This document shows, piece after piece, positions 1-64,000 of a stretch of DNA of 64,000 bases. The stretch covers positions 1 to 64,000 of the IMG/VR virus record IMGVR_UViG_3300034062_002410. One strand, 5' to 3'. Under the pieces are notes generated by a model, which was given only the letters and a program-made list of their open reading frames with translations, had not been told where the DNA came from and made no database searches. This stretch comes from a virus. Position 1 is the stretch's first letter, and the number at the start of each line of letters is the position of its first letter. The translations under genes and the position numbers were made by a program.

Positions 1-1
1 T

Positions 2-262
2 ATTGTTGTTGATGCGCTAAATGAAGGCGTTTGGGTTTTGCAGCTTAGTTTTGGTAGTATTTCTATTTATTACAGCATTGATGTTTTAGATGGTGAAACA
101 GTTATTTTTACAATGACAAACCTAAACGAAAATTACACATATACTGGCCAGATAATTGACCCTAACGGTGAAGTAGTTAAAATTGAAGTTGATGGCATCG
201 AATACGATTGCATTGAATTTAGTACTAAAGTAGGATTATATAATAATCAAATAAACTTATAA
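2..262 (+). CDS. Partial gene, probable tail appendage protein (5' end outside window)
   Basis: The frame is open from base 2 without an upstream stop, so this is the C-terminal 86 residues of a longer gene. The in-frame TTG at 38 could be mistaken for a start, but the reading continues upstream (residues I-V-V-D-A-L-N-E). The visible part is rich in beta-strand-forming residues (DGETVIFTMTNLNEN, YTGQIIDPNGEVVKIEVDG), as in phage fibre or appendage domains. It stops three bases before the next gene, which looks like a tail fibre. Like its neighbours up to about 1550 it has more CpG and GC-ending codons than the rest of the window. I do not recognise a specific family. The tail appendage role is inferred from position and composition. 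Confidence 0.55.
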   Translation: MVVDALNEGVWVLQLSFGSISIYYSIDVLDGETVIFTMTNLNENYTYTGQIIDPNGEVVKIEVDGIEYDCIEFSTKVGLYNNQINL

Positions 263-265
263 AAA

Positions 266-940
266 ATGATAGACATAGTAAAACTCGCTAACGGTAATGT
301 CGCTTTGTATGATACAACAAGCGGTGATTTTTTAAGCAGTTTAAGTCCTGATATTGTAGAAATACAATGCAATATTAACGGAACTGTTAAAGTTATTCAA
401 GATAACGGTAATGTTGAATACTTTGACCCTGCAAACATTTCTAATACACAGGTTTTGCCAGCTGCCGCAATTGCGTTTTCAGGTAATTGCGCTGACCTTG
501 CTTTACTACTAAGTACAGATTTTTTTTTTGTAGTTAGTGGTGGCGGTGTTAGTGATTTAGCTACGGTTTTAGCAGCGGGTAATTCAGCAGGTGCGAACGA
601 TATTGATTTGAATGGCAATGATTTGTTAAATGTTGCACAGATAACAGATAGCTCTGGTAATTTTGGCAATTATGGCGATTATTTACAAAGCACAGGAACA
701 GCAATTGAATGGCAAGGCATTGTTTATACTGTTGAACTTATGGATGCCTTAACGGTGGATTTTTACGCTCCATACGACCTAAAAATAAATACAACTACAA
801 ATATTAAAAACGCTCCGACCATTACAATTCAAGACGATGGAGCTGCTTATACACTTACAAATACCATTTCAGTAGGTAGTAAAATAACGATAACAGCATC
901 GGTTGCAGGGGTTACAAATCTTAACATAACAAAAGCATAA
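266..940 (+). CDS. Putative tail fibre / appendage protein
   Basis: 224 residues. The middle (about residues 93-125) has the pattern SDLATVLAAGNSAGANDIDL followed by NGNDLLNV, a recurring linker motif seen in phage tail-fibre and appendage proteins just before a receptor-binding or chaperone domain. The N-terminal part (about 1-85) is beta-rich and may dock on the preceding fibre protein. The C-terminal part (150-224) is Thr/Ile/Val-rich and probably a beta-structured tip. The start is the first ATG, three bases after the upstream stop. A ten-T run at 520-529 lies inside the gene at the boundary between the N-terminal part and the linker. It could be a slippage site or a sequencing weak spot. 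The fibre role is inference; no catalytic motif is visible. Confidence 0.6.
   Translation: MIDIVKLANGNVALYDTTSGDFLSSLSPDIVEIQCNINGTVKVIQDNGNVEYFDPANISNTQVLPAAAIAFSGNCADLALLLSTDFFFVVSGGGVSDLATVLAAGNSAGANDIDLNGNDLLNVAQITDSSGNFGNYGDYLQSTGTAIEWQGIVYTVELMDALTVDFYAPYDLKINTTTNIKNAPTITIQDDGAAYTLTNTISVGSKITITASVAGVTNLNITKA
520..529 (+). repeat. Ten-base poly-T run inside tail fibre gene
   Basis: Ten consecutive T residues encode most of Asp-Phe-Phe-Phe at the junction between the N-terminal part of the fibre protein and its Gly-rich linker (VVSGGGVSDL). Homopolymers of this length can cause polymerase slippage or length variation. Confidence 0.7.
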
Positions 941-942
941 TT

Positions 943-1536
943 ATGATAGGGAACTATATAAAAGCGGTTGCCGCTGCGGTAAGTAGAACAACGGCACAGC
1001 TAATGAAAACAGGGCAAACAACAAGTTACGCAACTGGGGATGATGGTGACTTGGAAAGAGGTAGAGGTGTAAGTTTTACGATACTTGCTGAAAATAATGT
1101 TTTTGGGAATACTAACAGATTTACTGATGAATTAGGCACACAAACATACACAAAAAATATTGTTATTGATTGGTCAACGTATAATGGAAGCACAGTTTTA
1201 GGATGGCGTAGAACATCATCTACAGCCCCTTGGGCGAGTGCAGTTAGCGCAGCTTTATTAGTAAGCATTGCACCTTTTACAACTGGGTGGAGGCTTCCAA
1301 ATGTTATGGAATATTTATCTATTTTTAATTGGCAATTAACAGCAAGGTTAAATTATTCGCCTTTTAATTTAGCGTCTAACCAATACCATACATCTAATAC
1401 AGATATGGCAACTACAACAAATAATCTTTATGTATGGACTGGTAGTAGTGCTCCTATAAATAGCGCATCAAAATCAACAAATAATGCTTATTTAGTTTGT
1501 CGCACTTTCACCGTAACTGGAACAACATTATCCTAA
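943..1536 (+). CDS. Putative receptor-binding protein with DUF1566/C-type-lectin-like domain
   Basis: 197 residues. The segment from about residue 30 to the end follows the DUF1566 (Lcl C-terminal) pattern: an opening TGDDGDLERG, a central W-R-L-P-N-V-M-E-Y motif (GWRLPNVMEY, about 109-118), then YVWTGSS and a final NNAYLVCRTF. This domain is common in secreted and phage surface proteins and resembles the C-type lectin/FGE fold, where exposed loops bind ligands. Location beside fibre genes supports a role in host recognition. GC-richer codons than the structural genes downstream suggest exchange. The fold could be a target of a diversity-generating retroelement in other phages, but no reverse transcriptase is seen here. 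Family call is moderately firm; receptor function is inferred. Confidence 0.65.
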   Translation: MIGNYIKAVAAAVSRTTAQLMKTGQTTSYATGDDGDLERGRGVSFTILAENNVFGNTNRFTDELGTQTYTKNIVIDWSTYNGSTVLGWRRTSSTAPWASAVSAALLVSIAPFTTGWRLPNVMEYLSIFNWQLTARLNYSPFNLASNQYHTSNTDMATTTNNLYVWTGSSAPINSASKSTNNAYLVCRTFTVTGTTLS

Positions 1537-1552
1537 TTAAAAAAATAATACA

Positions 1553-1786
1553 ATGACATACAGTTTCCCACAATTTAATGTACAGATTGTAAACCCTACA
1601 ATTTTTATAAATCTTAATACAATACAAGATAAAGCAATTGACAAATTATTGTCTGTTTTAGTTGTATTATCAACAGACACAGCACAATTTGGAGTAATTG
1701 CAGAAGACATGCCATATGTAAATACATGGGATGATGATGATATTCCTGCAATGGTAAATAATTGGTTGATTCAATTTGAAGTATAA
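1553..1786 (+). CDS. Small protein, appendage or lysis region
   Basis: 77 residues, no family recognised. The N-terminal half is beta-like (TYSFPQFNVQIVNPTIFIN) and the C-terminal half carries an acidic patch (WDDDDIPAM). The first ATG lies 17 bases after the DUF1566 gene. The stop overlaps the next start as TAATG, so translation is probably coupled to the lysin gene. It may be a small virion appendage subunit or an accessory lysis protein; nothing in the sequence decides this. Confidence 0.55.
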   Translation: MTYSFPQFNVQIVNPTIFINLNTIQDKAIDKLLSVLVVLSTDTAQFGVIAEDMPYVNTWDDDDIPAMVNNWLIQFEV

Positions 1787-2412
1787 TGAAAAAATTCCAA
1801 CAAATACTCAAAGACAAAGGCTATTATAGCTTAGCTATAGATGGCATCATTGGACCTAAATCATTAGAAGGTGCTCATTACTTTGTACTTGATGAACTTA
1901 ACAAACGTAGTTGGGTACATCCTAAAAATGATATTGTGTTTATCAGAACAGACCAAGTACTTGATAATAAGTTTGCTGATTATGCTGTTAGGTTTTATAA
2001 TGGTAAAGCAGATATGATAGTTCCTTGTAGTACAACATCAGGTGATTATTATGTATTTAATCCTTTAACTGTAGGTGGTATTACTGGTACAGCAATAGCT
2101 TGTGAGCAACAAGTAATAGGTTCACATACATTTACAACTAGTTCTAATTGGAAATCATTATGGTTAGGTGCTCCTTACTTTATGCAGACTGGTGCTATTG
2201 AAATATATAGAGATGGAACTAAAGATAGAAAAATTGATACTGCTATAAAAACACGAGGTTGGTATGGAATTAACTGGCATAAAGGTGGATGGGGTTCATG
2301 GGTTGATGGTTGGAGTGCAGGATGTTGTGTTGTTCCTGATAAACATTGGTTTGAAATGATTAAGATATTTACTAATAAACAAATTTGTAACTTTACATTA
2401 TTTGAAATATAA
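1786..2412 (+). CDS. Endolysin-like protein: peptidoglycan-binding segment plus L,D-transpeptidase (YkuD)-like domain
   Basis: 208 residues. Residues 3-30 (FQQILKDKGYYSLAIDGIIG) match the start of a peptidoglycan-binding type 1 module, with the typical L-x-x-x-G-Y-Y-x-x-x-I-D-G-I-I-G-P pattern. Near the C-terminus, H165-K-G-G followed twelve residues later by S177-A-G-C180 resembles the His...Ser-x-Gly-Cys catalytic motif of YkuD L,D-transpeptidases, where the Cys is the nucleophile. The gene overlaps its neighbours by TAATG on both sides and is followed by a holin-like gene, so it fits the lysis cassette. No signal peptide is visible, consistent with holin-dependent release. Whether it cuts or links peptidoglycan cannot be read from sequence. 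It could also be a virion-associated enzyme. Confidence 0.65.
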   Translation: MKKFQQILKDKGYYSLAIDGIIGPKSLEGAHYFVLDELNKRSWVHPKNDIVFIRTDQVLDNKFADYAVRFYNGKADMIVPCSTTSGDYYVFNPLTVGGITGTAIACEQQVIGSHTFTTSSNWKSLWLGAPYFMQTGAIEIYRDGTKDRKIDTAIKTRGWYGINWHKGGWGSWVDGWSAGCCVVPDKHWFEMIKIFTNKQICNFTLFEI

Positions 2413-2600
2413 TGCTTGGTGGATTACTTGATGAAGAAGAATTTAAATACCTTTTAGATAAACATTATCTTGAAGGTCATATTTTTACTCCATTAAGGAT
2501 GACAAATGGAGATTGGATATTACCCTTGTATCAAATACTTAATAACGAAAACATTGATTGTTGGTGGGTTAAATATTTACCTTTAATAGAATACAAATAA
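2412..2600 (+). CDS. Small hypothetical protein in lysis cassette
   Basis: 62 residues, acidic and aromatic-rich, with no family recognised. The ATG overlaps the lysin stop by one base (TAATG), implying coupled translation. It has no membrane segment or Cys-based motif. Its position between lysin and holin suggests an accessory lysis role, but this is inference only. Confidence 0.55.
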   Translation: MLGGLLDEEEFKYLLDKHYLEGHIFTPLRMTNGDWILPLYQILNNENIDCWWVKYLPLIEYK

Positions 2601-2612
2601 AATTTTTACAAA

Positions 2613-2915
2613 ATGAACTCTTTATTTTTACAAGTACCTCAAGAGGTAAGCTACTTAACAAATTATGGCATTTTAGGTGTATTTGCTATAATTATGATTG
2701 GCATTATTTACTTTATGGGCAAGCAGTTTTTTGTGCTTCATAAAAAAAATGAAACAAGGTTAAAAGAAATAGAAGACCAACTATTAAAATATGTTACAGA
2801 AGACAGAGCTACACTTATGGAAACAGTTAGTTCTAACAATCACGTTATAGAAAACAATACAGCACTAATGAAAAAGTTACTTGCATTAGTTGAAAGATTA
2901 GAAAAGAATAATTAA
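2613..2915 (+). CDS. Holin-like small membrane protein
   Basis: 100 residues with one clear transmembrane helix (about residues 16-37, ILGVFAIIMIGIIYFMGKQF). A charged cytoplasmic region follows, predicted to be a helical coil (ETRLKEIEDQLLKYVTEDRA and on to the end). This layout, one N-terminal helix plus a basic/acidic helical tail, matches BhlA/UviB-type phage holins. Its place directly after the lysin-like gene and before a terminator supports a role in letting the lysin reach peptidoglycan. A phage membrane scaffold of another kind is possible. Confidence 0.65.
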   Translation: MNSLFLQVPQEVSYLTNYGILGVFAIIMIGIIYFMGKQFFVLHKKNETRLKEIEDQLLKYVTEDRATLMETVSSNNHVIENNTALMKKLLALVERLEKNN

Positions 2916-2943
2916 GATTAAATTGAAACTCTCAATAATTTTT

Positions 2944-2976
2944 AAGATATTTGTTACTTAAACAAATATCTTTTCT
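2944..2976 (+). terminator. Rho-independent terminator after lysis cassette
   Basis: A perfect 12-bp inverted repeat (2944-2955 with 2961-2972) with a 5-base loop is followed by a T-rich stretch. It ends the appendage/lysis transcript. The next ATG is only a few bases downstream, so the following gene must be read through or use a promoter inside or upstream of this hairpin. Confidence 0.8.
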
Positions 2977-2979
2977 TTT

Positions 2980-3705
2980 ATGAGCAAGAATGTAATAGAT
3001 ACTATTAGTGATTCATTTTCTAAACTTTTTTTTCAAGAAGATAAACACATATATACAGTAAATGAAAAAGTACTTCCTTCAGTTTCTGCTTTGGTTAAAT
3101 CTCATTGTGAAGCTTTTGATGAGTTGTATTGGGCTGAAAAAGAACAACAAAAAGGTAAAGAGAGTCTTCAACAAATCCTTGAGAGGTGGGAAACAAAAAG
3201 AAATGTTGCAGCAACCAATGGCACTTCAGTACATGTATATGCAGAGAAATGGTGGCAAAGCAAAAACTCCATACCCCAAAATAATCAACAAAAAGCGGTA
3301 AAAGATTTTTTAGAAAATCTAACAGAATCAGGAAGATATACTTTAGTAAGTACTGAGTTACAAATGTATTCTGAAAAATATAAATATGCAGGTACTTGTG
3401 ATTTATTGATGTGGGATAATTTAAATGATACTGCTGTTATACTTGATTATAAAACAAATGAAAACTTAGATAAGCAATATGGATTTTTATTAGAACCATT
3501 TTCTTATAGTGCTAATACATCATTTAATAAATATCAGATTCAATTAAGTTATTATCAATTAATTTTAGAAGAGATAGATATAGAAGTTAAAGAAAGGTTT
3601 ATAGTATGGTTAAAACATGATGGAACTTATGAAGTAAGACCATGTTTTGATTTCACAAATGTTTTAAAAGAATATTTAAATACAAATATCAATGAAAGTT
3701 GTTGA
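2980..3705 (+). CDS. PD-(D/E)XK nuclease superfamily protein (Cas4/RecB-like)
   Basis: 241 residues. The nuclease core is visible in order: GTSVH...E at 81-89, E126 in the strand LVSTELQMYS, AGTCDLLMW with D141, VILDYKTN with D156 and K158 (the D-x-K core), and YQIQLSYYQ around 186-192. This is the classical RecB/Cas4-like arrangement for a Mg2+-dependent DNA nuclease. It lies just after the lysis terminator and overlaps the next tail gene by 14 bases, so it is co-translated with virion genes. Nucleases of this kind are recurrent beside crAss-like structural genes; a role in DNA processing for packaging or in destroying host DNA is inference. Confidence 0.8.
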   Translation: MSKNVIDTISDSFSKLFFQEDKHIYTVNEKVLPSVSALVKSHCEAFDELYWAEKEQQKGKESLQQILERWETKRNVAATNGTSVHVYAEKWWQSKNSIPQNNQQKAVKDFLENLTESGRYTLVSTELQMYSEKYKYAGTCDLLMWDNLNDTAVILDYKTNENLDKQYGFLLEPFSYSANTSFNKYQIQLSYYQLILEEIDIEVKERFIVWLKHDGTYEVRPCFDFTNVLKEYLNTNINESC

Positions 3706-4387
3706 AGCTATACAAAGAGTTCAATCTTTATATTCTAAAGGTGTTGCTGCTGATGACAGAAGATTAACTAATAGACATATTTATAGTAAGTTAAAAACTG
3801 TAAGGTCAAGATTACTATATGAAAAAGTAGTTAAAAAACAATTTATAGCCAGTACTAATTATCAAGTATTAAATTGTGTTGAGTTAATAAAAGCACCTAT
3901 ACATGAATGTCCTTGTATTCCTCCATTAGGTTGCTGTATATATAGAACTAAATATCAATTACCTACTCCTGTAAGTGGAATTAGTGGACACATAATAAGG
4001 AGTGTTACATCTTTAGATGGCAGTATAGTATTTTCAGAAATAACTTGGCAAGATAAAAAATATAAACAGTATGATAAATATACTGCTACAAAACCTGATT
4101 ATTTTATTTCTGATGAATACTTATATGTTACTGCTAAAAATGAAACTGAAGTAATCAGAATAGAAATATTATTAGATGACCCTGTTGAAGGATATAATTT
4201 TCCATCATATTGTCCTAATCCTCAAGATGCATGTATTTCTATATATGATAGAGAATTTCATTTAGATAATTCTATGTTTGATGCAATGATAGAACTTACA
4301 GTTCAAAGTCTATTACAAGTATTTTTAACAAATGTAGAAGATGAATCTAATAACTCTAAAGATAATCCATCACAAGCAAACAAGTAA
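3692..4387 (+). CDS. crAss-like tail/ring structural protein
   Basis: 231 residues. The N-terminal 60 residues are helical and basic. A Cys-rich strand follows (HECPCIPPLGCCIYRTKYQL, about 70-90), a pattern I associate with the crAss-like tail-ring family, where a similar C-x-C...C-x-x-x-R-x-K-x-x-L-P segment recurs. The C-terminus is a helical stretch with an acidic/Asn tail. The start at 3692 overlaps the nuclease stop by 14 bases. It is followed by an IHF-like gene and a second ring/adaptor-like gene, the usual order in the crAss-like tail module. Exact ring assignment is not possible from sequence alone. Confidence 0.65.
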   Translation: MKVVEAIQRVQSLYSKGVAADDRRLTNRHIYSKLKTVRSRLLYEKVVKKQFIASTNYQVLNCVELIKAPIHECPCIPPLGCCIYRTKYQLPTPVSGISGHIIRSVTSLDGSIVFSEITWQDKKYKQYDKYTATKPDYFISDEYLYVTAKNETEVIRIEILLDDPVEGYNFPSYCPNPQDACISIYDREFHLDNSMFDAMIELTVQSLLQVFLTNVEDESNNSKDNPSQANK

Positions 4388-4388
4388 T

Positions 4389-4916
4389 ATGAGTAAAGGA
4401 AAGAAGTTAGAAACATTTATTACATCTTATAAATATTATTGTCAAGAAGCTGAAAACAAAGTAAATAAGAAAGTATATTTATCTGTACTAAATGGATTTG
4501 CTGAATATTTGATGGATGCAATATTAGATGGAGAATGTGTACATTTACCAAGTAAATTAGGAGCAGTAGAAATAATAGGTAAGAAATTAAAACCAAGAGT
4601 AACAGATAATGGAATTGAAGGATTAACTATTAATTGGCAAGCAACTAAAAAGTTATGGAAAGAATGTAAACCTTGTGAAGAAAGACAACAAAGAGTATAT
4701 TATTTTAATGAGCATAGTGATGGAGTAAGGTATAGATATATGTGGAGTAGAAACTCTATATTAATAACTAATAAGTATTTATATACTTATGTTCCTAATA
4801 GAAAAAGTAAAGCTAAATTATTTAAAAAAATATTAGAGGGTAAGGAGTATTATGTGTTAGAAGGTAAGTTTGCTCCTCATTCAAGAAAAATTAAAAATAC
4901 TACTAAAGATGAGTAA
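4389..4916 (+). CDS. IHF/HU-like DNA-binding domain protein in tail module
   Basis: 175 residues from the ATG at 4389, chosen because it lies immediately after the upstream stop (4385-4387) and begins MSKGKKLETF; an ATG at 4341 would overlap the preceding gene by 47 bases. Residues about 15-75 (KYYCQEAENKVNKKVYLSVL, then GEYVHLPSKLG-like spacing and LGAVEIIGKKLKP) match the helical dimer plus beta-arm layout of IHF/HU subunits. crAss-like genomes regularly carry one or two IHF-like genes between tail ring genes. The C-terminal extension contains CKPCEERQQRVYY and is phage-specific. It may be a structural protein using the IHF fold rather than a DNA bender. Confidence 0.65.
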   Translation: MSKGKKLETFITSYKYYCQEAENKVNKKVYLSVLNGFAEYLMDAILDGECVHLPSKLGAVEIIGKKLKPRVTDNGIEGLTINWQATKKLWKECKPCEERQQRVYYFNEHSDGVRYRYMWSRNSILITNKYLYTYVPNRKSKAKLFKKILEGKEYYVLEGKFAPHSRKIKNTTKDE

Positions 4917-5913
4917 TGAAGTTACACCTTATGCATCAGTAAATAGGATATTTGGTAAGATAAGAAGAGATTTAGGTTCAGTTCAAGGCATTAATGAATC
5001 TGATATGATAGAGTGGGCAGCAGAAGCTTTAGAAGCTATTGGTGCCATTACTATTTATGAAGAAGCTGTTGCTTTTATTGAAGTTAGAAATCATCAAGCA
5101 GAGTTACCTAATGGACTACATGCTATTATTCAGATAGCTAGAAATACTTGTTGGGATGATATTACAGGGTGTGGTGCTTGTCCATCAGATGTTATAGCAT
5201 CTGCTATTGCTTCTGACCAAACTACATCTCAAAATACTAATCCTATTCCTGTTGCTCTTGATTGTGATGGTCAACCTATTAATGAATATGAGTTAGCATA
5301 TTATAGACCTTACTATGATATGAGAAATGAAACTGGATATTACTCTAACTCATATCTTTTTAATAATTGTTTTTCAGTAGTAAGGTTAACTAATCATAGT
5401 TTCTTTAATTCATTAGTGTGCCAACATCCTGAAGGAGAAAAACTTTACTCTGAAGGTTCAGGTATGTTTAATGAATACACTATTATTAATGGTGATACTT
5501 TAAGATTGAGTTTTGAAAAAGGACAAGTAGCAGTATCTTATGTAAGACAACAAGTAGATGACCAGGGTTATCCAATGATACCTGACCATTATGCTTATAC
5601 TACTGCACTTACAAAGTATATTACTTATAAATTAATGGAAAGAGATTTCTATTCAGGTAGAGAAGGTAGTAATGGTAGATTACAGAAAGCAGAACAAGAT
5701 TGGCATTGGTATTGTAAACAAGCTCGTAATAGAGCTATGATGCCTAAAGGTGTTGACCAACTACAAAATATAATGGAACAAAGACAATACTTGTTACCAA
5801 GAAATACAAGATACTATGGATACTTTGGTAAAATGTCTAGACCTGAATCTCGTAAATTTGATGACCCAGATTTCAGAAACTATTTTAGAGGTTATTATAA
5901 TAGATATATCTAA
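4909..5913 (+). CDS. Tail ring/adaptor protein, crAss-like (P22 gp4-like family)
   Basis: 334 residues from the ATG at 4909, which overlaps the preceding stop by 8 bases (ATGAGTAA); this start gives the typical N-terminus MSNEVTPYASVNRIFGKIRR. An alternative ATG at 4870 would add 13 residues inside the previous gene. The N-terminus is helical (SDMIEWAAEALEAIGAITIY) followed by a beta domain and a C-terminal helical region rich in Tyr and Arg, like the head-tail adaptor family that joins portal to tail in podoviruses. Position between the IHF-like gene and the large hub gene matches the conserved order in crAss-like phages. The function is structural; which ring it forms is inferred from synteny. 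Confidence 0.65.
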   Translation: MSNEVTPYASVNRIFGKIRRDLGSVQGINESDMIEWAAEALEAIGAITIYEEAVAFIEVRNHQAELPNGLHAIIQIARNTCWDDITGCGACPSDVIASAIASDQTTSQNTNPIPVALDCDGQPINEYELAYYRPYYDMRNETGYYSNSYLFNNCFSVVRLTNHSFFNSLVCQHPEGEKLYSEGSGMFNEYTIINGDTLRLSFEKGQVAVSYVRQQVDDQGYPMIPDHYAYTTALTKYITYKLMERDFYSGREGSNGRLQKAEQDWHWYCKQARNRAMMPKGVDQLQNIMEQRQYLLPRNTRYYGYFGKMSRPESRKFDDPDFRNYFRGYYNRYI

Positions 5914-8900
5914 TGGAAAAAAATGTAAACAGACCAAATAAAGGTATGGTGCAGGATAATAATCCTGTTGACCAACCTAAAGAAACTTATAGGTATGCAT
6001 TAAATGCTGTCAATGAAACTAATGATGGTAATAGAAATCTATTAAATAATGAAAAGAGTAATGAACAATGTTGGGAGTTACCTTTAGGATTTTATCCAAT
6101 AGGTTCTTGCTATACTATTAATAATGAGATATTAATTTTTTCTGTTAGTGGAATTACAAGTGCAATAGGTATAGTTAAAGACTGCACTTATACTGAAATA
6201 TTAAATTCAGAATGTTTAGGATTTTCTATTGAACATCAAATAGATTGTACTTATAGAATTAAAAATGGATGTGAAAGAATATTTTATTTTACTGATGGGT
6301 TAAATCCTGTAAGACAAGTAAATATAGATACATTAGATTCTTATTATAGTGATGCATACATAGCTTGGTTAGCTAATCCTATTGGACCATTTGTAGGTGA
6401 AAAATATAATTGTGATTTATTTGCATTACTTTCTCCATATCAAATACCTTGTTTTGCTGATGTTCAAGTATTAAATGGTGGGCAACTATTATCAGGTTCT
6501 TATAATTTTGCTATACAATATGAAGATGATAATGGTAACTCTACTAACTGGGTTACTATATCAAGACCTGTTAACATATATTTAGATAGTCAGTATTTAC
6601 CTTACTTAAATATATTTGGTTCATCTAATTTAGAATCTGATGCATTAGGTGGTACAGCAGTAGTTACTAATAAAGCTATTCAATTAAGCATTAGTAATTT
6701 AGATACATCATTTGTTGTATATAGAGTAGCATGCATTAGAGCTACATCATTTACAGGATTAGTTACTGCAGCAGTAGTTTCTCCTAATATACCTATAACT
6801 CAAAACACATTTATATATAATGGCAATCCTAATGGATTTACAGAATTAGAACCTAATGATATAACATTAGGTAGATTAAATCTTGAATATGCTGAACATA
6901 TAGAGCAATTAGAAAATAGATTATTAGTTGCAAACACTAAAGGCAAACAAGTAAACTTCTGTGGATTTCAAAAATATGCATCTAAAATAGCATCTCATTA
7001 TATTATTAAAGATGTAACAGATACAAATGCATTAGATGAAGGTAATCCTAAAAATCCATTATCTCCTTTTGAGTGTGTAGGATTTATGGGTGGTGAAGTA
7101 TATGCATTTGGCATTGTATATGTATTTAAAGATGGATTTGAATCTCCTGCTTATCATATTCCTGGACCACCAGTAAATAAAAGATGGGATTGGAATACTA
7201 ATAATTGTGTAGATATAGTAACTGAATATGGAGTTACACCTGATAATGAATATGTATTTCCTTGGAATCAAGATATAGAACATATAGTTCCATTAGCATT
7301 AGCAGCAAATTATGATTTAGGATTATTACCTAAAGTAGAAAAGTGGAGAGTATATGAAACTGCTATTGATGTTAATCCTGGTGATTCAGGACAAATGGCA
7401 TACTGGCAATGTTTAAATAATTACTATCCTGAATTAGAATCATGTGATAGTGGAGAATATTGGGGAGTAGATTTCTGTGGTGATGCAATAGTAAATAATC
7501 CTATTAGACATCATAGGTTTCCTTCTCGTACTTTAGAACCACATGTAGATAATGATGCAGGTGTAGAAACATATTATGCTATACAAGTTACAATAGAGAT
7601 AGTAACTGCATGGCCTGTAGGAGTACCTGATATAAATTTAACTACTGGTTATGAAGTTAATCTTGTTCCTCAAACTCCTATAATTACTAATGTAGAAGAA
7701 GCAGATTTTATAAGTGGAGTTTATACTACTAACATTGTAACTATTAATGCAGATAGTCCTACTGATATTAGTGCTATTTTAGGTTCAGGTGATTTCTTTA
7801 CTACTTATGCTGCTGATTTTACTGTAACTTATAGTGTAGTATTTGCTTATGATGTTCCATATAATGGTTCTACTTTAAAAGTATTAGGTGTTAAATTTGA
7901 TAATGTAGAATATCCTCATCCTGATATTGTAGGTCATTACTTTGTTAGAGCTGAAAGAGATGATTTTAACAGAACAATATTAGATTCAGGTATAGCAGGT
8001 AGAATGAGAGGTACTGCTACTGATGCATTTTCCTATATTACCTTTTCATACTTTACAAGAAACAATACTGGTGGTGGTGATTATCATTATGCATTTACTC
8101 CTAAGTTTTTATATCAAAGACAAAACTTAAGACCTGAGTACACTAAAGTAGAGTTAGAATTTTTATTTGATAGAAAAGCATTATCTTATATTAAAGAAGA
8201 TGGTGTAGGTTCTTTTATTGTAGATACTGATACAATAATAGAATGTAGAGGTCAGTTTTATTCAGGTACTGATGATACTAATGGAGGAACTAATCATGCT
8301 ACTTATAATATAATGACTTTAAATGGAGCATCTTTTGAAGACACTTTTGCTCCAGGTAATAGAATATATAATACTTCATTAATAAATAATATTCAAGTAC
8401 TTAAAACAAGACAACTACCAAGAAATAATAATGACATTCCATACATTACTTATAGAGTAGAAAGAGATGTGCATTCTAATTTAGACTCTATTAGTTATTA
8501 TAAAATGCATAATTGTGTTATCAATAGTGAAACTGTTCAACCTAATATATTTGCAGGTGATGTATATATAACTCAGTTTAAACTAACTAATACTTTATAT
8601 AGAGAATTTTTTAATGGTATTATAGGTGGTATTCTTGGAGTATTAGCTATTGCTGTTGCAGCTACATTAACAATATTAACTTTTGGTGCAACTACTCCTT
8701 TGTTAATAGGAGCAATAGTTTTAGCAAGTATAGGTATTACAGCAACAGCTATTGGTAATACTGTTAATGCAATGAAAGAAACTAACTTAGACCAAACTGT
8801 TACAGATAATGAATTAGATGGTTTAGTTAGTAGTGCAGATAGTTTTACTGCTTATGCTAATGAATATTTATTAGGAGTATATGTAGAGTCAGAAATTAAT

Positions 8901-10610
8901 ACTGCATTAAGACAAAGTACTAATAATGAATGTGGTGCATTGTTTTCTGAAGCTATTCCTGCTGCTGAATACTTTAGGTCTAAGATAATGTACTTTAGTT
9001 ATGATGAAGAAAAATGGTTACCTAGAGGTGCACCATGTCCAGAACCTTATCATTATAATGTAGACTTTTCAAGAATGGCTAAAGAAAAAATTTACTTTCC
9101 TTTAGTTAGTAATTATAATTGTTGTTCAGAATGTTTAGAAAGTTTTCCATCAAGAGTATATTATTCTGAACAAAGTTTCTCTGAAGAAAATGGAGATAAT
9201 TTTAGAGTTATACTCCCTAACAATTACAGAGATATAGAAGCTCAACATGGTGGCATTACTGATTTATTAAGAAAGAATAATAACCTTTTAATCTTTACTG
9301 AAGAATGTTTATGGAACTTACCACAAAATGTACAACAACAAACTGTAAATGAAATAGTTACATTTTTAGGTACTGGTAGTTATTTTTCTATACCACCAAG
9401 AAAATTAGTAGATTCAGATATGGGTAGTGCAGGTACTAGACATAAATGGTCAGTAACTAAATCACCATTAGGAGTAGTTTATGTATCTGAAATAGAAAAA
9501 GCAGTTTACTTAATTGGAGGACAAGAAGGAATACAAAATATTTCTAATCAAGGAATGTATAATTGGTTTACTGAAAATACTTTATCTTATTTAGCTACTC
9601 AATTTTTTAATCTTACTGATGAAGTATTTCCTAATCTTAACAATCCTAATAATCCTAATGGTATAGGTATTCATGGCATATATGACCCAAGACATCAAAG
9701 GATTATTTTAACTAAGAGAGATTACTTAATTAACCCTAATTATGTAGATACTTTTCAAACAATAAGTATTGAAGCAGGTTATTTAGGATTAGTGTCTGGT
9801 AAGTTATACTTTGATATTGATGACAATAGGTTTGTGAGATACAATGGTGGTTTAAGTTTTACTACTGTATCATTTACAAATGATATATTTTTTGAAGATA
9901 AATCTTATACTATTAGTTTTTCATTATTGAGTAATTCATGGGTGTCATTTCATTCTTATTTACCATTGTTTTATTATAGTGACCATTATACTTTTTACTC
10001 TTCTATATCTAATTCAATCTATAAACATAATATAATAGGTAGTCATCAAAAGTATTATGATGTATTGTATTCTCATATTATTGAAACTGTATCAGTATCT
10101 AATCCTATGACAACAAGATTATGGTCAGATATACTTTTAGAAACTTATGCAAGAACATGGAATGTTGTAACTCAAGATTATTATGACATTAGAAATGTAA
10201 CATTTAACTATCTTACTTTGTATAATAGTAGACAAGTATCAGGAGAATTAAATATGGTAGTTAAAGATACTCAAGCTAATCCTCAAGATTATTATGAGCA
10301 ACAAACTACTAATTCTAATACATCAATAGTTATAGATAGAAAAGAAAGAGATTGGCATATCAATGATTTTAGAGATATGAGAATTAATTATTTAATATCA
10401 ATGTTTACTAAAGCATGGACTAGTATAGCATCTCAATATCCTATTGATAAAGTAGTTAATCCTCCAGTAATAAATATTAATAAAGATTGGTATCAACAAG
10501 AAAGTTTTAGAGATAAATATTTAATTATAAGATTAAGATTTACTAATTTTGAGGATGTAGAATTAACTACTAACTTTGTTATTGAAACTGAACAACAATC
10601 TTTCAGATAA
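5913..10610 (+). CDS. Large tail hub/muzzle protein (phage stabilisation, P22 gp10-like in crAss-like phages)
   Basis: 1565 residues, starting at the ATG that overlaps the preceding stop by one base. Size, position right after the ring/adaptor gene and the opening NRPNKGMVQDNNPVDQPKET followed by YRYALNAV fit the conserved crAss-like tail hub or muzzle protein, whose copies build the distal tail. The bulk is beta-rich (PVRQVNIDTL, GSYNFAIQYEDDNGN, ILTKRDYLINPNY), consistent with a propeller or beta-layered body. A strongly hydrophobic segment (about residues 902-948) breaks this pattern and looks like a membrane hairpin (IIGGILGVLAIAVAATL). A Cys cluster (NCCSECLES) follows at about 1069-1077. 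A virion structural role is well supported by synteny; the membrane segment's role is open. Confidence 0.75.
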   Translation: MEKNVNRPNKGMVQDNNPVDQPKETYRYALNAVNETNDGNRNLLNNEKSNEQCWELPLGFYPIGSCYTINNEILIFSVSGITSAIGIVKDCTYTEILNSECLGFSIEHQIDCTYRIKNGCERIFYFTDGLNPVRQVNIDTLDSYYSDAYIAWLANPIGPFVGEKYNCDLFALLSPYQIPCFADVQVLNGGQLLSGSYNFAIQYEDDNGNSTNWVTISRPVNIYLDSQYLPYLNIFGSSNLESDALGGTAVVTNKAIQLSISNLDTSFVVYRVACIRATSFTGLVTAAVVSPNIPITQNTFIYNGNPNGFTELEPNDITLGRLNLEYAEHIEQLENRLLVANTKGKQVNFCGFQKYASKIASHYIIKDVTDTNALDEGNPKNPLSPFECVGFMGGEVYAFGIVYVFKDGFESPAYHIPGPPVNKRWDWNTNNCVDIVTEYGVTPDNEYVFPWNQDIEHIVPLALAANYDLGLLPKVEKWRVYETAIDVNPGDSGQMAYWQCLNNYYPELESCDSGEYWGVDFCGDAIVNNPIRHHRFPSRTLEPHVDNDAGVETYYAIQVTIEIVTAWPVGVPDINLTTGYEVNLVPQTPIITNVEEADFISGVYTTNIVTINADSPTDISAILGSGDFFTTYAADFTVTYSVVFAYDVPYNGSTLKVLGVKFDNVEYPHPDIVGHYFVRAERDDFNRTILDSGIAGRMRGTATDAFSYITFSYFTRNNTGGGDYHYAFTPKFLYQRQNLRPEYTKVELEFLFDRKALSYIKEDGVGSFIVDTDTIIECRGQFYSGTDDTNGGTNHATYNIMTLNGASFEDTFAPGNRIYNTSLINNIQVLKTRQLPRNNNDIPYITYRVERDVHSNLDSISYYKMHNCVINSETVQPNIFAGDVYITQFKLTNTLYREFFNGIIGGILGVLAIAVAATLTILTFGATTPLLIGAIVLASIGITATAIGNTVNAMKETNLDQTVTDNELDGLVSSADSFTAYANEYLLGVYVESEINTALRQSTNNECGALFSEAIPAAEYFRSKIMYFSYDEEKWLPRGAPCPEPYHYNVDFSRMAKEKIYFPLVSNYNCCSECLESFPSRVYYSEQSFSEENGDNFRVILPNNYRDIEAQHGGITDLLRKNNNLLIFTEECLWNLPQNVQQQTVNEIVTFLGTGSYFSIPPRKLVDSDMGSAGTRHKWSVTKSPLGVVYVSEIEKAVYLIGGQEGIQNISNQGMYNWFTENTLSYLATQFFNLTDEVFPNLNNPNNPNGIGIHGIYDPRHQRIILTKRDYLINPNYVDTFQTISIEAGYLGLVSGKLYFDIDDNRFVRYNGGLSFTTVSFTNDIFFEDKSYTISFSLLSNSWVSFHSYLPLFYYSDHYTFYSSISNSIYKHNIIGSHQKYYDVLYSHIIETVSVSNPMTTRLWSDILLETYARTWNVVTQDYYDIRNVTFNYLTLYNSRQVSGELNMVVKDTQANPQDYYEQQTTNSNTSIVIDRKERDWHINDFRDMRINYLISMFTKAWTSIASQYPIDKVVNPPVININKDWYQQESFRDKYLIIRLRFTNFEDVELTTNFVIETEQQSFR

Positions 10611-13600
10611 TGAGTAAGCAAAAGAAAAAAAATAGTAATAATAAATTTAATACTAAATTAAATCCATTAGAGTTTGAAAGTTTTAATAAACATGCAGGAT
10701 TATTTTCTTCATTATTAAATGATAAAATAGATTATGATACTCAAGGATTTTACAAAGATATTTATAATACTTACAAAGGAGATTTTAATGCAATAACAAC
10801 TGCTTTAACTCCTGGTTCTGAAACTGAACATATAGGATTTGATAAATATAAAAAACCTAATCATCCTACATTTTCAAAAGAATCTAAATATTACATTCCT
10901 TTATTAAGAAATGCAGGTACTTGGGAAGATAATTATTTTAATGCTGCTAATAGAAATATTAGAAACATGAATAAAGGATATGGTTCTCCAATGAATTATA
11001 TGCAATGGGCAGAAGATTATGATGCTAATGGTATTCCTGATGTAGGATTAAAACAAAGAGGTAAAATATTAATTCAACCTGAACAAAAAGCTATGGGTGG
11101 TATGATTAAAAGAAAAGATGGTTCATATTCTCAAAGAGGTCTTTGGGATAATATTAGAGCAAATAAAGGTTCAGGTAAAAAGCCTACTAAGGAAATGCTT
11201 GCTCAAGAAAAGAAAATTAAAAAGAAAATGGCTGTTGGTGGAGTAATAAATCCTAATCCAATTGACCCACCAAATTATAAAGATAGACTTCAACAATATT
11301 TATCTTTATCTCCTGAATATAGAAATATGTTTACAGCAAGGTCACCATTAGAATATGGATTATCAACTAATGGACTTGATGCAGGAATGTATTTTAATCC
11401 AATGACAAATATGCCAGGAATGTATGGAGCATTGAACTTAAATAAAAAAGGATTTAATCTTGGTGCAGAAAAAAGAATTGGATTAGGAGAAAATACTACT
11501 GACATAAATGCAGGATATGGTAATGATAAATTTAATGTAAGTGGTAATTTAAAAAGAGGTACACAAGGAAATGAGTTTGGATTTTCAGCAGGATACAATA
11601 CTCCTAATTTAAATATAGATGCATCTTATTCTAATGCTGGAGGAATGCCTAATGTAAATGCTAATGTAGGTTTTAACAAAAATAATTTTAGAGGTGGATT
11701 AGGTTATGAATATAGTGGTGGTAATAGATTAACAGGTAATGTTGGATATTCTAAAGATGCTTATGATTTTGGAGTATCAGGAATGTATTCTCCAACAGAT
11801 TCTAATATTAATGCTAATCTTAATTATAAACTTGGTACAAGAAAAAAACAAAAAACAGAACCAATACCTTTAGCATTTAATACTCCTGAAGAAATTCAAA
11901 TGATAAAAGAAAGTGTAAATATAGATTCTAAGGAAGCTGCTGGACCTCCTAAAAAAGCTAATGGTGGTAAAATAACTAATAATATGAAAAAGAAAAAAAC
12001 TAAAACTCTACCTTTAGATAATAATTTACCTAAAGCATTTCTTGGTGCTATACTTGGTGGATTACCAACAGGTGCAGCTGGTGGATTATCAGGAGCTAGT
12101 GGTGCAGGAGGTGGAGTAGGTAGTTTATCAAATATGAATAACATGTCTTTATCAACTGCAGGTGGTCCATTAGGAGGAGTAATGAAAATGTTAAATGGTC
12201 CATTATCTCCATTGATGGGTATGACAATGAATGCTGTTACTAATATGACTGATGCTATAGTTAATCCTGAAAGAGAAAGAAGACCTGTATTACAAAATGC
12301 AGCAAGTTATACTTTTGATAATGGTGGAATAGTAGGTGGTCCAAAGAAAAAATATGTTAAAGTAAAAGGTAAAAGACTTGCAACAGATAGTCCTGAGTAT
12401 AAAGAATATTATGACCAAATGATGGCTGATAGAGCACAAGGTATTTATTATAATGCTGAAGCTCCAGAGGTAACTATTGGTGCAAAAAAAATGACAAAGA
12501 AAGAAAAGAAAAAAGCACAAGAAGAAAGATATAAAATGCTTGAAGCAGGATTTCAAGCAGGAACATTTGATGGACTTGATAATCAAGGAAATTATATTCC
12601 TTTTGAAGGAGGAAAACCTGGTATAGATGGTGCATTAAATATGGCAGTATTAGATTTTATAAATATGGGCAGAGAAGATTATGTTGATGGTCCTTTAGAA
12701 AATGTGGCTGAATATATTCCTTTACTTGGTTCAGCATTAAGTGTTGATGATTATACTTTAGCAAAAAGAGATTTAAAAGGAGAGAATAAAGAAGGTACAT
12801 TTAATAATGCAATTGATATGGCAGGAATTTTACCAATTGGTAAATATGGTAATTTATTTAAAATTCCAAAATATATTGAAATGGCTGCTGATGCTGCAGG
12901 TTTGTATGGTACAGCTAAAGATTTATATCAAGATAATATATCTCCAATGTTATTACCAAATGAAACTGCTAGAATACCTAAAGATTATGATATGAATCAA
13001 AAATTATTTGATTATCAAAAAAATCAATCTAAAACACCTCAAATTCCTATGGTAGGTTTAGAAGATGAATATGCTTATGGTGGTATGATAGACCCATCAA
13101 TGTATATGCAACAAATGATGTATGGTTCTTATGCACAAGGTGGACAAGTACCTCAAAATATTCCTGTTGAAGTAGAGGGACAAGAAATGTATGAAATGCC
13201 TAATGGACAGATGGGAGAGTTTCAAGGACCAAGTCATGAGAATGGTGGAATACCTGTTGCATTACCTGAGGGTACTAAAGTATATTCTGATAGACTTAAA
13301 GTAAATGGTAAAACTATGGCTGACAGAAAAGATAAAAGAGAAAGAAATATTGCTAAGCTTGAAAAGCTTCTTACTAAAAATCCTAATGATAAGTTTGTAA
13401 AAGAAGCATTAAAAAGACAACAGGAAACTGCATCTTTAGAAGAGCAAAGTGATATGGCTATGCAAGAACAAGCTAATCAACAACAAGCTCAACAAGAACA
13501 GGCTATGATGCAAGAACAAATGATGGCTGGTTTAATGCAAGACCCTGCTATGATGCAACAAATGGGAATGATGATGTATGGTGGTAAACTTAATAAATAT

Positions 13601-14767
13601 GCTTATGGTGGAGAACCATGTGAACCTGGTTTTGTAAAAGATGCAAGTGGTAATTGTGTTCCTGCTCCTCGTGAAGTTAGTGGAGTAGATATTAATAAAG
13701 CATTTAGAAAAGGTGGTACTGGACAAATAGAACCTCCAGGTGTAAATCCTTATGATGTAATGAGTGATATAATGGGAAATACATTTGGAAATATTTCTCG
13801 TTCAAAAGACCCATATATTAATACTAAAGGTGGACTAATTCCTAATCCACTTTACAATGAAGTAATTAGTGATAAACTAATGCCTAATGAAGACCCTAAG
13901 AAACCTAAGAAACCTAATAAGTTTATGAATTGGTTAAACAATGCATTAGATGATACAGGTGATTTCTTTACAGGAATGTTTAGTGGAAATGGTAAACCTA
14001 AAAAAGAAAAAAGTGCTAAAACTGCAATTAATCCAGAAGATACTTATAATTTAACTGAAGGAGATAGAACAGGTATGTTTGGAACTTCAGTAGGTATGTA
14101 TGGGCCTGCAGCTATGACAATGTTAAATAGAATGGAAACTCCTAAAAATATAAACTTTTTTAGTACCTTTGGGCAAGATGCTTTAAGAACTCAAGAAGAA
14201 GCTGAAGGATTAGCAGGTATATCAAAAGATGAAGCTTATAGAAAAAATCTTATGAGAGCTAATGCTTTAAGAAAACAATTAGCAAATTCTGCTAGAGGAG
14301 TAGGTGATATTAGAAGTGGACAATTGAGTGCAGAGTTAGCTGAACAAGAAGGAGCAAGAGGAATATTAACTAACTACTTACAAGGTATGTCAGGATTAAA
14401 AGGTCAAAGAGCACAACTACAACAACAAATTGACCAAACAAGAATGGGTGGTGAATACCAAAGAGATTTGGCTGATAGACAAGATATTGACCAGTACTAT
14501 ACTAATCTTGCTGAGAATGTTGCTAATGCTTCTAACATGATACAAAAACAAGGTAGAGATTTAAATGTAGTACAATATAATAAAGATATAATGGCATTAT
14601 CTAAAGCTTATTCTAAGTATGGTGTATATGCAGTTAGGGACCCAAGAACAGGACTTTTAAATTTAGCACAAAAAGATGCTAATGGTAATGTAGTATATCT
14701 TTCTGAAGATGAAGTAAAACAACTACCTAAAGGAACTCAAACAACTACAGTAAAAGAAGATAAATAA
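10610..14767 (+). CDS. Virion cargo/ejection protein C1-like
   Basis: 1385 residues, directly after the muzzle-like gene, where crAss-like phages encode a cargo protein stored in the tail or capsid. Residues about 244-413 form an array of short alternating strands rich in Gly, Asn and Tyr (FGFSAGYNTPNLNIDASYSN type), which resembles outer-membrane beta-barrel or autotransporter strands. The remainder is low complexity, with repeated Gly-Gly turns (YAYGGMIDP, KKANGGKIT, FDNGGIVGG). About 851-896 is a conserved-looking module (EGQEMYEMPNGQMGEFQGPS then ENGGIPVALPEGTKVYSD). About 940-990 is a Gln/Met-rich stretch (MQEQANQQQAQQEQAMMQEQ), and the C-terminal 200 residues are helical. No enzyme motif is seen. 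Family assignment is by synteny and the GG-rich style; an ejected envelope-spanning role is inference. Confidence 0.6.
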   Translation: MSKQKKKNSNNKFNTKLNPLEFESFNKHAGLFSSLLNDKIDYDTQGFYKDIYNTYKGDFNAITTALTPGSETEHIGFDKYKKPNHPTFSKESKYYIPLLRNAGTWEDNYFNAANRNIRNMNKGYGSPMNYMQWAEDYDANGIPDVGLKQRGKILIQPEQKAMGGMIKRKDGSYSQRGLWDNIRANKGSGKKPTKEMLAQEKKIKKKMAVGGVINPNPIDPPNYKDRLQQYLSLSPEYRNMFTARSPLEYGLSTNGLDAGMYFNPMTNMPGMYGALNLNKKGFNLGAEKRIGLGENTTDINAGYGNDKFNVSGNLKRGTQGNEFGFSAGYNTPNLNIDASYSNAGGMPNVNANVGFNKNNFRGGLGYEYSGGNRLTGNVGYSKDAYDFGVSGMYSPTDSNINANLNYKLGTRKKQKTEPIPLAFNTPEEIQMIKESVNIDSKEAAGPPKKANGGKITNNMKKKKTKTLPLDNNLPKAFLGAILGGLPTGAAGGLSGASGAGGGVGSLSNMNNMSLSTAGGPLGGVMKMLNGPLSPLMGMTMNAVTNMTDAIVNPERERRPVLQNAASYTFDNGGIVGGPKKKYVKVKGKRLATDSPEYKEYYDQMMADRAQGIYYNAEAPEVTIGAKKMTKKEKKKAQEERYKMLEAGFQAGTFDGLDNQGNYIPFEGGKPGIDGALNMAVLDFINMGREDYVDGPLENVAEYIPLLGSALSVDDYTLAKRDLKGENKEGTFNNAIDMAGILPIGKYGNLFKIPKYIEMAADAAGLYGTAKDLYQDNISPMLLPNETARIPKDYDMNQKLFDYQKNQSKTPQIPMVGLEDEYAYGGMIDPSMYMQQMMYGSYAQGGQVPQNIPVEVEGQEMYEMPNGQMGEFQGPSHENGGIPVALPEGTKVYSDRLKVNGKTMADRKDKRERNIAKLEKLLTKNPNDKFVKEALKRQQETASLEEQSDMAMQEQANQQQAQQEQAMMQEQMMAGLMQDPAMMQQMGMMMYGGKLNKYAYGGEPCEPGFVKDASGNCVPAPREVSGVDINKAFRKGGTGQIEPPGVNPYDVMSDIMGNTFGNISRSKDPYINTKGGLIPNPLYNEVISDKLMPNEDPKKPKKPNKFMNWLNNALDDTGDFFTGMFSGNGKPKKEKSAKTAINPEDTYNLTEGDRTGMFGTSVGMYGPAAMTMLNRMETPKNINFFSTFGQDALRTQEEAEGLAGISKDEAYRKNLMRANALRKQLANSARGVGDIRSGQLSAELAEQEGARGILTNYLQGMSGLKGQRAQLQQQIDQTRMGGEYQRDLADRQDIDQYYTNLAENVANASNMIQKQGRDLNVVQYNKDIMALSKAYSKYGVYAVRDPRTGLLNLAQKDANGNVVYLSEDEVKQLPKGTQTTTVKEDK

Positions 14768-14769
14768 TT

Positions 14770-17322
14770 ATGGGAAGATTTTATAAAACAGCAAGTCCAC
14801 AAATGGTGGACTTTATGTATAAGATTCCTGAACAAGCTTTATATAAAGCAATTGAAGGAGTTGATAAACAAATAGATACTGAATATTTATATAAAACAGA
14901 AGCTGAAAAGTTACTGCAAAAGAAAGCTTTATCTCCTGATGAACAAGAACAAAAAGAGATTCTTGAAGGTTACCAAAAAGGAATTGATGAAGTATCTCAA
15001 TTGCTTTCTACAAGTTCTTTAAGTGCCTTAAAAGATAAACAAAGAATTAGAGATTTACAATCTAAAATATATCAGGATGTAACAAGAGGTAAACTTGCTG
15101 CACAATATGCTAATTATGATATAAGGGCAAAGCATTATGCAGAAGAATTAAAAAGAGCTACTGATAAAGATGGTAATATCAGAATAGAAGATGTAAATAG
15201 AGCAATGGCAGAATTTGACAGAAAATATGCTGAAGAAAAAAAAGATGAACAAGGAAATATAATTGAAAAAGGTGGAGTAAACTATAACCCTGTTACTGGT
15301 AAATACAGAAGTTATAGTCCTGAAAAACTTGTAAACTTTTATGATAAAAAAGAAGAATTTGAAAAAATAGCAAAAGATTGGAAACCAAGTACTGATACTG
15401 ATATAACAAAAGAAAAACTAGTAGGTAATTATTATGTTACTACAAGAGAAAAAGATAAATTGTTACCAATAAATGAATTAACTTGGGGTATTTATAACAC
15501 AGCGTTATATGACCAAAAAGCTACAAGTTATAATGACCAACAAATTAAACTTCTTGGACAAGGTAATGAAAAACTAACACAAGAAGCTTTTACTAGATTA
15601 TATGGTGAAAGAGTAGACCCTATGAATAGATTTTCTCCATTTAAAATGGAAGAAGTAAAAGATGCTGAAGGTAAAACTGTAATGCAGAAAGTTAAAAAAA
15701 TAAAAGATGGAAAAGAAGTAGAAGAAGAAGTACCTGTAACAAGAATGGCTAATCCTGGTGAATTATTTTTAGCTGCTCAAGCTGCTGCTGATAAACAAGA
15801 TATTAAAGAAATAGTAAGAAGTGAAACATTAGACTTGACTGAAGCAGCAAAAATGCAACTTGATATTAGTAAAGAAAAACAATTAAGAGATGATGAAGAA
15901 AGAAGAAAAGCTTTAGAAAAAGTTACATTTAATAATAACAATGCAGAAGTAAAAGAAATAGTAATTGCACAAAAAAATAATAAAGAAGCAAGAGCAGCAT
16001 TAGATGATATGAAGAGTAATACTATAAAAAGTGTTACTGATAAAGGTTTAGAATTAATAAATGTAATTAATAATAGTAATAAACCTGCTAAAGAAAAAGA
16101 AAGGTTACTTGAACAACTTAAAAACATAATGAAACCTTTAGAAGCTGAAGCAAAAGATTTAAAGACATTAGATTTTTCTGCATTGAAAAACTTCCTTGTA
16201 AGTAATAAAATAACAGGGGCAGGAGATGTTGCTACTGGTATTGATGGTCTTAGTGAAAGTTATAATCAATCAGCTATTGATTATAAAAATAAAAATGAAC
16301 ATTATATGGCATTATATAATATATCAAAACCTAAAGATTTTAATAAATCAGAACAAGGCATAAAAGATATTGAAGCAGAGGTAATAAAATTATACAATGA
16401 ATATGAAAGACTAAGTAAAAAATCTAATAACCTTCGAACAGTTGCAGATACAAGAGCAATAAAAGATGCTTTTAAAAAGTATGAAGAAGAAAAGAAAAAA
16501 TTAGAAACTGCAAAAACAAAACATCAAGAATTAATATCAACATGGAATAAAGATTTTGATGCTAAGTTAGATTACAATAATAAAGATGGTGGAAATAGCA
16601 ATACAACAGTTATATTTTCTTCTGGAGGAAGTGGGTTAGATAAAGTATTACCTCAAAATGTATTTACAGGATTTGTTAATGCATTAACAAGTATTACTGC
16701 TGGTAATTTATTTCCTCACTTATTAAGTGGAACAAATTCAGTAGTAGTTACAAAAGGAAAATCTGAACCAATTAGTTTTAATAAATTATTAGAAAATAAT
16801 AATATAAATACAGAACTGTTTAGTACTTTAAAAGATGGAGAAAAAATTGAAATTGAAGGTGGAAAAACTATGACACTTAATTTAGGCTCAACAAGAGTAG
16901 TTCCAGGAGATGCAAAGTTTATGGTTAAAGATAATAATGGTCAAGTTCAAGAGAAAAAAATAGGTAGAGGTTCTCTTCAAGTAACATTGACTATTTATAA
17001 TCCAAAAACAGAAAAAACTGAAATTAGTGAAATTTATATTCCAAAAGATGAAGTAAGTAATGATAATTTAAGAGCAGGTTCAAATTATCTTGAAAAACAT
17101 TATGAACCTAATGATATTAAAAATAAAGCTCATACTCAATTTGGAGCTTTAAGTAAGCAACAAAATTGGACAGAAGAACAAAAAGAAAATTACAAATTTA
17201 CATTTAATGGTGGTTTATATTATCCTCATAAAGATAAATGGGTATTTGATAATGACCCTACTGTACCAAAATATGATGAAGCTGCTCTTGCATATTATAG
17301 AAATATAAAAGGTTATAAATAA
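14770..17322 (+). CDS. Virion cargo protein C2-like, coiled-coil rich
   Basis: 850 residues. Long Lys/Glu-rich helical segments predominate (about 40-130 and 340-620), with possible coiled coil, ending in a more globular C-terminal part. The start MGRFYKTASPQMVDFMYK lies three bases after the preceding stop. Between the cargo protein and the RNA polymerase giant it occupies the slot of a second cargo or inner-virion protein in crAss-like phages. No catalytic motif is visible. The most likely role is packing or ejecting the giant polypeptides, which is inferred from neighbourhood only. Confidence 0.55.
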   Translation: MGRFYKTASPQMVDFMYKIPEQALYKAIEGVDKQIDTEYLYKTEAEKLLQKKALSPDEQEQKEILEGYQKGIDEVSQLLSTSSLSALKDKQRIRDLQSKIYQDVTRGKLAAQYANYDIRAKHYAEELKRATDKDGNIRIEDVNRAMAEFDRKYAEEKKDEQGNIIEKGGVNYNPVTGKYRSYSPEKLVNFYDKKEEFEKIAKDWKPSTDTDITKEKLVGNYYVTTREKDKLLPINELTWGIYNTALYDQKATSYNDQQIKLLGQGNEKLTQEAFTRLYGERVDPMNRFSPFKMEEVKDAEGKTVMQKVKKIKDGKEVEEEVPVTRMANPGELFLAAQAAADKQDIKEIVRSETLDLTEAAKMQLDISKEKQLRDDEERRKALEKVTFNNNNAEVKEIVIAQKNNKEARAALDDMKSNTIKSVTDKGLELINVINNSNKPAKEKERLLEQLKNIMKPLEAEAKDLKTLDFSALKNFLVSNKITGAGDVATGIDGLSESYNQSAIDYKNKNEHYMALYNISKPKDFNKSEQGIKDIEAEVIKLYNEYERLSKKSNNLRTVADTRAIKDAFKKYEEEKKKLETAKTKHQELISTWNKDFDAKLDYNNKDGGNSNTTVIFSSGGSGLDKVLPQNVFTGFVNALTSITAGNLFPHLLSGTNSVVVTKGKSEPISFNKLLENNNINTELFSTLKDGEKIEIEGGKTMTLNLGSTRVVPGDAKFMVKDNNGQVQEKKIGRGSLQVTLTIYNPKTEKTEISEIYIPKDEVSNDNLRAGSNYLEKHYEPNDIKNKAHTQFGALSKQQNWTEEQKENYKFTFNGGLYYPHKDKWVFDNDPTVPKYDEAALAYYRNIKGYK

Positions 17323-17340
17323 TTAAATAAATATATAAGT

Positions 17341-20300
17341 ATGTGTCCATATCCTGATGATAATTCAATAGTAAATCAAAATACTAATCCAGTTGTTCCT
17401 TTAACTGATGAACAATTTGCAGCAAGATATAAAGAAGGTAGTTTACCAGGTCAAGAATTAAATTTTCCAGAAGGAAGGTTTACAAATTCAGGTGAAACTT
17501 TTTCTGAAATTACTTCAGGTTCTACATCAGCATTTGATGATGTTTATGAACAAAGAATGAAAGAACTTGAAAAAGAAGTTGTCAAAGAAGATTATGATAA
17601 TCTTCTTACTGGTGGTGGTAAATTAGCAGGACAATTACTTTATAATGTTGCAGCAATGGTAGGAGATTTTGTAGGTCTTGTAACTGACCCTGGAGATATT
17701 AGACTTCCTACCCTTGGTGGAACTGCTGATTTTCTTACAGGATTATTTGGATATAAAACAGATGTTGGAGCATATACTGATTATTTTGACCCATTTGCAA
17801 CTGCAAATGAAGTTTTTAAAGCAATAGATAATTACACATTTTGGGGAGATGGAGAAGATGAAACAGGAAATATGTGGACAAGAGATGCCCAAAGTTTAAG
17901 AGATAAATCTCAACACTTTTTTCAAATAAATACTTCTAATGATTATTTTGATGTAGCAGCTAATTTTACTATTCCTATTATAGGAAGTGTTTTAGGTGCT
18001 GCAAGAACTGGGCAATTTACAGCTGCTGCAGGACAAATAGCAGGGTTATCTAAAGGAGCTAATGCAATGATGAATTCATTTATAATGACTGAATCTACTG
18101 GATTATCTATTGCACAAGGAGTTCATAATGAAGTATATAGAGAGGTGTTAAATAAACTTTCAAATGGTGAATTACAAAAATTAGAAGATAAAGCTTATTC
18201 AGAAGCTTTTGATAAAGCTGTAGCTGATGGGTATAATAAAAAAGATGCAGAGTGGTTAGGCATACAAGCAACTAAACAAGCAAGAACTGACTTTGCAACA
18301 GCTAATCCTGAACTTGGTAAAGAAGCTTCTAAAAATGCAGGTAAAGGTGCTGATGTAGCTTTAAAATCTATGGCTCCTTCTTTTGCATTGAATATGATTA
18401 CTGGTAACATGTATACTAGAAGTTTGTATTCTCCAAAGAATATATTGTCTAAACCAAAATGGATTCAGCCAATTGACGTATTAAAAGAAATAAGAAATGA
18501 AGTCTTAGAAGAATCTGGTATTGAGCAAATTGCAGAAAAAGCAGGTATTGCCTATGGTACTAAAGGAACTTATAACTTTGAAGATTTAAAAAATACTATA
18601 GTTAGTTATGATGCTTTATACTCAGGAATAGGTGCAATTATAGGTGGTGGTGGAGGTGCAGTATTTAGTAGCTTACCTTACATAGGAGATTTTAATGAAA
18701 GAAAAAAACAATATGATGAGCAGCAAGAAGTATTAGTAAAACAAAATAGAATAGGTAATTCAGCAGGACTCAAAGACATGATTGATAATGCTACTACTTT
18801 AACTATGGATTTAGGTCAAGTAGTTAGACTTGGAAAAGAAGCTGCTATATTAGAGCAATTGGGGATGAAAGAAGAAGCTAACATGATAAAAGATAAGATG
18901 TTATCTATCCAAGCTCATGAAGCATTTAAATCAGGTACAACTAAAAACTTAATTGAGAATTATGAAAAGATAGCATCTAACCCAAATGCTGGTCCTGAAG
19001 TACAATTAAAAGCAAGAGAAGCTGTTGCTGAGATTAAACAAATGGGGGAAATTTATGAAAAAACAAAAGATAAATACATTAATGACCAAGAAGTTTACAG
19101 TAATAAAATTAATGAACATAACCTTAATAAAGTTGAAAGACAATTAGAAACTGAAATTATTCAAAAAAAATTAGAAGCTGATATTGCTATTAAGTTAGAA
19201 TTAGAATCAGGTAGAACATCTTTGACTAGTGGTGAAGAAACTATTATAGATAATGAAACAGGAAATGTAGTTACTCAACCATCACAATTAAATTATAATG
19301 TAGCAAACTTAAAAGTTAATCCTTATGTAGGTGTTGATAAAGATGCTGAAGTATATAGAAATTTTAGTGAGTATGTAACTAATAATGTTCAAGCAGTAAG
19401 AGAACTAAATGAATTAGAGCAAAGACTTGGTAATGTTAAACAATTTAAAAAAGATAATTTTGAAAGATATAATAAAATAACCTCTAAAGCATATCAAAAA
19501 TCTTTAAGATATGAACAGAAGTTAGCTAGAGTATTTGATGCAGGTGAAAAAGAACTTGAAGAATTAAAAGGTACTAATCAATATATGCCTTTAGTAGATG
19601 CCATAATGGAAAAATACAAAGGTAAAATAGATGAGCAACAATTTAAAAGTATAAGAAAATATTATGAAAATCAAAACAATACTAAAAAGGTAGCAGAAGA
19701 TATAGCTAAAGAAGAAATTAAAAAGAATGAGTTTGCTAAATCTGAAACTGAAGAAACTGAAGTTACACCTACTGATGAAACTTCAGCAGTTAAACCTGAA
19801 GGTAGTAAAGCTATGTTAGAAAATATAGCTCGTAAATTATCATCAGGTGAAGCAAGGTCTATTAAAAAACTTACTAAAGAAGAACAAGATTTCTACATGA
19901 ACAATCAAAGTTTAGTAGATAAAAGAACATCAGAATTAAAAAATGAAATTGATAGTCAATCTCAAACAGAAATAACTGAAGATGAAGAGTTAAGTCAAGA
20001 ATTACAAAATGTAAGTAATGAAGTAAGTTCTGAACTTGATGGTATATTAGGAAGTAAAGAAGAAGAAACTGAAAGTAAACCTTTATCTAATACTGAAGTA
20101 AAAAATGCATTACAAACTCCTCAACAAATACTTGATAATAAAATACAAGCATTAGAAAATGAGAAACAAATATTAGAAAATAAAAAAGAAGAAGAAATTA
20201 AAAACTTACCTAAGCAAAATGAAGTATTAGCTAAAGGATTAAAAGATTTTAATCTTACAACATTTGATGAACAAGTTAAATTTTTTGAAGATGCAATTGA

Positions 20301-23300
20301 ACGTAGAAAAAAAGAAATAAAAGAACTTCAAGAAAGAATTAAAAAAGATAAAGATATTATTACAGATTATGCATTAAACGTACTTTATAGTAAATTATCT
20401 AGAGCAGTAGATGGATTAAATACTAATCAAAAAAACTTAGATGCATTATTAGCTGAAACTAAGATTAATGAAAAATATGATAAACAAATAGAAACTTTAA
20501 ATGCACAAATATCAGAATTAAAATCTGAACCTATATCTAAAGGTGAAGTAAAAGATGTATTAGGAACTAGTTCAAGTGCAATAACAGCATTAGAGGAAGA
20601 AAGAAAACAAGCACATCTTGAGGTTGAAGAAATGGGAATAGAAGGAAGTGGACATAGAACAAAATCAGCAGCTCATGCATACATAGATAAAATGTATGAT
20701 GAAAAAAGAAAACAATTAGAAACTAAAACTTCTACATCTCAAGAATCTAATGCAGAAGCAATAGCTGAATTAAAAAGAAAACAACAAGAAGAAATAGATA
20801 AAAATGCACAAAATATAATAGTAAAAAAAGAACAAATTACATGGAAGGATGATGAGGGAAAAAATAGAAAAGTGTTAATTACACATTACGCTGATGGGAA
20901 AAGGGTAGTTGAGTTTATGGATGAAGATGGAACTGTAACACATAAAGAAAGAATACAAAAAGATAGAGAAATAGAGTTTGCTATCGGAGCTTTTAATTAT
21001 AATACAAATGAAAAATTAACTGTACAAAAAGAAGATATTGTTTTTAAAAGTACATTATTAGATAAAATCAATGCTAAATATAATGCACAAATTACAGTAT
21101 TAGAAGGTAAACCTGTAAGTCAAGAAACTAATGTAGCACAAGAAATAGAAAAATTTATTAATAGAGTTATACCAAACCAAGAAAAAAGATTATTAAATGC
21201 ACAAGAAATAGCTTCTAATGGAAAAACTTTCAATGAAGCTATTGATAATCTTATAAAAAAATCTGAAAATGCTAGAAATAAAGCTAATGAACGGCTAAAA
21301 AAAGAAGCTGCTAAAGAAGGTGTTAAACCTCTTGACATTCAAGAACGATTAGCTGAATATAAAGAAACAAAAGAAGCAGATAGATATGATTATTTAATAG
21401 AACAAATAAATGAAGTTTATGCAGTTGAAACTGAAAACTTTAACAATTCTACACAAGAAGCTATTGATTATGAACAAGGACAACTTGATATAGCTAATAA
21501 AAGATTATCTACATTAGAAAGTCAACCTACAGAAGTAAAACCTGATATAATTTTATCAGGACTTGCTGGAGGATTTAAAGGAGTTTCTAAAAATTCTTTT
21601 GATGTAAGAAATTCAACGGAAGTAATGAATAATGTAAACTCTGGTAAATCATTTTCTGAAATAGTAGAGTATAAAGGTAAAAAATATGTTGTTGTTGGAC
21701 TTAGGTTAGATACTGCAAGATTTTCTACAACAGTTGGAAGAGATAACTATTCTTTTGCTGTTGCTGAGCTTAATGAGAATACACCAAATAATATTGTAGA
21801 AATACTTGAAACAAGTGCAAAAGAAAATTTTAAAAATATATATTCTGATTTTAATAACAATGATGTTATTAGACCTATTACAGAACAAAACAAAGAATTA
21901 TCTGCTTTAAAAAGTAAACCTACAGTAGAACAAAAACAAACTAAAGCTGTCAAGCCCTTAAACTTTGTCATATCAGGGATAGGTGGAATAGGTAGAGGAG
22001 GGTTTAGAGTTTGGAAATCTCAAAACTATAATGTTGAGGCAGGTGGCAATGAGGCTCAAGATAATAGGAGTAAACAAGAAGTAAGCGAGCTTACTAATCC
22101 AACTGATAAGACAAGACTAATAGGTAGGTTCTACTCAGTTGACCAAGGTGATAAAGTAACTTATTATGCAAACACTAACGAAGTTGCTTTTGATAATGAG
22201 TTTAAAAGATTGACAGATGCTGTTAATAGAGGCGCAAGTGTCCAAGTAAGTGTTACTGTAAATAAGTCAGACAATGTCAATGAGGCAGACATACAGAAGG
22301 CACTACTAGAAAAGCTAACTCAAGTTGTTGAGGTATCTGTAGATAAGAATACTTTCAAAGCTAATCCTCAAGCTGACTTCTCAGGAATAAGTTTAAATGA
22401 GATTAATCCCACTAAACAACAAGAACAAGTTACTTTATCTCAAAAAGAACAAGAAATATTAAACTCATTTAAAGATAATAAAGCATCTAAACCTTTACTT
22501 AATAGAAAGTTTGCAGCTAATAAATCTGAAATAGAAAGTTTATTAGCTAAAGGTATAATCAAAGAAGATGGTAATAACTATGTAATTGCAGGCAGAGAAG
22601 CTCAAGAAGTAACTCTTACAGTACAAAAAACTAAAGCAGAACAAGTTGCTGATAATTTATTAGCAAAACAATTTACTCGTAATGCTGAAGGAACTTATAA
22701 CTTACAGATAAATTTAAAAGCATTATCTCCTGAAGAAAAAGCAGACATTGAAGATGCTGTTAAAGTTATTAAAGAAAGAATTAAAAATAATCAACTTGAT
22801 GGTTGGGAAATAAATAAAGTTAGTAATCCATTATTTGAAGTAGTTACAATAACTAAACCTAATCTTACTTCTAATCAACCAATGGAAGAAGGTGATGTAT
22901 CTTATCAACCTGATGAAATACCAACACTAACTAAGGAGCAAGAAGAGAAGATTAAAGACCTTATAGAGAGTTATGTTAATACAATGGAAATTGACAATAA
23001 TAAATTTCCAACATTTGAAGAACTTGTAAAAAGTTATATTAGAACAGTAGGTAAAGAAAAAGCAGAAAAACATTTAAAATTATTAGGTACAGGTTGGGAA
23101 CTAAATGGTTATGGTACTATTAGTGATTACAATGCTATACTTAGAAAGCTATTTGGAAAAAGGGAAGACATAGCTTTAGGTATATCAGCAATGAGTGAAG
23201 AGTTATCTCAAAGTGTAGCTGCTCCTGAAGAAGTAGAAGTAAAACAAGATGAGTTAATTAAGAAAGAAGAAATCAAAGATAGTGCAGAACCAATAGATGT

Positions 23301-26300
23301 AACTCCTGATAAACAAGTTGTATACTCTACTGAAACTGATATTGTAAGTGATACAAGTCCTAAGTTAGGTTATTCAGTATTTGATTTTTCAATCTCTCAA
23401 AAAGTAAGAGGTAAAGATGGTAAAATAATAGTAACTACTGATACTATAAATGAAGGATTGAAAAAGAAACAAGATGGTCTTGTAAAAGCTATTAAGACAG
23501 CAAACTTTGAAAATGTTAAAGTTGGTGCTAAATTAACTGTATCAGTTAATCCTTTAAATGAACTTAATAGAGTAAAGTCATGGGTTATACCAGCAAGAGT
23601 AGAGGATAAAAACAGTCCATTATATGGTACTGATGTATTAGAAAATGGGAAAGTTAAAACTATAAAGTTTGGTGAATGGTTAGACCAAAAAGTAAAAGAG
23701 TCAGGATTACCTGTAGAAGAATTTATGGAAACTCAAGAATTTTGGGATAGAGTTCCTATTCTTGTTTCTGATGAACAAGGAGATTTCATTGCACAAGTAC
23801 ATGACATAGGATGGTATACTCCTGCAAAATTTAATGGTGACATTAAAGAAGCAAAAAGAAATGTCAATGAAATTAGAAAGTTAATAAAGGAAGCTTTTAA
23901 AAGAGGTGAGAATTCAGTATTTGAAATTACTAATATTACTGGTGGTAAAACTGATGGATTAAAACTTACTGAACTTGTACCATTAAAAAAAGCTAATCCT
24001 CAAGCAATGATGGGATTAATTGTTAAGGATAAAGATGGTAACTTTCAAACATTTATTTATGAAAATGGAAAAAGAAAAGAAGTAAAAGTTGAAAATCTTA
24101 GTGTTATCACAGGAGCAGAACAAAATAAAACTAAGTCTATGATGAAAGTAGACATTAGAAGATGGGGAACTGATGCTGATGGTAAACCTACTTATAAAGC
24201 ATTTTACTCTACTAGTCCTAAGTTATCTGCAAGTCAAGTTAATACTGTTAAGAATATTATATACTCTAAACTTATTGTTGCTAATAATAATTTATCAACT
24301 TCACAAAATAATAAGTTTGGTAAATTACTAAATGCAATTAATTCTACAATAGGTTCTGATATAACTAACAATGAATCATTTACAGATTTATTAAAAAGAT
24401 TTGTTTTTATTTCTCCAGTTAAAAATGTAAGTCAGGAATATAGACAAGGTCTTATCAATAAAGTAAATGAAGGAAATATATCTGAAGTTGAAAATACATT
24501 AGCAACTTCATACTTTAAAAATATTAATAAATTAGAACCTGGGCAAACAACTATATTATCTTTAGCTCCTGATATTTTAGTTGTTGCTAAGAATGGCAGT
24601 AATGGAATAGAAGTAAAAATTATCAATAAGAATACTATTCCTGTAGAGAATAATGAAATTGTAAATAATCAAGAGTTCTTACAAAGAGATGCACTACTAC
24701 AAGAAGCATTGCAAAACTCATTATTAAATGGTTATGCTCAAGTTGGTAATTATAAACAACCAGTAATACAAGTAAATAATGATTTTACTTTAACTACTGT
24801 TGCAAATAATTATCCAGAGTTTGTACAGAATAATGTACTAACTAATCTAATGTCTGTAAATGTAGGCACTAATGATAAACCTGTATATGCTACAAGACTA
24901 CAATCTAATATTTATTACAAACCTGTAGGAACAGCACCTGGTAAAAGTGTAAGTAGAAAAGAAGGACAGACTATGGTTAGTGATAGCAAAGTAACTGAAA
25001 AAGATAAACAAGCTATAACTAATGTAGTAGAGTCAACTTCTGATGAAGCATTTGAAGAAGCAGTAGAAGGGGTAGAACAAGATGGCTTTGAATTATTTGG
25101 AGATACAGTAGAAGAGAAAGCTGAAGACTTAAAAGAAGTAGTTAAACAAATGAGTAATGAATCTAAAGAGATTGTAGAAAATCATTTAGAAGCAGGACCT
25201 AACTTAGATAATATAAGTGAATACAATGAGTTTTTAAACCAAGCAAGTAATAAAGTAAAATGGGTTAATGAATATTTCAATGAGGATAATACTGAATCAG
25301 CAGAGTCTTTAGAATCTAATCAACCTAGAGAAATAGGTGAAGAAGATGTTGAAGATATGGCTATTAATTTATTGAGAATTAATGGTGTCAGTAGTAGACA
25401 TCAATCTCAATTGGCTAACTATGCTTCTGTTAAACTTGGTGATATACTTTCTACTAAAGAAATAAATCAACAAGAGGTTAGAGATAAAGTAGTAGAGGAT
25501 ATTACTAACACATTGAATGCTAACAAAGAATCATTACAAGAAACTCTTGCTCAATTAAAAAGCATACCTCAGTATCAGGATAGACCAAAGGTAATGGAGC
25601 TTGTTGTTAAATATGAAACTGCACTTAATAAAATAAACCTTGTATTAGATAATATAGATGTTATTTATAAACAAAGTGTAGCTATAGCTTTAAAAGATTT
25701 AAATGGTAAAGTCATTGAAAATGATGAAATAGAAGTTGGTGATGACCCTAATGACAATGACCTTGATAACCAAGAGAATGAAGAAGATGTAGATGATGAA
25801 TTGAGTGAAGAAGAAGATAGACATTTAGGAACTGAAAACTATTCTAAGACTTCATTAGAGGTAAATCCTAAAGCAAGTATTACTTCTACTCTTAGAAGAT
25901 TTATGAGAGGTATTCCTGATATTAGTCCCACTACTGGATTACCCAAATCAGGTGCAATGGGTGTAACTACTTATGTAGACTTTGATACTGTATATGATGT
26001 AGTTCAATCTTTGTTAGCTGATGCTCCTGTTGATTTCAACATGATGATGGATATACTTGAAGTCAATAAAAATAAACAACCTTGGCTTCCTATACTTATT
26101 AATAAATTAAAAGAATCAAGTTCTGAAGTTAAAAATCAGTTTACTACTACAATGGGTAAACATGCTTTAACTATGGAGTTCTTAATGTATTCTTTTGACA
26201 AAGAAGGTAATGCAACTTTTAAAATTGTCAATACTAACTTATCAAGTATTAATCGTAAAATAAAAGATGAGTGGTCAAATAATCTTACTTCATCTAATGT

Positions 26301-29300
26301 TCTTATAGATGAATATGGTAATGTAAGTAGAGATACTGTTGATGAGTTACTTAATGAATATAACTCATGGATGAAAACTCCAAGTGTTTTAAGTTCTGTA
26401 CATCAAAGATTTATCAAAGAAAGATTAAAACTAGGTGAAACATCTTTTAATGCTGATGAAAATAATAAAACTTTAAATATAAGTGTTGAATTAGCACAAC
26501 AAAAAACTAATTCTAAAATTACAAATATTGATGGTAAAGAATATTTAGTTTCAATAGGTAGTGATGATGTTGTTTATGTAACTCCCTATGAAAGAAATAT
26601 AGTTTCTAAAGCATTGGTTGATTATGCTAGTCTTACTCCTGCTGAATCCAAAGAAGCTATTGAAAAGATTAAAGATTGGTTTGATGCCTTTGGTATTGAA
26701 TTAACTGATAATGCTATTGATGGATTATTTAAAAATCCAAAAGTATCAGCATCTCAATTTTTTGAGCAAAGTAATAACTTTGCAGTAGGTAGTCTTGTAA
26801 AATGGTTAGATACTACTAGAAAAGCTTTTTCACAAGATAAAGAAGTAACAATTACAGAAGGTAGTAAAAATAATCCATTAGATAATTCTGCTGTTAGTGA
26901 CCTTGCATACCATCAATCTAAATACTCATCAGGTATTGTAACTTCTTCATTTAGAGATGGTAAAAAATCTATTTATGGATTTACTGCATTTAAATTTATT
27001 ACTGATAGAGCTAATGAGATTAAAAATAAACCTGAGTTTAGAGATAACCTTAGAAAATTATCTTTTTCTAAAAATTCATTTTGGTTACAATTATTTGAAG
27101 ATGGTATTGATTTACCAGTATATAACTTTAAAGAAAGATTTAATGTTACTCACTTAGGTTTAACTGCACTAAAAGAATTTGCTAAGAAGTTATACAGAGA
27201 TAATGGTATTACTTCACTTGGTGATGTTGACCATGAATTAGTTAAAGTAGGTATGCATCAAGCTGACCAAGGTGCATTATCAAAGCCATTTACTGTATTT
27301 GGACAACAGATAAGTTTAAGAAATATAACTGCTTTGTTTCCAACAATGTCAGATAAATCTACAATGACATTAGTTAAAACATTAGGATTAAATCTTACTG
27401 ATAAAAAATACTTTGATAAAACTGAAAATGGTAAACTTGTACCTAATAAAAGCATAGCTGAATTTATTTTTGAACAAACTGTATTACCTGAAATAGAAAG
27501 AGTTATAAACTTTAATGCAAAGAATCCTAATGGTACTGACATTAAGAATTATGACAAGGGTGCTAAGATGCTTTTGTTAATGCCACATCTTAATGATTTA
27601 GTTATCTTTGAAAAAGATGGTAAGAAGATTACTTTGAATGAAGCAATAAATACTAAGAATGCAAAATTACAAAAAGTCTTAAGTAAGAAAGATGTTATCC
27701 TTGCTGAAGTACAAAATTATGTTTCTGCATTAGTAGAGGAGAAAATGAAAGTATGGGCAGCTAATGGATATTATACAGTAGAAGAAAAAGATGGAAAAAC
27801 TAAAGTAACCAATAACTTACTTGATAAAAAATACATGGAGGGAGTTGTAGCTGATAGTCAATTAGAAAAAATTGAACTAGCTGCAATGGATTTTGAAATC
27901 AATCAAATGTTATCTAATGCTAATGCATTTATGACAATGATTGGTGACCCTGCTATTTATTATAAAGCTGATTCTTCTAAATCTTTTATTCAGCAAAGTA
28001 AAGAAACCTTTACTAATGTTGGTAAGAGATTAGCTTTAATGATTGCTCCTGGTTCTAAGTTAGCTGATTCTGAAACTGAACAATACACTCAGGTAATGCT
28101 AGAAGACAGAGTTGCTATGTCTGAAAACATTAGTTTTTTAACTGAAGTATTAGATAATAAAAAGTTTGATTGGAAAGAATACAATAGAATAAAAAGTCTT
28201 AATACTAAATCTGATGACCCAGTAAAAGCTAAAGAACTTAAAGATGAGCAGAAAAAACAATTTGAAGAGTTTTATGATAAGTATCCTAACTCAAATGGTT
28301 ACTTTAATATAGAAGGAACTGATGCTCAGGAATATACTACATGGCAAGAACATCTACATATCTTAGAAAAGTTAGGTAGATTAAATGATGCTACTGTGAG
28401 TATTACTCCTGAAGAGATAAGAGAAGCAAAAGAAATGTTTGCTAATAATACTCCTTATTCTCAAATGTCAGATAAACAAAAAGGTATTCTGAAGAAAGTT
28501 CTTCAACCTATTAAACCAGTTTATACAGGTCAAATATTTGATGAAGCACAAGATGTAATGAGGACTGTATATATTAAGTCATCTTCATTCCCATTAATTC
28601 CTCAAGTAACTGAAGGTACTGAACTTAATAAACTAAAAGAAGCATTAGAGGCTTTACAGAAAGAAGGAGCAGGTCCTAACCCATCACCATATAAATATGT
28701 AAGAGCTTCTTACCAATCTGCTAATAAAGTAGGTGCTAAAGCTAAAGCATTAAATATGTATGAAGATGATGGTTCTATTAAAGACCTTAAAGTAGAAGAC
28801 TTAAAAGCTTCATCACTTACTCTTAATAGAAAAGACTTTAAGATTCAGTTAGATGTACCTTATAAGTCATTTAAGAAAAAAGAAGATACAGTTAGTTTAG
28901 GTACTCAGCTTACTAAGATATTATTTGGTAATGGTGTCATGGATGCTACTGGATTTATGTATAATGGTAAACCTATAGATGGAGTAGAACTTGAAAAAGA
29001 ATACACTAAAGCATTTATAGAGTTAGTTAATTATAAAACTCAACAGCTTTATGATGAATTAGGTATAGATATTAAAACTAACAAGCCTATTGATGTTAGA
29101 GCAACTGCTGCTAAACTTCAAAACATTTTAAAGACTGAAGCTATAAATAGAGGTTACTCTAAACAAGATGTTGAAGCTCTTGAAGTTATCATTAAAGAAG
29201 TAAATGGAGAAGAAGATTTAACTTTTAAATTACCATTGTGGTTAGCAGCTAATGCTAATAGATTTGAATCTCTTTTAAATGCTGTTGTAAACAATAGAAT

Positions 29301-32300
29301 AGTTAAACTTAAGTTTCCTGGTAGTTCATTTGTAGCAGGTTCTGAAGAAGGATTTAAAATTCAAAAAGATTTTAAAGGTGTAGATAAGAACAAAATAGTA
29401 TGGACTAAAAACTGGAATGGAAAAGAATTACAAGCAGCTAAATATGATGCTGATGGTAACTTACAATATGCTCAAGTAATTGCTCCATCTAAATTTAGAA
29501 AGAAAGATGGTACTCTTATTGATTTGTTAGAAAGAAAAAATAATAAATATGTCTATGTAACTGAAACCAAACAAGGTTTTAAACTTAAAGAAGACATGAT
29601 TGACCCTGAGTTGAGAAACATTACTGCATTCAGGATTCCAACTTCAGGTCACATGTCAGCAGCTCAAGTAGAGATAGTTGGTTTCTTACCTAATGAGCAA
29701 GGGGATTTAATGATTGTACCAAAAAACCTCACTAAACAAAAAGGTCTTGACTTTGACGTAGATAAAGAAAACACTTATAGTCTATGGCATGAAACTGATG
29801 AGAATGGTAAGATTACTGTATTGAAAGAAGGTGATAAAGAAAAGCTATTACAAAATGAAATTATTAAAATTCATACTGCAGTATTAAGTAATCCAGATAA
29901 AGAAGTACAGAAGAAAATTAATAATATTCTATCTATTGACTATGCTAAAGAACAAGCAGAGAATATAGATAGTATGATTTCTTCTTCTAAAGATGAAACT
30001 TACTTTACTCCATTAGGTTCTGAGTATCAGAAAAATAAAATGTTCTTAGGAGCAAGTGGTAAAATAGGTATTGGTGCTTACTCTTTAGATGTAACCACAC
30101 ATTCATTATTTGAACAAGCTAAAGCTAAAGGAAACCAAGTATCATTAAACTATACTGATATTGATGAAAAAGGTAAAACTATTGCCAATCCTTTTAATAT
30201 GTCTTTTGAAGGAGAAGGAAGAACTGATGGAACTTTAGGTAATCAACAAACAATAGATGGTCAAAGAACTATTGCACAAGTATTATCTGAATTACAAAAC
30301 ATTGCTACAGATAATGAGAAAGAGCAAGTAATGGGTAGAGTAAATCTAAACTCTTATACTCTTGATGTATCTAAGATATTAGCAATGTTAGGATTTGACA
30401 AAGCTAAAAATGGTAACTCAATTCAGTTTACATTCTTATCTCAACCTATTATTAGAGAGTATGTAAAAGAAATGGATAATGTCAATTCTAATGTTGCAAA
30501 GTTTAATCCTAATAAAGAATCTGCAGTAATTAATAAGCTATTAGAAAAGTATGGTAATAAGAATTATGAGTTAGGATATGATGTTGATGTTCAGAATACT
30601 AAGAACTTCACTATGGATAAGATGGAGAATCAGTTAAGAGGTGAAGTAGATAATGATTTTCAATTAGCTGTTTTAAATAGATTCTTAGAATTAAAGAAAC
30701 TTGGACTTGCTGTAAGAACATTACAAGGTGCAATTAATACAGATTCAAAAGGATTAGGTAAATCTATATTAGATAATTCTCAAAAGATTGAGAGTATAAA
30801 TAACCTATTGAGTAATCCAGTAATAACTAATGCAGGTGAGTTGTTAGGTAACTTTATTCCAATAGTAAAATATGAAAAAGGTAAGAGAATTAAAGCATTA
30901 AGTGATGCAGAATATCAATCTTATATAAATGATGGTTATGTAAAATTTGGTGATAACTTATTCTTACCTACTACTGTTAGTGGTGTATTTACTGCTAGAG
31001 CATTAGTAACTGCTACTTCATTATGGGATAGGCATTTTCCATATAACTCTAAGTTATTCAATTCTATTTTTGAAAATCTAATGCCTTTGATATCTAAAAG
31101 TGAAGCAAGTGATGCTAAGAAAGTAGAAAAGAAATCAATGGTTATTAAAGAAATCAAAAGATTCTTAAACTCTTATTCTGCTTCTAATACATTATTTGAT
31201 AATATAAATGCACAAGCAGAAAGAGAAAGATTATTCTTTGATAGACCAAGTACTGGTAAAGTATCTTTAGCAACTTACATTAAAGAACTTAAGAAAGCTA
31301 ATAGTTCATTAGCATCTAATAAGTTAATAGAAAGACTTGAGTTAGTAGCAAATACTCAAGGTGAACCATCATTGATAAAATTCAATAATACATCAGCAGG
31401 ATTCTATGATGAGAATGGATTAAATAATGCACTACTTGAACTAATGGAGTTAAATCTTAACTTACCATCATTTAATAATGAACCATATACAAGTAGAAAA
31501 TTAGCACAAGATTTAATTACCTATTCTTATCTTGAAGGAGGAGTACAAGAAGCAACTCAATTTGTTAAATTTATTCCATTGTCTTATCTTAATAAGATGG
31601 GATTCACTTTTGGGTTATCAAATATTGATTTTGATTCAATGGGTGCATACTCAATATTTGATATTAATCCTGATTTACTAAATACTAACTCAAAATTCAT
31701 AACTCAGTTTGTTCAACATAATCCTGGTATCTTACCTAAGTTAGATAACTACATTCCTAAAATTGGAGATATCAAAAACATAAGTGAGGTAACTGAGTTT
31801 AACATTGAAAAAATGTTAAATGCTATTGAGTATCAAGGAATGACTGCAGCAGAGTTTTATGACTATTATAAAATGGATGCAAAACAAATTGAAGAATTTA
31901 AAATTGCACTTGCTAATAAAGTCAGTAATTTTTCAATGCCTGAGTTTGTAGCATTAAGAAAAGATGGTGAATACTTATTATGGAAAAGTGCAGGTAATGG
32001 AAATTATGTACAAGTTCCTGTAGTTCAATCAGGTATATCAGAATATGATAGTAATGTACAACAAATTACTCCATTATCATCTGAAATAGTTACTCCTCAA
32101 AATCCTGTTAAAGAGCAACCATTAAGTCCTTCATCAGATGAATCTAAAGTAACTAATGAAACAAGATTTGGATTAGGTACTGATGCTTCATTAACTGATA
32201 TAGTTACTAACTTAGCAAACTCTACAAGTATAGATGAATACTTAATAACTTTAGCTAAACAATTATTACCTGCCATTAACCCAACTACTAGTATTACAGT

Positions 32301-35300
32301 AGATAATATTAAAACAAGAGGTAAATATAAAAGAGCTGAAAATGCTATAACTATTAGTGCTAGTCAAGCTAAAAATGCTACTGATACTGAATTAGCAAGA
32401 ACTATTCTTAAAGAGTTAATGCATTCTATTACTGATAATGAACTTGGTAAACATGTATATAGAAGCTCAGGAGATAATAAATACTATTTAAAATCAAGTG
32501 ATGCACCTAAGCATATTTCAGTACTCATTAATTTATTCAACCAAGTATCTAAAATACCTGAGTTTGAAAATGCAATAGAGTCTATTAAAAAGAAATTAGC
32601 AATAGAGGGGCAAGAGCAAGCACTTACACCAGAAGAAAATAGAATTTATTATGGTGCCTATGATGTATATGAGTTTGTTGAAATGATGATGACTCAACCT
32701 GAGTTTCAACAAGAGATGGCTAAGATTAAAACTGGTAATGGTAAATCAGTATTAGACTTATTTAAAAACTTCTTAAATACTTTATTTAAAAATTTAGGAA
32801 TACAATTTGAAACAGGTACTGTTGCTTCAGAAGCTATTGAAAATATATTAATCCTTGTTGATGAAAAAGGTAGACTTAAACAACAACCTACTCAAACTCA
32901 ACTTATTGCAAGTACTCAAACTGAATCTAATTTATTTTCAAAAGATGAAATAGATGCTATAAAAGGAAATTATTTAAATGCTGATGATTTAAGTATTGAG
33001 CAATTAAAAACTGTAGGTTCACCTTTAAGTTTAAAATTAGCAAAATTAAAAGAAGATATAAAATCTGCTTCACCATTTAATAAAGCAGATATGAAATTAA
33101 AAGCAATGGATTTTTTAATTAATAATGAAGAAAAATTAATTAAAGAATTACAAATCTTTATACAACAAACTCCTGAAGTTAAACCTACTACAACATCTAG
33201 TTTACCTGGACCAGAAACTAAAATTAATATTTATGCAGGTACAAGAGAAAATGCTGAGTTAAGTAATTTTGCTATTAGACCTTTTACTATAGATTATGCA
33301 AGAATAGGAGAATATGGCTTAGGTAAAATAAAATTTCAATCGGTAGAACAAGCTTTTCAATATATTAAATTTGAAGATTTACCTTATACTGAAGAAAATG
33401 TAAAAACTGCTAATGAAATTCTTAAAACTGTTGATGGAGCAAAATTAAGACAACTAGGTAAACAGTTTAAAGGATTAAATAAAAGTTCTTGGGACAATAT
33501 TTCATCTCCTATGATGAAACAATTAATTCAAAGGTCTTTTGAACAAAATCCTGATGCTCTTCAAAAACTTCTTGCTACAGGTAATGCTACTCTTACTCAT
33601 AAAAGTCCTTATAAAGATGACAAATGGACTACAGAGTTTCCTAAACTACTTATGGAAGTAAGAGAAGAACTTAAAGGTCAACAACCTACTACAACTACTC
33701 AACCTAGTACTCAAGAAATACAGATGCCTAAACCTACAGGTGTTTTTACAGAAAGATTAAATGAAATTAGAAAAATATATAGCGGTAATAAATCTTATAT
33801 AAACACTAATGTTAGTGGTGCAGAAGCTTGGGAACAAATAAATGCACAGCAAGGAAATGTTAAACCAGAAGATATTTATAATATTAAAGATGAAATAGGA
33901 GGTAATTTGTTTGAATATTTTAATAGAGCATATCAATATATAACAGGAAATAAATTAGTACAAGATAAAAATTTTGTAATACCAATAAATCAATCTTCTA
34001 AATCTACTACAACTACTCAACCTATTGTTACTCAAGAAGTTAGTAAATCTGATTTAGAAAAATTAAAACAAACTCCTGAAGGTAAAAAAATAGAAAAAGA
34101 AAGACAAGAAGAATTAAAACCTTATTTAGTAACATCTATTGATGATAAGATTAATATTATAAATGAAAATCTTGGAAAAATGGGATTTGCAGGCTTAGCT
34201 AATTCGCCATCCATTATTTTTACATTTAATGAAAGAGAACCTTCTACAAGTTTTTTACAAAAACCTATAACAAAAGAAGGAAGTAATTATCGAATAATTA
34301 CAAGTAGATATAATGTACTTGTAGATAAAGATTTTAATATTATTAGTACAACAAATGTTGATACAGGAAAAACTTATAAATATAAAGAATCTGAAATAGG
34401 AAATTCAATAGTTGAAATAGGAAGAGTTCCTGATAATTTTAAAGTATCTCAATTAATAGAGCAACTATTTAATGAGAATACTGCTTATAAACAAAACAAA
34501 CAAGAAGAAATTAATAAAAAATATGATGAAGAATTAATTGCTGAATATAGAAAACAAGAAGTCAAACCTACACCTACTGTATCTAATTCTATTAAGAATG
34601 ATTTGTTGAATATCCTTGAAGATATAAAAAGAGAAACTGATGATGAAAGTTTAAATGATAACTTAGAGTTTCCTGTTGTAAATGCAAGTGAGTTTTCAGG
34701 TTACCCTAATATTCAAAAATATCTTAATACTGAATATGGTATAGAACAAAGAGAATATGAATTTTTTAAGTTACATAAAGATGTAGTAGAAGATTTGTTA
34801 TCAAGTATGAAAGAAGTTAATCCTACTAACTTACTTGAAAAACTTAAATCTGTAACTGATACTAATGATACAGGAGTTGACTCTAATATTAAACCTATTA
34901 TTACTTCTGATACTAAAAAGGACCAAGAATTAATTAAAAAAGCTAATGAACAAATAAAGAATACTAAGTATGAATTATTTCCTGGTGTAGGTGCTAATGT
35001 AAAACAAACAGAAGCATTAGATAAATTAACAGATTTCTTAAAAGCACCAATAGATAAATCAGAAAAAACTCAATCTACTTTTGTATTAGTAGGTAGAGGT
35101 GGTACTGGTAAAACTACTATTGTTAAAAAGATTGTAGATGAATTTCCTGGTAGTAAAGTAGTAGGTGGTGCTATATCTCATACTGCTAAAAATAATTTGC
35201 AAAAATCATTAAGAGGTAAAACAGTAAGGACTATTGCTTCATTGACAGGCATAGGAGTATTTGATGATTTAAATGATTTTAAAGATACAACATTGTCAAG

Positions 35301-37014
35301 AGCTGATATTATCATTATAGATGAATGTTCTATGATTGATACAGCTACTATGAATAGAATTTATCAATTAGCTAATCCTAATGCTAAAATTATATTCATG
35401 GGTGATAATGTACAGTTACCACCTATTGAAAAAAATACTAAAGAATCTCCTACTTTTAATGCAGCTACTAAACCAGAAAATAATGCTAAGTTAACTAAAA
35501 GAATGCGTCAAGGTGAAGATTCTCCTATTGTACCTTTATCTGATATTGTAGCAGAAAATATTGAAAGGTCTGAAAAAGAAATAGAAAGAAAAGTTATTAA
35601 AAGAAGAGATAGTAACTTTAATCCTGTAACTAATAAAGGTGTAATCTTTACAGATAACAATGCTGAACTAATGAGTAATCTTGAAAGAGATTTTAAAGCT
35701 GATGTTCAAAACACTAAGATTATAACTTACACTAATGATGAAGGTAAAACTGGTAATCCTGGTAATAAAAAAGAAATGAATGGAGTAGTAAGAAAAATAC
35801 TATGGGGTGCAGATGCTAAAAATGAATACAATGTAGGAGAAATATTAGTAGCTGATAATATTATTTATGATGCAAATATTCTTAATGGTGAATATTATGA
35901 AGTTCAAGGGATTAAACCAATAAATGATGCAGTTAGTATTACTGCTGTTGAATTAATTCCAGGAAAAGGTATAGTTACTAATCAAAAAAAGTTTCCTGGT
36001 TATTCTTTAAAAGTAAAAGTAATTTCTGAAACTGATAACTTTAATAAAATAATAACTTTAAATTTGCCTTCTGCTGATTCAAAACAAAAAATAGATGAAA
36101 TTCAAGAAGGTTTAAAAACAGCTAATAAATCATTATTTTATCAAAATAAAAAAATAATACCTGATGTTAATTATGGTTATGCTATAACTTCTCATAAAGC
36201 TCAAGGTTCTACTTTTAACAATACTTATGTAATGGAGGATAATATTATTAACTCAGGGATGAGTAATAAAGAAGCTAATCAAGCATTATATGTAGCAATG
36301 ACAAGACCAAGAAATAAATTGGTAATGTTCTCTGAATTAAAAGAAGGTGAGTTTTTAACTGAGAAGCAAAAGGAAAATATGGTTCCTACTGGTGAATCAT
36401 TACAACCTGAAGAAATAAAATTAGGAGTAGAAGAACTATTTAATTCTAATTCTGAATTATCTTCTATTGGAACTCCTCAACAATACTCTCAATACTTAAA
36501 TACTATATTTCCTGATAGTCAAGTAAAAGATATTGTTTATCATGGCACATTAAATAAGTTTGAATTTTTTGATAAGTCAAATCTTGGAATAAACACTTTT
36601 AAAGATAGACCTAAAGGATTTTATTTTACTAGAAAGAATGTAGCTGAATATCTTTATGGTACTTTTAAGCAGATATCGCAAGAAACAGGAAAAGAAGAAT
36701 TTGTAAAAGGTAATTTAATTAGTGCAGTTATTAATACTAAAGAACAATATCAATTAGTCCAAGAAAAAGATGATATTAGCGGTTATGGAGATTTTGTTGA
36801 ATATGAATCTCATGTAGTATTTGAACCAGAACAAATACATATATTAGGAAGTAAAGATGATATAAAAGGATTTAAAGAGTTTGTAGAAAAGCAATCTACT
36901 CAAGAAGTAAAAGAAAAAGTTCAAGAAACTAAAAAAAATACAGTATCTTCAGCAATTGAAAATCAAATTGAAGAACTTATCAAAAAAGGTATTATTAAAT
37001 CTAAATGTGATTAA
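17341..37014 (+). CDS. Giant virion RNA polymerase polypeptide fused to NADAR, SF1 helicase and ADP-ribosyltransferase-like modules
   Basis: 6557 residues, one uninterrupted frame. The RNA polymerase signature is at 4137-4141, DFDVD, within FRIPTSGHMSA...MIVPKNL...KGLDFDVDKENTY. This corresponds to the R-x-P-T...DFDGD region of the beta-prime double-psi barrel, whose three Asp residues bind catalytic Mg2+. Residues about 500-1450 are Lys/Glu-rich predicted coiled coil. About 5021 carries a degenerate peptidase-like KELMH. About 5292-5440 is a NADAR/YbiA domain (IYAGTRENAELSNF, FQSVEQAFQYIKF). About 5870-6345 is an SF1 helicase: Walker A GRGGTGKTT (5918), Walker B IIIDECSMID (D5994), GDNVQLPP, SHKAQGSTF and YVAMTRPRNK. 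About 6397-6520 is an ADP-ribosyltransferase-like fold (VYHGTLNKFEFF, KGFYFTRKN, HVVFEPEQIHILGS) of the type found in phage polyvalent proteins. crAss-like phages inject such polymerases. Whether this one is cleaved is unknown. Confidence 0.85.
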   Translation: MCPYPDDNSIVNQNTNPVVPLTDEQFAARYKEGSLPGQELNFPEGRFTNSGETFSEITSGSTSAFDDVYEQRMKELEKEVVKEDYDNLLTGGGKLAGQLLYNVAAMVGDFVGLVTDPGDIRLPTLGGTADFLTGLFGYKTDVGAYTDYFDPFATANEVFKAIDNYTFWGDGEDETGNMWTRDAQSLRDKSQHFFQINTSNDYFDVAANFTIPIIGSVLGAARTGQFTAAAGQIAGLSKGANAMMNSFIMTESTGLSIAQGVHNEVYREVLNKLSNGELQKLEDKAYSEAFDKAVADGYNKKDAEWLGIQATKQARTDFATANPELGKEASKNAGKGADVALKSMAPSFALNMITGNMYTRSLYSPKNILSKPKWIQPIDVLKEIRNEVLEESGIEQIAEKAGIAYGTKGTYNFEDLKNTIVSYDALYSGIGAIIGGGGGAVFSSLPYIGDFNERKKQYDEQQEVLVKQNRIGNSAGLKDMIDNATTLTMDLGQVVRLGKEAAILEQLGMKEEANMIKDKMLSIQAHEAFKSGTTKNLIENYEKIASNPNAGPEVQLKAREAVAEIKQMGEIYEKTKDKYINDQEVYSNKINEHNLNKVERQLETEIIQKKLEADIAIKLELESGRTSLTSGEETIIDNETGNVVTQPSQLNYNVANLKVNPYVGVDKDAEVYRNFSEYVTNNVQAVRELNELEQRLGNVKQFKKDNFERYNKITSKAYQKSLRYEQKLARVFDAGEKELEELKGTNQYMPLVDAIMEKYKGKIDEQQFKSIRKYYENQNNTKKVAEDIAKEEIKKNEFAKSETEETEVTPTDETSAVKPEGSKAMLENIARKLSSGEARSIKKLTKEEQDFYMNNQSLVDKRTSELKNEIDSQSQTEITEDEELSQELQNVSNEVSSELDGILGSKEEETESKPLSNTEVKNALQTPQQILDNKIQALENEKQILENKKEEEIKNLPKQNEVLAKGLKDFNLTTFDEQVKFFEDAIERRKKEIKELQERIKKDKDIITDYALNVLYSKLSRAVDGLNTNQKNLDALLAETKINEKYDKQIETLNAQISELKSEPISKGEVKDVLGTSSSAITALEEERKQAHLEVEEMGIEGSGHRTKSAAHAYIDKMYDEKRKQLETKTSTSQESNAEAIAELKRKQQEEIDKNAQNIIVKKEQITWKDDEGKNRKVLITHYADGKRVVEFMDEDGTVTHKERIQKDREIEFAIGAFNYNTNEKLTVQKEDIVFKSTLLDKINAKYNAQITVLEGKPVSQETNVAQEIEKFINRVIPNQEKRLLNAQEIASNGKTFNEAIDNLIKKSENARNKANERLKKEAAKEGVKPLDIQERLAEYKETKEADRYDYLIEQINEVYAVETENFNNSTQEAIDYEQGQLDIANKRLSTLESQPTEVKPDIILSGLAGGFKGVSKNSFDVRNSTEVMNNVNSGKSFSEIVEYKGKKYVVVGLRLDTARFSTTVGRDNYSFAVAELNENTPNNIVEILETSAKENFKNIYSDFNNNDVIRPITEQNKELSALKSKPTVEQKQTKAVKPLNFVISGIGGIGRGGFRVWKSQNYNVEAGGNEAQDNRSKQEVSELTNPTDKTRLIGRFYSVDQGDKVTYYANTNEVAFDNEFKRLTDAVNRGASVQVSVTVNKSDNVNEADIQKALLEKLTQVVEVSVDKNTFKANPQADFSGISLNEINPTKQQEQVTLSQKEQEILNSFKDNKASKPLLNRKFAANKSEIESLLAKGIIKEDGNNYVIAGREAQEVTLTVQKTKAEQVADNLLAKQFTRNAEGTYNLQINLKALSPEEKADIEDAVKVIKERIKNNQLDGWEINKVSNPLFEVVTITKPNLTSNQPMEEGDVSYQPDEIPTLTKEQEEKIKDLIESYVNTMEIDNNKFPTFEELVKSYIRTVGKEKAEKHLKLLGTGWELNGYGTISDYNAILRKLFGKREDIALGISAMSEELSQSVAAPEEVEVKQDELIKKEEIKDSAEPIDVTPDKQVVYSTETDIVSDTSPKLGYSVFDFSISQKVRGKDGKIIVTTDTINEGLKKKQDGLVKAIKTANFENVKVGAKLTVSVNPLNELNRVKSWVIPARVEDKNSPLYGTDVLENGKVKTIKFGEWLDQKVKESGLPVEEFMETQEFWDRVPILVSDEQGDFIAQVHDIGWYTPAKFNGDIKEAKRNVNEIRKLIKEAFKRGENSVFEITNITGGKTDGLKLTELVPLKKANPQAMMGLIVKDKDGNFQTFIYENGKRKEVKVENLSVITGAEQNKTKSMMKVDIRRWGTDADGKPTYKAFYSTSPKLSASQVNTVKNIIYSKLIVANNNLSTSQNNKFGKLLNAINSTIGSDITNNESFTDLLKRFVFISPVKNVSQEYRQGLINKVNEGNISEVENTLATSYFKNINKLEPGQTTILSLAPDILVVAKNGSNGIEVKIINKNTIPVENNEIVNNQEFLQRDALLQEALQNSLLNGYAQVGNYKQPVIQVNNDFTLTTVANNYPEFVQNNVLTNLMSVNVGTNDKPVYATRLQSNIYYKPVGTAPGKSVSRKEGQTMVSDSKVTEKDKQAITNVVESTSDEAFEEAVEGVEQDGFELFGDTVEEKAEDLKEVVKQMSNESKEIVENHLEAGPNLDNISEYNEFLNQASNKVKWVNEYFNEDNTESAESLESNQPREIGEEDVEDMAINLLRINGVSSRHQSQLANYASVKLGDILSTKEINQQEVRDKVVEDITNTLNANKESLQETLAQLKSIPQYQDRPKVMELVVKYETALNKINLVLDNIDVIYKQSVAIALKDLNGKVIENDEIEVGDDPNDNDLDNQENEEDVDDELSEEEDRHLGTENYSKTSLEVNPKASITSTLRRFMRGIPDISPTTGLPKSGAMGVTTYVDFDTVYDVVQSLLADAPVDFNMMMDILEVNKNKQPWLPILINKLKESSSEVKNQFTTTMGKHALTMEFLMYSFDKEGNATFKIVNTNLSSINRKIKDEWSNNLTSSNVLIDEYGNVSRDTVDELLNEYNSWMKTPSVLSSVHQRFIKERLKLGETSFNADENNKTLNISVELAQQKTNSKITNIDGKEYLVSIGSDDVVYVTPYERNIVSKALVDYASLTPAESKEAIEKIKDWFDAFGIELTDNAIDGLFKNPKVSASQFFEQSNNFAVGSLVKWLDTTRKAFSQDKEVTITEGSKNNPLDNSAVSDLAYHQSKYSSGIVTSSFRDGKKSIYGFTAFKFITDRANEIKNKPEFRDNLRKLSFSKNSFWLQLFEDGIDLPVYNFKERFNVTHLGLTALKEFAKKLYRDNGITSLGDVDHELVKVGMHQADQGALSKPFTVFGQQISLRNITALFPTMSDKSTMTLVKTLGLNLTDKKYFDKTENGKLVPNKSIAEFIFEQTVLPEIERVINFNAKNPNGTDIKNYDKGAKMLLLMPHLNDLVIFEKDGKKITLNEAINTKNAKLQKVLSKKDVILAEVQNYVSALVEEKMKVWAANGYYTVEEKDGKTKVTNNLLDKKYMEGVVADSQLEKIELAAMDFEINQMLSNANAFMTMIGDPAIYYKADSSKSFIQQSKETFTNVGKRLALMIAPGSKLADSETEQYTQVMLEDRVAMSENISFLTEVLDNKKFDWKEYNRIKSLNTKSDDPVKAKELKDEQKKQFEEFYDKYPNSNGYFNIEGTDAQEYTTWQEHLHILEKLGRLNDATVSITPEEIREAKEMFANNTPYSQMSDKQKGILKKVLQPIKPVYTGQIFDEAQDVMRTVYIKSSSFPLIPQVTEGTELNKLKEALEALQKEGAGPNPSPYKYVRASYQSANKVGAKAKALNMYEDDGSIKDLKVEDLKASSLTLNRKDFKIQLDVPYKSFKKKEDTVSLGTQLTKILFGNGVMDATGFMYNGKPIDGVELEKEYTKAFIELVNYKTQQLYDELGIDIKTNKPIDVRATAAKLQNILKTEAINRGYSKQDVEALEVIIKEVNGEEDLTFKLPLWLAANANRFESLLNAVVNNRIVKLKFPGSSFVAGSEEGFKIQKDFKGVDKNKIVWTKNWNGKELQAAKYDADGNLQYAQVIAPSKFRKKDGTLIDLLERKNNKYVYVTETKQGFKLKEDMIDPELRNITAFRIPTSGHMSAAQVEIVGFLPNEQGDLMIVPKNLTKQKGLDFDVDKENTYSLWHETDENGKITVLKEGDKEKLLQNEIIKIHTAVLSNPDKEVQKKINNILSIDYAKEQAENIDSMISSSKDETYFTPLGSEYQKNKMFLGASGKIGIGAYSLDVTTHSLFEQAKAKGNQVSLNYTDIDEKGKTIANPFNMSFEGEGRTDGTLGNQQTIDGQRTIAQVLSELQNIATDNEKEQVMGRVNLNSYTLDVSKILAMLGFDKAKNGNSIQFTFLSQPIIREYVKEMDNVNSNVAKFNPNKESAVINKLLEKYGNKNYELGYDVDVQNTKNFTMDKMENQLRGEVDNDFQLAVLNRFLELKKLGLAVRTLQGAINTDSKGLGKSILDNSQKIESINNLLSNPVITNAGELLGNFIPIVKYEKGKRIKALSDAEYQSYINDGYVKFGDNLFLPTTVSGVFTARALVTATSLWDRHFPYNSKLFNSIFENLMPLISKSEASDAKKVEKKSMVIKEIKRFLNSYSASNTLFDNINAQAERERLFFDRPSTGKVSLATYIKELKKANSSLASNKLIERLELVANTQGEPSLIKFNNTSAGFYDENGLNNALLELMELNLNLPSFNNEPYTSRKLAQDLITYSYLEGGVQEATQFVKFIPLSYLNKMGFTFGLSNIDFDSMGAYSIFDINPDLLNTNSKFITQFVQHNPGILPKLDNYIPKIGDIKNISEVTEFNIEKMLNAIEYQGMTAAEFYDYYKMDAKQIEEFKIALANKVSNFSMPEFVALRKDGEYLLWKSAGNGNYVQVPVVQSGISEYDSNVQQITPLSSEIVTPQNPVKEQPLSPSSDESKVTNETRFGLGTDASLTDIVTNLANSTSIDEYLITLAKQLLPAINPTTSITVDNIKTRGKYKRAENAITISASQAKNATDTELARTILKELMHSITDNELGKHVYRSSGDNKYYLKSSDAPKHISVLINLFNQVSKIPEFENAIESIKKKLAIEGQEQALTPEENRIYYGAYDVYEFVEMMMTQPEFQQEMAKIKTGNGKSVLDLFKNFLNTLFKNLGIQFETGTVASEAIENILILVDEKGRLKQQPTQTQLIASTQTESNLFSKDEIDAIKGNYLNADDLSIEQLKTVGSPLSLKLAKLKEDIKSASPFNKADMKLKAMDFLINNEEKLIKELQIFIQQTPEVKPTTTSSLPGPETKINIYAGTRENAELSNFAIRPFTIDYARIGEYGLGKIKFQSVEQAFQYIKFEDLPYTEENVKTANEILKTVDGAKLRQLGKQFKGLNKSSWDNISSPMMKQLIQRSFEQNPDALQKLLATGNATLTHKSPYKDDKWTTEFPKLLMEVREELKGQQPTTTTQPSTQEIQMPKPTGVFTERLNEIRKIYSGNKSYINTNVSGAEAWEQINAQQGNVKPEDIYNIKDEIGGNLFEYFNRAYQYITGNKLVQDKNFVIPINQSSKSTTTTQPIVTQEVSKSDLEKLKQTPEGKKIEKERQEELKPYLVTSIDDKINIINENLGKMGFAGLANSPSIIFTFNEREPSTSFLQKPITKEGSNYRIITSRYNVLVDKDFNIISTTNVDTGKTYKYKESEIGNSIVEIGRVPDNFKVSQLIEQLFNENTAYKQNKQEEINKKYDEELIAEYRKQEVKPTPTVSNSIKNDLLNILEDIKRETDDESLNDNLEFPVVNASEFSGYPNIQKYLNTEYGIEQREYEFFKLHKDVVEDLLSSMKEVNPTNLLEKLKSVTDTNDTGVDSNIKPIITSDTKKDQELIKKANEQIKNTKYELFPGVGANVKQTEALDKLTDFLKAPIDKSEKTQSTFVLVGRGGTGKTTIVKKIVDEFPGSKVVGGAISHTAKNNLQKSLRGKTVRTIASLTGIGVFDDLNDFKDTTLSRADIIIIDECSMIDTATMNRIYQLANPNAKIIFMGDNVQLPPIEKNTKESPTFNAATKPENNAKLTKRMRQGEDSPIVPLSDIVAENIERSEKEIERKVIKRRDSNFNPVTNKGVIFTDNNAELMSNLERDFKADVQNTKIITYTNDEGKTGNPGNKKEMNGVVRKILWGADAKNEYNVGEILVADNIIYDANILNGEYYEVQGIKPINDAVSITAVELIPGKGIVTNQKKFPGYSLKVKVISETDNFNKIITLNLPSADSKQKIDEIQEGLKTANKSLFYQNKKIIPDVNYGYAITSHKAQGSTFNNTYVMEDNIINSGMSNKEANQALYVAMTRPRNKLVMFSELKEGEFLTEKQKENMVPTGESLQPEEIKLGVEELFNSNSELSSIGTPQQYSQYLNTIFPDSQVKDIVYHGTLNKFEFFDKSNLGINTFKDRPKGFYFTRKNVAEYLYGTFKQISQETGKEEFVKGNLISAVINTKEQYQLVQEKDDISGYGDFVEYESHVVFEPEQIHILGSKDDIKGFKEFVEKQSTQEVKEKVQETKKNTVSSAIENQIEELIKKGIIKSKCD
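33686..34023 (+). repeat. Pair of identical 20-bp repeats flanking a module in the giant gene
   Basis: The same 20-base word (ctactacaactactcaacct) occurs at 33686-33705 and 34004-34023. It encodes the Thr-rich linker PTTTTQP/STTTTQP on both sides of a roughly 100-residue module downstream of the NADAR domain. A related Thr-rich linker precedes NADAR near 33184. Confidence 0.75.
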
Positions 37015-37025
37015 ATTTATATAAC

Positions 37026-40000
37026 ATGGGATGTACTTATGAATTTATGGGTAAACTTTATACTAAGGAGCAACTAACTCAGTTGCTCCAAGATAAAGGC
37101 ATTCAGAATAAAATAAAAGTATTAGAAAGTAATATTAAACAAGATTATGGAGTATCTAATTCTCCTGAAGAAATATCTTATGAGTTTTCAGAAGATGATT
37201 TTGTAGCTTTTGATGATACTATAGCTACTAATGATGATAACATAAACTTTGATGCTGCTCAAGAAACTGATGCAGATATGGTATTAGATTATGATAAACT
37301 TGTAAAGTTTAAAAAGAATCTACTTAATACACTTAACAATAGAATTGCTAATCTTAAAAGTTTTATAAATACATTAACTGATAAAAATAAAGTAAAAGAG
37401 AACACTAAGTTATTAGAAGAGTTACAAGAAAGAGCTAATGTATTAGACCAGGAAATATATAATGAAAAAAATGCAGGTGAAACATCTTTGCAGAAATTAA
37501 AGTTTCAAGCTGAAAGAGATTTACAAAGACTTGAAAAACTATTAAGTCCTAATGAAGGATTAACAGATGATTATGAAAACTTACAAGAAGCTAGAAAAAT
37601 ACTTAACTTTTATAAAGCATTAGAATTAGTTAGGAATAAAGTTGATGTAGATAATAATGCATTTAGTGTTCATCCATTTTTTAATATTGAAGAAATATTA
37701 GGACCTGATGGTAATCCTATTCTATCTGATGAAGTAGCTGCTGTATTTAATAATATAGCAGCAGAATTTAAGAAAAGAGAGAAGCCATATAATGATAGAC
37801 AAAAAGTATTATTAGAGAGAATAATTAATTCTAATCCTAAAGTAAGAGAAATAATAGGAGAAAAAACCTATGATGAATTAATGGAAAATCTTGATGATGC
37901 TCATTATGTTGATATGTGGATGATGGAAGCTAATAGAGGTATATTTTCTAAAAATGGTTTAATACCACAAGTAGCATTAGAAATAATACAAGATAATGAT
38001 ACTGAAGCTTTAAGTAAACATAAAACATTTGAAGAAAAACATAATGAACTTTTACCTAAAGTAAGAGCAGCATTGAAAAGATTAAACACAGGATTACTTT
38101 CAGGACTTAAAGGAGTATCATATAAAATATTTTTTCAACAACTATTGCCTGGAAAAACAGGAAATAAAATAGTAAATAGATTTTCACAAGATTACTTTGA
38201 TAAACTTAGTGATGTACTATTTAGATTTAAAGAATCATTGTTAAAAGCTCAAGCATTATCTCCAACAGAATTAAATGAAGAAGGAGATGAAGTAAGAAAG
38301 AAAGCTATAAATAGTGCTTATGAAGCTAAACAAAAATGGTTTAGAGAAAATACAATGATGCTTGATGTTAGGAAATTACCTGAAATTGCAGCTATATTTC
38401 CTGAATTTGAATTACAATATCAAGATGATGGAGGTAAACATAAAAAAGAGTTAATAGCACAATTAGGTCAAATAGGATATAAAGAGCAATTAAATAAACA
38501 GGTTAATGAAATTAAAAAATATATAGCCTGGAGAGATTCAATTCAAGAAATGTTTCTTGAACAAAAAAATGCAGAAAGTATAGGTGACCTAACTAAAGAA
38601 GAGTTAAATGAACTTAAGCTTACATTAGGAACTCATAATCCATTTAATGCAGCTGCTTATTTTTATGATAATGAAAAACTTAAAATAGGAGGTAAGTTTG
38701 AAAATAGTTCAATGAACTACAACATAACTGTTCCAAGAAAATATACTGTTGAAGCATTAATAAATGCAAATGGTAAACTTACTATTAGTCCAACTCAAAA
38801 TGAAACAGGATTTTATGATAAAAATTATGAAACTATAGAATCTGATAAAGATTTAAAAGCTTACTATGATTTGATTAGTGAAAGAATGGAACAAGTAAGT
38901 GAAATATTTCCTGAAGAAATTAGAAAGAATTTATTTTCAGGTTCTTTGTCTATGATTAGAAAAACAGTAGCTGAAATATTAACTGACCCTAATATTCCAA
39001 TTCTTAAAAGAATATCTAAAGCACTTAATCAAATATATGAAAATATTAAATTAGGATTTGGAGTAAATCCTAATGAGAGTATTCATCAAGATACCTTAGA
39101 TGTTATTACTAATAGGGCAGAACCTAAAGTAAATTCATCATTTTTAAATAATAATAAAGAAGCTATATCAGAAAGATTTGATATTGTAAGAAGAAAATTA
39201 AATAATGAATTAAGAAAAGCAGGATTACCTTTAAGAGTAAATAAATATACTGAGATATTAACTGATGCCTTACCTTATCCTGTAGTAAAGTTATTAGCTG
39301 AAAAATTAGGAATACCTGCAACTACTAATGCATTAAAAGCAAAGTTTGGTGAAAAGATAAAAGTAGGTGATGTATTATATAAACTAACCATATCAGATAT
39401 AGTTGAGGAAAACTCATTAGACTTACCTAAGATTGTAAAATATTATTCAATGATGGGTGCTGAATATGAAGCAAGACAAAAATCATTACCATTAATATCA
39501 ATACTTAAACAACACTATAATCAAATTAAAACTTCATTAAAAGCAGGGCAAACTTTAAGAACAAGAGCTAATACTCAATTTGAGTCTTGGTTTAATAGAG
39601 TAGTTTTAGGTAATCAATTTGAAGAAAAATATGGAGTTGAAAGTCAAAGTACACTTGAAGAAAAGAAAACTGTTAAAGATAAAGTAAATGCATTTTTTAA
39701 AGGTAGACTTCTTTCAGGTCAAGAAGAAACTATGAGAAGAGATATTAACTCTTTAATTAATGATATAGATAAACAAATTGTTGAGTTATTACAAGAAGGC
39801 ACATTAGAATCTCAAGTAAAAATTAATAAATTACAAGATGAAAAAGCAGAATTAATTACTAAAAGAGAAGGATTAGGAAAAAGAAGAGCATTGTCAAAAG
39901 GTATTGATTCATTATTAGGTCATGTTAGATTTTTAGGATTAGGTTATAAACTTAGTTCTATGGTAACTAACTTTTTAGAAGGTCAAATAGCTAATATGAC

Positions 40001-41663
40001 GATTGCTGCAACAGGAGATTATTTTGAACCTAAACATTATTATAGAGCATTGCATATTGTTAAAGGTAGTATATTTAAAAATGCTACTCTTGGTGGATAT
40101 GCAACTAAAGGTGCAAAGAAAACAAGAATATTTGCTGATAGATTTGATATACTTCAAGATTCAACTAATGAATTACAAAAAGCATCTCAAAAAACTGCAT
40201 TAAGTTATGTAGATTATGTAACTCCATATACAGGTAACAAAAGAGTAGAGTATTTAAACCAAACTCCACTTATGGATGCAATAATGTTGAATACTGAAAT
40301 TACAGGATTAAATGGTGAGAAAAGTAGTTTATGGGATGCATTAGATGAAAATTGTAAATTACTACCTAAATTTAGAACTAAAGAAAATATTGAAGCATGG
40401 GAACAAGGAAAAGGAGAAAAAGCTCAAGAATTTAAAAAGAATGTTAGTAATGCTATTACAACTGCTCATGGTAACTATGATAAGTTAAGAGGTATTATGG
40501 CTAAAGAATCAGTAGCAGGAAAAGTAATATTAATGTTTAAAACCTGGATGGGTTCTCAATTATACCAAAGACTTGCTATTGAACAAGATGATTTATCAGC
40601 AAATGCTAAAGGATATAAAGGTAGATATAGGTCACATACTAAAGCATCAGCATTTTTACATGGAGCAATGATAGGTGGAGTTTTTGCAGGATTACCAGGT
40701 GCAGCTATTGCTGGTGGATTTGGTCTTGTACTTGCTTCATATAAAGGTAAAGCTATCAGTAAAACAGAAATGCAAGAAGGTGTAATAGGTGGATTAAAAG
40801 AAACAGCATTTTTACTTAAATCGTTAGTTAGAAAAACAATAGGTACACCTATTAACCTTTTAGCAGGTAGAGAACTTATAAAAGAATATGGTAATTATGA
40901 TAAGTTAGTAGGTGAAAATTTTACAGAAAGAGATAAGAAAAACATGAGAGCATTAATTGCTGAAATGTCAATTCAATTATCATTACTTGGACTTGGATTA
41001 TTAGTAAAACAATTATATTGGGATGATGATGACGATGAAGAAGACCCTAAAAGAATACAACATAATATCTTAATGAACTATGTAAATCAATTACAAGAAT
41101 CAGCAGCAGGGTATATTATATTACCTAATAGTTATGAAACATTATTTGGTAGAGTAGGTTTATTTGACTTTGCTAATAATGTTGGTAAAGTAGTAGTTGA
41201 ATTAGAAGGATTACAAAGTGACAATGATATAGCAACTACTGGTTCTAATAAAGGAGAATCTAAATTATTAAAAGCACTTAAAAAAGTTACATTACCTGCT
41301 ATTTTAACTCAAGATGCATTTGGATTTGAAACTCTTGGCTCAAGACAATTTTCTCCTACATTTTATGATGATTGGTTTTGGGATGATGAAAAGAAAGCTA
41401 AAAAAATAATAGAACAAAAAAGAGCAGTAGTAAGAACTGAATTAGAAAAAGAAGGAATACCTGAAAAAGAAATACAAAAGTTATTAGATAAAAGTTTAAA
41501 ACTACCTAAGGACATTAAAGACCCTAACAGTAGAACTGCTACTGAAAGCATTAAAGAAAAGAAACAAAAACTAACTCCTGAACAAAAGAAAAGATTAAAA
41601 GAGTTAGGAAAAGAATTAGAAGAAGAAGAAAAATCTAAAGAAGAAGATGAAGAGGAAAATTAA
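37026..41663 (+). CDS. Second large virion polypeptide, RNA polymerase-associated/inner virion protein
   Basis: 1545 residues beginning 11 bases after the giant's stop, last gene of the + strand operon. It is mostly helical and charged, with hydrophobic stretches near the C-terminus (FLHGAMIGGVFAGLPGAAIA at about 1215; LSLLGLGLLVKQL at about 1320) followed by an acidic run (YWDDDDDEEDP) and a Lys/Glu tail. The segment VILMFKTWMGSQLYQRLAIE resembles a conserved block I know from the last large structural-side protein of crAss-like genomes. No DxDxD or Walker motif is visible. It probably travels with the RNA polymerase and may help it cross the membrane; alternatives include a scaffold or capsid-interior protein. 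Confidence 0.6.
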   Translation: MGCTYEFMGKLYTKEQLTQLLQDKGIQNKIKVLESNIKQDYGVSNSPEEISYEFSEDDFVAFDDTIATNDDNINFDAAQETDADMVLDYDKLVKFKKNLLNTLNNRIANLKSFINTLTDKNKVKENTKLLEELQERANVLDQEIYNEKNAGETSLQKLKFQAERDLQRLEKLLSPNEGLTDDYENLQEARKILNFYKALELVRNKVDVDNNAFSVHPFFNIEEILGPDGNPILSDEVAAVFNNIAAEFKKREKPYNDRQKVLLERIINSNPKVREIIGEKTYDELMENLDDAHYVDMWMMEANRGIFSKNGLIPQVALEIIQDNDTEALSKHKTFEEKHNELLPKVRAALKRLNTGLLSGLKGVSYKIFFQQLLPGKTGNKIVNRFSQDYFDKLSDVLFRFKESLLKAQALSPTELNEEGDEVRKKAINSAYEAKQKWFRENTMMLDVRKLPEIAAIFPEFELQYQDDGGKHKKELIAQLGQIGYKEQLNKQVNEIKKYIAWRDSIQEMFLEQKNAESIGDLTKEELNELKLTLGTHNPFNAAAYFYDNEKLKIGGKFENSSMNYNITVPRKYTVEALINANGKLTISPTQNETGFYDKNYETIESDKDLKAYYDLISERMEQVSEIFPEEIRKNLFSGSLSMIRKTVAEILTDPNIPILKRISKALNQIYENIKLGFGVNPNESIHQDTLDVITNRAEPKVNSSFLNNNKEAISERFDIVRRKLNNELRKAGLPLRVNKYTEILTDALPYPVVKLLAEKLGIPATTNALKAKFGEKIKVGDVLYKLTISDIVEENSLDLPKIVKYYSMMGAEYEARQKSLPLISILKQHYNQIKTSLKAGQTLRTRANTQFESWFNRVVLGNQFEEKYGVESQSTLEEKKTVKDKVNAFFKGRLLSGQEETMRRDINSLINDIDKQIVELLQEGTLESQVKINKLQDEKAELITKREGLGKRRALSKGIDSLLGHVRFLGLGYKLSSMVTNFLEGQIANMTIAATGDYFEPKHYYRALHIVKGSIFKNATLGGYATKGAKKTRIFADRFDILQDSTNELQKASQKTALSYVDYVTPYTGNKRVEYLNQTPLMDAIMLNTEITGLNGEKSSLWDALDENCKLLPKFRTKENIEAWEQGKGEKAQEFKKNVSNAITTAHGNYDKLRGIMAKESVAGKVILMFKTWMGSQLYQRLAIEQDDLSANAKGYKGRYRSHTKASAFLHGAMIGGVFAGLPGAAIAGGFGLVLASYKGKAISKTEMQEGVIGGLKETAFLLKSLVRKTIGTPINLLAGRELIKEYGNYDKLVGENFTERDKKNMRALIAEMSIQLSLLGLGLLVKQLYWDDDDDEEDPKRIQHNILMNYVNQLQESAAGYIILPNSYETLFGRVGLFDFANNVGKVVVELEGLQSDNDIATTGSNKGESKLLKALKKVTLPAILTQDAFGFETLGSRQFSPTFYDDWFWDDEKKAKKIIEQKRAVVRTELEKEGIPEKEIQKLLDKSLKLPKDIKDPNSRTATESIKEKKQKLTPEQKKRLKELGKELEEEEKSKEEDEEEN

Positions 41664-41688
41664 GACATTAATAGTTGGCTATAGAAAT

Positions 41689-41719
41689 AAAAAAGCAACC
41701 CATTACAGGTTGCTTTTTT
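41689..41719. terminator. Bidirectional terminator between convergent operons
   Basis: A perfect 12-bp stem (41689-41700 with 41708-41719) and 7-base loop, with an A-run on one side and a T-run on the other, so it works on both strands. It lies between the stop of the + strand virion operon (41663) and the last - strand gene (ends 41767). Confidence 0.9.
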
Positions 41720-41766
41720 CATGGAAACACACAAATTAATAACACACAAGGAACACAAAAACTTTA

Positions 41767-42477
41767 TTAAAACTTAAATAAGTTATAAGAAATTCCTACA
41801 CCAATATATGGTACAGGTCTAAAATTTATAAGGTCTAACCCATATCCTCCTGTTATTCCAACTCCAAAATGTTTAGGTTTAGGTTGGGTTACTTTATAAG
41901 CCATAATTTCTGAAACTTTAGAATATGGATTTTCATTAGTGACTAAAACTTCCATTTTCTTAGTCTTCTTGTTTCTAATAAAAGCTACTGAGTATTTGTT
42001 ATTAAATTCTATTGAAATGTCAGAGCTTTGAAAATTGACTTTTCCTTTTAAATTTACCCAATCATTATTAAATTTTACAAGAAACTCTTCTCTTTCTTTT
42101 CCTGTACTATCAATATAAATTATAGTACTATCAGTTTCAAAAATAGTATCAAATTTTATTTTTTCCTGGAATACTGTTATTACTTCAGGTTTTTTGTTTT
42201 TGTATTTTTGAATTTCTGTTTGTAATGCTTTTACAATTTCTCTATCAGATTTAATTTCTAATACTTGTTTTGCATTTTCAACTTCCAATACTCCTATTTT
42301 AGATACTGCTCTACCATATTTATCTTTATAATGAATAACAGTATCTAAAACTAAAAGTTGAGATTGATATTTAGCTTTGTATTTAGTAACTAATACTTTG
42401 TTACCACAATTACTGATTAACAATATAATAATTATAGTGATAAGAGTAATTATCAATGTTGTGTTGATGTTTTTCAT
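41767..42477 (-). CDS. Membrane-anchored protein with coiled coil, possible spanin-like
   Basis: 236 residues. Residues 9-22 are a strong hydrophobic segment ending LLISNC with C24, which could be a membrane anchor or a weak lipobox (Asn before the Cys is atypical). A helical, coil-like region (about 55-105) and a beta-rich domain follow. The last 35 residues (FGVGITGGYGLDL...PYIGVGISYNLFKF) alternate hydrophobic and polar residues and end in Phe, like the end of an outer-membrane barrel strand. I associate this architecture with a family of Bacteroidota phage proteins of unknown function (DUF6808-like). A protein reaching from inner to outer membrane, as spanins do, is an inference. It has its own terminator upstream. 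Confidence 0.55.
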   Translation of the reverse strand: MKNINTTLIITLITIIIILLISNCGNKVLVTKYKAKYQSQLLVLDTVIHYKDKYGRAVSKIGVLEVENAKQVLEIKSDREIVKALQTEIQKYKNKKPEVITVFQEKIKFDTIFETDSTIIYIDSTGKEREEFLVKFNNDWVNLKGKVNFQSSDISIEFNNKYSVAFIRNKKTKKMEVLVTNENPYSKVSEIMAYKVTQPKPKHFGVGITGGYGLDLINFRPVPYIGVGISYNLFKF

Positions 42478-42493
42478 AATAATAAATTTTAAT

Positions 42494-42525
42494 AAAAAAG
42501 TGAGATATTCCTACCTCACTTTTTT
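42494..42525 (-). terminator. Terminator downstream of dUTPase gene
   Basis: A 10-bp stem (42495-42504 with 42515-42524, A-T rich at the base, GTGAG/CTCAC at the tip) with a 10-base loop. On the - strand it is followed by a run of T residues. It lies between the dUTPase stop (42553) and the start of the membrane-anchored protein gene (42477). Confidence 0.8.
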
Positions 42526-42552
42526 CCCTAAAAAACCAAAACTATATAAAAA

Positions 42553-43056
42553 CTATAAAAGACCTGTGCTGCCAAAACCATCCATGTTTCTATTTGTATT
42601 GCCAAGTTCATCAACTATTAAAAAAGAAACTACCTCATATTGAGTTAATACACCTTGTGCAATTCTTTCACCTATTGATACTTTAGATAAAGATTGAGTC
42701 ATATTACAAAGTATAATTCCAATTTCTCCTCTATAATCTGAGTCTATAGTTCCAGGAGAATTAAATACTTTAAGTCCTTTCTTTAAAGATACTCCACTTC
42801 TATCTCTTATTTCTAATTGATAACCTTCAGGTATATCCATAAATAATCCTGTACCTATTAATACTCTTTCAAAAGGTCTTAATACTATATAACCTTTTTG
42901 AATACTATGTTGTAAATTATCATCTAAAGATATTTCTTGAAGTCCTTTATATAGTTTTAAAAATGAATCTGCATATAAGTCAAATCCTGCTGCTACTTTA
43001 GTTGCATAAAATGGTAATTCAACTCCATCATTCTTTCTTTTTACTTTTACTATCAT
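42553..43056 (-). CDS. dut: dUTPase
   Basis: 167 residues, the usual length for trimeric dUTPase, which hydrolyses dUTP to dUMP and pyrophosphate and keeps uracil out of DNA. All five family motifs are visible: AAGFDLYAD (1), DRSGVSLKKGL (2), GTIDSDYRGEIGI (3, with the catalytic Asp), GERIAQGVL (4) and GFGSTG (5, near the C-terminus, binds substrate phosphates). The ATG is preceded by an AT-rich leader with no clear ribosome binding site. A terminator closes the gene. This is a nucleotide metabolism gene standard for lytic phages with AT-rich DNA. Confidence 0.95.
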   Translation of the reverse strand: MIVKVKRKNDGVELPFYATKVAAGFDLYADSFLKLYKGLQEISLDDNLQHSIQKGYIVLRPFERVLIGTGLFMDIPEGYQLEIRDRSGVSLKKGLKVFNSPGTIDSDYRGEIGIILCNMTQSLSKVSIGERIAQGVLTQYEVVSFLIVDELGNTNRNMDGFGSTGLL

Positions 43057-43094
43057 TGTATATATTAAATTTTATACAAAAATAAAACTTATTT

Positions 43095-43562
43095 TTAAAT
43101 ATCAAATTTATAAAGTTTATAAATTTGAATAATTTTTCCTATATGTTGCCAATAATAAGGTGATTCACCATATCCTTTACAATTTTCAATCCAATATTTC
43201 CAATCTTTACCTACTGCATTACTATAATGATAAGCTAAAAATTCAGCATGGTCTATGTATCCTTCTTCTAATGTATCATATTTTCTAAATGCTAGGTACT
43301 TATTTGCTCTATAAACATCTCCTTTCCAATTTGAAAATGCTACAATACCAAAATGATTATTAGATTGTTTAGCAACATTAGATATACCACCTCCAGATTC
43401 TGCAATTGCTTGAGCTAACTGAATACTTGTAGGAACTCCACATTTATATTGTAAATTCATACATATTACAGGAGCAATAGTAGTATAAAGATATTTTTCA
43501 TGAACATTTAATTCATTGTAATGCCCTATTGATGTAAACATCATAAATAAAAAGTAAAACAT
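43095..43562 (-). CDS. Glucosaminidase-family (FlgJ-like) lytic enzyme, short form
   Basis: 155 residues. The core QLAQAIAESGGGISN with E55 as the probable catalytic acid, followed by NNHFGIVAF and the distal WxxxIENCKGY...YYWQHIGKIIQIYKL, matches the mannosyl-glycoprotein endo-beta-N-acetylglucosaminidase/FlgJ family that cuts peptidoglycan glycan strands. The N-terminal dozen residues are hydrophobic (MFYFLFMMF) and may be a short export signal. Alternative ATGs at residues 7 and 8 exist. A longer paralogue lies at 46561-47139. Flanked by a terminator on its 5' side, so it may be transcribed separately. A role in lysis or in entry is possible. Confidence 0.8.
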   Translation of the reverse strand: MFYFLFMMFTSIGHYNELNVHEKYLYTTIAPVICMNLQYKCGVPTSIQLAQAIAESGGGISNVAKQSNNHFGIVAFSNWKGDVYRANKYLAFRKYDTLEEGYIDHAEFLAYHYSNAVGKDWKYWIENCKGYGESPYYWQHIGKIIQIYKLYKFDI

Positions 43563-43586
43563 AATTTATAATTTAATGTGAAAAAA

Positions 43587-43614
43587 AATGTGAGTCAATT
43601 ACTTAACCCACATT
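43587..43614 (-). terminator. Terminator downstream of metallopeptidase-like gene
   Basis: A 9-bp stem with one G-U pair (43587-43595 with 43606-43614) and 10-base loop; on the - strand it is followed by eight T residues. Confidence 0.75.
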
Positions 43615-43646
43615 ATTAACTTACTTAAAACTAAAAAAACCAAAAC

Positions 43647-44066
43647 TTACAAATTATCAAACCAAGATTCATTTTTAATAGTCATAATAAACTTTATTAT
43701 GTCATTAGCATAAATCTCAGCATTACTAACTATTTCTTCTTCTTTGTTATTTATATCCCAATCATTATTAAGTAATGATATATGAATAGTTTCATGCATA
43801 ATGCCTGTATAGTCTTTATATGTACCATCTAATCTTGTAGAATTGATAAATACAAATCCTGGGTCACCAAATTTATATTCTCCTGATTTTTTAGGAATAT
43901 AATTAGCCATACCATAAATGTATGCTTGTTGACTATTTTCTTTATGTTTTAAAGCATCCTTTTTAGTTAAACCATGTAACTCATCTACTTTAAAATAGTT
44001 AAATAAATCAACAGATTTTTCACCTAAAATAAATAAAAAATCTTTAAACTGTTTTGTGTAAATCAT
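43647..44066 (-). CDS. Putative zincin metallopeptidase-like protein
   Basis: 139 residues from the ATG at 44066 (MIYTKQFKDF). A longer frame from 44183 would run through the tRNA-like element and is not credible. The motif GIMHETIHISLL carries HExxH (H91, E92, H95), the zinc-binding and catalytic residues of zincin metallopeptidases, and a downstream acidic helix (EEEIVSNAEIYANDI) offers a possible third ligand. The rest is small and cytosolic with no signal peptide. Substrate unknown; it might process a phage protein or target a host factor. It could also be an inactive relative, but the HExxH core is intact. Confidence 0.6.
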   Translation of the reverse strand: MIYTKQFKDFLFILGEKSVDLFNYFKVDELHGLTKKDALKHKENSQQAYIYGMANYIPKKSGEYKFGDPGFVFINSTRLDGTYKDYTGIMHETIHISLLNNDWDINNKEEEIVSNAEIYANDIIKFIMTIKNESWFDNL

Positions 44067-44090
44067 ATTAGTTTGTTTTAAGTTAAAAAA

Positions 44091-44170
44091 TAGTCCTGAC
44101 AGGATTCGAACCTGTAACTTGTTCTTTCGGTTTATCCTTTCACACACGTTACTATTACGCCACAGGACTA
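44091..44170 (-). pseudogene. tRNA-like element lacking an anticodon arm
   Basis: On the - strand, a perfect 7-bp acceptor stem (AGTCCTG with CAGGACT), a 4-bp D stem (GCGT/ACGT with a 7-base loop without the GG pair) and a perfect 5-bp T stem (ACAGG/CCTGT) with canonical loop TTCGAAT can be drawn. The 30 bases between the D and T stems contain no 5-bp anticodon stem with a 7-base loop, and no T33-type anticodon could be placed. It is therefore a tRNA remnant or a tRNA-like RNA, not a normal decoding tRNA. No other tRNA gene was seen in the window. Confidence 0.65.
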
Positions 44171-44171
44171 T

Positions 44172-44264
44172 AAAATAAAACATCTTGTTCAGGGTAGGTA
44201 GGAGCCCGTTACCTTTATCTGAACCCTTTTGCCATCATTTTCTTTACAGGTGATGTTTTATTTT
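44172..44264 (-). ncRNA. Nested inverted-repeat RNA candidate beside the tRNA-like element
   Basis: A 13-bp perfect inverted repeat (44172-44184 with 44252-44264) encloses a second pairing (GTTCAG/CTGAAC, 44187-44192 with 44219-44224) and a third (GGTA/TACC, 44193-44196 with 44210-44213). The right arm overlaps the end of the next CDS and its stop. The element directly adjoins the tRNA-like sequence. It may be a structured RNA, a processing signal, or a terminator with an unusually large loop; no known RNA family was recognised. Confidence 0.4.
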
Positions 44265-44509
44265 TTATAGGTTTCATTGTAGTATTGTTCGGGTTCATTC
44301 TCCACATAAGGATGAAAAAACTTATACTGAAATGCATCCATTATCTGCTGCTTTTCCATTTCAAGGGCTTTGTTGAAAAGTTTATTAACATCTTCTAATG
44401 CAACATTATAACCTTCTTGCCATTCAGATATTGTATCGTTTAAGTGAGTTTTATGAATTGTCATATCACTTGTTTTTTCCTTTAACCATTCTACTGCTGT
44501 CTGTTTCAT
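44258..44509 (-). CDS. Small conserved-type hypothetical protein
   Basis: 83 residues. The layout (TAVEWLKEKTSDM, then an amphipathic helix ALEMEKQQIMDAFQY and the end EQYYNETYKK) is a kind of small protein I recognise as frequent in Bacteroidota phages and prophages, but without known function. The start overlaps the next gene upstream by 4 bases (ATGA), so the pair is translationally coupled. The gene's last codons lie in the arm of an inverted repeat. Confidence 0.6.
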   Translation of the reverse strand: MKQTAVEWLKEKTSDMTIHKTHLNDTISEWQEGYNVALEDVNKLFNKALEMEKQQIMDAFQYKFFHPYVENEPEQYYNETYKK

Positions 44510-44802
44510 AAATTATCTTTTTTAAATTGTTCATACAATTCTTGTGTGGTGTAATATTCCATATTTAAACCAATCCATTTATTTCCTGTTGCTGTTTGAA
44601 AATCTTTAATCCTAATCCATTCAGCAAACTCAATAGCATCACTATACATTCTTAGAATGTATAATGCACTATACATTCTTTCAGATTGCCATTTAGCACC
44701 TTCAATAAATCCTAATTGATAAAATTCTGATTGTTGTCCAAAAGCGTAGTGATGTTTTTCCGATAATCTTTCAGCAGCTTCTTCAAGTGTTTCTTGTTTC
44801 AT
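44506..44802 (-). CDS. Small hypothetical protein, partner of the 83-aa protein
   Basis: 98 residues. The pattern FYQLGFIEGAKWQSERMYSA recurs in small Bacteroidota phage proteins that sit next to an 83-aa-type partner. The rest is helical with aromatic residues (EYYTTQELYEQF). Overlaps the downstream gene by ATGA. No enzyme motif; function unknown. Confidence 0.6.
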   Translation of the reverse strand: MKQETLEEAAERLSEKHHYAFGQQSEFYQLGFIEGAKWQSERMYSALYILRMYSDAIEFAEWIRIKDFQTATGNKWIGLNMEYYTTQELYEQFKKDNL

Positions 44803-44812
44803 ATTATTTTAT

Positions 44813-45676
44813 TTAAAAAATGTAACGAATTTTATTCCAAGGTATTATCTCATCATGTAGTTTTACAAAATCAGATATGTATCTATTCTTTAACTGCCAT
44901 TTATATCTAATGTTTTTAGAACCATAAGATGATACTTTATCTTCTTGTACTTCAGGATTCCATAACAATTCTTCTACTTTAGGATTATGTTCTAAATTAT
45001 ATTCATGCATACTTTTATTATGAGTTAGCATAATACATTCTGCAAGTATATCATTTTTAATTTTATCATCCACATAGTAATCAATCTTTTTAAACAAATC
45101 TTCATATAAAAATTTAGCTCCAGGAATAATTATAATAGGACTAAAATTAATATGAACATCATAACCTGCATAGTAGAAATCATTTATAGCTTCAATTCTT
45201 TCTGAAATTAATGAAGTGTTTGGTTCTAATATATCTGAAAGTTTTTGTGGCATTAGTGAAAATCTAATCCTAATCTTTTTATCAGGATTGTAATCTAACA
45301 ACTTATCATTTACATATTTAGTTGCAAATGTACCCATTATAGGTAAATCAGATTGAGTAAAGAAATCAAATATCTTTTCCCAATCGTGGTACTTAGCATG
45401 TAGTGCAAAATCTTCATTACAAGAAATATCATAAGTCCATAAATCTTCATGTGTTTGATTAGGTATTTTAACACCTAATCTTTGAGCATGATTATATACA
45501 GTCTGTAATATTTCATCAGTATTTGTAGCTATTGATATACCTTCAGGCTTATTTCTTCTCATATAACAATAACCACATTTAAATAAACAACCATGAATAA
45601 AAGAAGGAGTAATGTAATCACTACTCCTTCCTGATGGTTTTATATCTAATGCTTTTCTAACTGTTTGAGTTATCAT
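44813..45676 (-). CDS. Radical SAM protein, spore photoproduct lyase-like
   Basis: 287 residues. The motif HGCLFKCGYCYM places Cys at 30, 34 and 37 (CxxxCxxC), the ligands of the [4Fe-4S] cluster that splits S-adenosylmethionine. The opening TPSFIHGC, a later IRIRFSLMPQKLSDILEPNT and GYDVHINFSPIIIIPG follow the spore photoproduct lyase (SplB) family, which repairs a thymine dimer formed in DNA under UV or in dry spores. The length is within range for that family. In a gut phage a DNA photoproduct role is unexpected, so a related DNA or nucleotide substrate is possible. Flanked by small genes of unknown function. Confidence 0.75.
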   Translation of the reverse strand: MITQTVRKALDIKPSGRSSDYITPSFIHGCLFKCGYCYMRRNKPEGISIATNTDEILQTVYNHAQRLGVKIPNQTHEDLWTYDISCNEDFALHAKYHDWEKIFDFFTQSDLPIMGTFATKYVNDKLLDYNPDKKIRIRFSLMPQKLSDILEPNTSLISERIEAINDFYYAGYDVHINFSPIIIIPGAKFLYEDLFKKIDYYVDDKIKNDILAECIMLTHNKSMHEYNLEHNPKVEELLWNPEVQEDKVSSYGSKNIRYKWQLKNRYISDFVKLHDEIIPWNKIRYIF

Positions 45677-45690
45677 ATTAGTTTTTAAAA

Positions 45691-46164
45691 TTAGTAAATA
45701 TACTCACCTACCCATTGAGATTTAACTAAAACTCCATTTTGAATATGTGTATCTTTAGCTTCAAGACTAAATCCAATAGGCATTTTTGGTTGTTGGAGGG
45801 ATTGTATGATATGGTCTTGTGTGTATCTAAATTCATCATACCCATCCTCTTCTATCAATTTATTAAATTCTCTTGCCATTTTAATAGCCTTCATAATATC
45901 CTCCTCTGTGTATTGAAATTCATCAAAACCTATTGGTTCAAGTGGTGGTAGCAAATCAACACCTTCAAGTGTAGGTGCATTATTGAGTGGTAAATGTGCA
46001 ACTATATTTTTACAACCTTTACAAATATCATACTTAGTAGATTCATCTGTAAATCTTGCTTCTAATGGATATTCAGGATAAGTACAAGTGTGCCAGCTTC
46101 CTAACTCAATTTTTGAATCATCTACAATTAGTAAATAATTGGGTGTTTTAATTATATTATGCAT
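45691..46164 (-). CDS. Hypothetical protein with internal duplicated motif
   Basis: 157 residues. The N-terminal part has a Cys pair (CKGC) and His/Cys near HTCTY that could bind a metal. The C-terminal half contains a tandem repeat: GFDEFQYTEEDIMKAIK and GYDEFRYTQDHIIQSLQ, separated by about 20 residues. The repeated unit looks like a short helix with an aromatic-acidic cap. Overlaps the next upstream gene by 13 bases. Similar small proteins are common in Bacteroidota mobile elements; function unknown. Confidence 0.55.
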   Translation of the reverse strand: MHNIIKTPNYLLIVDDSKIELGSWHTCTYPEYPLEARFTDESTKYDICKGCKNIVAHLPLNNAPTLEGVDLLPPLEPIGFDEFQYTEEDIMKAIKMAREFNKLIEEDGYDEFRYTQDHIIQSLQQPKMPIGFSLEAKDTHIQNGVLVKSQWVGEYIY

Positions 46165-46352
46165 ACTCTATTAAATGAAATGTTATTTAATACTTTTACA
46201 TCTTTGTTTTGCCATTCCCATATTTCACCAGTATCTTGTATAACAGTAAAGAGTTTAGATGTTTCAGTACCATATTCTGTTACTAACCATATAAACCCTT
46301 TACCTTCAGGTGTAAGCACCTCTATTCTGTTTTGTGGTTCAAATATTGTCAT
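46152..46352 (-). CDS. Small beta-rich hypothetical protein
   Basis: 66 residues beginning MTIFEPQNRIEVLTPEGKG, with alternating strands and a Trp-rich middle (IWEWQNKD). The fold could be a small SH3-like or Tudor-like barrel, but this is only an impression from the strand pattern. It overlaps the neighbours on both sides (13 bases and 1 base). No function assigned. Confidence 0.5.
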   Translation of the reverse strand: MTIFEPQNRIEVLTPEGKGFIWLVTEYGTETSKLFTVIQDTGEIWEWQNKDVKVLNNISFNRVCII

Positions 46353-46549
46353 TAGTCTTCTTCGTGTTCTTCTATCTTATTTAAACAATATTCTTTTGTA
46401 GCAAGATATCCTTCTCTTTTTTGCTTAAGATATTGGATAGTTTCAAATGACATATTTAGTTCTGTTTTTAACAATGTAAAATCAATAAACTCAATAAGTC
46501 CTTTTGCTCTTTCAAGTTGTCTATAATAATGCTCTCTCATTGCTTTCAT
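46352..46549 (-). CDS. Small helical hypothetical protein
   Basis: 65 residues, predicted to be helical and charged (YYRQLERAKGLIEFIDF, EYCLNKIEEHEED). The stop overlaps the next start by one base. No family recognised. Confidence 0.5.
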   Translation of the reverse strand: MKAMREHYYRQLERAKGLIEFIDFTLLKTELNMSFETIQYLKQKREGYLATKEYCLNKIEEHEED

Positions 46550-46560
46550 TTTTATTAGGT

Positions 46561-47139
46561 TTAAACATCATATTTATATAATTTATACTGCTTGATTATA
46601 CTAATTAAGCATTTAGCATAATGTGGAGCAGTAGCATATCCACATTTTTTAAGTTGTCTTGCCCAACACTCATAATCTCTGTTACATTTTCTACAAGGTT
46701 TATATCTTTGTAACATTAACAATTTAGAATGGTCACGATAACTCCACCAAGCAGATTTATATACTACAAACTTATCTGTGGGAGAATCATCAGCATATAT
46801 TGCATACTTTTCTTTTCTACCTTTAATCCATTTCATTCCAAAATGATTATTGCATTTTGCTGATAAGCTACTTTGACCTGCATTAGATTCTAAAATACCT
46901 TGAGCTAAAGTAATAGATGCAGGAATACCATATAATTTTTGTTCTTTAATAGCAACTCTTTTATATTTTTCAATATATTGATTTACTAATTCTACTTTGG
47001 TAATTTTACTTTTCTTAGCTAACTCTTGTTTCTCTTTCTTAGTGAAACCATTACCTGTTGCTGTTGCAGGATTTGCAGCTCTTTTAAAGCTAAATGAAAT
47101 AAATCCTACTATAAGGATTAAAATTAATACTTTTTTCAT
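46561..47139 (-). CDS. Secreted glucosaminidase-family (FlgJ-like) lytic enzyme
   Basis: 192 residues. Residues 1-17 (KKVLILILIVGFISFSF) form a signal peptide or membrane anchor, followed by a short basic linker. The catalytic region ITLAQGILESNAGQSSLSA has E84 as the likely catalytic acid. NNHFGMKW, the Cys-containing insert (KPCRKCNRDYECWARQLKKC) and the final SIIKQYKLYKYDV align with the shorter paralogue at 43095-43562, which ends IIQIYKLYKFDI. It is expected to cut peptidoglycan glycan strands from the periplasm. Because it carries its own signal, export would not need a holin. Regulation not visible. Confidence 0.8.
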   Translation of the reverse strand: MKKVLILILIVGFISFSFKRAANPATATGNGFTKKEKQELAKKSKITKVELVNQYIEKYKRVAIKEQKLYGIPASITLAQGILESNAGQSSLSAKCNNHFGMKWIKGRKEKYAIYADDSPTDKFVVYKSAWWSYRDHSKLLMLQRYKPCRKCNRDYECWARQLKKCGYATAPHYAKCLISIIKQYKLYKYDV

Positions 47140-47159
47140 ACTTTCTAATTTTTTAGTTT

Positions 47160-47417
47160 TTAAATTAATTGACTTTTAAGGTAAATATTAAATTGCATAT
47201 CTACCTCTACTTCCCATTCACTATTGTCATTATCTTCTAAAATATGTAAATCTATATTGTTAATTTCTAATAACTTAAGATTTTCAGCCTCTTCTAATTT
47301 CTTAGTTGCTGCTAATATTGACATAGTGTAAGTGACAGACTTTTCATCTTCTGTTACTATTTTTGATGCACCATCAGTTAAAACGTAAAAATCACTAATC
47401 TTTAATAATTTGAACAT
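47160..47417 (-). CDS. Small hypothetical protein
   Basis: 85 residues, mixed alpha/beta and acidic (EDNDNSEWEVEVDMQF). No motif or family recognised. It lies between the glucosaminidase gene and a terminator hairpin, so it begins a transcript or follows its own weak promoter. Confidence 0.5.
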   Translation of the reverse strand: MFKLLKISDFYVLTDGASKIVTEDEKSVTYTMSILAATKKLEEAENLKLLEINNIDLHILEDNDNSEWEVEVDMQFNIYLKSQLI

Positions 47418-47433
47418 AGTTTTAGATTTTAAA

Positions 47434-47459
47434 ACAAAAGGGTATTTCTACCCTTTTGT
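47434..47459 (-). terminator. Terminator downstream of the 188-aa gene
   Basis: A perfect 11-bp stem (47434-47444 with 47449-47459) and a 4-base loop that reads GAAA on the - strand, followed by a T-rich tail. It ends the long replication/recombination operon. Confidence 0.85.
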
Positions 47460-47470
47460 GTGTTACAAAA

Positions 47471-48037
47471 TTATAAATCAATAAAAAATTCTTTTTCATC
47501 AATATTGGGTGGTAATTCTAATTCAGCTTCTTCTTTTAATTCTTCAACTTTTAAGTCAGATTTAAAATATTCATTTATTTTTTTAACAAACTTTATCTTA
47601 TAGTTATTATCTTTTACTATTATTGCCTTATCATCATCTGTTAGAGAATCAAGAATTTCTTCATCATTATACATTTTACTATACTTACCTGATAAAAACA
47701 TATTAAGGTCTATAATATTAGGTAATCTGATTACAATCATGTGTAGTCTACCATTTAGTAAATTATCTACTGCATAATCATTTTCATAGTATTCTTGTTC
47801 TCTTACCCATTCAATAACTTCTATAAATTTATTAGTGCATTTCTTAGTATCTATAAGTATGAATATATGTTTTTTATATTCTTCATTAATATAATTGTCA
47901 CTTATACCATAGGCTAATTTAAATACACTACTTAATTTTTTAACACATTCCTCACCATAATATCTTAAACAAGGTTTTACAAATCTTGCTGTTTTATTTA
48001 TAGTGATTTTGCCAAGCTGAATTTTTATCCCTTCCAT
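47471..48037 (-). CDS. Hypothetical protein, last gene of the recombination operon
   Basis: 188 residues. A globular N-terminal region (KITINKTARFVKPCLRYYGE) is followed by a mixed middle with HIFILIDTKKC and an acidic C-terminus (KEEAELELPPNIDEKEFFID). It starts five bases after the RecE-like gene's stop and is followed by a terminator. No family recognised. Neighbourhood suggests a link to recombination or to the Ubl module, but this is inference. Confidence 0.5.
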   Translation of the reverse strand: MEGIKIQLGKITINKTARFVKPCLRYYGEECVKKLSSVFKLAYGISDNYINEEYKKHIFILIDTKKCTNKFIEVIEWVREQEYYENDYAVDNLLNGRLHMIVIRLPNIIDLNMFLSGKYSKMYNDEEILDSLTDDDKAIIVKDNNYKIKFVKKINEYFKSDLKVEELKEEAELELPPNIDEKEFFIDL

Positions 48038-48042
48038 GTAGT

Positions 48043-49101
48043 TTAACTTCTTTGGTAATCTGAATCAATAGTAAATATACCATTGTGAATTTCTATTTCA
48101 TAATCTTTATCCCAGCCATTTTCTTCTTGCCATTTATAGATTTGTAATAGATTTTTCCAACCATACATTTTTATTACTGATTCTTGTGTCCCACTAGCAT
48201 CATTAACATAGTATTGCCTTATTTTAGATGAGCCATATTTACCTGCATTTATAAACTCATTAGTAGTGTTAAATACAATTGGGTCACATTGTTTAGTAGT
48301 AGAAGCAACAATAAATTTAAAATTATCAACTTGATAATCTTTAAGGTTATCATCTCTCCATTTTTCTAAACCTTGTAAGTACCAAGATGCTTGTATATCA
48401 TATCTTCTTCTAAGGCATTGATAATCAAAGAATTTAGTATAATCTCCAATAGTTTTAATATCTATTGGTGTTATAGTTTTAGTTTGAAAATCAACAATTA
48501 CCATATCTAATAATGCTTTACATTCTACATTATTTTCTGTAAAATAAATAGGTAACTGATAGTAAATATTTATATGCTCCTTTGCTATAAAGTAGTCTTT
48601 AGTAAATCTGTGTTCTAATAATTGACTTACAATACTATCTATCTTAAGTATTTGTTCTTTATCTAACACAATTTTACCTTCACTCTGTAATAGTTCATTC
48701 CAATAACTTTCACCTTCTACTGAAACTTTAGTAATCTTAGTGTCAGGTTTCCAATTTGGTTGATAGTTATGTGCTTCAATTGCAGCTAATAGATTATTAT
48801 CAAAGAAATTATCTGATTCTCTGGATTGAAATACCTGTTGTACTATTGACATAATAGTATCACTTGGTTTTACAATGTCAGAAACATAATAATTCTCATC
48901 AAAATAATCTTCTCCCATAGTAATAAAATCATCTACTGCTTTACCAATCAAGAAATGTTCTTTTTCTTCAAAGAATAAATCAGGTTCCTTAACTTCTTGA
49001 AATGCTTGTGCACTTATACTTAGAAGTTTTAACTTACTCTGATTCATTGCAGGTGAATTTATATACTCCTGTATTTGTTCTTTACTACTTCTTATTATCA
49101 T
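48043..49101 (-). CDS. PD-(D/E)XK exonuclease-like protein (RecE/DUF3799-like)
   Basis: 352 residues. An ECKALLDMVIVD strand is followed by ITPIDIKTIGDYTKF, which contains the D-x-K catalytic core, and by RRYDIQASWYLQGLEKW with a Gln-x-x-x-Tyr helix. This series is the RecE/lambda-exonuclease-like PD-(D/E)XK arrangement. Such phage nucleases resect double-strand ends for recombination. It overlaps the small resolvase-like gene by 17 bases, and a Sak4-like ATPase in the same operon could act as the annealing partner. Catalytic residues seem complete; the exonuclease function is family inference. Confidence 0.7.
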   Translation of the reverse strand: MIIRSSKEQIQEYINSPAMNQSKLKLLSISAQAFQEVKEPDLFFEEKEHFLIGKAVDDFITMGEDYFDENYYVSDIVKPSDTIMSIVQQVFQSRESDNFFDNNLLAAIEAHNYQPNWKPDTKITKVSVEGESYWNELLQSEGKIVLDKEQILKIDSIVSQLLEHRFTKDYFIAKEHINIYYQLPIYFTENNVECKALLDMVIVDFQTKTITPIDIKTIGDYTKFFDYQCLRRRYDIQASWYLQGLEKWRDDNLKDYQVDNFKFIVASTTKQCDPIVFNTTNEFINAGKYGSSKIRQYYVNDASGTQESVIKMYGWKNLLQIYKWQEENGWDKDYEIEIHNGIFTIDSDYQRS

Positions 49102-49453
49102 AAACTAATTTTAATAATGTGAAAAAATCCTCAAAAGTCATAGTTACCAATGAACTATAATCATCCCTTTTCTTTCCTGGTTTACCTTGCTTATGATGTA
49201 TAAGCACTTTAGGAAATTGTTCTGAAAGTTTAGGAAGCTTAGTATCAATGTTCTTTAAGACCTCTTCAGGTTTCATTCCTTTATGTACTCCTGCTTTAAT
49301 TTGTACAAGTAAAGGAATATTTGCTAAATCTACTCCACCATCATCTAACATTCTTGATGCATATCTGCTTGTTTGACAATCAGGGAATAATTCCTTAAAC
49401 TTTTGGGCATAAAACCTTTCAGCGTTATGCCCTTTGTTTCTATTTTGATTCAT
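49085..49453 (-). CDS. Small PD-(D/E)XK nuclease, Holliday junction resolvase-like
   Basis: 122 residues. KGHNAERFYAQKFKELF contains E12, RMLDDGGVDLANI contains D42, and LVQIKAGVHKG has Q51-x-K53 in place of the common E-x-K. This is the compact nuclease fold of archaeal-type Holliday junction resolvases and related phage enzymes. Overlaps both neighbours by 14 and 17 bases. Expected role: cleaving branched DNA before packaging. The Gln replacing Glu could alter activity but also occurs in active members of this superfamily. Confidence 0.7.
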   Translation of the reverse strand: MNQNRNKGHNAERFYAQKFKELFPDCQTSRYASRMLDDGGVDLANIPLLVQIKAGVHKGMKPEEVLKNIDTKLPKLSEQFPKVLIHHKQGKPGKKRDDYSSLVTMTFEDFFTLLKLVYDNKK

Positions 49454-49928
49454 TAATAACTAGTTGTAATTTATCCTGTGATACAATGTAGGTGTCAACA
49501 TACTTACTCAAAGATAAGAGATAATTCATAATTTTAGAATACTTTTTATCAGCTACATATTTCTTATCAATATATAATGCTAAACAAGAATTTCTATAAT
49601 ACTGATACTCTCTTAACTTGATAAAATATTGCTTCTTGTGTTTATTAACTACTTGAGCTACTATATTTAATGTTAAAGAATCAACTATAATGCCTTTAGT
49701 AATAAACAAATCTTCTTTTGGTAAATAAGCTACTTTAGGAGTAGTTGTAAAAAATGCTGTTAATACTTTATCAGTAGATGTTTTATTAGCTTTTACTAAA
49801 TAAATAGTTGTGCCATTATTTCCATTAATGTTATTTGCACTACTAAAAAACTTATCTATATAAATTGTACTACCACTTACATAAGTATCATATCTTGGAA
49901 ATATAACATTGAAATCATCGTGCTTCAT
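49440..49928 (-). CDS. Unknown protein encoded between E1-like and resolvase-like genes
   Basis: 162 residues, beta-rich at the N-terminus (YDTYVSGSTIYIDKFF, TTIYLVKANKTSTD) and helical at the end. No family or motif recognised. It overlaps both the E1-like gene and the resolvase-like gene by 14 bases, so it is made in step with them. Because it is embedded directly after the Ubl-conjugation enzymes it might be a cofactor or substrate of that system; only the position supports this. Confidence 0.5.
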   Translation of the reverse strand: MKHDDFNVIFPRYDTYVSGSTIYIDKFFSSANNINGNNGTTIYLVKANKTSTDKVLTAFFTTTPKVAYLPKEDLFITKGIIVDSLTLNIVAQVVNKHKKQYFIKLREYQYYRNSCLALYIDKKYVADKKYSKIMNYLLSLSKYVDTYIVSQDKLQLVINESK

Positions 49929-50673
49929 AATTTTCAGTTAGTTTATTGAATGGTATAATGTAATCCCACATATAAGGAATCTTGAATACATTATCATCCC
50001 ACTCTGTAACATTAGAAATAATGTTTGTGACAAAACCTGTAATATGAGTAGCAATCATAGCTGCACCATGAGATACTTGTTTCATTGTACACATTAAATC
50101 TTCAACATCTGAATCTGCAAATAAATGATTATCAATATAATCCATATGAAACTGTTGATTATCACCAGGAATACAATAAATTCTCATTTGTTCCATCAAT
50201 AATCTACCATCTACAAACCAAATTTTATCTGGAGTTACAGAAGAATATTCATTGTTACAAACAGCAAGAAACTTTTCAAATAATAATTTTCTAGCTTCCA
50301 TATTGTCAAATGCAGAAATAATTATGATTGGAGATTCTCTACTTGCATAACCTCCTCTGGTATTAATCAAATTATATAGATTAGTTTCTTGAACAAGTTT
50401 CTCATTTCTATATGTAAATGAATAATCATTATCGTTAAATAAAGCAATAGTATTATGCAAAGCAATAACTTTAGATTCACCTATATCCTGATGTAAAAAC
50501 ATTTGTCCACCAAGATTATGTTCTTCTACTAAGTCATAATCTACACTTAATACATTAAAACCTGCTCTTGTTAAAAAGAAACTTGTCCAAGAACCTATAC
50601 CACCTGCACCAAATACTAATATTCTTGCTGGCTTGTTATACCACAATGCATCTTTGAACCTATCTTTACTCAT
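49915..50673 (-). CDS. E1/ThiF-like adenylyltransferase of a ubiquitin-like system
   Basis: 252 residues, a single ThiF/E1 domain. GAGGIGSW (22-29) is the nucleotide-binding Gly-rich loop. DYDLVEEHNLGGQ (D45, D47, N53, Q57) is the E1 motif contacting ATP, although the usual Arg before Gln is Gly here. ISAFDNMEARKLL carries D123, the Mg2+ ligand. C195 in DLMCTMKQ sits where the catalytic Cys of ThiF-like E1s is often found. E1s adenylate the C-terminal Gly of a Ubl and pass it to a Cys. The gene follows the JAMM gene with one base between and overlaps the next by 14. PRTRC-type ThiF proteins are the nearest family I can name. Confidence 0.85.
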   Translation of the reverse strand: MSKDRFKDALWYNKPARILVFGAGGIGSWTSFFLTRAGFNVLSVDYDLVEEHNLGGQMFLHQDIGESKVIALHNTIALFNDNDYSFTYRNEKLVQETNLYNLINTRGGYASRESPIIIISAFDNMEARKLLFEKFLAVCNNEYSSVTPDKIWFVDGRLLMEQMRIYCIPGDNQQFHMDYIDNHLFADSDVEDLMCTMKQVSHGAAMIATHITGFVTNIISNVTEWDDNVFKIPYMWDYIIPFNKLTENYEAR

Positions 50674-50674
50674 A

Positions 50675-51739
50675 TTACAATGTGTTTTCTTCTGTTAACA
50701 ATTCTATCAATTCACTCAACACAACAAATTCATCAGCACTAAATATTAACTCCTCAATAAACTCTTCCCAAGTATCATCTAATTCAGATTTAAGAATAAA
50801 TGGTTTTCCATAATACTCACCCATCCATTTCTTAAAATTAGATTTTATAGAAGCAGCATAATCATGTAGATTAAAATCTTGAAATTGAGTTACTGAATTT
50901 TCTAAATCTTCTAATGCTTGTTCTAAATTATCATTTGGAACATCCATACCTAATCTTAGAATTTTACAAAACAATGGTTCTGATGCATTAAACAAACTAA
51001 CTCCTTCAGAAGGCATTGCACTTGTATCTTGCCACCAAGTAGCTTCATCAAATAACTCTGTCTGAGTATATTTAGAATTAGATTTAGGTTTATAAAATTC
51101 AATCTTTGGAACAGGTTTAGGCTTGTTAATAGCTGTAAACTGATTTAAGAATGTTTCATCTACATTCCAAGTAGTTTCAGGTAGAACTATTTTACAATTA
51201 TAATTACCTACATATTCATCTTCTTCTGTTGATGATAATGTAGTTATAGAATTATCAATATTTTGAAACTCAAATGTTGTAGGTGTAACTGTTTTAATTC
51301 TAAATGCAATCTTTGCAGAAAACTCATGTCTATTATTTACAATAATACTTAGATAAGGCTTAATGTGTTCAGAGTTTTCTACAACTTCATCTGTATCTGT
51401 ACCTGAAAAGAATGTTTTCATGTTGTGATGTGAATGAAGATGTCCTATCTTTAAATGAAAATAATCTTTTTCCATCATATAAGATAATACTCTTTGGTCA
51501 AAAGAATACTCAGTAAATCCTGCACTACCTTTATCTAATGGAATCATATCCTCCACTTTAATATAGACAGTTTCAGGTTTTGCAAGGTCACCTTCAATTG
51601 AATAAAATGTACAACCACTCCATTCTACTTCATTGATGTAAGAACATAAGTATTGTATCTTTTCCCAAACTAAATGGGATAATTTTACAGGAATTATGTA
51701 CTCAAAATCATACAGTTTCAACTTTTTTATATTTTTCAT
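50675..51739 (-). CDS. JAB/JAMM-domain isopeptidase-like protein with C-terminal extension
   Basis: 354 residues. The zinc isopeptidase signature is complete: E39 in NEVEWSG, then H102-S-H104 followed after seven residues by S112-x-x-D115 (HSHHNMKTFFSGTD). JAMM proteins remove or process ubiquitin-like proteins after a C-terminal Gly-Gly. The domain takes the first 150 residues; the remaining 200 are an unassigned, partly acidic helical extension (about 265-354) that might bind partners. The gene overlaps the E2-like gene by 32 bases and is one base from the E1-like gene, so the three are co-expressed. A role in trimming the Ubl tail or in deconjugation is inferred from context. Confidence 0.85.
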   Translation of the reverse strand: MKNIKKLKLYDFEYIIPVKLSHLVWEKIQYLCSYINEVEWSGCTFYSIEGDLAKPETVYIKVEDMIPLDKGSAGFTEYSFDQRVLSYMMEKDYFHLKIGHLHSHHNMKTFFSGTDTDEVVENSEHIKPYLSIIVNNRHEFSAKIAFRIKTVTPTTFEFQNIDNSITTLSSTEEDEYVGNYNCKIVLPETTWNVDETFLNQFTAINKPKPVPKIEFYKPKSNSKYTQTELFDEATWWQDTSAMPSEGVSLFNASEPLFCKILRLGMDVPNDNLEQALEDLENSVTQFQDFNLHDYAASIKSNFKKWMGEYYGKPFILKSELDDTWEEFIEELIFSADEFVVLSELIELLTEENTL

Positions 51740-52931
51740 TTGCTAAATAATTTAGAATTTTATTATAATAATGATTTTCATTCAACTTGTTATAAATATA
51801 ACAAAGTGCTGGTTTAGTAATTTTAACTTCAAAGTTATCAGTTAATGATGCATTAGTTAATATTACAGGTCTTCTAGTTTTTTTAAATAAAACATACTTA
51901 CCTTCAATTTTATATTTCAAATCTACTGAACCAAGTTTGTTTACTACTTCTCCATTAGAATAGATAATAAAACTAAATGGATAACTTGAAAAAGAAAAAC
52001 CAGCTGAAATAAGTAACCCAACTAAAATCTTTTCAAAATAATCATCTTTAAATACTAATTCATTATTAATTAAGAAAATAGCATTCTCTTTAACTAGTCC
52101 ATCTATTAATAAATAAAGATACTTATTGTCAAAACTCCTAGTAATGTACTTAGTCAAATTAAACAATTCAATTACTGATGATTTAACTACTGTATTATCT
52201 GTAAGATATGACATTTTGATATATGGACCACCCTCTAATGACTCATACTGCAAATATGCTTTAAGATTGAGAAGAAATAAGTTAAATACATTTGGTATTT
52301 CTTCTTTATTCTTATTCAATATTTGTTCATATAACATCATCATTGACATAGTAATATCAGTACCTGAACCTAAACAAAAATTAGTAAAACCAACTGTAGC
52401 AGAAGAAGGTAAATGAGAATGACTATAATTCTTTTCAAGTTGTAATTCTGTAAAACTACCTCTCCTACCTAATAATCCTTTGTTATGTATATCACCTTGT
52501 TGAGTAATATGAAATTGTACATACATATCTGTTATGTGAATAGACCTATTAAGTTTATTAGTAACTTTTAATTCAGGATAATGTATTACAACAGTTAATC
52601 TAGGATAATAATGCATTATTTCAAAGTATAAATCACCATTATATGTAGTATTTATATATTCAAAATAGTTAAATGGAATTTTAGCATTAGTTTGATGATT
52701 TAAAATTCCAAAAGTATCAGATAATGCATGTACATTACAATCATAAGATAAATATATATCATAATCATATCCTTGTTTGTCTAACTCAGTTTTAATGATA
52801 TTGTAAAACCAAAATATGCTTGATAAATTTTTATTTAATGTTTTGTAATACAGCAAGTTATTGATTCTGTTTAAATCTACATTACGTTTTTGATTATTTT
52901 GATTATAAAACAATGATGCTATTCCTAACAT
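51708..52931 (-). CDS. E2-like (ubiquitin-conjugating fold) protein
   Basis: 407 residues. The central part (about 105-195) has an E2-like strand meander (YYPRLTVVIHYPELKVTN, then RSIHITDMYVQF), a YSHSHLP motif with H171 and H173, and FTNFCLGSGTDI where C186 is the candidate catalytic Cys. This Y-x-H-x-H...F-C-L-G pattern is the one I know from prokaryotic E2-like proteins found next to JAB and ThiF genes. N- and C-terminal regions are helical and unassigned. A terminator lies just upstream, so expression probably depends on read-through. The E2 call rests on motif spacing plus operon context; structure prediction would be needed to confirm it. Confidence 0.65.
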   Translation of the reverse strand: MLGIASLFYNQNNQKRNVDLNRINNLLYYKTLNKNLSSIFWFYNIIKTELDKQGYDYDIYLSYDCNVHALSDTFGILNHQTNAKIPFNYFEYINTTYNGDLYFEIMHYYPRLTVVIHYPELKVTNKLNRSIHITDMYVQFHITQQGDIHNKGLLGRRGSFTELQLEKNYSHSHLPSSATVGFTNFCLGSGTDITMSMMMLYEQILNKNKEEIPNVFNLFLLNLKAYLQYESLEGGPYIKMSYLTDNTVVKSSVIELFNLTKYITRSFDNKYLYLLIDGLVKENAIFLINNELVFKDDYFEKILVGLLISAGFSFSSYPFSFIIYSNGEVVNKLGSVDLKYKIEGKYVLFKKTRRPVILTNASLTDNFEVKITKPALCYIYNKLNENHYYNKILNYLANEKYKKVETV

Positions 52932-52946
52932 ATAGATATAAATTAA

Positions 52947-52975
52947 AAAGAGCCTGATTGTTAGTCAGGCTCTTT
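52947..52975 (-). terminator. Internal terminator between Ubl gene and E2-like gene
   Basis: A perfect 11-bp stem (52947-52957 with 52965-52975) with a 7-base loop; on the - strand it is followed by a T run. Only 15 bases separate it from the E2-like start, leaving little room for another promoter. It would make the Ubl transcript more abundant than that of the enzymes downstream. Confidence 0.85.
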
Positions 52976-52989
52976 AGTTAGAAAATAAT

Positions 52990-53637
52990 TTAAATCTTTC
53001 CTTTCATCTTACTAATCCACTCATTTTCTGCATCTGTAAGTAAATCTGACTTTGTATTCATAGACTCACAAATAGTAGCAGCAGATACATGACCATTAAT
53101 AAGGTCAAATGCAAGTTCAAAATCATCTTTTCTTGCTTTATACTCATTACTAAAACGTAATGTATTTATAGCAGATTCTAAAAGGTGAGATTCATCTTCT
53201 TCATCCTCATTGTCATAATTATCTTCAACATACTCTTCTTCATAATCATCATCTTCACTTTCATTTTTCCAAGATAACAAAAGAGCTTCTAACTCATCTT
53301 TAGATTTGTTAGTGTAGTTTTTGTTACCTGCATTAAAATGCTCGTGTGCAGCTTTTTTGTCATCTTCAAATGCTTGTTTGATTTGTAGTCTTATCTCACT
53401 ATAAGATAATCCACCACTCTTAGTTTTCTTAGGAGCTAGCATTAGTACAAATTCGCCATCAGGAAGAACAGCTTCATCTAACTCTAAGTTAGAATTGTTT
53501 TTGTTCTCTACTGCTGTCATATCAGATACTGAATAACCTTTATTAGTCAATTCATTTTTAAGTTGACCCCAGTTAGTTGCATTAGAGTCTACTACTGCGA
53601 TACCTGTTGCAGTAGAATAAATTTTAATTTTTCTCAT
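52990..53637 (-). CDS. Ubiquitin-like protein with internal Gly-Gly and acidic C-terminal tail
   Basis: 215 residues. Residues 1-74 look like a beta-grasp domain: strands MRKIKIYST and GIAVVDS, helix NWGQLKNELTNKG, then SVSDMTAVE and a last pair LDEAVLPDGEFVLMLAPKK. The domain ends KTKSGG with the two Gly at exactly 75-76 (codons 53410-53415), the position they hold in ubiquitin. A 139-residue extension follows with a strongly acidic stretch (EDDDYEEEYVEDNYDNEDEE, about 127-148). E1, E2 and JAMM-like genes follow on the same strand, and the primase gene lies 12 bases upstream. Cleavage after Gly76 would expose a ubiquitin-like end. The fold call is my reading of the strand pattern, not an alignment. 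Confidence 0.7.
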   Translation of the reverse strand: MRKIKIYSTATGIAVVDSNATNWGQLKNELTNKGYSVSDMTAVENKNNSNLELDEAVLPDGEFVLMLAPKKTKSGGLSYSEIRLQIKQAFEDDKKAAHEHFNAGNKNYTNKSKDELEALLLSWKNESEDDDYEEEYVEDNYDNEDEEDESHLLESAINTLRFSNEYKARKDDFELAFDLINGHVSAATICESMNTKSDLLTDAENEWISKMKGKI

Positions 53638-53649
53638 TGTCTTAATAGT

Positions 53650-54624
53650 TTAAAATAAAAAATTGATTAATTCTTGTTTTTTTCCTGCTTTAATAATGTC
53701 TGCAGGATCTTTTTCATCAAATGGTAATACTACACTTATAGCTTTAGAACTATAATGATTGTTAATATATTTTACTACTTTGTTAGATGCAGGTATACCA
53801 GCTTTATCATTGTCAAATAATACTATTACTTGATTAAATACTGAAATATACATTGATAATATTGATATATCAGGTAACATACCTTCATTTTGAAAATATA
53901 TAGCATCTTTACCAAGATTAGTTAACACTCTCCAATCTTTATAACTCTTAGTTATATATAATGTATCACCTACAAATGGAAGATTCTTTGTACCACCAAT
54001 AGTATTTTTAGTAGTATTAGTTATCCATTTATATTCTTTAGATTTTGGCTTACATATTTTAATACCTTCACTTTTATATGAAATAGTGTAGGTAGTTTCT
54101 TGTGGAAAAGGTGTAAATATGTTTCCATTAACTTTAAACCATTTGGTAGCAAATATATTATCTGCTATAAGTTGGGAACTTGTTATCTCATATTGTGACC
54201 AATATGTTTTATGATAATCATCAAATGGCTTAGGACAAAACTCTAACAATTTAGATGAAGATGTGGTAGATACAATGGATTGTGATTGTGATTTATAATC
54301 TACATATTCTGATTTACCTTTAAATGAATTGTTATCCATTATATAAGTTATAGCATCTTTTAATGATAAGTTATAATACTCTTGTATTATACCAATAGCA
54401 TCTAAATTTACTACACCATAAGTACTTGCAAAATCAGTAAAATATAATTTACCATTTCTCCATTGTATCCAACATCCAGGGCTATCATCAATTCTAAAAG
54501 GACTTTTTATATATACATTAGTTTCAAATTGACCAAAAACATGATTAAATATTTGTTCTTGGTTAATGTATTTAAATACATCTTCTATTGATGAAAATGT
54601 AAAATCATCTTGATAGCCATACAT
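53650..54624 (-). CDS. DNA primase, DnaG-type with TOPRIM domain
   Basis: 324 residues. The N-terminal half (IKSPFRIDDSPGCWIQWRNG, LYFTDFASTYGVVNLDAIG) is the zinc-ribbon-like/N-terminal region of phage DnaG primases, although the zinc Cys ligands are missing. The C-terminal half has TOPRIM elements: LYITKSYKDWRVL where Lys and Ser stand at the usual Glu position, VIVLFDNDKAGIPAS (the D-x-D Mg2+ site), and EKDPADIIKAG. It makes RNA primers for the DnaB-like helicase/PolB fork encoded upstream. Adjacent to the Ubl gene by 12 bases. The N-terminus MYGYQDD resembles that of the next upstream gene. Confidence 0.8.
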   Translation of the reverse strand: MYGYQDDFTFSSIEDVFKYINQEQIFNHVFGQFETNVYIKSPFRIDDSPGCWIQWRNGKLYFTDFASTYGVVNLDAIGIIQEYYNLSLKDAITYIMDNNSFKGKSEYVDYKSQSQSIVSTTSSSKLLEFCPKPFDDYHKTYWSQYEITSSQLIADNIFATKWFKVNGNIFTPFPQETTYTISYKSEGIKICKPKSKEYKWITNTTKNTIGGTKNLPFVGDTLYITKSYKDWRVLTNLGKDAIYFQNEGMLPDISILSMYISVFNQVIVLFDNDKAGIPASNKVVKYINNHYSSKAISVVLPFDEKDPADIIKAGKKQELINFLF

Positions 54625-54651
54625 GGGTTAATGTTTATTGGTTAAATAAAA

Positions 54652-55437
54652 CTAGTCCCAAGAACTTTGAATTGGTTCTGTTCCATCAGTAGCTTTAGCA
54701 AAATTAGAAGTCATAAACCAATCAGTTCTTGTTACTGGGTGAAGTACAAAGTTACCATTATCTTCTTTTACATAAATCAAACCTTTATTAGAATCTACTG
54801 TTATAGTAGCATCTCCAATACTAAGATTAAATTTCTTAGCTCCACCATTAGTTACAGGATAATCTGTACCTCTAAATGTAAAAGTCATAGCTTTACCATC
54901 AATAGTGATAGGCTCATAGTTACCTTCTTCAGCAAATACAAATACTTTACCTTGTTTTACATTAGATGGGATTTCTACATACTTAGTACCATTGTCATTC
55001 TTAGAAGTCCATTGATATTGACAAAATACATCTAAGTTAATAGAACTAAAATCAGTAGGTAATAACTTAGCAAGAGCATTACAGTAAGATTTAAAGTTAG
55101 ATACTCCCAATAATCCTTGTTTTAAATCTTCTTCAGTTATAAAACATTTCATTAATTGAGAAATCTTAGCATTAAATTCATTAAATGCAGCTCTCATTTC
55201 ATTACTGCGAGGGTCAGTAATTTTGTTGCCATTTTTATCAATAGCTTGAGTTACAGGAAATTGACGCCAGTTTTTAACTGCTCCTCCTGAAAATTCAAAT
55301 GCAATATCAATACATTCCTGAGCAGCACCATCTTTGCCACCATTAGGATTAAACTCAAACTTCGTCATCTTAACTCCTTGGTTAAGACCAAAATTCATTG
55401 AACTTGATGATTTCTCATCATTTGCATATCCATACAT
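54652..55437 (-). CDS. Possible single-stranded-DNA-binding or replication accessory protein
   Basis: 261 residues. The opening (MNFGLNQGVKMTKFEFNP, then AQECIDIAFEFSGGAVKNWR) is a strand-rich domain, and the C-terminal part has another beta region (GKVFVFAEEGNYEPITIDGK). The protein ends in an SSWD tail, slightly like the acidic tails of SSBs. The neighbours are primase, an HTH protein and a Sak4-like ATPase, so a DNA-binding role is plausible, but I see no definite OB-fold motif. Ends in TAG, showing the standard code is used. Confidence 0.5.
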   Translation of the reverse strand: MYGYANDEKSSSSMNFGLNQGVKMTKFEFNPNGGKDGAAQECIDIAFEFSGGAVKNWRQFPVTQAIDKNGNKITDPRSNEMRAAFNEFNAKISQLMKCFITEEDLKQGLLGVSNFKSYCNALAKLLPTDFSSINLDVFCQYQWTSKNDNGTKYVEIPSNVKQGKVFVFAEEGNYEPITIDGKAMTFTFRGTDYPVTNGGAKKFNLSIGDATITVDSNKGLIYVKEDNGNFVLHPVTRTDWFMTSNFAKATDGTEPIQSSWD

Positions 55438-55498
55438 AATTATAAGATTTACTTATTATAAAGGGTTATAAAATTACAAATTAATATTTAAAAGAAAA

Positions 55499-55521
55499 AG
55501 GGAAAAGGGTTACTTTTCCCT
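55499..55521 (-). terminator. Terminator downstream of HTH gene
   Basis: An 8-bp stem (55499-55506 with 55514-55521) with a 7-base loop; on the - strand a T-rich stretch follows. It separates the HTH gene from the possible ssDNA-binding gene. Confidence 0.7.
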
Positions 55522-55529
55522 ATTATTCT

Positions 55530-55814
55530 TTATTCGAATACAGCTAATGTAGAATCTATTACTGGTGTTTCTTCTACATTTTCTACAGGATTAGTGATTT
55601 CACTAATTACCTTTTGAGTTACAATTACTTCTTGAGTAACATCATCCAACAAATCAATAGGTTGTTCTACTTTTTTAGTCTTTCTACCTTTAAGAAGTGG
55701 GTGATTAAATACAGATTTAAGTTGAGCAGTACTAAGGTTGTACTTTTCCTTAATCTGTTGTCTTGTTTGACCATTAGTTAGGTCATTGAGGATTTCTGAA
55801 ATTTTGATTTGCAT
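55530..55814 (-). CDS. HTH-domain protein
   Basis: 94 residues. Residues 5-43 (EILNDLTNGQTRQQIKEKYN then LSTAQLKSVFNHPLLKG) form a helix-turn-helix with the typical spacing of a small DNA-binding regulator. The RKTKK stretch after it is basic. The remainder is acidic and disordered (DLLDDVTQEVIVTQKVISE). Located in the replication operon between a Sak4-like ATPase and a terminator, so it may regulate early genes or coat origin DNA. I recognise the type as conserved in crAss-like genomes but know no function. Confidence 0.65.
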   Translation of the reverse strand: MQIKISEILNDLTNGQTRQQIKEKYNLSTAQLKSVFNHPLLKGRKTKKVEQPIDLLDDVTQEVIVTQKVISEITNPVENVEETPVIDSTLAVFE

Positions 55815-55842
55815 TGTTTAAAAAATTAAAATAGTTAAAAAA

Positions 55843-55929
55843 TTATTGTTTAGTTGGTTGTACACTATATACTAGTGTATATTGTTTCTTTTCAATTTTG
55901 ACTCTTGGTCTTTTCTTATTCTCCTTCAT
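55843..55929 (-). CDS. Possible 28-aa basic mini-protein
   Basis: The frame from ATG at 55929 to TAA at 55843 gives MKENKKRPRVKIEKKQ then YTLVYSVQPTKQ. It overlaps the Sak4-like stop by 14 bases, the same overlap seen at three other gene pairs in the window, which favours a real coupled gene. A 7-bp palindrome (55861-55867 with 55873-55879) lies inside and could instead be an operator. Without a homologue I treat it as tentative. Confidence 0.35.
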   Translation of the reverse strand: MKENKKRPRVKIEKKQYTLVYSVQPTKQ

Positions 55930-56620
55930 AATATTTGTTTACTTGTTTAATTACATAACCTAAGTCATTTGGAATATAGAGTGAAAACATACCTGCTGCA
56001 GATTTAGCAGGATATCTACCATCAAAGTTTGTGACAAATTGCTTAATAGCTTTTTTATTCTTTGAATCAAAATCTTGAGTGCCATAAAGGACAATGTCAA
56101 ACTTACCCTCTAATGAAATATATTGGTCAATCATTTTGCCAACAGTTTTGGCTTTATATGAAGTACCAAAAGTATTTTGAATTTCCTCAGGATGAGTAAG
56201 CACTATTACATTGCCTTTAAACTTCTGTATTGCTTTAAAGATTTGACCAATGAAATAGCCAATGTCAGAAAATTTATCAAAGCCACTAGTCTTGGCTTTA
56301 TCCATATAATAATCTGCCATTAGATATTGAAAATCATCAATTACTAAGTTCTTAATCTCAGGTTTTTTATCATTAAGAATACCAATAAGACCTGCTATTG
56401 CCATACCATCATTAGTATCTACATAATTACCAGTAGATAAATCTTTACCTTCTATTGCTTTATAAAGTTTCTTCCAACCTCTTGATGGAAAATCTTTACC
56501 ACTTACATTTACAATAAAAGTTTCTTTAGGGTCTAAACCCTTAATTCCAAGTTCCTCACTTGGGCAGATAGCAGTACTTTTGCCGAAACCTGATTCAGCA
56601 ATTACCATAATTTTTGCCAT
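55916..56620 (-). CDS. Sak4-like ATPase (RecA-like, single-strand annealing type)
   Basis: 234 residues. Walker A is AESGFGKST (8-16), Walker B is NLVIDDFQYL (about 91-100), and HPEEIQNTFG plus FVTNFDGRYPAKS follow, in line with the Sak4 family of phage recombination ATPases. Sak4 proteins anneal or load onto single strands with the help of SSB. The gene is close to a DnaB-like helicase, primase and RecE-like nuclease in one operon, which supports a recombination/replication role. A closely related AAA_24 annotation is possible. Confidence 0.75.
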   Translation of the reverse strand: MAKIMVIAESGFGKSTAICPSEELGIKGLDPKETFIVNVSGKDFPSRGWKKLYKAIEGKDLSTGNYVDTNDGMAIAGLIGILNDKKPEIKNLVIDDFQYLMADYYMDKAKTSGFDKFSDIGYFIGQIFKAIQKFKGNVIVLTHPEEIQNTFGTSYKAKTVGKMIDQYISLEGKFDIVLYGTQDFDSKNKKAIKQFVTNFDGRYPAKSAAGMFSLYIPNDLGYVIKQVNKYYEGE

Positions 56621-56636
56621 TGTTTTGTTTTTAAAA

Positions 56637-56888
56637 TTAAGATTTGAAATAGAGTTCTCCTGGTCTTAAATAACCATTTGAGTTTTGATTTTCTACAATA
56701 GTAATCATCAGACCTCTTTTTAATCCATCAAGATAATATGGTGCATACTCATCTTGAGATTTTTCAAGTTCATTCATTACTTTAGAAGAATCTACTACTG
56801 TACATCCATAAATAGGTGTATGAGTAAATGCTATTCTGATATTAGAATCAGAAATTAAATTGCGATAATAACCTTTTGGTGCTGTCAT
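56637..56888 (-). CDS. Small hypothetical protein
   Basis: 83 residues (MTAPKGYYRNLISDSNIRIA), predicted mixed alpha/beta with no motif recognised. Sits between the DnaB-like helicase and the Sak4-like ATPase with short spacers, so it is part of the replication operon. Function unknown. Confidence 0.5.
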   Translation of the reverse strand: MTAPKGYYRNLISDSNIRIAFTHTPIYGCTVVDSSKVMNELEKSQDEYAPYYLDGLKRGLMITIVENQNSNGYLRPGELYFKS

Positions 56889-56890
56889 AA

Positions 56891-57985
56891 TTAAATTGAT
56901 TTAAAATGTTTAATATTACCATACATTTGTACTCCCAAATGCATTGGACACTCAGTATCACGAGATTCTACTAAGTGTATTGACCTATAATTTGGATATT
57001 CATGTAATGGATAACCAAAATGAACTGATAATCCATATTTCTCATCAGTAGGATTAAAAAGAGTTAGTAGGTAATCACATTCTTCTGATAAATTACCTGA
57101 ATCTTTTACATCCTCACCTGTAGGATATATGTACTCACCATTGAATTTTAATCTTTCTATATTAGATATAGACCTGTTTAGATGCACAATATGTACAAAT
57201 GTAAAATGACAGAAGTTTCTGAGTTCTACTGTGTATTCTATCCATTTGTCCATATTCTCTTTCATACTGTAACCTCTTTCTCTCTTGAGTTTACGAATGT
57301 GGTCAGTAATGATAATAGTTCTCTTTTGCTTATTAGCAATGTTGTAACCTATCAATCTTTTCTTAGTAACTTTCTTACCTTCTTCTGTAGTTTCATAATC
57401 TTGATATACAAACTCACCATTCTTTTTAGCATAAGCAAGAATAGTATTTCTCATACCAGTAGGATTATCTCTGTCTTCTAAGAATTGTATTATGCCTTCT
57501 TTTATCTGATGACCTCTATAGTCATATTCACCAAAGAATGGAATTATCCTATTGGTGTATATATCTTGGAGGATAGTTTTATGTTCATCAGATAATGGAA
57601 TGATATTACCTTCTCTGTCTTGTAATTTACCTAACAGATATCTACTTGACAAAGGATACTCTTCATCATTATGATAAATAGATTTTATACCATAGTCATG
57701 ATAAAAGAAGAATGATGCAAAGTCAAATTCTTTTTTGACTCTATCAATCTCATAAGAAAAATAGATTACAGTAATAGGAATGTTTTCTTTAATACAATGT
57801 AATATAGGATGAATAACAAAACCAAAGTCTACTAATGTAGATTTACCAACTTTTGGACCAGCAGCTACACCATAAATAGCTTTCTTTTGAACACCATCTA
57901 TTGCTCTATCCAATGGTGGTAAACCTGTTGGTAATCCTTTATTTTCTCCTTCCTGACCCTGCTTTAATGCCTCAAGGAAATTCAT
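56891..57985 (-). CDS. DnaB-like replicative helicase (SF4)
   Basis: 364 residues, shorter than full DnaB because the N-terminal domain is missing. The core starts with GLPTGLPPLDRAIDGVQKKA then Walker A AAGPKVGKST (41-50). ITVIYFSYEIDR is the H1a-type strand, IIITDHIRKL carries the Walker B-like Asp, and FVHIVHLNR with SGNLSEECDYLLTL matches the DnaB H3/H4 elements, including the sensor-like region. It unwinds DNA at the fork. The stop codon region overlaps the upstream gene's ATG by one base. Companion primase and polymerase genes lie in the same operon. Confidence 0.8.
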   Translation of the reverse strand: MNFLEALKQGQEGENKGLPTGLPPLDRAIDGVQKKAIYGVAAGPKVGKSTLVDFGFVIHPILHCIKENIPITVIYFSYEIDRVKKEFDFASFFFYHDYGIKSIYHNDEEYPLSSRYLLGKLQDREGNIIPLSDEHKTILQDIYTNRIIPFFGEYDYRGHQIKEGIIQFLEDRDNPTGMRNTILAYAKKNGEFVYQDYETTEEGKKVTKKRLIGYNIANKQKRTIIITDHIRKLKRERGYSMKENMDKWIEYTVELRNFCHFTFVHIVHLNRSISNIERLKFNGEYIYPTGEDVKDSGNLSEECDYLLTLFNPTDEKYGLSVHFGYPLHEYPNYRSIHLVESRDTECPMHLGVQMYGNIKHFKSI

Positions 57986-58518
57986 TATTTCATGAGTTTA
58001 TTATTGGGGTCAATCTTGTTTTTAGATTTAGCTTCTAAAACTCTATCTACCCATTGTGAAAGCATAGACATTTTATAATTACCTTGCCCATCATAAATGA
58101 ATCTCTCAGCAGTTTTAACATACTGTGATTCTACATTTCTAAGATAAAGTGTAGTAGCTTCTAATACATCTTCTTTTCTAACATGAGGATTTTCAGAAAA
58201 GAATAATTTCATTCTCATTACACATGTTTTTTTAGAACCAGACCTTTCTTTGTTTTTAGATGCAAATAATTCTCTATACTGATTAACCCATTCCCATACT
58301 GAATCTACATTTTGACCATCATAGAGAGGTAAATGCCATTCTATAGTATTTGTTTTGTAATCTCTTTCAACTATTCCAAGATTATTTACAGTTCTTATAG
58401 TTTTTTCAGATATACAAGTAGATTCAATATTGTGAAATATAGATAAAAGATAAAGTACACCTTCACTTTCTACATCATGCTCTTCAAGTAGTTTAAATAT
58501 TTCTTGATTAATTTTCAT
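57985..58518 (-). CDS. Conserved replication-operon protein, possible helicase loader
   Basis: 177 residues, helical, with W and Y conserved-looking positions (WEWVNQYRELFASKNKER, SGSKKTCVMRMKLFF). It overlaps the DnaB-like gene by one base, which suggests co-translation. The pattern recurs next to DnaB in crAss-like phages as far as I know, so a loader or accessory role is a reasonable guess. No motif proves it. Confidence 0.5.
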   Translation of the reverse strand: MKINQEIFKLLEEHDVESEGVLYLLSIFHNIESTCISEKTIRTVNNLGIVERDYKTNTIEWHLPLYDGQNVDSVWEWVNQYRELFASKNKERSGSKKTCVMRMKLFFSENPHVRKEDVLEATTLYLRNVESQYVKTAERFIYDGQGNYKMSMLSQWVDRVLEAKSKNKIDPNNKLMK

Positions 58519-58864
58519 GCTCTAAGTTTTTAAAAGATTGTATAACTAATTTATTTATTTCTTGTGACATCCAATCTATTTGATTTTCAGGAACATAGGA
58601 CAATAAAGCAAATACTTCAGCCATTAATCCTATACTATCAAATGTATAAGAATGTAATAATTCTTTATCTGCTGCAGTTGCTGAATTAGAAATTGTATAC
58701 ATAAAATTTCTAATATTACTCCTAATATTTAAAAATCTTACTTTGTTTTGTCCCTTCATTTTATCAGGTTCTAATTCAGCAATAGCATATAAAGTACCAT
58801 TTAACATAGTTAAAAGTAAATAAATCTTACTTGCTGTGACTGTATCTAAATTCTCAATTCGCAT
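58508..58864 (-). CDS. Small hypothetical protein in replication operon
   Basis: 118 residues, helical, no motif recognised. Overlaps both neighbours by 11 bases. One region (GLMAEVFALLSYVPENQI) could form an amphipathic helix. Function unknown. Confidence 0.5.
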   Translation of the reverse strand: MRIENLDTVTASKIYLLLTMLNGTLYAIAELEPDKMKGQNKVRFLNIRSNIRNFMYTISNSATAADKELLHSYTFDSIGLMAEVFALLSYVPENQIDWMSQEINKLVIQSFKNLEHEN

Positions 58865-59168
58865 ACTCTTGTTTTTTAATTAAAATGTCATAATCTAATT
58901 GGAATTCTTTAGTTTCATTTTTACTTTTTACCATTTCTATAAGCTTCTTATAGTTTTCTTCAGTAAAAGCAAATCTTTTAGCTAAAAAGAACTTATAAGG
59001 ATAACATGTTGCATCTAAAGTTATTTCAGCTAATGTTACCCCTAACTCATTTTGTGGCAATACAGTAACAACATCAATAATATGATATTCTTGCTCTTCC
59101 TTAATCCATTTACTTAAAGGAAAATCTGAAGGTTTTCCTTTATCATCAATACAAATACATAGTATCAT
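58854..59168 (-). CDS. Small hypothetical protein in replication operon
   Basis: 104 residues, beginning MILCICIDDKGKPSDFPLS, with a strand-rich body (IIDVVTVLPQNELGVTLAEI) and Lys-rich helix (NYKKLIEMVKSKNETKEF). No family recognised. Overlaps the flanking genes slightly (11 bases and 4 bases). Function unknown. Confidence 0.5.
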   Translation of the reverse strand: MILCICIDDKGKPSDFPLSKWIKEEQEYHIIDVVTVLPQNELGVTLAEITLDATCYPYKFFLAKRFAFTEENYKKLIEMVKSKNETKEFQLDYDILIKKQEYAN

Positions 59169-60256
59169 AATGATAAGATTTTAATTTTATCAGGGTCTAA
59201 TCCTTCTAATGCTTTTTTAATCCACTCTTCATCAACAGTATTTGCATAATAGGTAATGAATATTTGAGCAATAGCATCATCTTCCATATTACACATTCTC
59301 ATAACTTTTTGGATAGCAGATTCTTCAGAACTTTTCATCTGATGAAATATGCCAACTTTAAGATTAGGGAATGTGATGCCCATATTAGTCATCTCACATA
59401 CTGCAAGCTTATTTATTGTACCTGACATAAAAGATTCTAATACTTCAGGAGTAGATTTAGAATGGTAACCTGAACCTAATTGGTCAGCAATTTCTGTTCT
59501 TGCAGTAAATATTAAGCATCTGTCAAATTTAGCAATAATTTTTGATACTGCTTCTAATTTTGTTTTAGAATTATAAATTAAATTAGCTCTTTTAGAAGCA
59601 TATTGCATTTTAACTGCATTCATTTTAGGATTATTCCATGCTGCTCTTTTAAATTTAGTAAATTGTTCTGTAAGATATTGATAATTAAGATATTCTGTAG
59701 TTTTAAATGTAGTAGTTTTATTACCTGCATCTATATATTTATCTTTATTGTCAAGAGTTACAGGAACTAAATTAATTTCATAGTTAGCAACAATACCATC
59801 TTTAACAGCTTCTTCTAAAGTATATTTAAAGATAGTTTTTAATCCTAATTCTTGTCGCAATTGTTTTTCAGTTTCTTTAGAAATAGAACCTGATACACCT
59901 AATATAGGACCATCAAAATTTTGTAATACTTGTATTTGAGCATTAGATAATGTATGTATCTCATCACAAATAATAATGTCATACATATTTAAATCACTTT
60001 CTTTAGCTAAACTTCTTTGATTTATGATAGCTATTGGAATATTTACACCCCATTTGTTTAATTCTGTTGTCCAGGATTCTTGAATAGAATTATATGGTAC
60101 AGTAATAAGTATTGTCTGAGGAACTTTAAATATTTTAATAGCATCACATACAATTTTAGATTTACCAACTCTTGGTGCAACATTAATAATACCTCTAAAA
60201 TTATGAAGGTGTATCTTCTGTGTTGCTTGCTGCTGTATTTGATTTCTCAACTCCAT
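59165..60256 (-). CDS. SF2 DNA helicase
   Basis: 363 residues. Walker A is APRVGKSK (27-34), the DEIH box is at 98-101 (ICDEIHTL), VSGSISK is motif III, and IFTARTEIADQLG with QKVMRMCNMED (about 311-321) stands for motifs V and VI. This resembles phage UvsW/SNF2-like helicases used for strand annealing or origin remodelling. Overlaps the DNA polymerase gene by 56 bases, so the two are translated together. No specific substrate can be named. Confidence 0.75.
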   Translation of the reverse strand: MELRNQIQQQATQKIHLHNFRGIINVAPRVGKSKIVCDAIKIFKVPQTILITVPYNSIQESWTTELNKWGVNIPIAIINQRSLAKESDLNMYDIIICDEIHTLSNAQIQVLQNFDGPILGVSGSISKETEKQLRQELGLKTIFKYTLEEAVKDGIVANYEINLVPVTLDNKDKYIDAGNKTTTFKTTEYLNYQYLTEQFTKFKRAAWNNPKMNAVKMQYASKRANLIYNSKTKLEAVSKIIAKFDRCLIFTARTEIADQLGSGYHSKSTPEVLESFMSGTINKLAVCEMTNMGITFPNLKVGIFHQMKSSEESAIQKVMRMCNMEDDAIAQIFITYYANTVDEEWIKKALEGLDPDKIKILSL

Positions 60257-62147
60257 TGATTATTTTTTTAATTTGAATTAAGTAATATTCTAAATTTAAA
60301 TTTTCTATGATTTCTGTAGTGTTTATTTGAGATAAATTATTACATACTGTACATTTCCATCCTGATTCAATTTCAGTTTCTCTCCATTTTTCAGGATTCT
60401 TAGGAAGTGGTGGCATTATTTTAATAAGAGATACACCAGTATTAGTAACTACATATCTTACAAGTTTTTGTAATGTAGTATCTTCTATATCTCTTGCTAC
60501 AAGTCTATGACCTTTTTGTACTTTAGCTCTCATAAAGAAATTTTGTAATCCATTCTGTTCTAAATCCTGCATCATAAATTGAACTGGGTCTGTATTGTGT
60601 ATAAAATATGCAGATATAGCTTCATTAACAATTAAAGCTGAATGATTCTCATGTAGTTCTAATTCTTTGTAAGTTTTAAATGCTGCACCTTTTCTTTTAA
60701 CTTTATTATCAGTAGATATAGCCATATAATTAGATACATCTTTGATAATCATTTTAGAATAAAATACATATTCTAATTTGAGTTTAGTTAATTCTTCCCA
60801 CCAATCTATAATAGCAAATATTTTAGGTAAATCTCCTCTTAATAATTTTACAGTTACACCATCAGTATTAGCTTGTAAAAGAGTAGAAGTATTCATAAGA
60901 GCTTCAGCTAACATACAAATTAGAAGTTGACCATTAACAGTAATAGCCATAGTATATTTAGGGTCATAGAATGCAGAATGTTCTGAATTAGATTTACCAT
61001 ATACACCATTCAATTCAAGTTTTATAGAACCATTCCATACACTACCTTTAGGATATTGACCTCTTTCATTATATCTATATTCATATACATCACAAAATTC
61101 TTCACCTAAATGCTCAGGATATAATCTATTTTTTATTGCTAAATTAGGATAATATGAAGATACATCAATATCTATAATGATATAGTCTTCATCAGATTCA
61201 TAAATACCAGGTTCAGTACATGCATGAAGTCCACCAGTACCAAATACAAATTCTATATCTTTATAGAGTATATTCAGATTCTTTTGAACTCCTTTAGTTT
61301 TATGAAGATTATAATGATTTTCAATTACAGAGAGTTCTTCAAATGGTATTTCTGAGAATACTTTATAAGTTCCTTTAATGATTTTGGATTTAAAATATGT
61401 AAGGAGTTTTTGAAATCCTTCAGTTTCAAATTGTACATAAGGAAATATAATTTCAGATAGGTTAATAGTATCTCTGTAAGTTTTTTGAGTAAGTTTATGA
61501 GAACCTATTTCTTTAGCTAATTTAAATGCAAAACTCTTCTCACCAATTTTAGGAGAGTTCCAAGACATCATATCTATATTATATTCATTAGAAAGAGATT
61601 CACGAAGTTGTATAGCTTCTTTAGAGTAGTTATATAGTCTAAAAGTTGCTTCAATATCATTCCAACAATATTCTGATACTAATTGCATTTGAGATTCTGT
61701 AAGAATGGTAGTATGTTCAAATGGTAACTCTTGTATGTTAGTCATTTGAAATGCAAATTCTAATTGTTTTAATGATGCTCTTCTTGCATCATTATCAAAA
61801 TGATGCATTAGCATTAAATCTACATTAGGACATAATGTAAATCTTTTTTGAAACATATTGTATCTTTCATCTGTAATGAGTTTATCAGAGTGTTGTTTTA
61901 ATGTAGGAATTAAAACTTTACCTTTTAGATGAGTTAGGTTTAGTAATTTTTGTAGTACTTTACCATCATAGTTAATACAATTAAATCCAAATAATCTTAT
62001 ATCAGATTTTAGAAATTCTATCAATTGTATTCTTTCATCTTTTCTTGGAGATATTTCAAATGATACTTTTTCATTAGTATGTACATTTAGTGCACATAAT
62101 AGAAAAAAGTTAGGAAATATCTCAATGTCATACACAAAGTCTGTCAT
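60201..62147 (-). CDS. polB: DNA polymerase, family B, with 3'-5' exonuclease
   Basis: 648 residues. Exonuclease motifs: ExoI DIE (7-9), ExoII near FGFNCINYDG (54-62), ExoIII YCWND (160-164). GTGGLHA (303-309) is the YxGG-type link. Polymerase motif A is DIDVSSYYPN (326-335), motif B KLELNGVYG (376-384), motif C ANTDGV with D429 (426-431). All Asp ligands for the two-metal mechanism are present. The short spacing between motifs A and B is typical for crAss-like PolBs, to my knowledge. The C-terminal CTVCNN could bind zinc. It replicates the phage genome with DnaB-like helicase and primase. Confidence 0.9.
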   Translation of the reverse strand: MTDFVYDIEIFPNFFLLCALNVHTNEKVSFEISPRKDERIQLIEFLKSDIRLFGFNCINYDGKVLQKLLNLTHLKGKVLIPTLKQHSDKLITDERYNMFQKRFTLCPNVDLMLMHHFDNDARRASLKQLEFAFQMTNIQELPFEHTTILTESQMQLVSEYCWNDIEATFRLYNYSKEAIQLRESLSNEYNIDMMSWNSPKIGEKSFAFKLAKEIGSHKLTQKTYRDTINLSEIIFPYVQFETEGFQKLLTYFKSKIIKGTYKVFSEIPFEELSVIENHYNLHKTKGVQKNLNILYKDIEFVFGTGGLHACTEPGIYESDEDYIIIDIDVSSYYPNLAIKNRLYPEHLGEEFCDVYEYRYNERGQYPKGSVWNGSIKLELNGVYGKSNSEHSAFYDPKYTMAITVNGQLLICMLAEALMNTSTLLQANTDGVTVKLLRGDLPKIFAIIDWWEELTKLKLEYVFYSKMIIKDVSNYMAISTDNKVKRKGAAFKTYKELELHENHSALIVNEAISAYFIHNTDPVQFMMQDLEQNGLQNFFMRAKVQKGHRLVARDIEDTTLQKLVRYVVTNTGVSLIKIMPPLPKNPEKWRETEIESGWKCTVCNNLSQINTTEIIENLNLEYYLIQIKKIINGVEKSNTAASNTEDTPS

Positions 62148-62272
62148 AAGATTATTTATAAGGTTATCTAAAAAAGCAATAATAAAGAAATGGCTATAGA
62201 AAAAAAAGAGAAAACCCTAAAATATTATTCCATAGGAATTTTATTCTAAGATTTTCTCAATTTATTCACTTT

Positions 62273-62878
62273 TTACATCCCTTGGTCAAAGAACACACTT
62301 GCTCCTTGAACTTCCATTTCAATTTCTCTGCTCATGTAAACATTTCCATTGCCTCTATAATCCTCATCTGCTTTTACTTCCTTAGAGAAGAAAGTTCTAC
62401 GATATTGGACATTGTCATCAGCATCAAGAATTAGTTGACCTGCATTTTCATGAGAGTCACCATATCTCACTACTTGGCTATTAGCAAAATCAGCTTTAGT
62501 CTTTAGACCTGAAGATATACTCTGCTTTTGATTTTCATCAAGTATTGGCTCATTAGACAATACTTTGTAAATACAAGCATTAGGTAAATTGTTAAGCATT
62601 AGCTTAATTTCAGTTTCTGTTTTGTTTTCCGGTACAAGAATCCAAGCCACTCTTGTTTCTTCTTGAGTGTATTCATTGGTTTCTGCACCGAAATCAGATT
62701 CTGTAAATAATCCATCTTGAAGAGATGAATTATATTTTTTAGAAGCATAGTAAGAAGTAGTAGTAATAAGTTGTTTTACTTCTAATGTCTTACTTCCTGC
62801 TTTTTGATAAGAAGCCTTATAAAGTCTTGAGAAAGAAATTTTGCTTCTTTTTACTGTTACATTTTGTGCGTTGCTCAT
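62273..62878 (-). CDS. Conserved protein of unknown function upstream of DNA polymerase
   Basis: 201 residues, with a mixed alpha/beta body (SKISFSRLYKASYQKAGSK, TRVAWILVPENKTETEIKLM) and an acidic/polar C-terminus (EIEMEVQGASVFFDQGM). I know proteins of this type from the same position upstream of PolB in crAss-like genomes but not their function. It might be a replication accessory or ssDNA-binding protein. No motif is decisive. The leader of 90 bases to the right is AT-rich and may carry its promoter. Confidence 0.55.
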   Translation of the reverse strand: MSNAQNVTVKRSKISFSRLYKASYQKAGSKTLEVKQLITTTSYYASKKYNSSLQDGLFTESDFGAETNEYTQEETRVAWILVPENKTETEIKLMLNNLPNACIYKVLSNEPILDENQKQSISSGLKTKADFANSQVVRYGDSHENAGQLILDADDNVQYRRTFFSKEVKADEDYRGNGNVYMSREIEMEVQGASVFFDQGM

Positions 62879-62970
62879 AATAAATAATGTTTTAAAAAAT
62901 TGATAAAATAGTTAATAAATAAAATAATTGATAATCAGTAAATATATAGAGTTGATTGTTTGAATGAAAA

Positions 62971-62994
62971 AGGTTGAGTATTTCTACTCAACCT
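62971..62994 (-). terminator. Terminator downstream of 44-aa membrane protein gene
   Basis: A perfect 10-bp stem (62971-62980 with 62985-62994) with a loop that reads GAAA on the - strand, followed by a short T run. Confidence 0.85.
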
Positions 62995-63025
62995 AACTGA
63001 CATTATTAACAAAACATACAAACTA

Positions 63026-63160
63026 TTATTTTGTGTCTTCATGGTAATCATTATCTTTTTTATAAATTGAATCATAAATCATCACGTAAAGTGAACCTGC
63101 TATTATGAATAATAATATAAAAATAAGTAATGATAATGGAAGGATTAGTTCTAAATTCAT
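63026..63160 (-). CDS. 44-aa single-pass membrane protein
   Basis: Reads MNLELILPLSLLIFILLF followed by IIAGSLYVMIYDSIYKKDN and DYHEDTK. A single strong hydrophobic segment (about residues 5-25) is followed by a charged tail. It is closed by a terminator with a GAAA loop 30 bases downstream. The gene is too short for most gene finders. Function unknown; may affect host membranes or act as an accessory holin or superinfection factor. Confidence 0.55.
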   Translation of the reverse strand: MNLELILPLSLLIFILLFIIAGSLYVMIYDSIYKKDNDYHEDTK

Positions 63161-63244
63161 GGTGAAAAGTTGTAAAGTGAAATAAAACGTAATACTATAT
63201 TTATAATGTAATATAATTTATTTAATAAAGAAAATATAAAAGTA

Positions 63245-63309
63245 TTTTTCTTTTCTTTTTTGTCGAACTTTTTTCTTTTCTTTTTAAAGGTATTTTGCAA
63301 GAGTTGCAA
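63245..63309. promoter_or_regulatory. Polypyrimidine direct repeats and TTGCAA doublet
   Basis: A 16-base pyrimidine word (tttttcttttcttttt) occurs twice, at 63245-63260 and 63270-63285, separated by nine bases. Ten bases further right, the palindrome TTGCAA appears twice with GAG between (63295-63309). The block lies 85-150 bases upstream of the 44-aa gene and could be a promoter/operator or replication element. No clear Bacteroides promoter consensus was seen. Confidence 0.35.
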
Positions 63310-63386
63310 TGATATATAGAAGCCGAGTTTTTACACAACAGATTTTCTACGTGTTCGTCATTACAACTCAATGCAAAATGTATAAT

Positions 63387-63680
63387 TTAAAAATTGTATC
63401 TATAATCATCATAATATCCATTATGGGCATCATGTTGATGATTATTAAATTCTTCTGCCATATCTCCATTGAGAGATATATTACTTCGTTTTTTAGTGAA
63501 TTTGTCTAAAGCTATATATAGATAGCCAATACAAGATGATTTATCTTGTAAATTTACTTCCATACCTAAATTAGACATTTGTTCACTCAGCCATGTGTTT
63601 TCTCTCCAAAGCATTTTGATAATGTTTTGGAGATGTGAGTGGTCTAAGGTGTTGATTGGTTTATAATTCCAAGTTTTCAT
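63387..63680 (-). CDS. Small hypothetical protein
   Basis: 97 residues (MKTWNYKPINTLDHSHLQN), helical with a His/Tyr-rich end (EFNNHQHDAHNGYYDDY). No motif or family recognised. Confidence 0.5.
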   Translation of the reverse strand: MKTWNYKPINTLDHSHLQNIIKMLWRENTWLSEQMSNLGMEVNLQDKSSCIGYLYIALDKFTKKRSNISLNGDMAEEFNNHQHDAHNGYYDDYRYNF

Positions 63681-63747
63681 GTTGTTATGTTGTTAAAATG
63701 AAAAATAATGTCAAAAATGAGAAAGAGTTAAAAAAGAAGAACAAAAA

Positions 63748-63779
63748 AAATAAAAAAGAGATTTCTCTCTTTTTTATTT
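63748..63779 (-). terminator. Terminator hairpin overlapping the end of the 62-aa gene
   Basis: A perfect 14-bp stem (63748-63761 with 63766-63779) with a loop reading GAAA on the - strand; the right arm includes the stop codon of the next gene. A T-rich stretch follows on the - strand. Confidence 0.8.
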
Positions 63780-63962
63780 GAATATGACAAAATATTCTTG
63801 AATTCCTAAGTTATTGTAATAACCTTGTAATTCTTTTTTATCTTCTGTCCATTCTGTAATTTGGAGTTTTTTTTCTCCAAATGTAATAGCATCAGCTAAT
63901 GTAGCAAACTTATAATTTGCTGCTACAATACCATCCATGTTATAACTCTGTGCTTTAATCAT
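63774..63962 (-). CDS. Small hypothetical protein
   Basis: 62 residues (MIKAQSYNMDGIVAANYKFA, ending YFVIFK), mixed alpha/beta, similar in style to small Bacteroidota phage proteins. Its 3' end forms part of a terminator hairpin. No function assigned. Confidence 0.5.
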   Translation of the reverse strand: MIKAQSYNMDGIVAANYKFATLADAITFGEKKLQITEWTEDKKELQGYYNNLGIQEYFVIFK

Positions 63963-64000
63963 AGTTTTTGTTTGTTTAGTTATTAATCCTTTATCTCATA

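What the first reader, a model, noticed from the sequence alone, without database searches (positions are those of the whole stretch)
17341..37014. 6,557-residue virion polypeptide combining RNA polymerase with helicase, NADAR and ADP-ribosyltransferase-like modules
One uninterrupted frame of 19.7 kb carries an RNA polymerase DFDVD site (residue 4137), a full SF1 helicase (about 5870-6345), a NADAR domain and an ART-like domain. crAss-like phages inject giant RNA polymerase polypeptides, and polyvalent proteins carrying several effector domains are known from phages and plasmids. The combination of both in one protein is remarkable and suggests a whole early-infection toolkit enters with the DNA.
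Basis: partly seen in the sequence, partly recalled or inferred. Interest (0 to 1): 0.75.

Follow-up and report, generated by a model that had tools for sequence, protein, structure and literature searches.

The report
Giant phage polymerase in stapled train
A crAss-like phage encodes one 6,557-residue protein that carries its RNA polymerase together with a helicase and two ADP-ribose enzymes, and paired cysteines at the ends of this protein and its relatives suggest that such phages staple their injected proteins end to end like railway wagons so that they enter the cell in order.

Summary
17341-37014 is one open frame of 6,557 aa. It carries a crAss-type virion RNA polymerase (only PDB match 6VR4, phi14:2 gp66, E 1.4e-18; DFDVD at residue 4137 aligns with DFDID1361), a phage-type NADAR, an intact Dda/RecD2-like SF1 helicase and a C-terminal HYD-type ADP-ribosyltransferase (ART). 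Virion location is inferred from MS-proven homologues. RNAP+ART (N4-like) and RNAP+SF1 helicase (gut crAss giants) have precedents; all three extra modules in one chain were seen only in this population among 50 related records. The modules are mobile: in relatives they sit elsewhere in the giant, in the next cargo protein, or in separate genes. The zincin peptidase of relatives (HExxH) is degenerate here (KELMH).

The main new result is a cysteine rule. These cargo proteins are almost cysteine-free, yet where two are encoded separately the upstream one ends in Cys and the downstream one begins M(x)C: 170 adjacent pairs have both, 115 neither, 3 are discordant. The rule holds when genes are not adjacent (crAss001 gp47|gp50|gp49), and fused giants lack Cys at the fused junction (0/40). 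I infer a disulfide-coupled ejection train. The pattern is shown; the bond is not. I found no mention in the held literature.

The parts
17341..37014 (+). 6,557-aa giant cargo protein (RNAP + helicase + NADAR + ART)
17341..25200 (+). N-terminal half, homologous to the separate upstream partner (phi14:2 gp67 / crAss001 gp47 type) of split RNAPs; boundary approximate
   Evidence: HMM of fused N-halves hits split partners E to 1e-59; hhalign 99.3%; junction mapped near residues 2593-2639
26902..31740 (+). crAss-type virion RNA polymerase core
   Evidence: 6VR4 E 1.4e-18 from the window sequence alone; 37% identity to FpV4 gp32 over 1,058 aa; phrog_16227 E 1.9e-266
29749..29763 (+). catalytic DFDVD (residues 4137-4141), aligned to DFDID1361 of phi14:2 gp66
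32413..32427 (+). degenerate zincin motif KELMH (residues 5025-5029); HExxH in most relatives, K in the window subclade
33244..33642 (+). NADAR domain (residues 5302-5434), phage-type His (TLTH) at the catalytic strand
   Evidence: residue rule from PMC11125620
34495..36354 (+). Dda/RecD2-like SF1 helicase, all motifs intact; the only PF13604 copy in the 85-kb record
36484..36903 (+). ART-PolyVal-type ADP-ribosyltransferase domain (residues 6382-6521), H6401, Y6428, D6477
37006..37008 (+). C-terminal coupler Cys6556 (second-last residue)
37026..41663 (+). next cargo protein, 1,545 aa (position of phi14:2 gp65 / crAss001 gp49); coupler Cys3, one other Cys (1110)
17344..17346 (+). Cys2 of the giant: unpaired in the rule, the upstream protein has no Cys
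14770..17322 (+). 850-aa Cys-free protein at the position of cargo protein C2 (by gene order)
   Evidence: compared with PMC10172136
10610..14767 (+). 1,385-aa protein at the position of cargo protein C1; phrog_15413 (unknown function)
5913..10610 (+). virion structural protein, phrog_15100, position of the muzzle gene

Best explanation
The ORF is the main cargo protein of a crAss-like phage related to Fipvunavirus (Flavobacterium phages FpV4/Fpv3). It is packed in the virion and ejected before the DNA. Its RNAP core starts early transcription; the fused helicase would help the incoming DNA or its transcription and replication; the ART would modify host molecules; the NADAR would remove ADP-ribose from DNA or other molecules. 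The cargo proteins form a train. Proteins encoded separately are joined tail to head by a disulfide between a Cys at the C-end of one and a Cys at the N-end of the next; proteins encoded in one frame are joined by the peptide bond. The chain is threaded nearly unfolded through the tail, which explains why internal Cys are avoided, and is reduced apart in the cytoplasm. In this phage several wagons (gp67-like, RNAP, NADAR, helicase, ART) have been fused into one and the next wagon (1,545 aa) is coupled to it. Shown: domains, homology, the cysteine pairing and its absence at fused junctions. Inferred: packaging, disulfide formation, threading order, enzyme targets.
For: RNAP: 6VR4 is the only PDB hit. 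Gene order matches MS-proven cargo operons. Cys rule: 70 of 71 RNAP/giant proteins have Cys in the last 10 residues although Cys is 0.058% of residues. Fused giants: C-end 49/49, next N-end 44/44, own N-end 7/51, end of next protein 1/42; split RNAPs: N-end 12/14, C-end 12/14; upstream partner of at least 1,000 aa ends in Cys 17/17. Adjacent Cys-poor pairs: 170 both, 115 neither, 3 discordant; 60/81/2 after removing pairs over 30% alike; near independence in Cys-normal pairs. No Cys at the fused junction in 40 giants. Rule kept when genes are apart: crAss001 gp47 only Cys 2339/2341, gp50 Cys 5 and 2404/2412, gp49 only Cys 5; same in DAC15, and in phi17:2 gp39-gp38-gp36. A set found by ART similarity alone obeys it: N-end 36/36, C-end 23/24, internal Cys 0.012%. 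TGT and TGC are both used, so the constraint is on protein. crAss001 virions do contain inter-protein disulfides, in the tail (PMC10172136).
Against: No disulfide between cargo proteins has been observed; the crAss001 structure did not resolve these termini. The giant's own Cys2 has no partner in the upstream protein. Some trains have internal Cys (up to 15), which could form other bonds. Gut hosts live without oxygen, so oxidation must happen after lysis or be catalysed. Gene starts were called by script; several were ambiguous (e.g. crAss002 gp33, where MSC lies 32 residues inside the annotated start).
Confidence: 0.65

Rival explanations
1. Plain giant polyvalent vRNAP: the domains are as described and are ejected, but the terminal cysteines do something else, for example bind a tail or portal component or a metal, and no covalent train exists.
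For: Domain and homology evidence is the same. Cys avoidance alone is a general trait of ejected proteins: N4 vRNAP (3,500 aa) has none, T7 gp15 and gp16 none, without couplers in N4.
Against: Binding to a third party does not predict that C-end and N-end Cys appear together at each gene junction (170 both, 3 discordant), vanish when the genes fuse (0/40), and are missing from the first N-end and the last C-end.
Confidence: 0.2
2. The terminal Cys mark a translational coupling or RNA signal at gene junctions, not a protein function.
For: Most junctions are tight (gaps mostly from about -14 to 30 nt).
Against: Both Cys codons are used in nearly ordinary proportion (147/23 and 151/22); the Cys persists in crAss001 gp47 and DAC15 gp47-like genes that lie on the opposite strand from their partner; Cys position varies from 1 to 9 from the end.
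Confidence: 0.03
3. The fusion is neutral gene decay or chimeric assembly: helicase, NADAR and ART were joined by stop loss and have no role in the virion.
For: Module content differs between close relatives; one relative (L014) has a helicase without its Walker A part.
Against: The same 6,563-codon stop-to-stop frame occurs in a second record (G001/L006); helicase motifs, NADAR His and ART H-Y-D are intact; helicase is in a large cargo-type frame or stand-alone but never both in 27 records, so the fused copy probably serves as the phage's helicase.
Confidence: 0.05
4. NADAR and ART act as a self-contained pair: the ART is toxic and NADAR in the same chain protects phage DNA from it, as in DarT-NADAR and YarT-YbiA toxin-antitoxin pairs.
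For: NADAR and ART co-occur in one polypeptide in two of three NADAR carriers (window strain; L029 next protein with 2 ARTs); NADAR reverses guanine ADP-ribosylation (PMC11125620).
Against: Most ART carriers lack NADAR, and L020 has NADAR without a detected ART. The ART is of the HYD polyvalent type, thought to modify proteins (PMC5512222).
Confidence: 0.07

Closest known systems
Cellulophaga phage phi14:2 gp66 virion RNAP (PDB 6VR4) with gp67 and gp65
   Same: Homologous RNAP core with aligned DxDxD motif; same gene order; gp67-like half; terminal Cys at each junction
   Different: phi14:2 keeps gp67 and gp66 as separate proteins; gp66 (2,180 aa) aligns only with the RNAP region and is too short to hold the extra modules
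Flavobacterium phage FpV4 gp32 (Fipvunavirus), 4,287 aa
   Same: Nearest annotated relative, 30-37% identity over about 2,000 aa; same fusion of gp67-like part and RNAP; single Cys at 4286
   Different: No helicase, NADAR or ART hit; separate DNA helicase gene gp41; about 2,270 aa shorter
crAss001 cargo proteins gp47, gp50, gp49 (PMC10172136)
   Same: Packaged RNAP-associated giants of a crassvirus, found in virions by MS; same Cys pattern
   Different: Three separate proteins, gp47 on the other strand; effector modules not searched for in them here
Gut crAss phages cr50_1 and cr118_1 giants (4,774 and 4,946 aa)
   Same: RNAP and C-terminal SF1 helicase in one protein
   Different: No NADAR or ART hit in the C-terminal part; different family (Suoliviridae)
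Polyvalent proteins, incl. N4-like vRNAP+ART of Roseovarius Plymouth podovirus 1 (PMC5512222)
   Same: Many effector domains with an RNAP and HYD-type ART in one injected protein
   Different: Unrelated single-subunit RNAP; active zincin common there, degenerate here; no cysteine couplers in N4 itself

Membership tests
crAss-type virion RNAP | DxDxD in the conserved RxP..S...GD....GxDxDxDK context | tested here: met
crAss-type virion RNAP | Sequence homology to the solved enzyme 6VR4 | tested here: met
   E 1.4e-18 with the window sequence alone, only PDB hit
crAss-type virion RNAP | Two double-psi barrels in one chain | not tested
   Alignment spans 6VR4 1104-1830; barrels not modelled
crAss-type virion RNAP | Packaged in the virion and transcribes early genes | not testable with these tools
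   Known for phi14:2 (cited in PMC7886860)
Crassvirales / Fipvunavirus-like phages | Head genes of a related group next to the same cargo block | tested here: met
   TerL phrog_6681, portal phrog_6547, MCP phrog_11589; nearest annotated relatives Fipvunavirus, which NCBI lists outside Crassvirales
Polyvalent proteins (Iyer 2017) | Several effector-type enzymatic domains in one large protein | tested here: met
Polyvalent proteins (Iyer 2017) | Zincin-like metallopeptidase with HExxH (frequent, not obligatory) | tested here: not met
   KELMH at 5025; HExxH in most relatives
Polyvalent proteins (Iyer 2017) | Delivered into the host | not testable with these tools
   Inferred from homologues
NADAR | PF08719 above cut-off, catalytic residue of the last strand (His in phage type) | tested here: met
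   60.4 bits against 35.1; TLTH against the rule in PMC11125620
SF1B Dda/RecD2-like helicase | Motifs I, Ia, II, III, V, VI in order | tested here: met
   PHROG 1.5e-71
HYD-type ART (ART-PolyVal) | H, Y, D triad and PF18760 relationship | tested here: met
   H6401, Y6428, D6477; 30.5 bits alone, just under the 31.2 cut-off; 28 of 35 relatives match
HYD-type ART (ART-PolyVal) | ART fold | tested here: inconclusive
   Best structural matches are ARTs/PARPs but Foldseek E 0.14 and Z 5.3 are weak

The most novel reading that the evidence does not exclude
crAss-like phages deliver a modular protein train: each injected protein is a wagon with one cysteine coupler per joined end, and consecutive wagons are either disulfide-stapled or genetically fused. 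New effector wagons (ART and others) can be added by inserting a gene with M(x)C...C ends. The window's 6,557-aa protein is a long set of fused wagons. This would be a covalent, redox-released mechanism for ordered protein delivery that I have not found described for any virus.
Probability: 0.62. Interest if true: 0.92.

Novelty: new variant of a known kind. Interest (0 to 1): 0.8.

Why it matters
How tailed phages push several huge proteins into a cell in the right order, ahead of the DNA, is open; the crAss001 structure paper says only that the order is likely to be set by packing and by interactions between cargo proteins. A covalent coupler rule would answer that with a test that needs one gel of virions with and without reducing agent. 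It also gives a sequence signature (Cys-free body, M(x)C start, C near the end) for finding injected effectors in the most abundant human gut viruses, many of which have no recognisable domain. The giant itself is a natural multi-enzyme delivery vehicle with RNAP, helicase, ART and NADAR.

Tried and rejected
First ART structure job with four sequences failed (pLDDT 36); a 35-sequence alignment gave a usable model. Foldseek gave no match under E 0.001 for it. BLAST found no similarity of the N-terminal half to phi14:2 gp67; profile methods did. Considered that the Cys might reflect codon or junction RNA signals (rejected) or lipidation or inteins (no supporting features seen; not tested). Considered that all ejected giants carry end cysteines: not so in N4; in T7 only gp14 has a terminal Cys (Cys2) while gp15 and gp16 have none. 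Drobysheva et al. 2021 and the supplements of the papers could not be read, so prior notice of the cysteines there cannot be excluded. Literature searches touching cysteines, ejection or cargo proteins found no mention; full-text finds for 'cysteine' gave none in the crAss001 atlas, the Crassvirales review or the polyvalent-protein paper.

Full report
WHAT IS THERE. The window is part of an 85,292-base virus record. ORF 17341-37014 is open over 6,557 codons under the standard bacterial code. It sits in a co-directional late block: tail and virion structural genes (4870-10610), two proteins at the positions of crassvirus cargo proteins C1 and C2 (10610-17322), the giant, then a 1,545-aa protein (37026-41663). 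After that the replication block runs on the minus strand. TerL, portal and major capsid genes lie beyond the window and match PHROG head families. The nearest annotated relatives of the RNAP region are Flavobacterium phages of the Fpv3/FpV4 group (Fipvunavirus), 37% identical; Yutin et al. mention one gut genome that groups with Fpv3 (PMC7886860).

DOMAINS. The RNAP region of the window protein alone hits a single PDB entry, 6VR4 (phi14:2 RNAP), E 1.4e-18; the six-sequence profile, which includes phi14:2 itself, gives 6e-246. DFDVD4137 aligns with DFDID1361. Downstream come a degenerate zincin motif, KELMH at 5025, where most relatives have HExxH and the window's own subclade has K; a NADAR domain with the phage-type histidine; a Dda/RecD2-like SF1 helicase with all motifs; and an ART-PolyVal domain. 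The ART alone is just under the Pfam cut-off (30.5 against 31.2 bits), but 183 relatives exist in viral contigs, 28 of 35 sampled match PF18760 and two match the PARP catalytic family. H6401, Y6428 and D6477 fit the HYD triad described for polyvalent ARTs (PMC5512222). The AlphaFold model (pLDDT 79, pTM 0.73) finds PARP4, tankyrase, Arr and Tse6 ART domains as best matches, with weak statistics.

MODULES MOVE. Typical giants of this clade are 4,200-4,400 aa with about 1,170 aa after DxDxD; the window has 2,420. In 50 related records the helicase is inside large cargo-type frames in 9 and a stand-alone gene of about 420-490 aa in 18, never both; the window's record has only the fused copy. ART and helicase lie before the RNAP in L025 and after it in L008; NADAR is in the giant of L020 and, with two ARTs, in the next protein of L029; L054 has a YpsA-like SLOG domain together with a helicase. 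RNAP, helicase, NADAR and ART together in one frame were seen only in the window and in L006, a record 100% identical over the RNAP query. RNAP+helicase giants also exist in gut phages cr50_1 and cr118_1, and ART fused to an unrelated N4-like vRNAP is known (PMC5512222).

THE CYSTEINE RULE. While comparing ends of these proteins I saw that nearly all finish with a cysteine and that the next protein nearly always starts M(x)C. The giants are nearly free of Cys otherwise: the window protein has 3 in 6,557 residues (2, 5996, 6556), FpV4 gp32 one in 4,287, at 4286, while ordinary genes of the window have 1.07%. Of 71 RNAP or giant proteins, 70 have a Cys in the last ten residues. The decisive contrast is between fused and split forms. 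The N-terminal half of fused giants is homologous to the separate protein upstream of split RNAPs. When the two are separate, the upstream one ends in Cys (17/17 of those over 1,000 aa) and the RNAP starts with one in 15 of these 17. When they are fused, no giant of 40 has a Cys within 40 residues of the junction, and few have one at their own start (7/51, of which three are again preceded by a Cys-ended protein). The last protein of the block does not end in Cys (1/42). phi14:2: gp67 Cys only at 1797/1797, gp66 at 3 and 2179/2180, gp65 only at 3. crAss001: gp47 only at 2339/2341, gp50 at 5, 1334 and 2404/2412, gp49 only at 5, although gp47 lies on the opposite strand. cr111_1, DAC15 and phi17:2 follow suit.

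TESTS OF THE RULE. Over 784 adjacent gene pairs, Cys-poor pairs show both couplers 170 times, neither 115, one only 3; with pairs over 30% alike removed, 60/81/2. In pairs of Cys-normal genes C-end and N-end Cys are close to independent (neither 243, C-end only 42, N-end only 23, both 11). The three exceptions are the window giant's Cys2, L183 (its Cys is 13 residues from the end, just outside the window used) and L239. Loci fetched by ART similarity, not by RNAP, obey it as well: N-end 36/36 and C-end 23/24 for ORFs of at least 250 aa, internal Cys 0.012%. Some ARTs are whole small wagons: L245 has small proteins with Cys only at 3 and 251, 3 and 250, and 4 and 286, interrupted in one place by an ordinary-Cys gene that looks like a homing endonuclease insertion. 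Both Cys codons are used. N4 and T7 ejected proteins share the avoidance of Cys but not the rule.

HOW IT PROBABLY WORKS. The cargo must pass a channel narrower than 50 angstrom in partly unfolded form (PMC10172136). Cys-free bodies avoid wrong disulfides during threading. Couplers at each joint would turn the separate proteins into one chain, so that ejection of the first pulls the next. Tail disulfides in crAss001 show that its virions are oxidised enough for such bonds. In the cytoplasm the joints would be reduced and the parts refold. Shown: the pattern and its dependence on gene fusion. Inferred: the bond, the pulling, and the release. The fusion seen in the window is the genetic alternative to the staple: the RNAP, a helicase and two ADP-ribose enzymes enter as one chain, with the 1,545-aa protein coupled behind (Cys6556 to Cys3).

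LIMITS. No wet evidence; gene starts were chosen by script; relatives are not independent, though the rule survives strict removal of similar pairs; alternative-code genomes were largely skipped; Drobysheva 2021 could not be read. The partner of the window giant's Cys2 is unknown. Novelty is rated for the object (a new variant of the crAss-like virion RNAP cargo); the coupling mechanism, if the bond is confirmed, would be a new kind.

Noticed in passing
window 49915-53637 (-): A ThiF/E1-like protein (PF00899 4e-16; PRTRC_ThiF 1.3e-8), a weak JAMM/Prok-JAB protein with HLHSHH, a 407-aa unknown and a 215-aa protein with a Ub-like start followed by KKTKSGG look like a PRTRC-type cassette; cr111_1 and FpV4 have annotated ThiF genes in similar positions.
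   Followed up: partly
window 44813-45676 (-): Radical SAM protein of the spore photoproduct lyase family (TIGR03886 E 1.3e-93, below cut-off), lacking the first 60 model positions.
   Followed up: no
window 17344-17346: Cys2 of the giant (also in L007, MCPGPDN) has no Cys-ended upstream protein; the C1-position protein has Cys 1004 and 1016.
   Followed up: partly
L218 2194-2860 and 3641-4286; L245 2146-2860: Genes with ordinary Cys content that look like homing endonucleases (by eye, GIY-YIG-like starts) are inserted between coupled cargo genes without breaking the Cys pattern.
   Followed up: no
L054 giant; L064 giant tail: Other cargo modules: circularly permuted YpsA SLOG domain (E 1e-29) next to a helicase, and a weak PD-(D/E)XK nuclease match.
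   Followed up: no
L089 8270-8420 (crAss002 gp33): Annotated start is probably 32 codons too far upstream: MSCTPSNP lies inside and fits the coupler rule.
   Followed up: yes
crAss001 gp45 (L085 16988-19516), cr111_1 and DAC15 C1 proteins: Cargo protein C1 has Cys in pairs eight residues apart (390/398, 224/232, 211/219 and 273/281); the window's C1-position protein has 1004/1016.
   Followed up: no
window 32413-32427 and L008, L010, L014, L064: First zinc ligand of the zincin motif is replaced by Lys throughout the window's subclade (KExxH), suggesting a conserved inactive peptidase.
   Followed up: partly

Follow-up and report, generated by a model that had tools for sequence, protein, structure and literature searches.

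What does a virus gain from ubiquitin-like genes within its own replication operon? Ubiquitin-like conjugation in bacteria is known mainly from anti-phage defence (CBASS, Bil) or from plasmid operons (PRTRC). An earlier note had read a ubiquitin-like protein (Ubl), an E2-like protein, a JAMM peptidase and a ThiF-like E1 in a 64,000-nucleotide stretch of virus DNA, the whole of which we call the window. All four open reading frames lie on the minus strand where that note had placed them (Ubl 52990-53637, 407-aa protein 51708-52931, JAMM 50675-51739, E1 49915-50673). The features of the locus are as follows.

49440..49928, minus strand: fifth conserved gene, "X", 162 aa, starting inside the end of the E1 gene
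49915..50673, minus strand: adenylating enzyme of the E1 type, 252 aa, whose CTMKQ motif holds the invariant C195 (50091-50089)
50675..51739, minus strand: JAMM metalloprotease, 354 aa; E39, H102, H104, S112, D115; C-terminal domain without assigned function
51708..52931, minus strand: putative E2-like carrier, 407 aa; H171-S-H173 at 52421-52413; C186 at 52376-52374; E230-S231..G234-x-P236
52947..52975, minus strand: terminator-like hairpin, a stem of 11 pairs followed by a T-run (pattern match)
52993..53412, minus strand: residues 76-215, the helical tail behind Ubl in the precursor, which JAMM is predicted to remove (column entropy, AF2)
53413..53637, minus strand: residues 1-75 of the 215-aa protein, the ubiquitin-like part, which closes with KKTKSG, Gly75 being the predicted mature C terminus (AF2, Foldseek, conservation)
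53650..54624, minus strand: DNA primase (toprim), with DnaG/toprim and PHROG primase matches

A conserved gene order beside the primase

To the gene-order search that the earlier note had proposed, relatives gave a uniform answer: order and strand of the four genes are identical in 104/104 related phage loci covering the region, with 11 further loci, interrupted by contig ends, standing outside this count. Median pairwise identities across loci sharing the order are 20-43%, and a shared order at such divergence is far beyond chance. The primase lies directly upstream of the Ubl gene in 100 of 101 loci and a nuclease or resolvase downstream in 80 of 80, which bears out the proposed site between primase and recombination nucleases; primase and Ubl are probably on one transcript. 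A member of the X family directly follows E1 in 75 of 80 distinct loci, the family being made up of two groups joined by hhalign (probability 88%, E=3e-6). Gene X, which the earlier note missed and which has no Pfam or PDB match, belongs to the module.

The genes had been said to overlap or abut throughout. Coupling is tight only at E2-JAMM (32-bp overlap), JAMM-E1 (1-bp gap) and E1-X (14-bp overlap), whereas Ubl and E2 are separated by a 58-bp gap that holds the terminator-like hairpin. Such a hairpin is found at the Ubl/enzyme junction in 64/78 relatives, compared with 0-2 of 75-79 at the other junctions and 32/725 after other ORFs. Judged from its sequence, the hairpin would end the transcript segment of Ubl and primase, apart from the enzyme genes.

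Phages with the module include Steigviridae, among them the cultured crAss001 and DAC15, and FpV-type phages of Flavobacterium; the replication operon is its constant setting in those seen, and Ubl adjoins the primase. In crAss001 the Ubl precursor is gp79 and the JAMM gp77. The description of the source phage as crAss-like is apt for the replication block, which it has in common with crAss-like Steigviridae, but its nearest phages are the Flavobacterium phages FpV4/Fpv1-3, as judged by a giant structural protein (38%). Most deposited records label the module genes "thiamine biosynthesis protein", "metalloprotease domain" or "hypothetical", and the open literature, with subscription journals and preprints outside our scope, contained no report joining crAss-like phages with ThiF or a ubiquitin-like system. 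A host origin was considered and rejected: across 396 Bacteroidota genomes the phage-type E1 profile found only two generic matches at a threshold of 1e-15.

A probable ubiquitin-like precursor and its enzymes

Structure prediction, as the earlier note had suggested, supports a ubiquitin-like fold for part of the 215-aa protein. The AF2 model (pLDDT 90 overall, about 95 in the fold) has the b-b-a-b-b order of a beta-grasp (b2-8 b12-18 a23-32 b40-44 b63-69), and Foldseek retrieved ubiquitin, SUMO, NEDD8, MoaD and the B. fragilis Ubl BfUbb, all at probability 1.00, with TM (target) of 0.6-0.73, a best E of 2.5e-3 and ubiquitin and SUMO ranked above MoaD. The assignment holds for residues 1-75; residues 76-215 form a separate, mostly helical tail. 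Directly after the fold sits G75, invariant in 71/71 sequences and preceded by S74 (68/71) and K73 (64/71). This K-S-G is the sole conserved stretch of a low-confidence linker, and conservation is gone at residue 76, where column entropy rises from 0.00 at G75 to 2.72.

The tail is variable yet folded, with helices in the AF2 model, and measures 64-252 aa in 67/71 relatives. The other four are divergent phages (23-44% identical in Ubl) in which the gene is ended or split one or two residues past G75 and the tail is absent or separately encoded. It is still encoded in three of these; in one of the four (L031) a homing-endonuclease gene is inserted exactly at the Ubl/tail split, while another (L119) has no tail and keeps the Ubl, JAMM, E1 and 407-aa genes. 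Every Ubl chain carries at least one residue beyond G75, so processing would always be needed. Together, the loss of conservation after G75 and the gene splits at that point suggest that Ubl is made as a precursor trimmed by JAMM, a process through which G75 would be exposed for activation. Separately, in three relatives only, the tail ends (SNSWD, DPWG) resemble QSSWD, the extreme C terminus of the SSB-like protein.

The proposed protease carries the full JAMM signature that had been read from its sequence, E...HxH-x7-SxxD (E39, H102-S-H104, S112, D115). Its catalytic residues are kept in all 70-71 non-redundant sequences (S103 in 67/70). Prok-JAB is matched by 24 of 25 family members (best 1.1e-6), the window protein alone falling below the curated cut-off, and a profile search against the PDB reached COP9 subunit 5 (E=6e-4). 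The E1 was likewise correctly named as ThiF-like (Pfam ThiF PF00899, E=4e-16; best NCBIfam score ThiF, 7.6e-20). It consists of a single adenylation domain, its best PDB relative by profile search is UBA5, the UFM1 E1 (3e-16), and GxGGIGS, D45, D47, N53, G56, Q57, K68, D123, R128 and C195 are invariant or nearly so among 64-66 sequences.

The identity of the 407-aa protein is less certain. The motifs for which it had been called E2-like, HSH (171-173) and FCLG (C186), are real and conserved: HSH followed by C-x-G, with the His motif upstream of the Cys, occurs in all family members, S172, H173, C186 and G188 being present in 75/75 and S231 and G234 in 77/77. The AF2 model (pLDDT 87.5, pTM 0.80) has an E2-like order of elements, a-b-b-b-b-[HSH..C]-a-a. 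The E2 fold itself was not matched: no E2 was among the best 50 Foldseek matches in the PDB, BFVD yielded nothing beyond homologues from phages and viral proteins without a name, none of 67 members matched a Pfam or NCBIfam E2 family, and a PDB profile search with the family was negative or uninformative as to E2. We therefore keep the label as putative; a carrier role is suggested by the invariant His and Cys, the order of secondary structure and the gene context. The description of the module as apparently complete, sound for Ubl, JAMM and E1, is too strong because the 407-aa protein is not established as an E2.

Relation to known systems

PRTRC operons of plasmids and conjugative elements consist of ParB, E, C, F, B, A and ThiF, and operon type 6d is apparently the same set (Iyer et al. 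2006, PMC1779556). The likeness to PRTRC drawn in the earlier note lies in how the genes are arranged, C(Ubl)-(F)-B(E2)-A(JAMM)-ThiF in both. By profile the phage E1 is homologous to PRTRC ThiF (hhalign probability 99%) and the JAMM to PRTRC-A (probability 81-87%, FFSGTD against FFSxTD), but both score far below the curated TIGR cut-offs, with 34.5 bits against 144.75 for ThiF and 13.6 against 101.8 for A. The likeness does not extend to membership. Neither the phage Ubl nor the 407-aa family has significant profile similarity to PRTRC-C or -B (hhalign probability <1%), and no TIGR03737 or TIGR03738 match is listed for any member. No E or F was seen in the phage module, which differs further in its long folded Ubl tail, its replication-operon setting and gene X. 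ParB (TIGR03734) had no match in the phage record, a weak absence since the record is 85 kb and perhaps incomplete. Since ParB is absent and the profile comparison showed no homology for B and C, membership was rejected. PRTRC-C proteins themselves end mostly in ..TKG, some having extensions, though only where a JAMM gene is present (3/6 vs 0/8, p=0.055).

Bil operons also encode Ubl, E2, JAMM and E1 functions together, and their JAMM, BilC, trims the C terminus of the Ubl, BilA (PMC11354881). In BilA the Ub domain is doubled, and BilD combines an inactive and an active adenylation domain with a Cys domain (PMC11354881), unlike the single Ub domain with tail and the 252-aa single-domain E1 of the phage. 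Membership was rejected on these domain counts; the phage module is also phage-borne, whereas Bil resides in the defended host. In CBASS, Cap2 carries out conjugation via one C-terminal Gly, as is predicted for the phage Ubl, and fusions are cleaved behind that Gly by the JAMM Cap3 (PMC10097602). There the modifier is cGAS and E1 and E2 are fused, whereas the phage genes are separate; PADLOC returned only weak, generic E1 matches, and no CD-NTase or effector gene was noticed among neighbouring genes in the window. CBASS Cap2/Cap3 membership was rejected on the separate genes, the lack of an E1-E2 fusion and the generic E1 similarity.

Among eukaryotic systems, UFM1 ends in a single exposed Gly once a short tail is removed, and UBA5 is the closest PDB match of the phage E1 profile. 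The two are only distantly related, nothing akin to UFC1 or to the UFSP protease was found, and the similarity may reflect only minimal E1 architecture. Lambda-type TAPI/TAPK offers a phage Ubl with a C-terminal domain past its Gly, where a JAB protein is predicted to cut (PMC1779556). It shares Ubl, Gly, tail domain and JAB with the present module and differs in serving tail assembly, lacking E1 and E2 and having an unrelated gene neighbourhood.

Proposed function of the cassette

We consider the module to be probably a phage-encoded ubiquitin-like modification cassette, with a probability of roughly 0.6. In this scheme, the Ubl precursor would be made in excess, as the hairpin suggests, from the same transcript segment as an SSB-like protein and the primase. 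Conservation and the natural gene splits suggest that JAMM would cut it after K-S-G75, yielding a free C-terminal Gly and a released tail, and JAMM may deconjugate later. From its invariant motifs, E1 would adenylate Gly75 and take Ubl on Cys195; the 407-aa protein, as a putative E2, would receive it on Cys186 and pass it to lysines of targets. Gene X may, at a guess, help in target choice.

Conjugation is favoured by the colinearity of all 104 loci, the invariant catalytic residues and G75, the beta-grasp fold, the gene splits after G75, the hairpin frequency at the Ubl/enzyme junction (64/78 vs 32/725) and the Cap2/Cap3 and BilC precedents. Against it count the single terminal Gly, rather than GG, and the fact that the 407-aa protein is not recognised as an E2. 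The latter also fits a sulfur carrier, in which JAMM-trimmed, E1-adenylated Ubl would be thiocarboxylated and the 407-aa protein would use the sulfur on a nucleotide, tRNA or metabolite, as with ThiS, MoaD or QbsE. Operons that pair a sulfur carrier with a JAB protein are known (Iyer et al. 2006, PMC1779556) and ThiF is the best NCBIfam hit of the E1, but we regard this as unlikely. The phage record, 85 kb and perhaps incomplete, has no rhodanese or cysteine-desulfurase (NifS/IscS-type) gene, which also favours conjugation, although the host could supply such an enzyme. The 407-aa protein matches no sulfur-handling enzyme, and the Ubl fold search places ubiquitin and SUMO above MoaD. Less probable still is a two-part protein without conjugation, in which JAMM would part a Ubl-fold adaptor from a working helical tail, for example a replication accessory factor, while E1 and the 407-aa protein would be at work elsewhere. 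The folded tail, still encoded in three of four split cases, would suit it; the tailless phage that keeps the other genes would not, and the invariant Gly and an E1 that retains its catalytic Cys and every residue of the ATP site would be left unexplained.

If the cassette conjugates, its targets are the next question. Proteins of the host or of its defences that the phage encounters early in infection come close to an even bet, with phage replication proteins somewhat behind. A related proposal, which concerns purpose rather than mechanism and overlaps with conjugation, is that tagging disables a host or prophage defence protein, in counter-defence or superinfection exclusion, and that the slot after the primase holds swappable accessory genes. 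Two Steigviridae without the module carry other cassettes at the same place, rIIA/rIIB in cr116_1 and an ATP-grasp/COOH-NH2 ligase/amidotransferase (amidoligase) set in cr108_1, a replacement that also favours a conjugation cassette; cr113_1 of the Suoliviridae and crAss002 of the Intestiviridae also lack the module. These replacements are only two, however, and in the remaining Steigviridae and the FpV-type phages observed the module keeps to the replication operon with Ubl beside the primase, which looks core-like. We hold this purpose to be possible but tentative. Similarly speculative is the fullest version of the conjugation reading, a complete virus-borne pathway in which JAMM would mature the precursor, the E2 would be of a new structural type and the fifth protein would select targets, so that host proteins are tagged during infection in a mirror image of Bil and CBASS.

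If the module does conjugate, it would amount to a viral equivalent of the CBASS and Bil defences, here carried by the phage as a standing part of its replication operon. The targets of prokaryotic Ubl-E1-JAMM operons become testable in cultured phage-host pairs. Since trypsin would cut after the conserved K73, each tagged lysine is expected to bear a Ser-Gly remnant (+144.05 Da), which could be sought in existing proteomes of infected cells.

Conservation of the cassette

The earlier note read an apparently complete ubiquitin-like (Ubl), E2, JAMM and E1 module in this phage, and it placed the genes for the 215-amino acid (aa) Ubl protein, the 407-aa putative E2, the JAMM peptidase and the ThiF-like E1 exactly. 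All four lie on the minus strand of an 85,292-bp virus record, with the primase on one side and a RusA-like resolvase and an exonuclease VIII-like gene on the other.

Features around the four genes in the window
49440-49928, minus strand: gene X, directly after E1 in 75/80 distinct loci
52975-52947, minus strand: terminator-like hairpin (11-bp stem and T-run) in the 58-bp gap after the Ubl gene
53650-54624, minus strand: primase, bounding the module
55521-55499: second terminator-like hairpin, before the SSB-like gene

From IMG/VR scans and annotated phages we collected 115 loci, which include overlapping copies of the same contigs and of which about 80 are distinct by sequence. The order Ubl, 407-aa protein, JAMM, E1 on a single strand was found in 104/104 loci with sequence spanning the region, bearing out the joint occurrence of the four genes; the other 11 are cut by contig ends. 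The primase lies immediately upstream in 100/101 loci, and a resolvase or exonuclease lies downstream in 80/80. Median pairwise identities of 27% (Ubl), 20% (407-aa protein), 28% (JAMM) and 43% (E1) argue that the module is old. Gene X, the fifth gene, forms two sequence groups linked through profile comparison, and Pfam and PDB searches recognised no domain in it. In deposited genomes the module genes are named thiamine biosynthesis protein, metalloprotease domain or hypothetical, and a literature search of incomplete coverage found no paper describing the module. The phage cassette is real and conserved.

The replication block is common to this phage and crAss-like Steigviridae, and the closest relatives of a giant structural protein are from Flavobacterium psychrophilum phages FpV4/Fpv1-3 (38% identity). 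A single ORF (17341-37014, plus strand) encodes a 6557-aa giant virion-type protein. A 287-aa protein (44813-45676, minus strand) with the Cys cluster CLFKCGYCYM resembles SPL/radical-SAM photolyase-type proteins.

Enzymes and the probable Ubl precursor

In an alignment of relatives, E1 wholly retains its adenylation machinery (GxGGIGS, D45xD47, N53, G56-Q57, K68, D123, R128) and an invariant Cys195 within C-[ST]-x-K-Q; its top PDB relative is UBA5 (3e-16). JAMM keeps E39, H102, H104, S112 and D115 in all ~70 sequences, and its profile recovered COP9 subunit 5 (6e-4). AF2, using 63 sequences, predicted a confident beta-grasp at Ubl residues 1-70 (pLDDT ~95), followed from residue 79 by a tail of helices. 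Foldseek matched ubiquitin, SUMO, NEDD8 and a B. fragilis ubiquitin-like protein with probability 1.00 (TM to target <=0.73), at modest E-values (best 2.5e-3), a probable effect of query dilution by the tail. These three assignments are well supported.

The putative E2 is the weakest link in the conjugation claim. Its S172, H173, C186, G188, S231 and G234 are invariant in 75-77 sequences, as were H171 and N125 in the first 27, and the element order of a confident AF2 model (pLDDT 87.5, pTM 0.80), namely helix, strands, His motif, Cys and two helices, agrees with that of an E2 carrying insertions. The motif of the earlier note stood, but a match to known E2s did not emerge: Foldseek found none among its 50 best PDB hits and only phage homologues and unnamed viral proteins in BFVD, and profile comparisons gave no link to PRTRC-B or any E2 family. 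The protein could represent a far-diverged E2, or else some other Cys enzyme able to accept the Ubl.

The linker between Ubl fold and tail has lower AF2 confidence, yet the strongest conservation in the protein. Among 71 non-redundant relatives, K73 is kept in 64, S74 in 68 and G75 in all, and column entropy rises from 0.00 at G75 to 2.72 at residue 76. Beyond G75, 67 relatives carry 64-252 residues; in the other four, mutually divergent, the ORF stops 1-2 residues later. Locus L119 ends in TKSGE and lacks a tail gene; in L129 (VKSGK) and L126 (VKSGI) a separate small ORF begins at an overlapping TAATG; in L031 (IKSGKF) the tail is its own ORF beyond a homing-endonuclease gene. That HNH/NUMOD-type gene (L031, 1698-3030) sits exactly at the domain/tail junction, leaving two separate ORFs. 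No Ubl ends at the Gly itself, so a protease would always be needed, and JAMM is always encoded alongside. Precursor processing is strongly suggested, and cleavage by JAMM after G75 would be the simplest inference from these sequences.

Hairpins and expression

Although the earlier note had the genes overlapping or abutting, a 58-bp gap separates the Ubl gene from the 407-aa gene. Terminator-like hairpins of differing sequence occur at this junction in 64/78 relatives, at the other four junctions in 0-2 of 75-79, and after other ORFs in 32/725. The hairpin before the SSB-like gene recurs in only 11/52. SSB-like protein, primase and Ubl thus probably form one transcript segment, the enzyme genes being expressed through read-through or their own start; with Ubl and enzymes so separated, the modifier would exceed its enzymes in abundance. 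The SSB-like protein (54652-55437, minus strand), upstream of the primase, has in relatives too a C-terminal tip with a conserved Trp (QSSWD, KSTW, GDNW), similar to partner-recruiting SSB tips.

Known systems and function

The module is PRTRC-like, not PRTRC. Its order matches C-B-A-ThiF of that plasmid and conjugative-element system, and two of its four proteins are homologous by profile to their counterparts; however, no ParB, E or F was found in the phage, and the Ubl and 407-aa protein show no detectable relation to C and B. PRTRC Ubls extend past Gly in 3/6 loci with a JAMM gene vs 0/8 without (p=0.055; the loci are not independent). In the Bacteroidota PRTRC loci L029 and L044-L048 (E, C, F, B, ThiF), where the JAMM gene A is apparently missing, C ends exactly at Gly. 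Bil is a four-part system whose JAMM trims the Ubl (PMC11354881); genes and models suggest the same working here, although the phage Ubl has only one Ub domain and its E1 is minimal. In CBASS one C-terminal Gly is enough, and fusions can be cleaved behind that residue by a JAMM (PMC10097602). Xanthomonas jumbo phage PhiXhv-15 (229 kb; L138, 5013-5696) has a ThiF-like gene beside an 892-aa unknown protein and topoisomerases.

The module is absent from two Steigviridae. In its place cr116_1 has the pair rIIA/rIIB (9428-13584 of that locus) between primase and uracil-DNA glycosylase, with an annotated intron endonuclease inside rIIA; cr108_1 has, after the primase (8277-13863), ATP-grasp, phiEco32-like COOH-NH2 ligase and two glutamine amidotransferase genes, possibly another peptide-modification cassette. 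Neither the Ubl module nor these replacements occur in Suoliviridae cr113_1 or Intestiviridae crAss002. The place after the primase can therefore hold alternative cassettes, one of counter-exclusion type and another that also makes peptide-like bonds.

A sulfur-carrier role for the Ubl is less likely, because the record contains no rhodanese or desulfurase. The alternative cassettes and the position beside the primase are compatible with two aims. The module may tag phage replication proteins, which we consider somewhat less likely; we lean, at roughly 45%, towards its tagging host or defence proteins.
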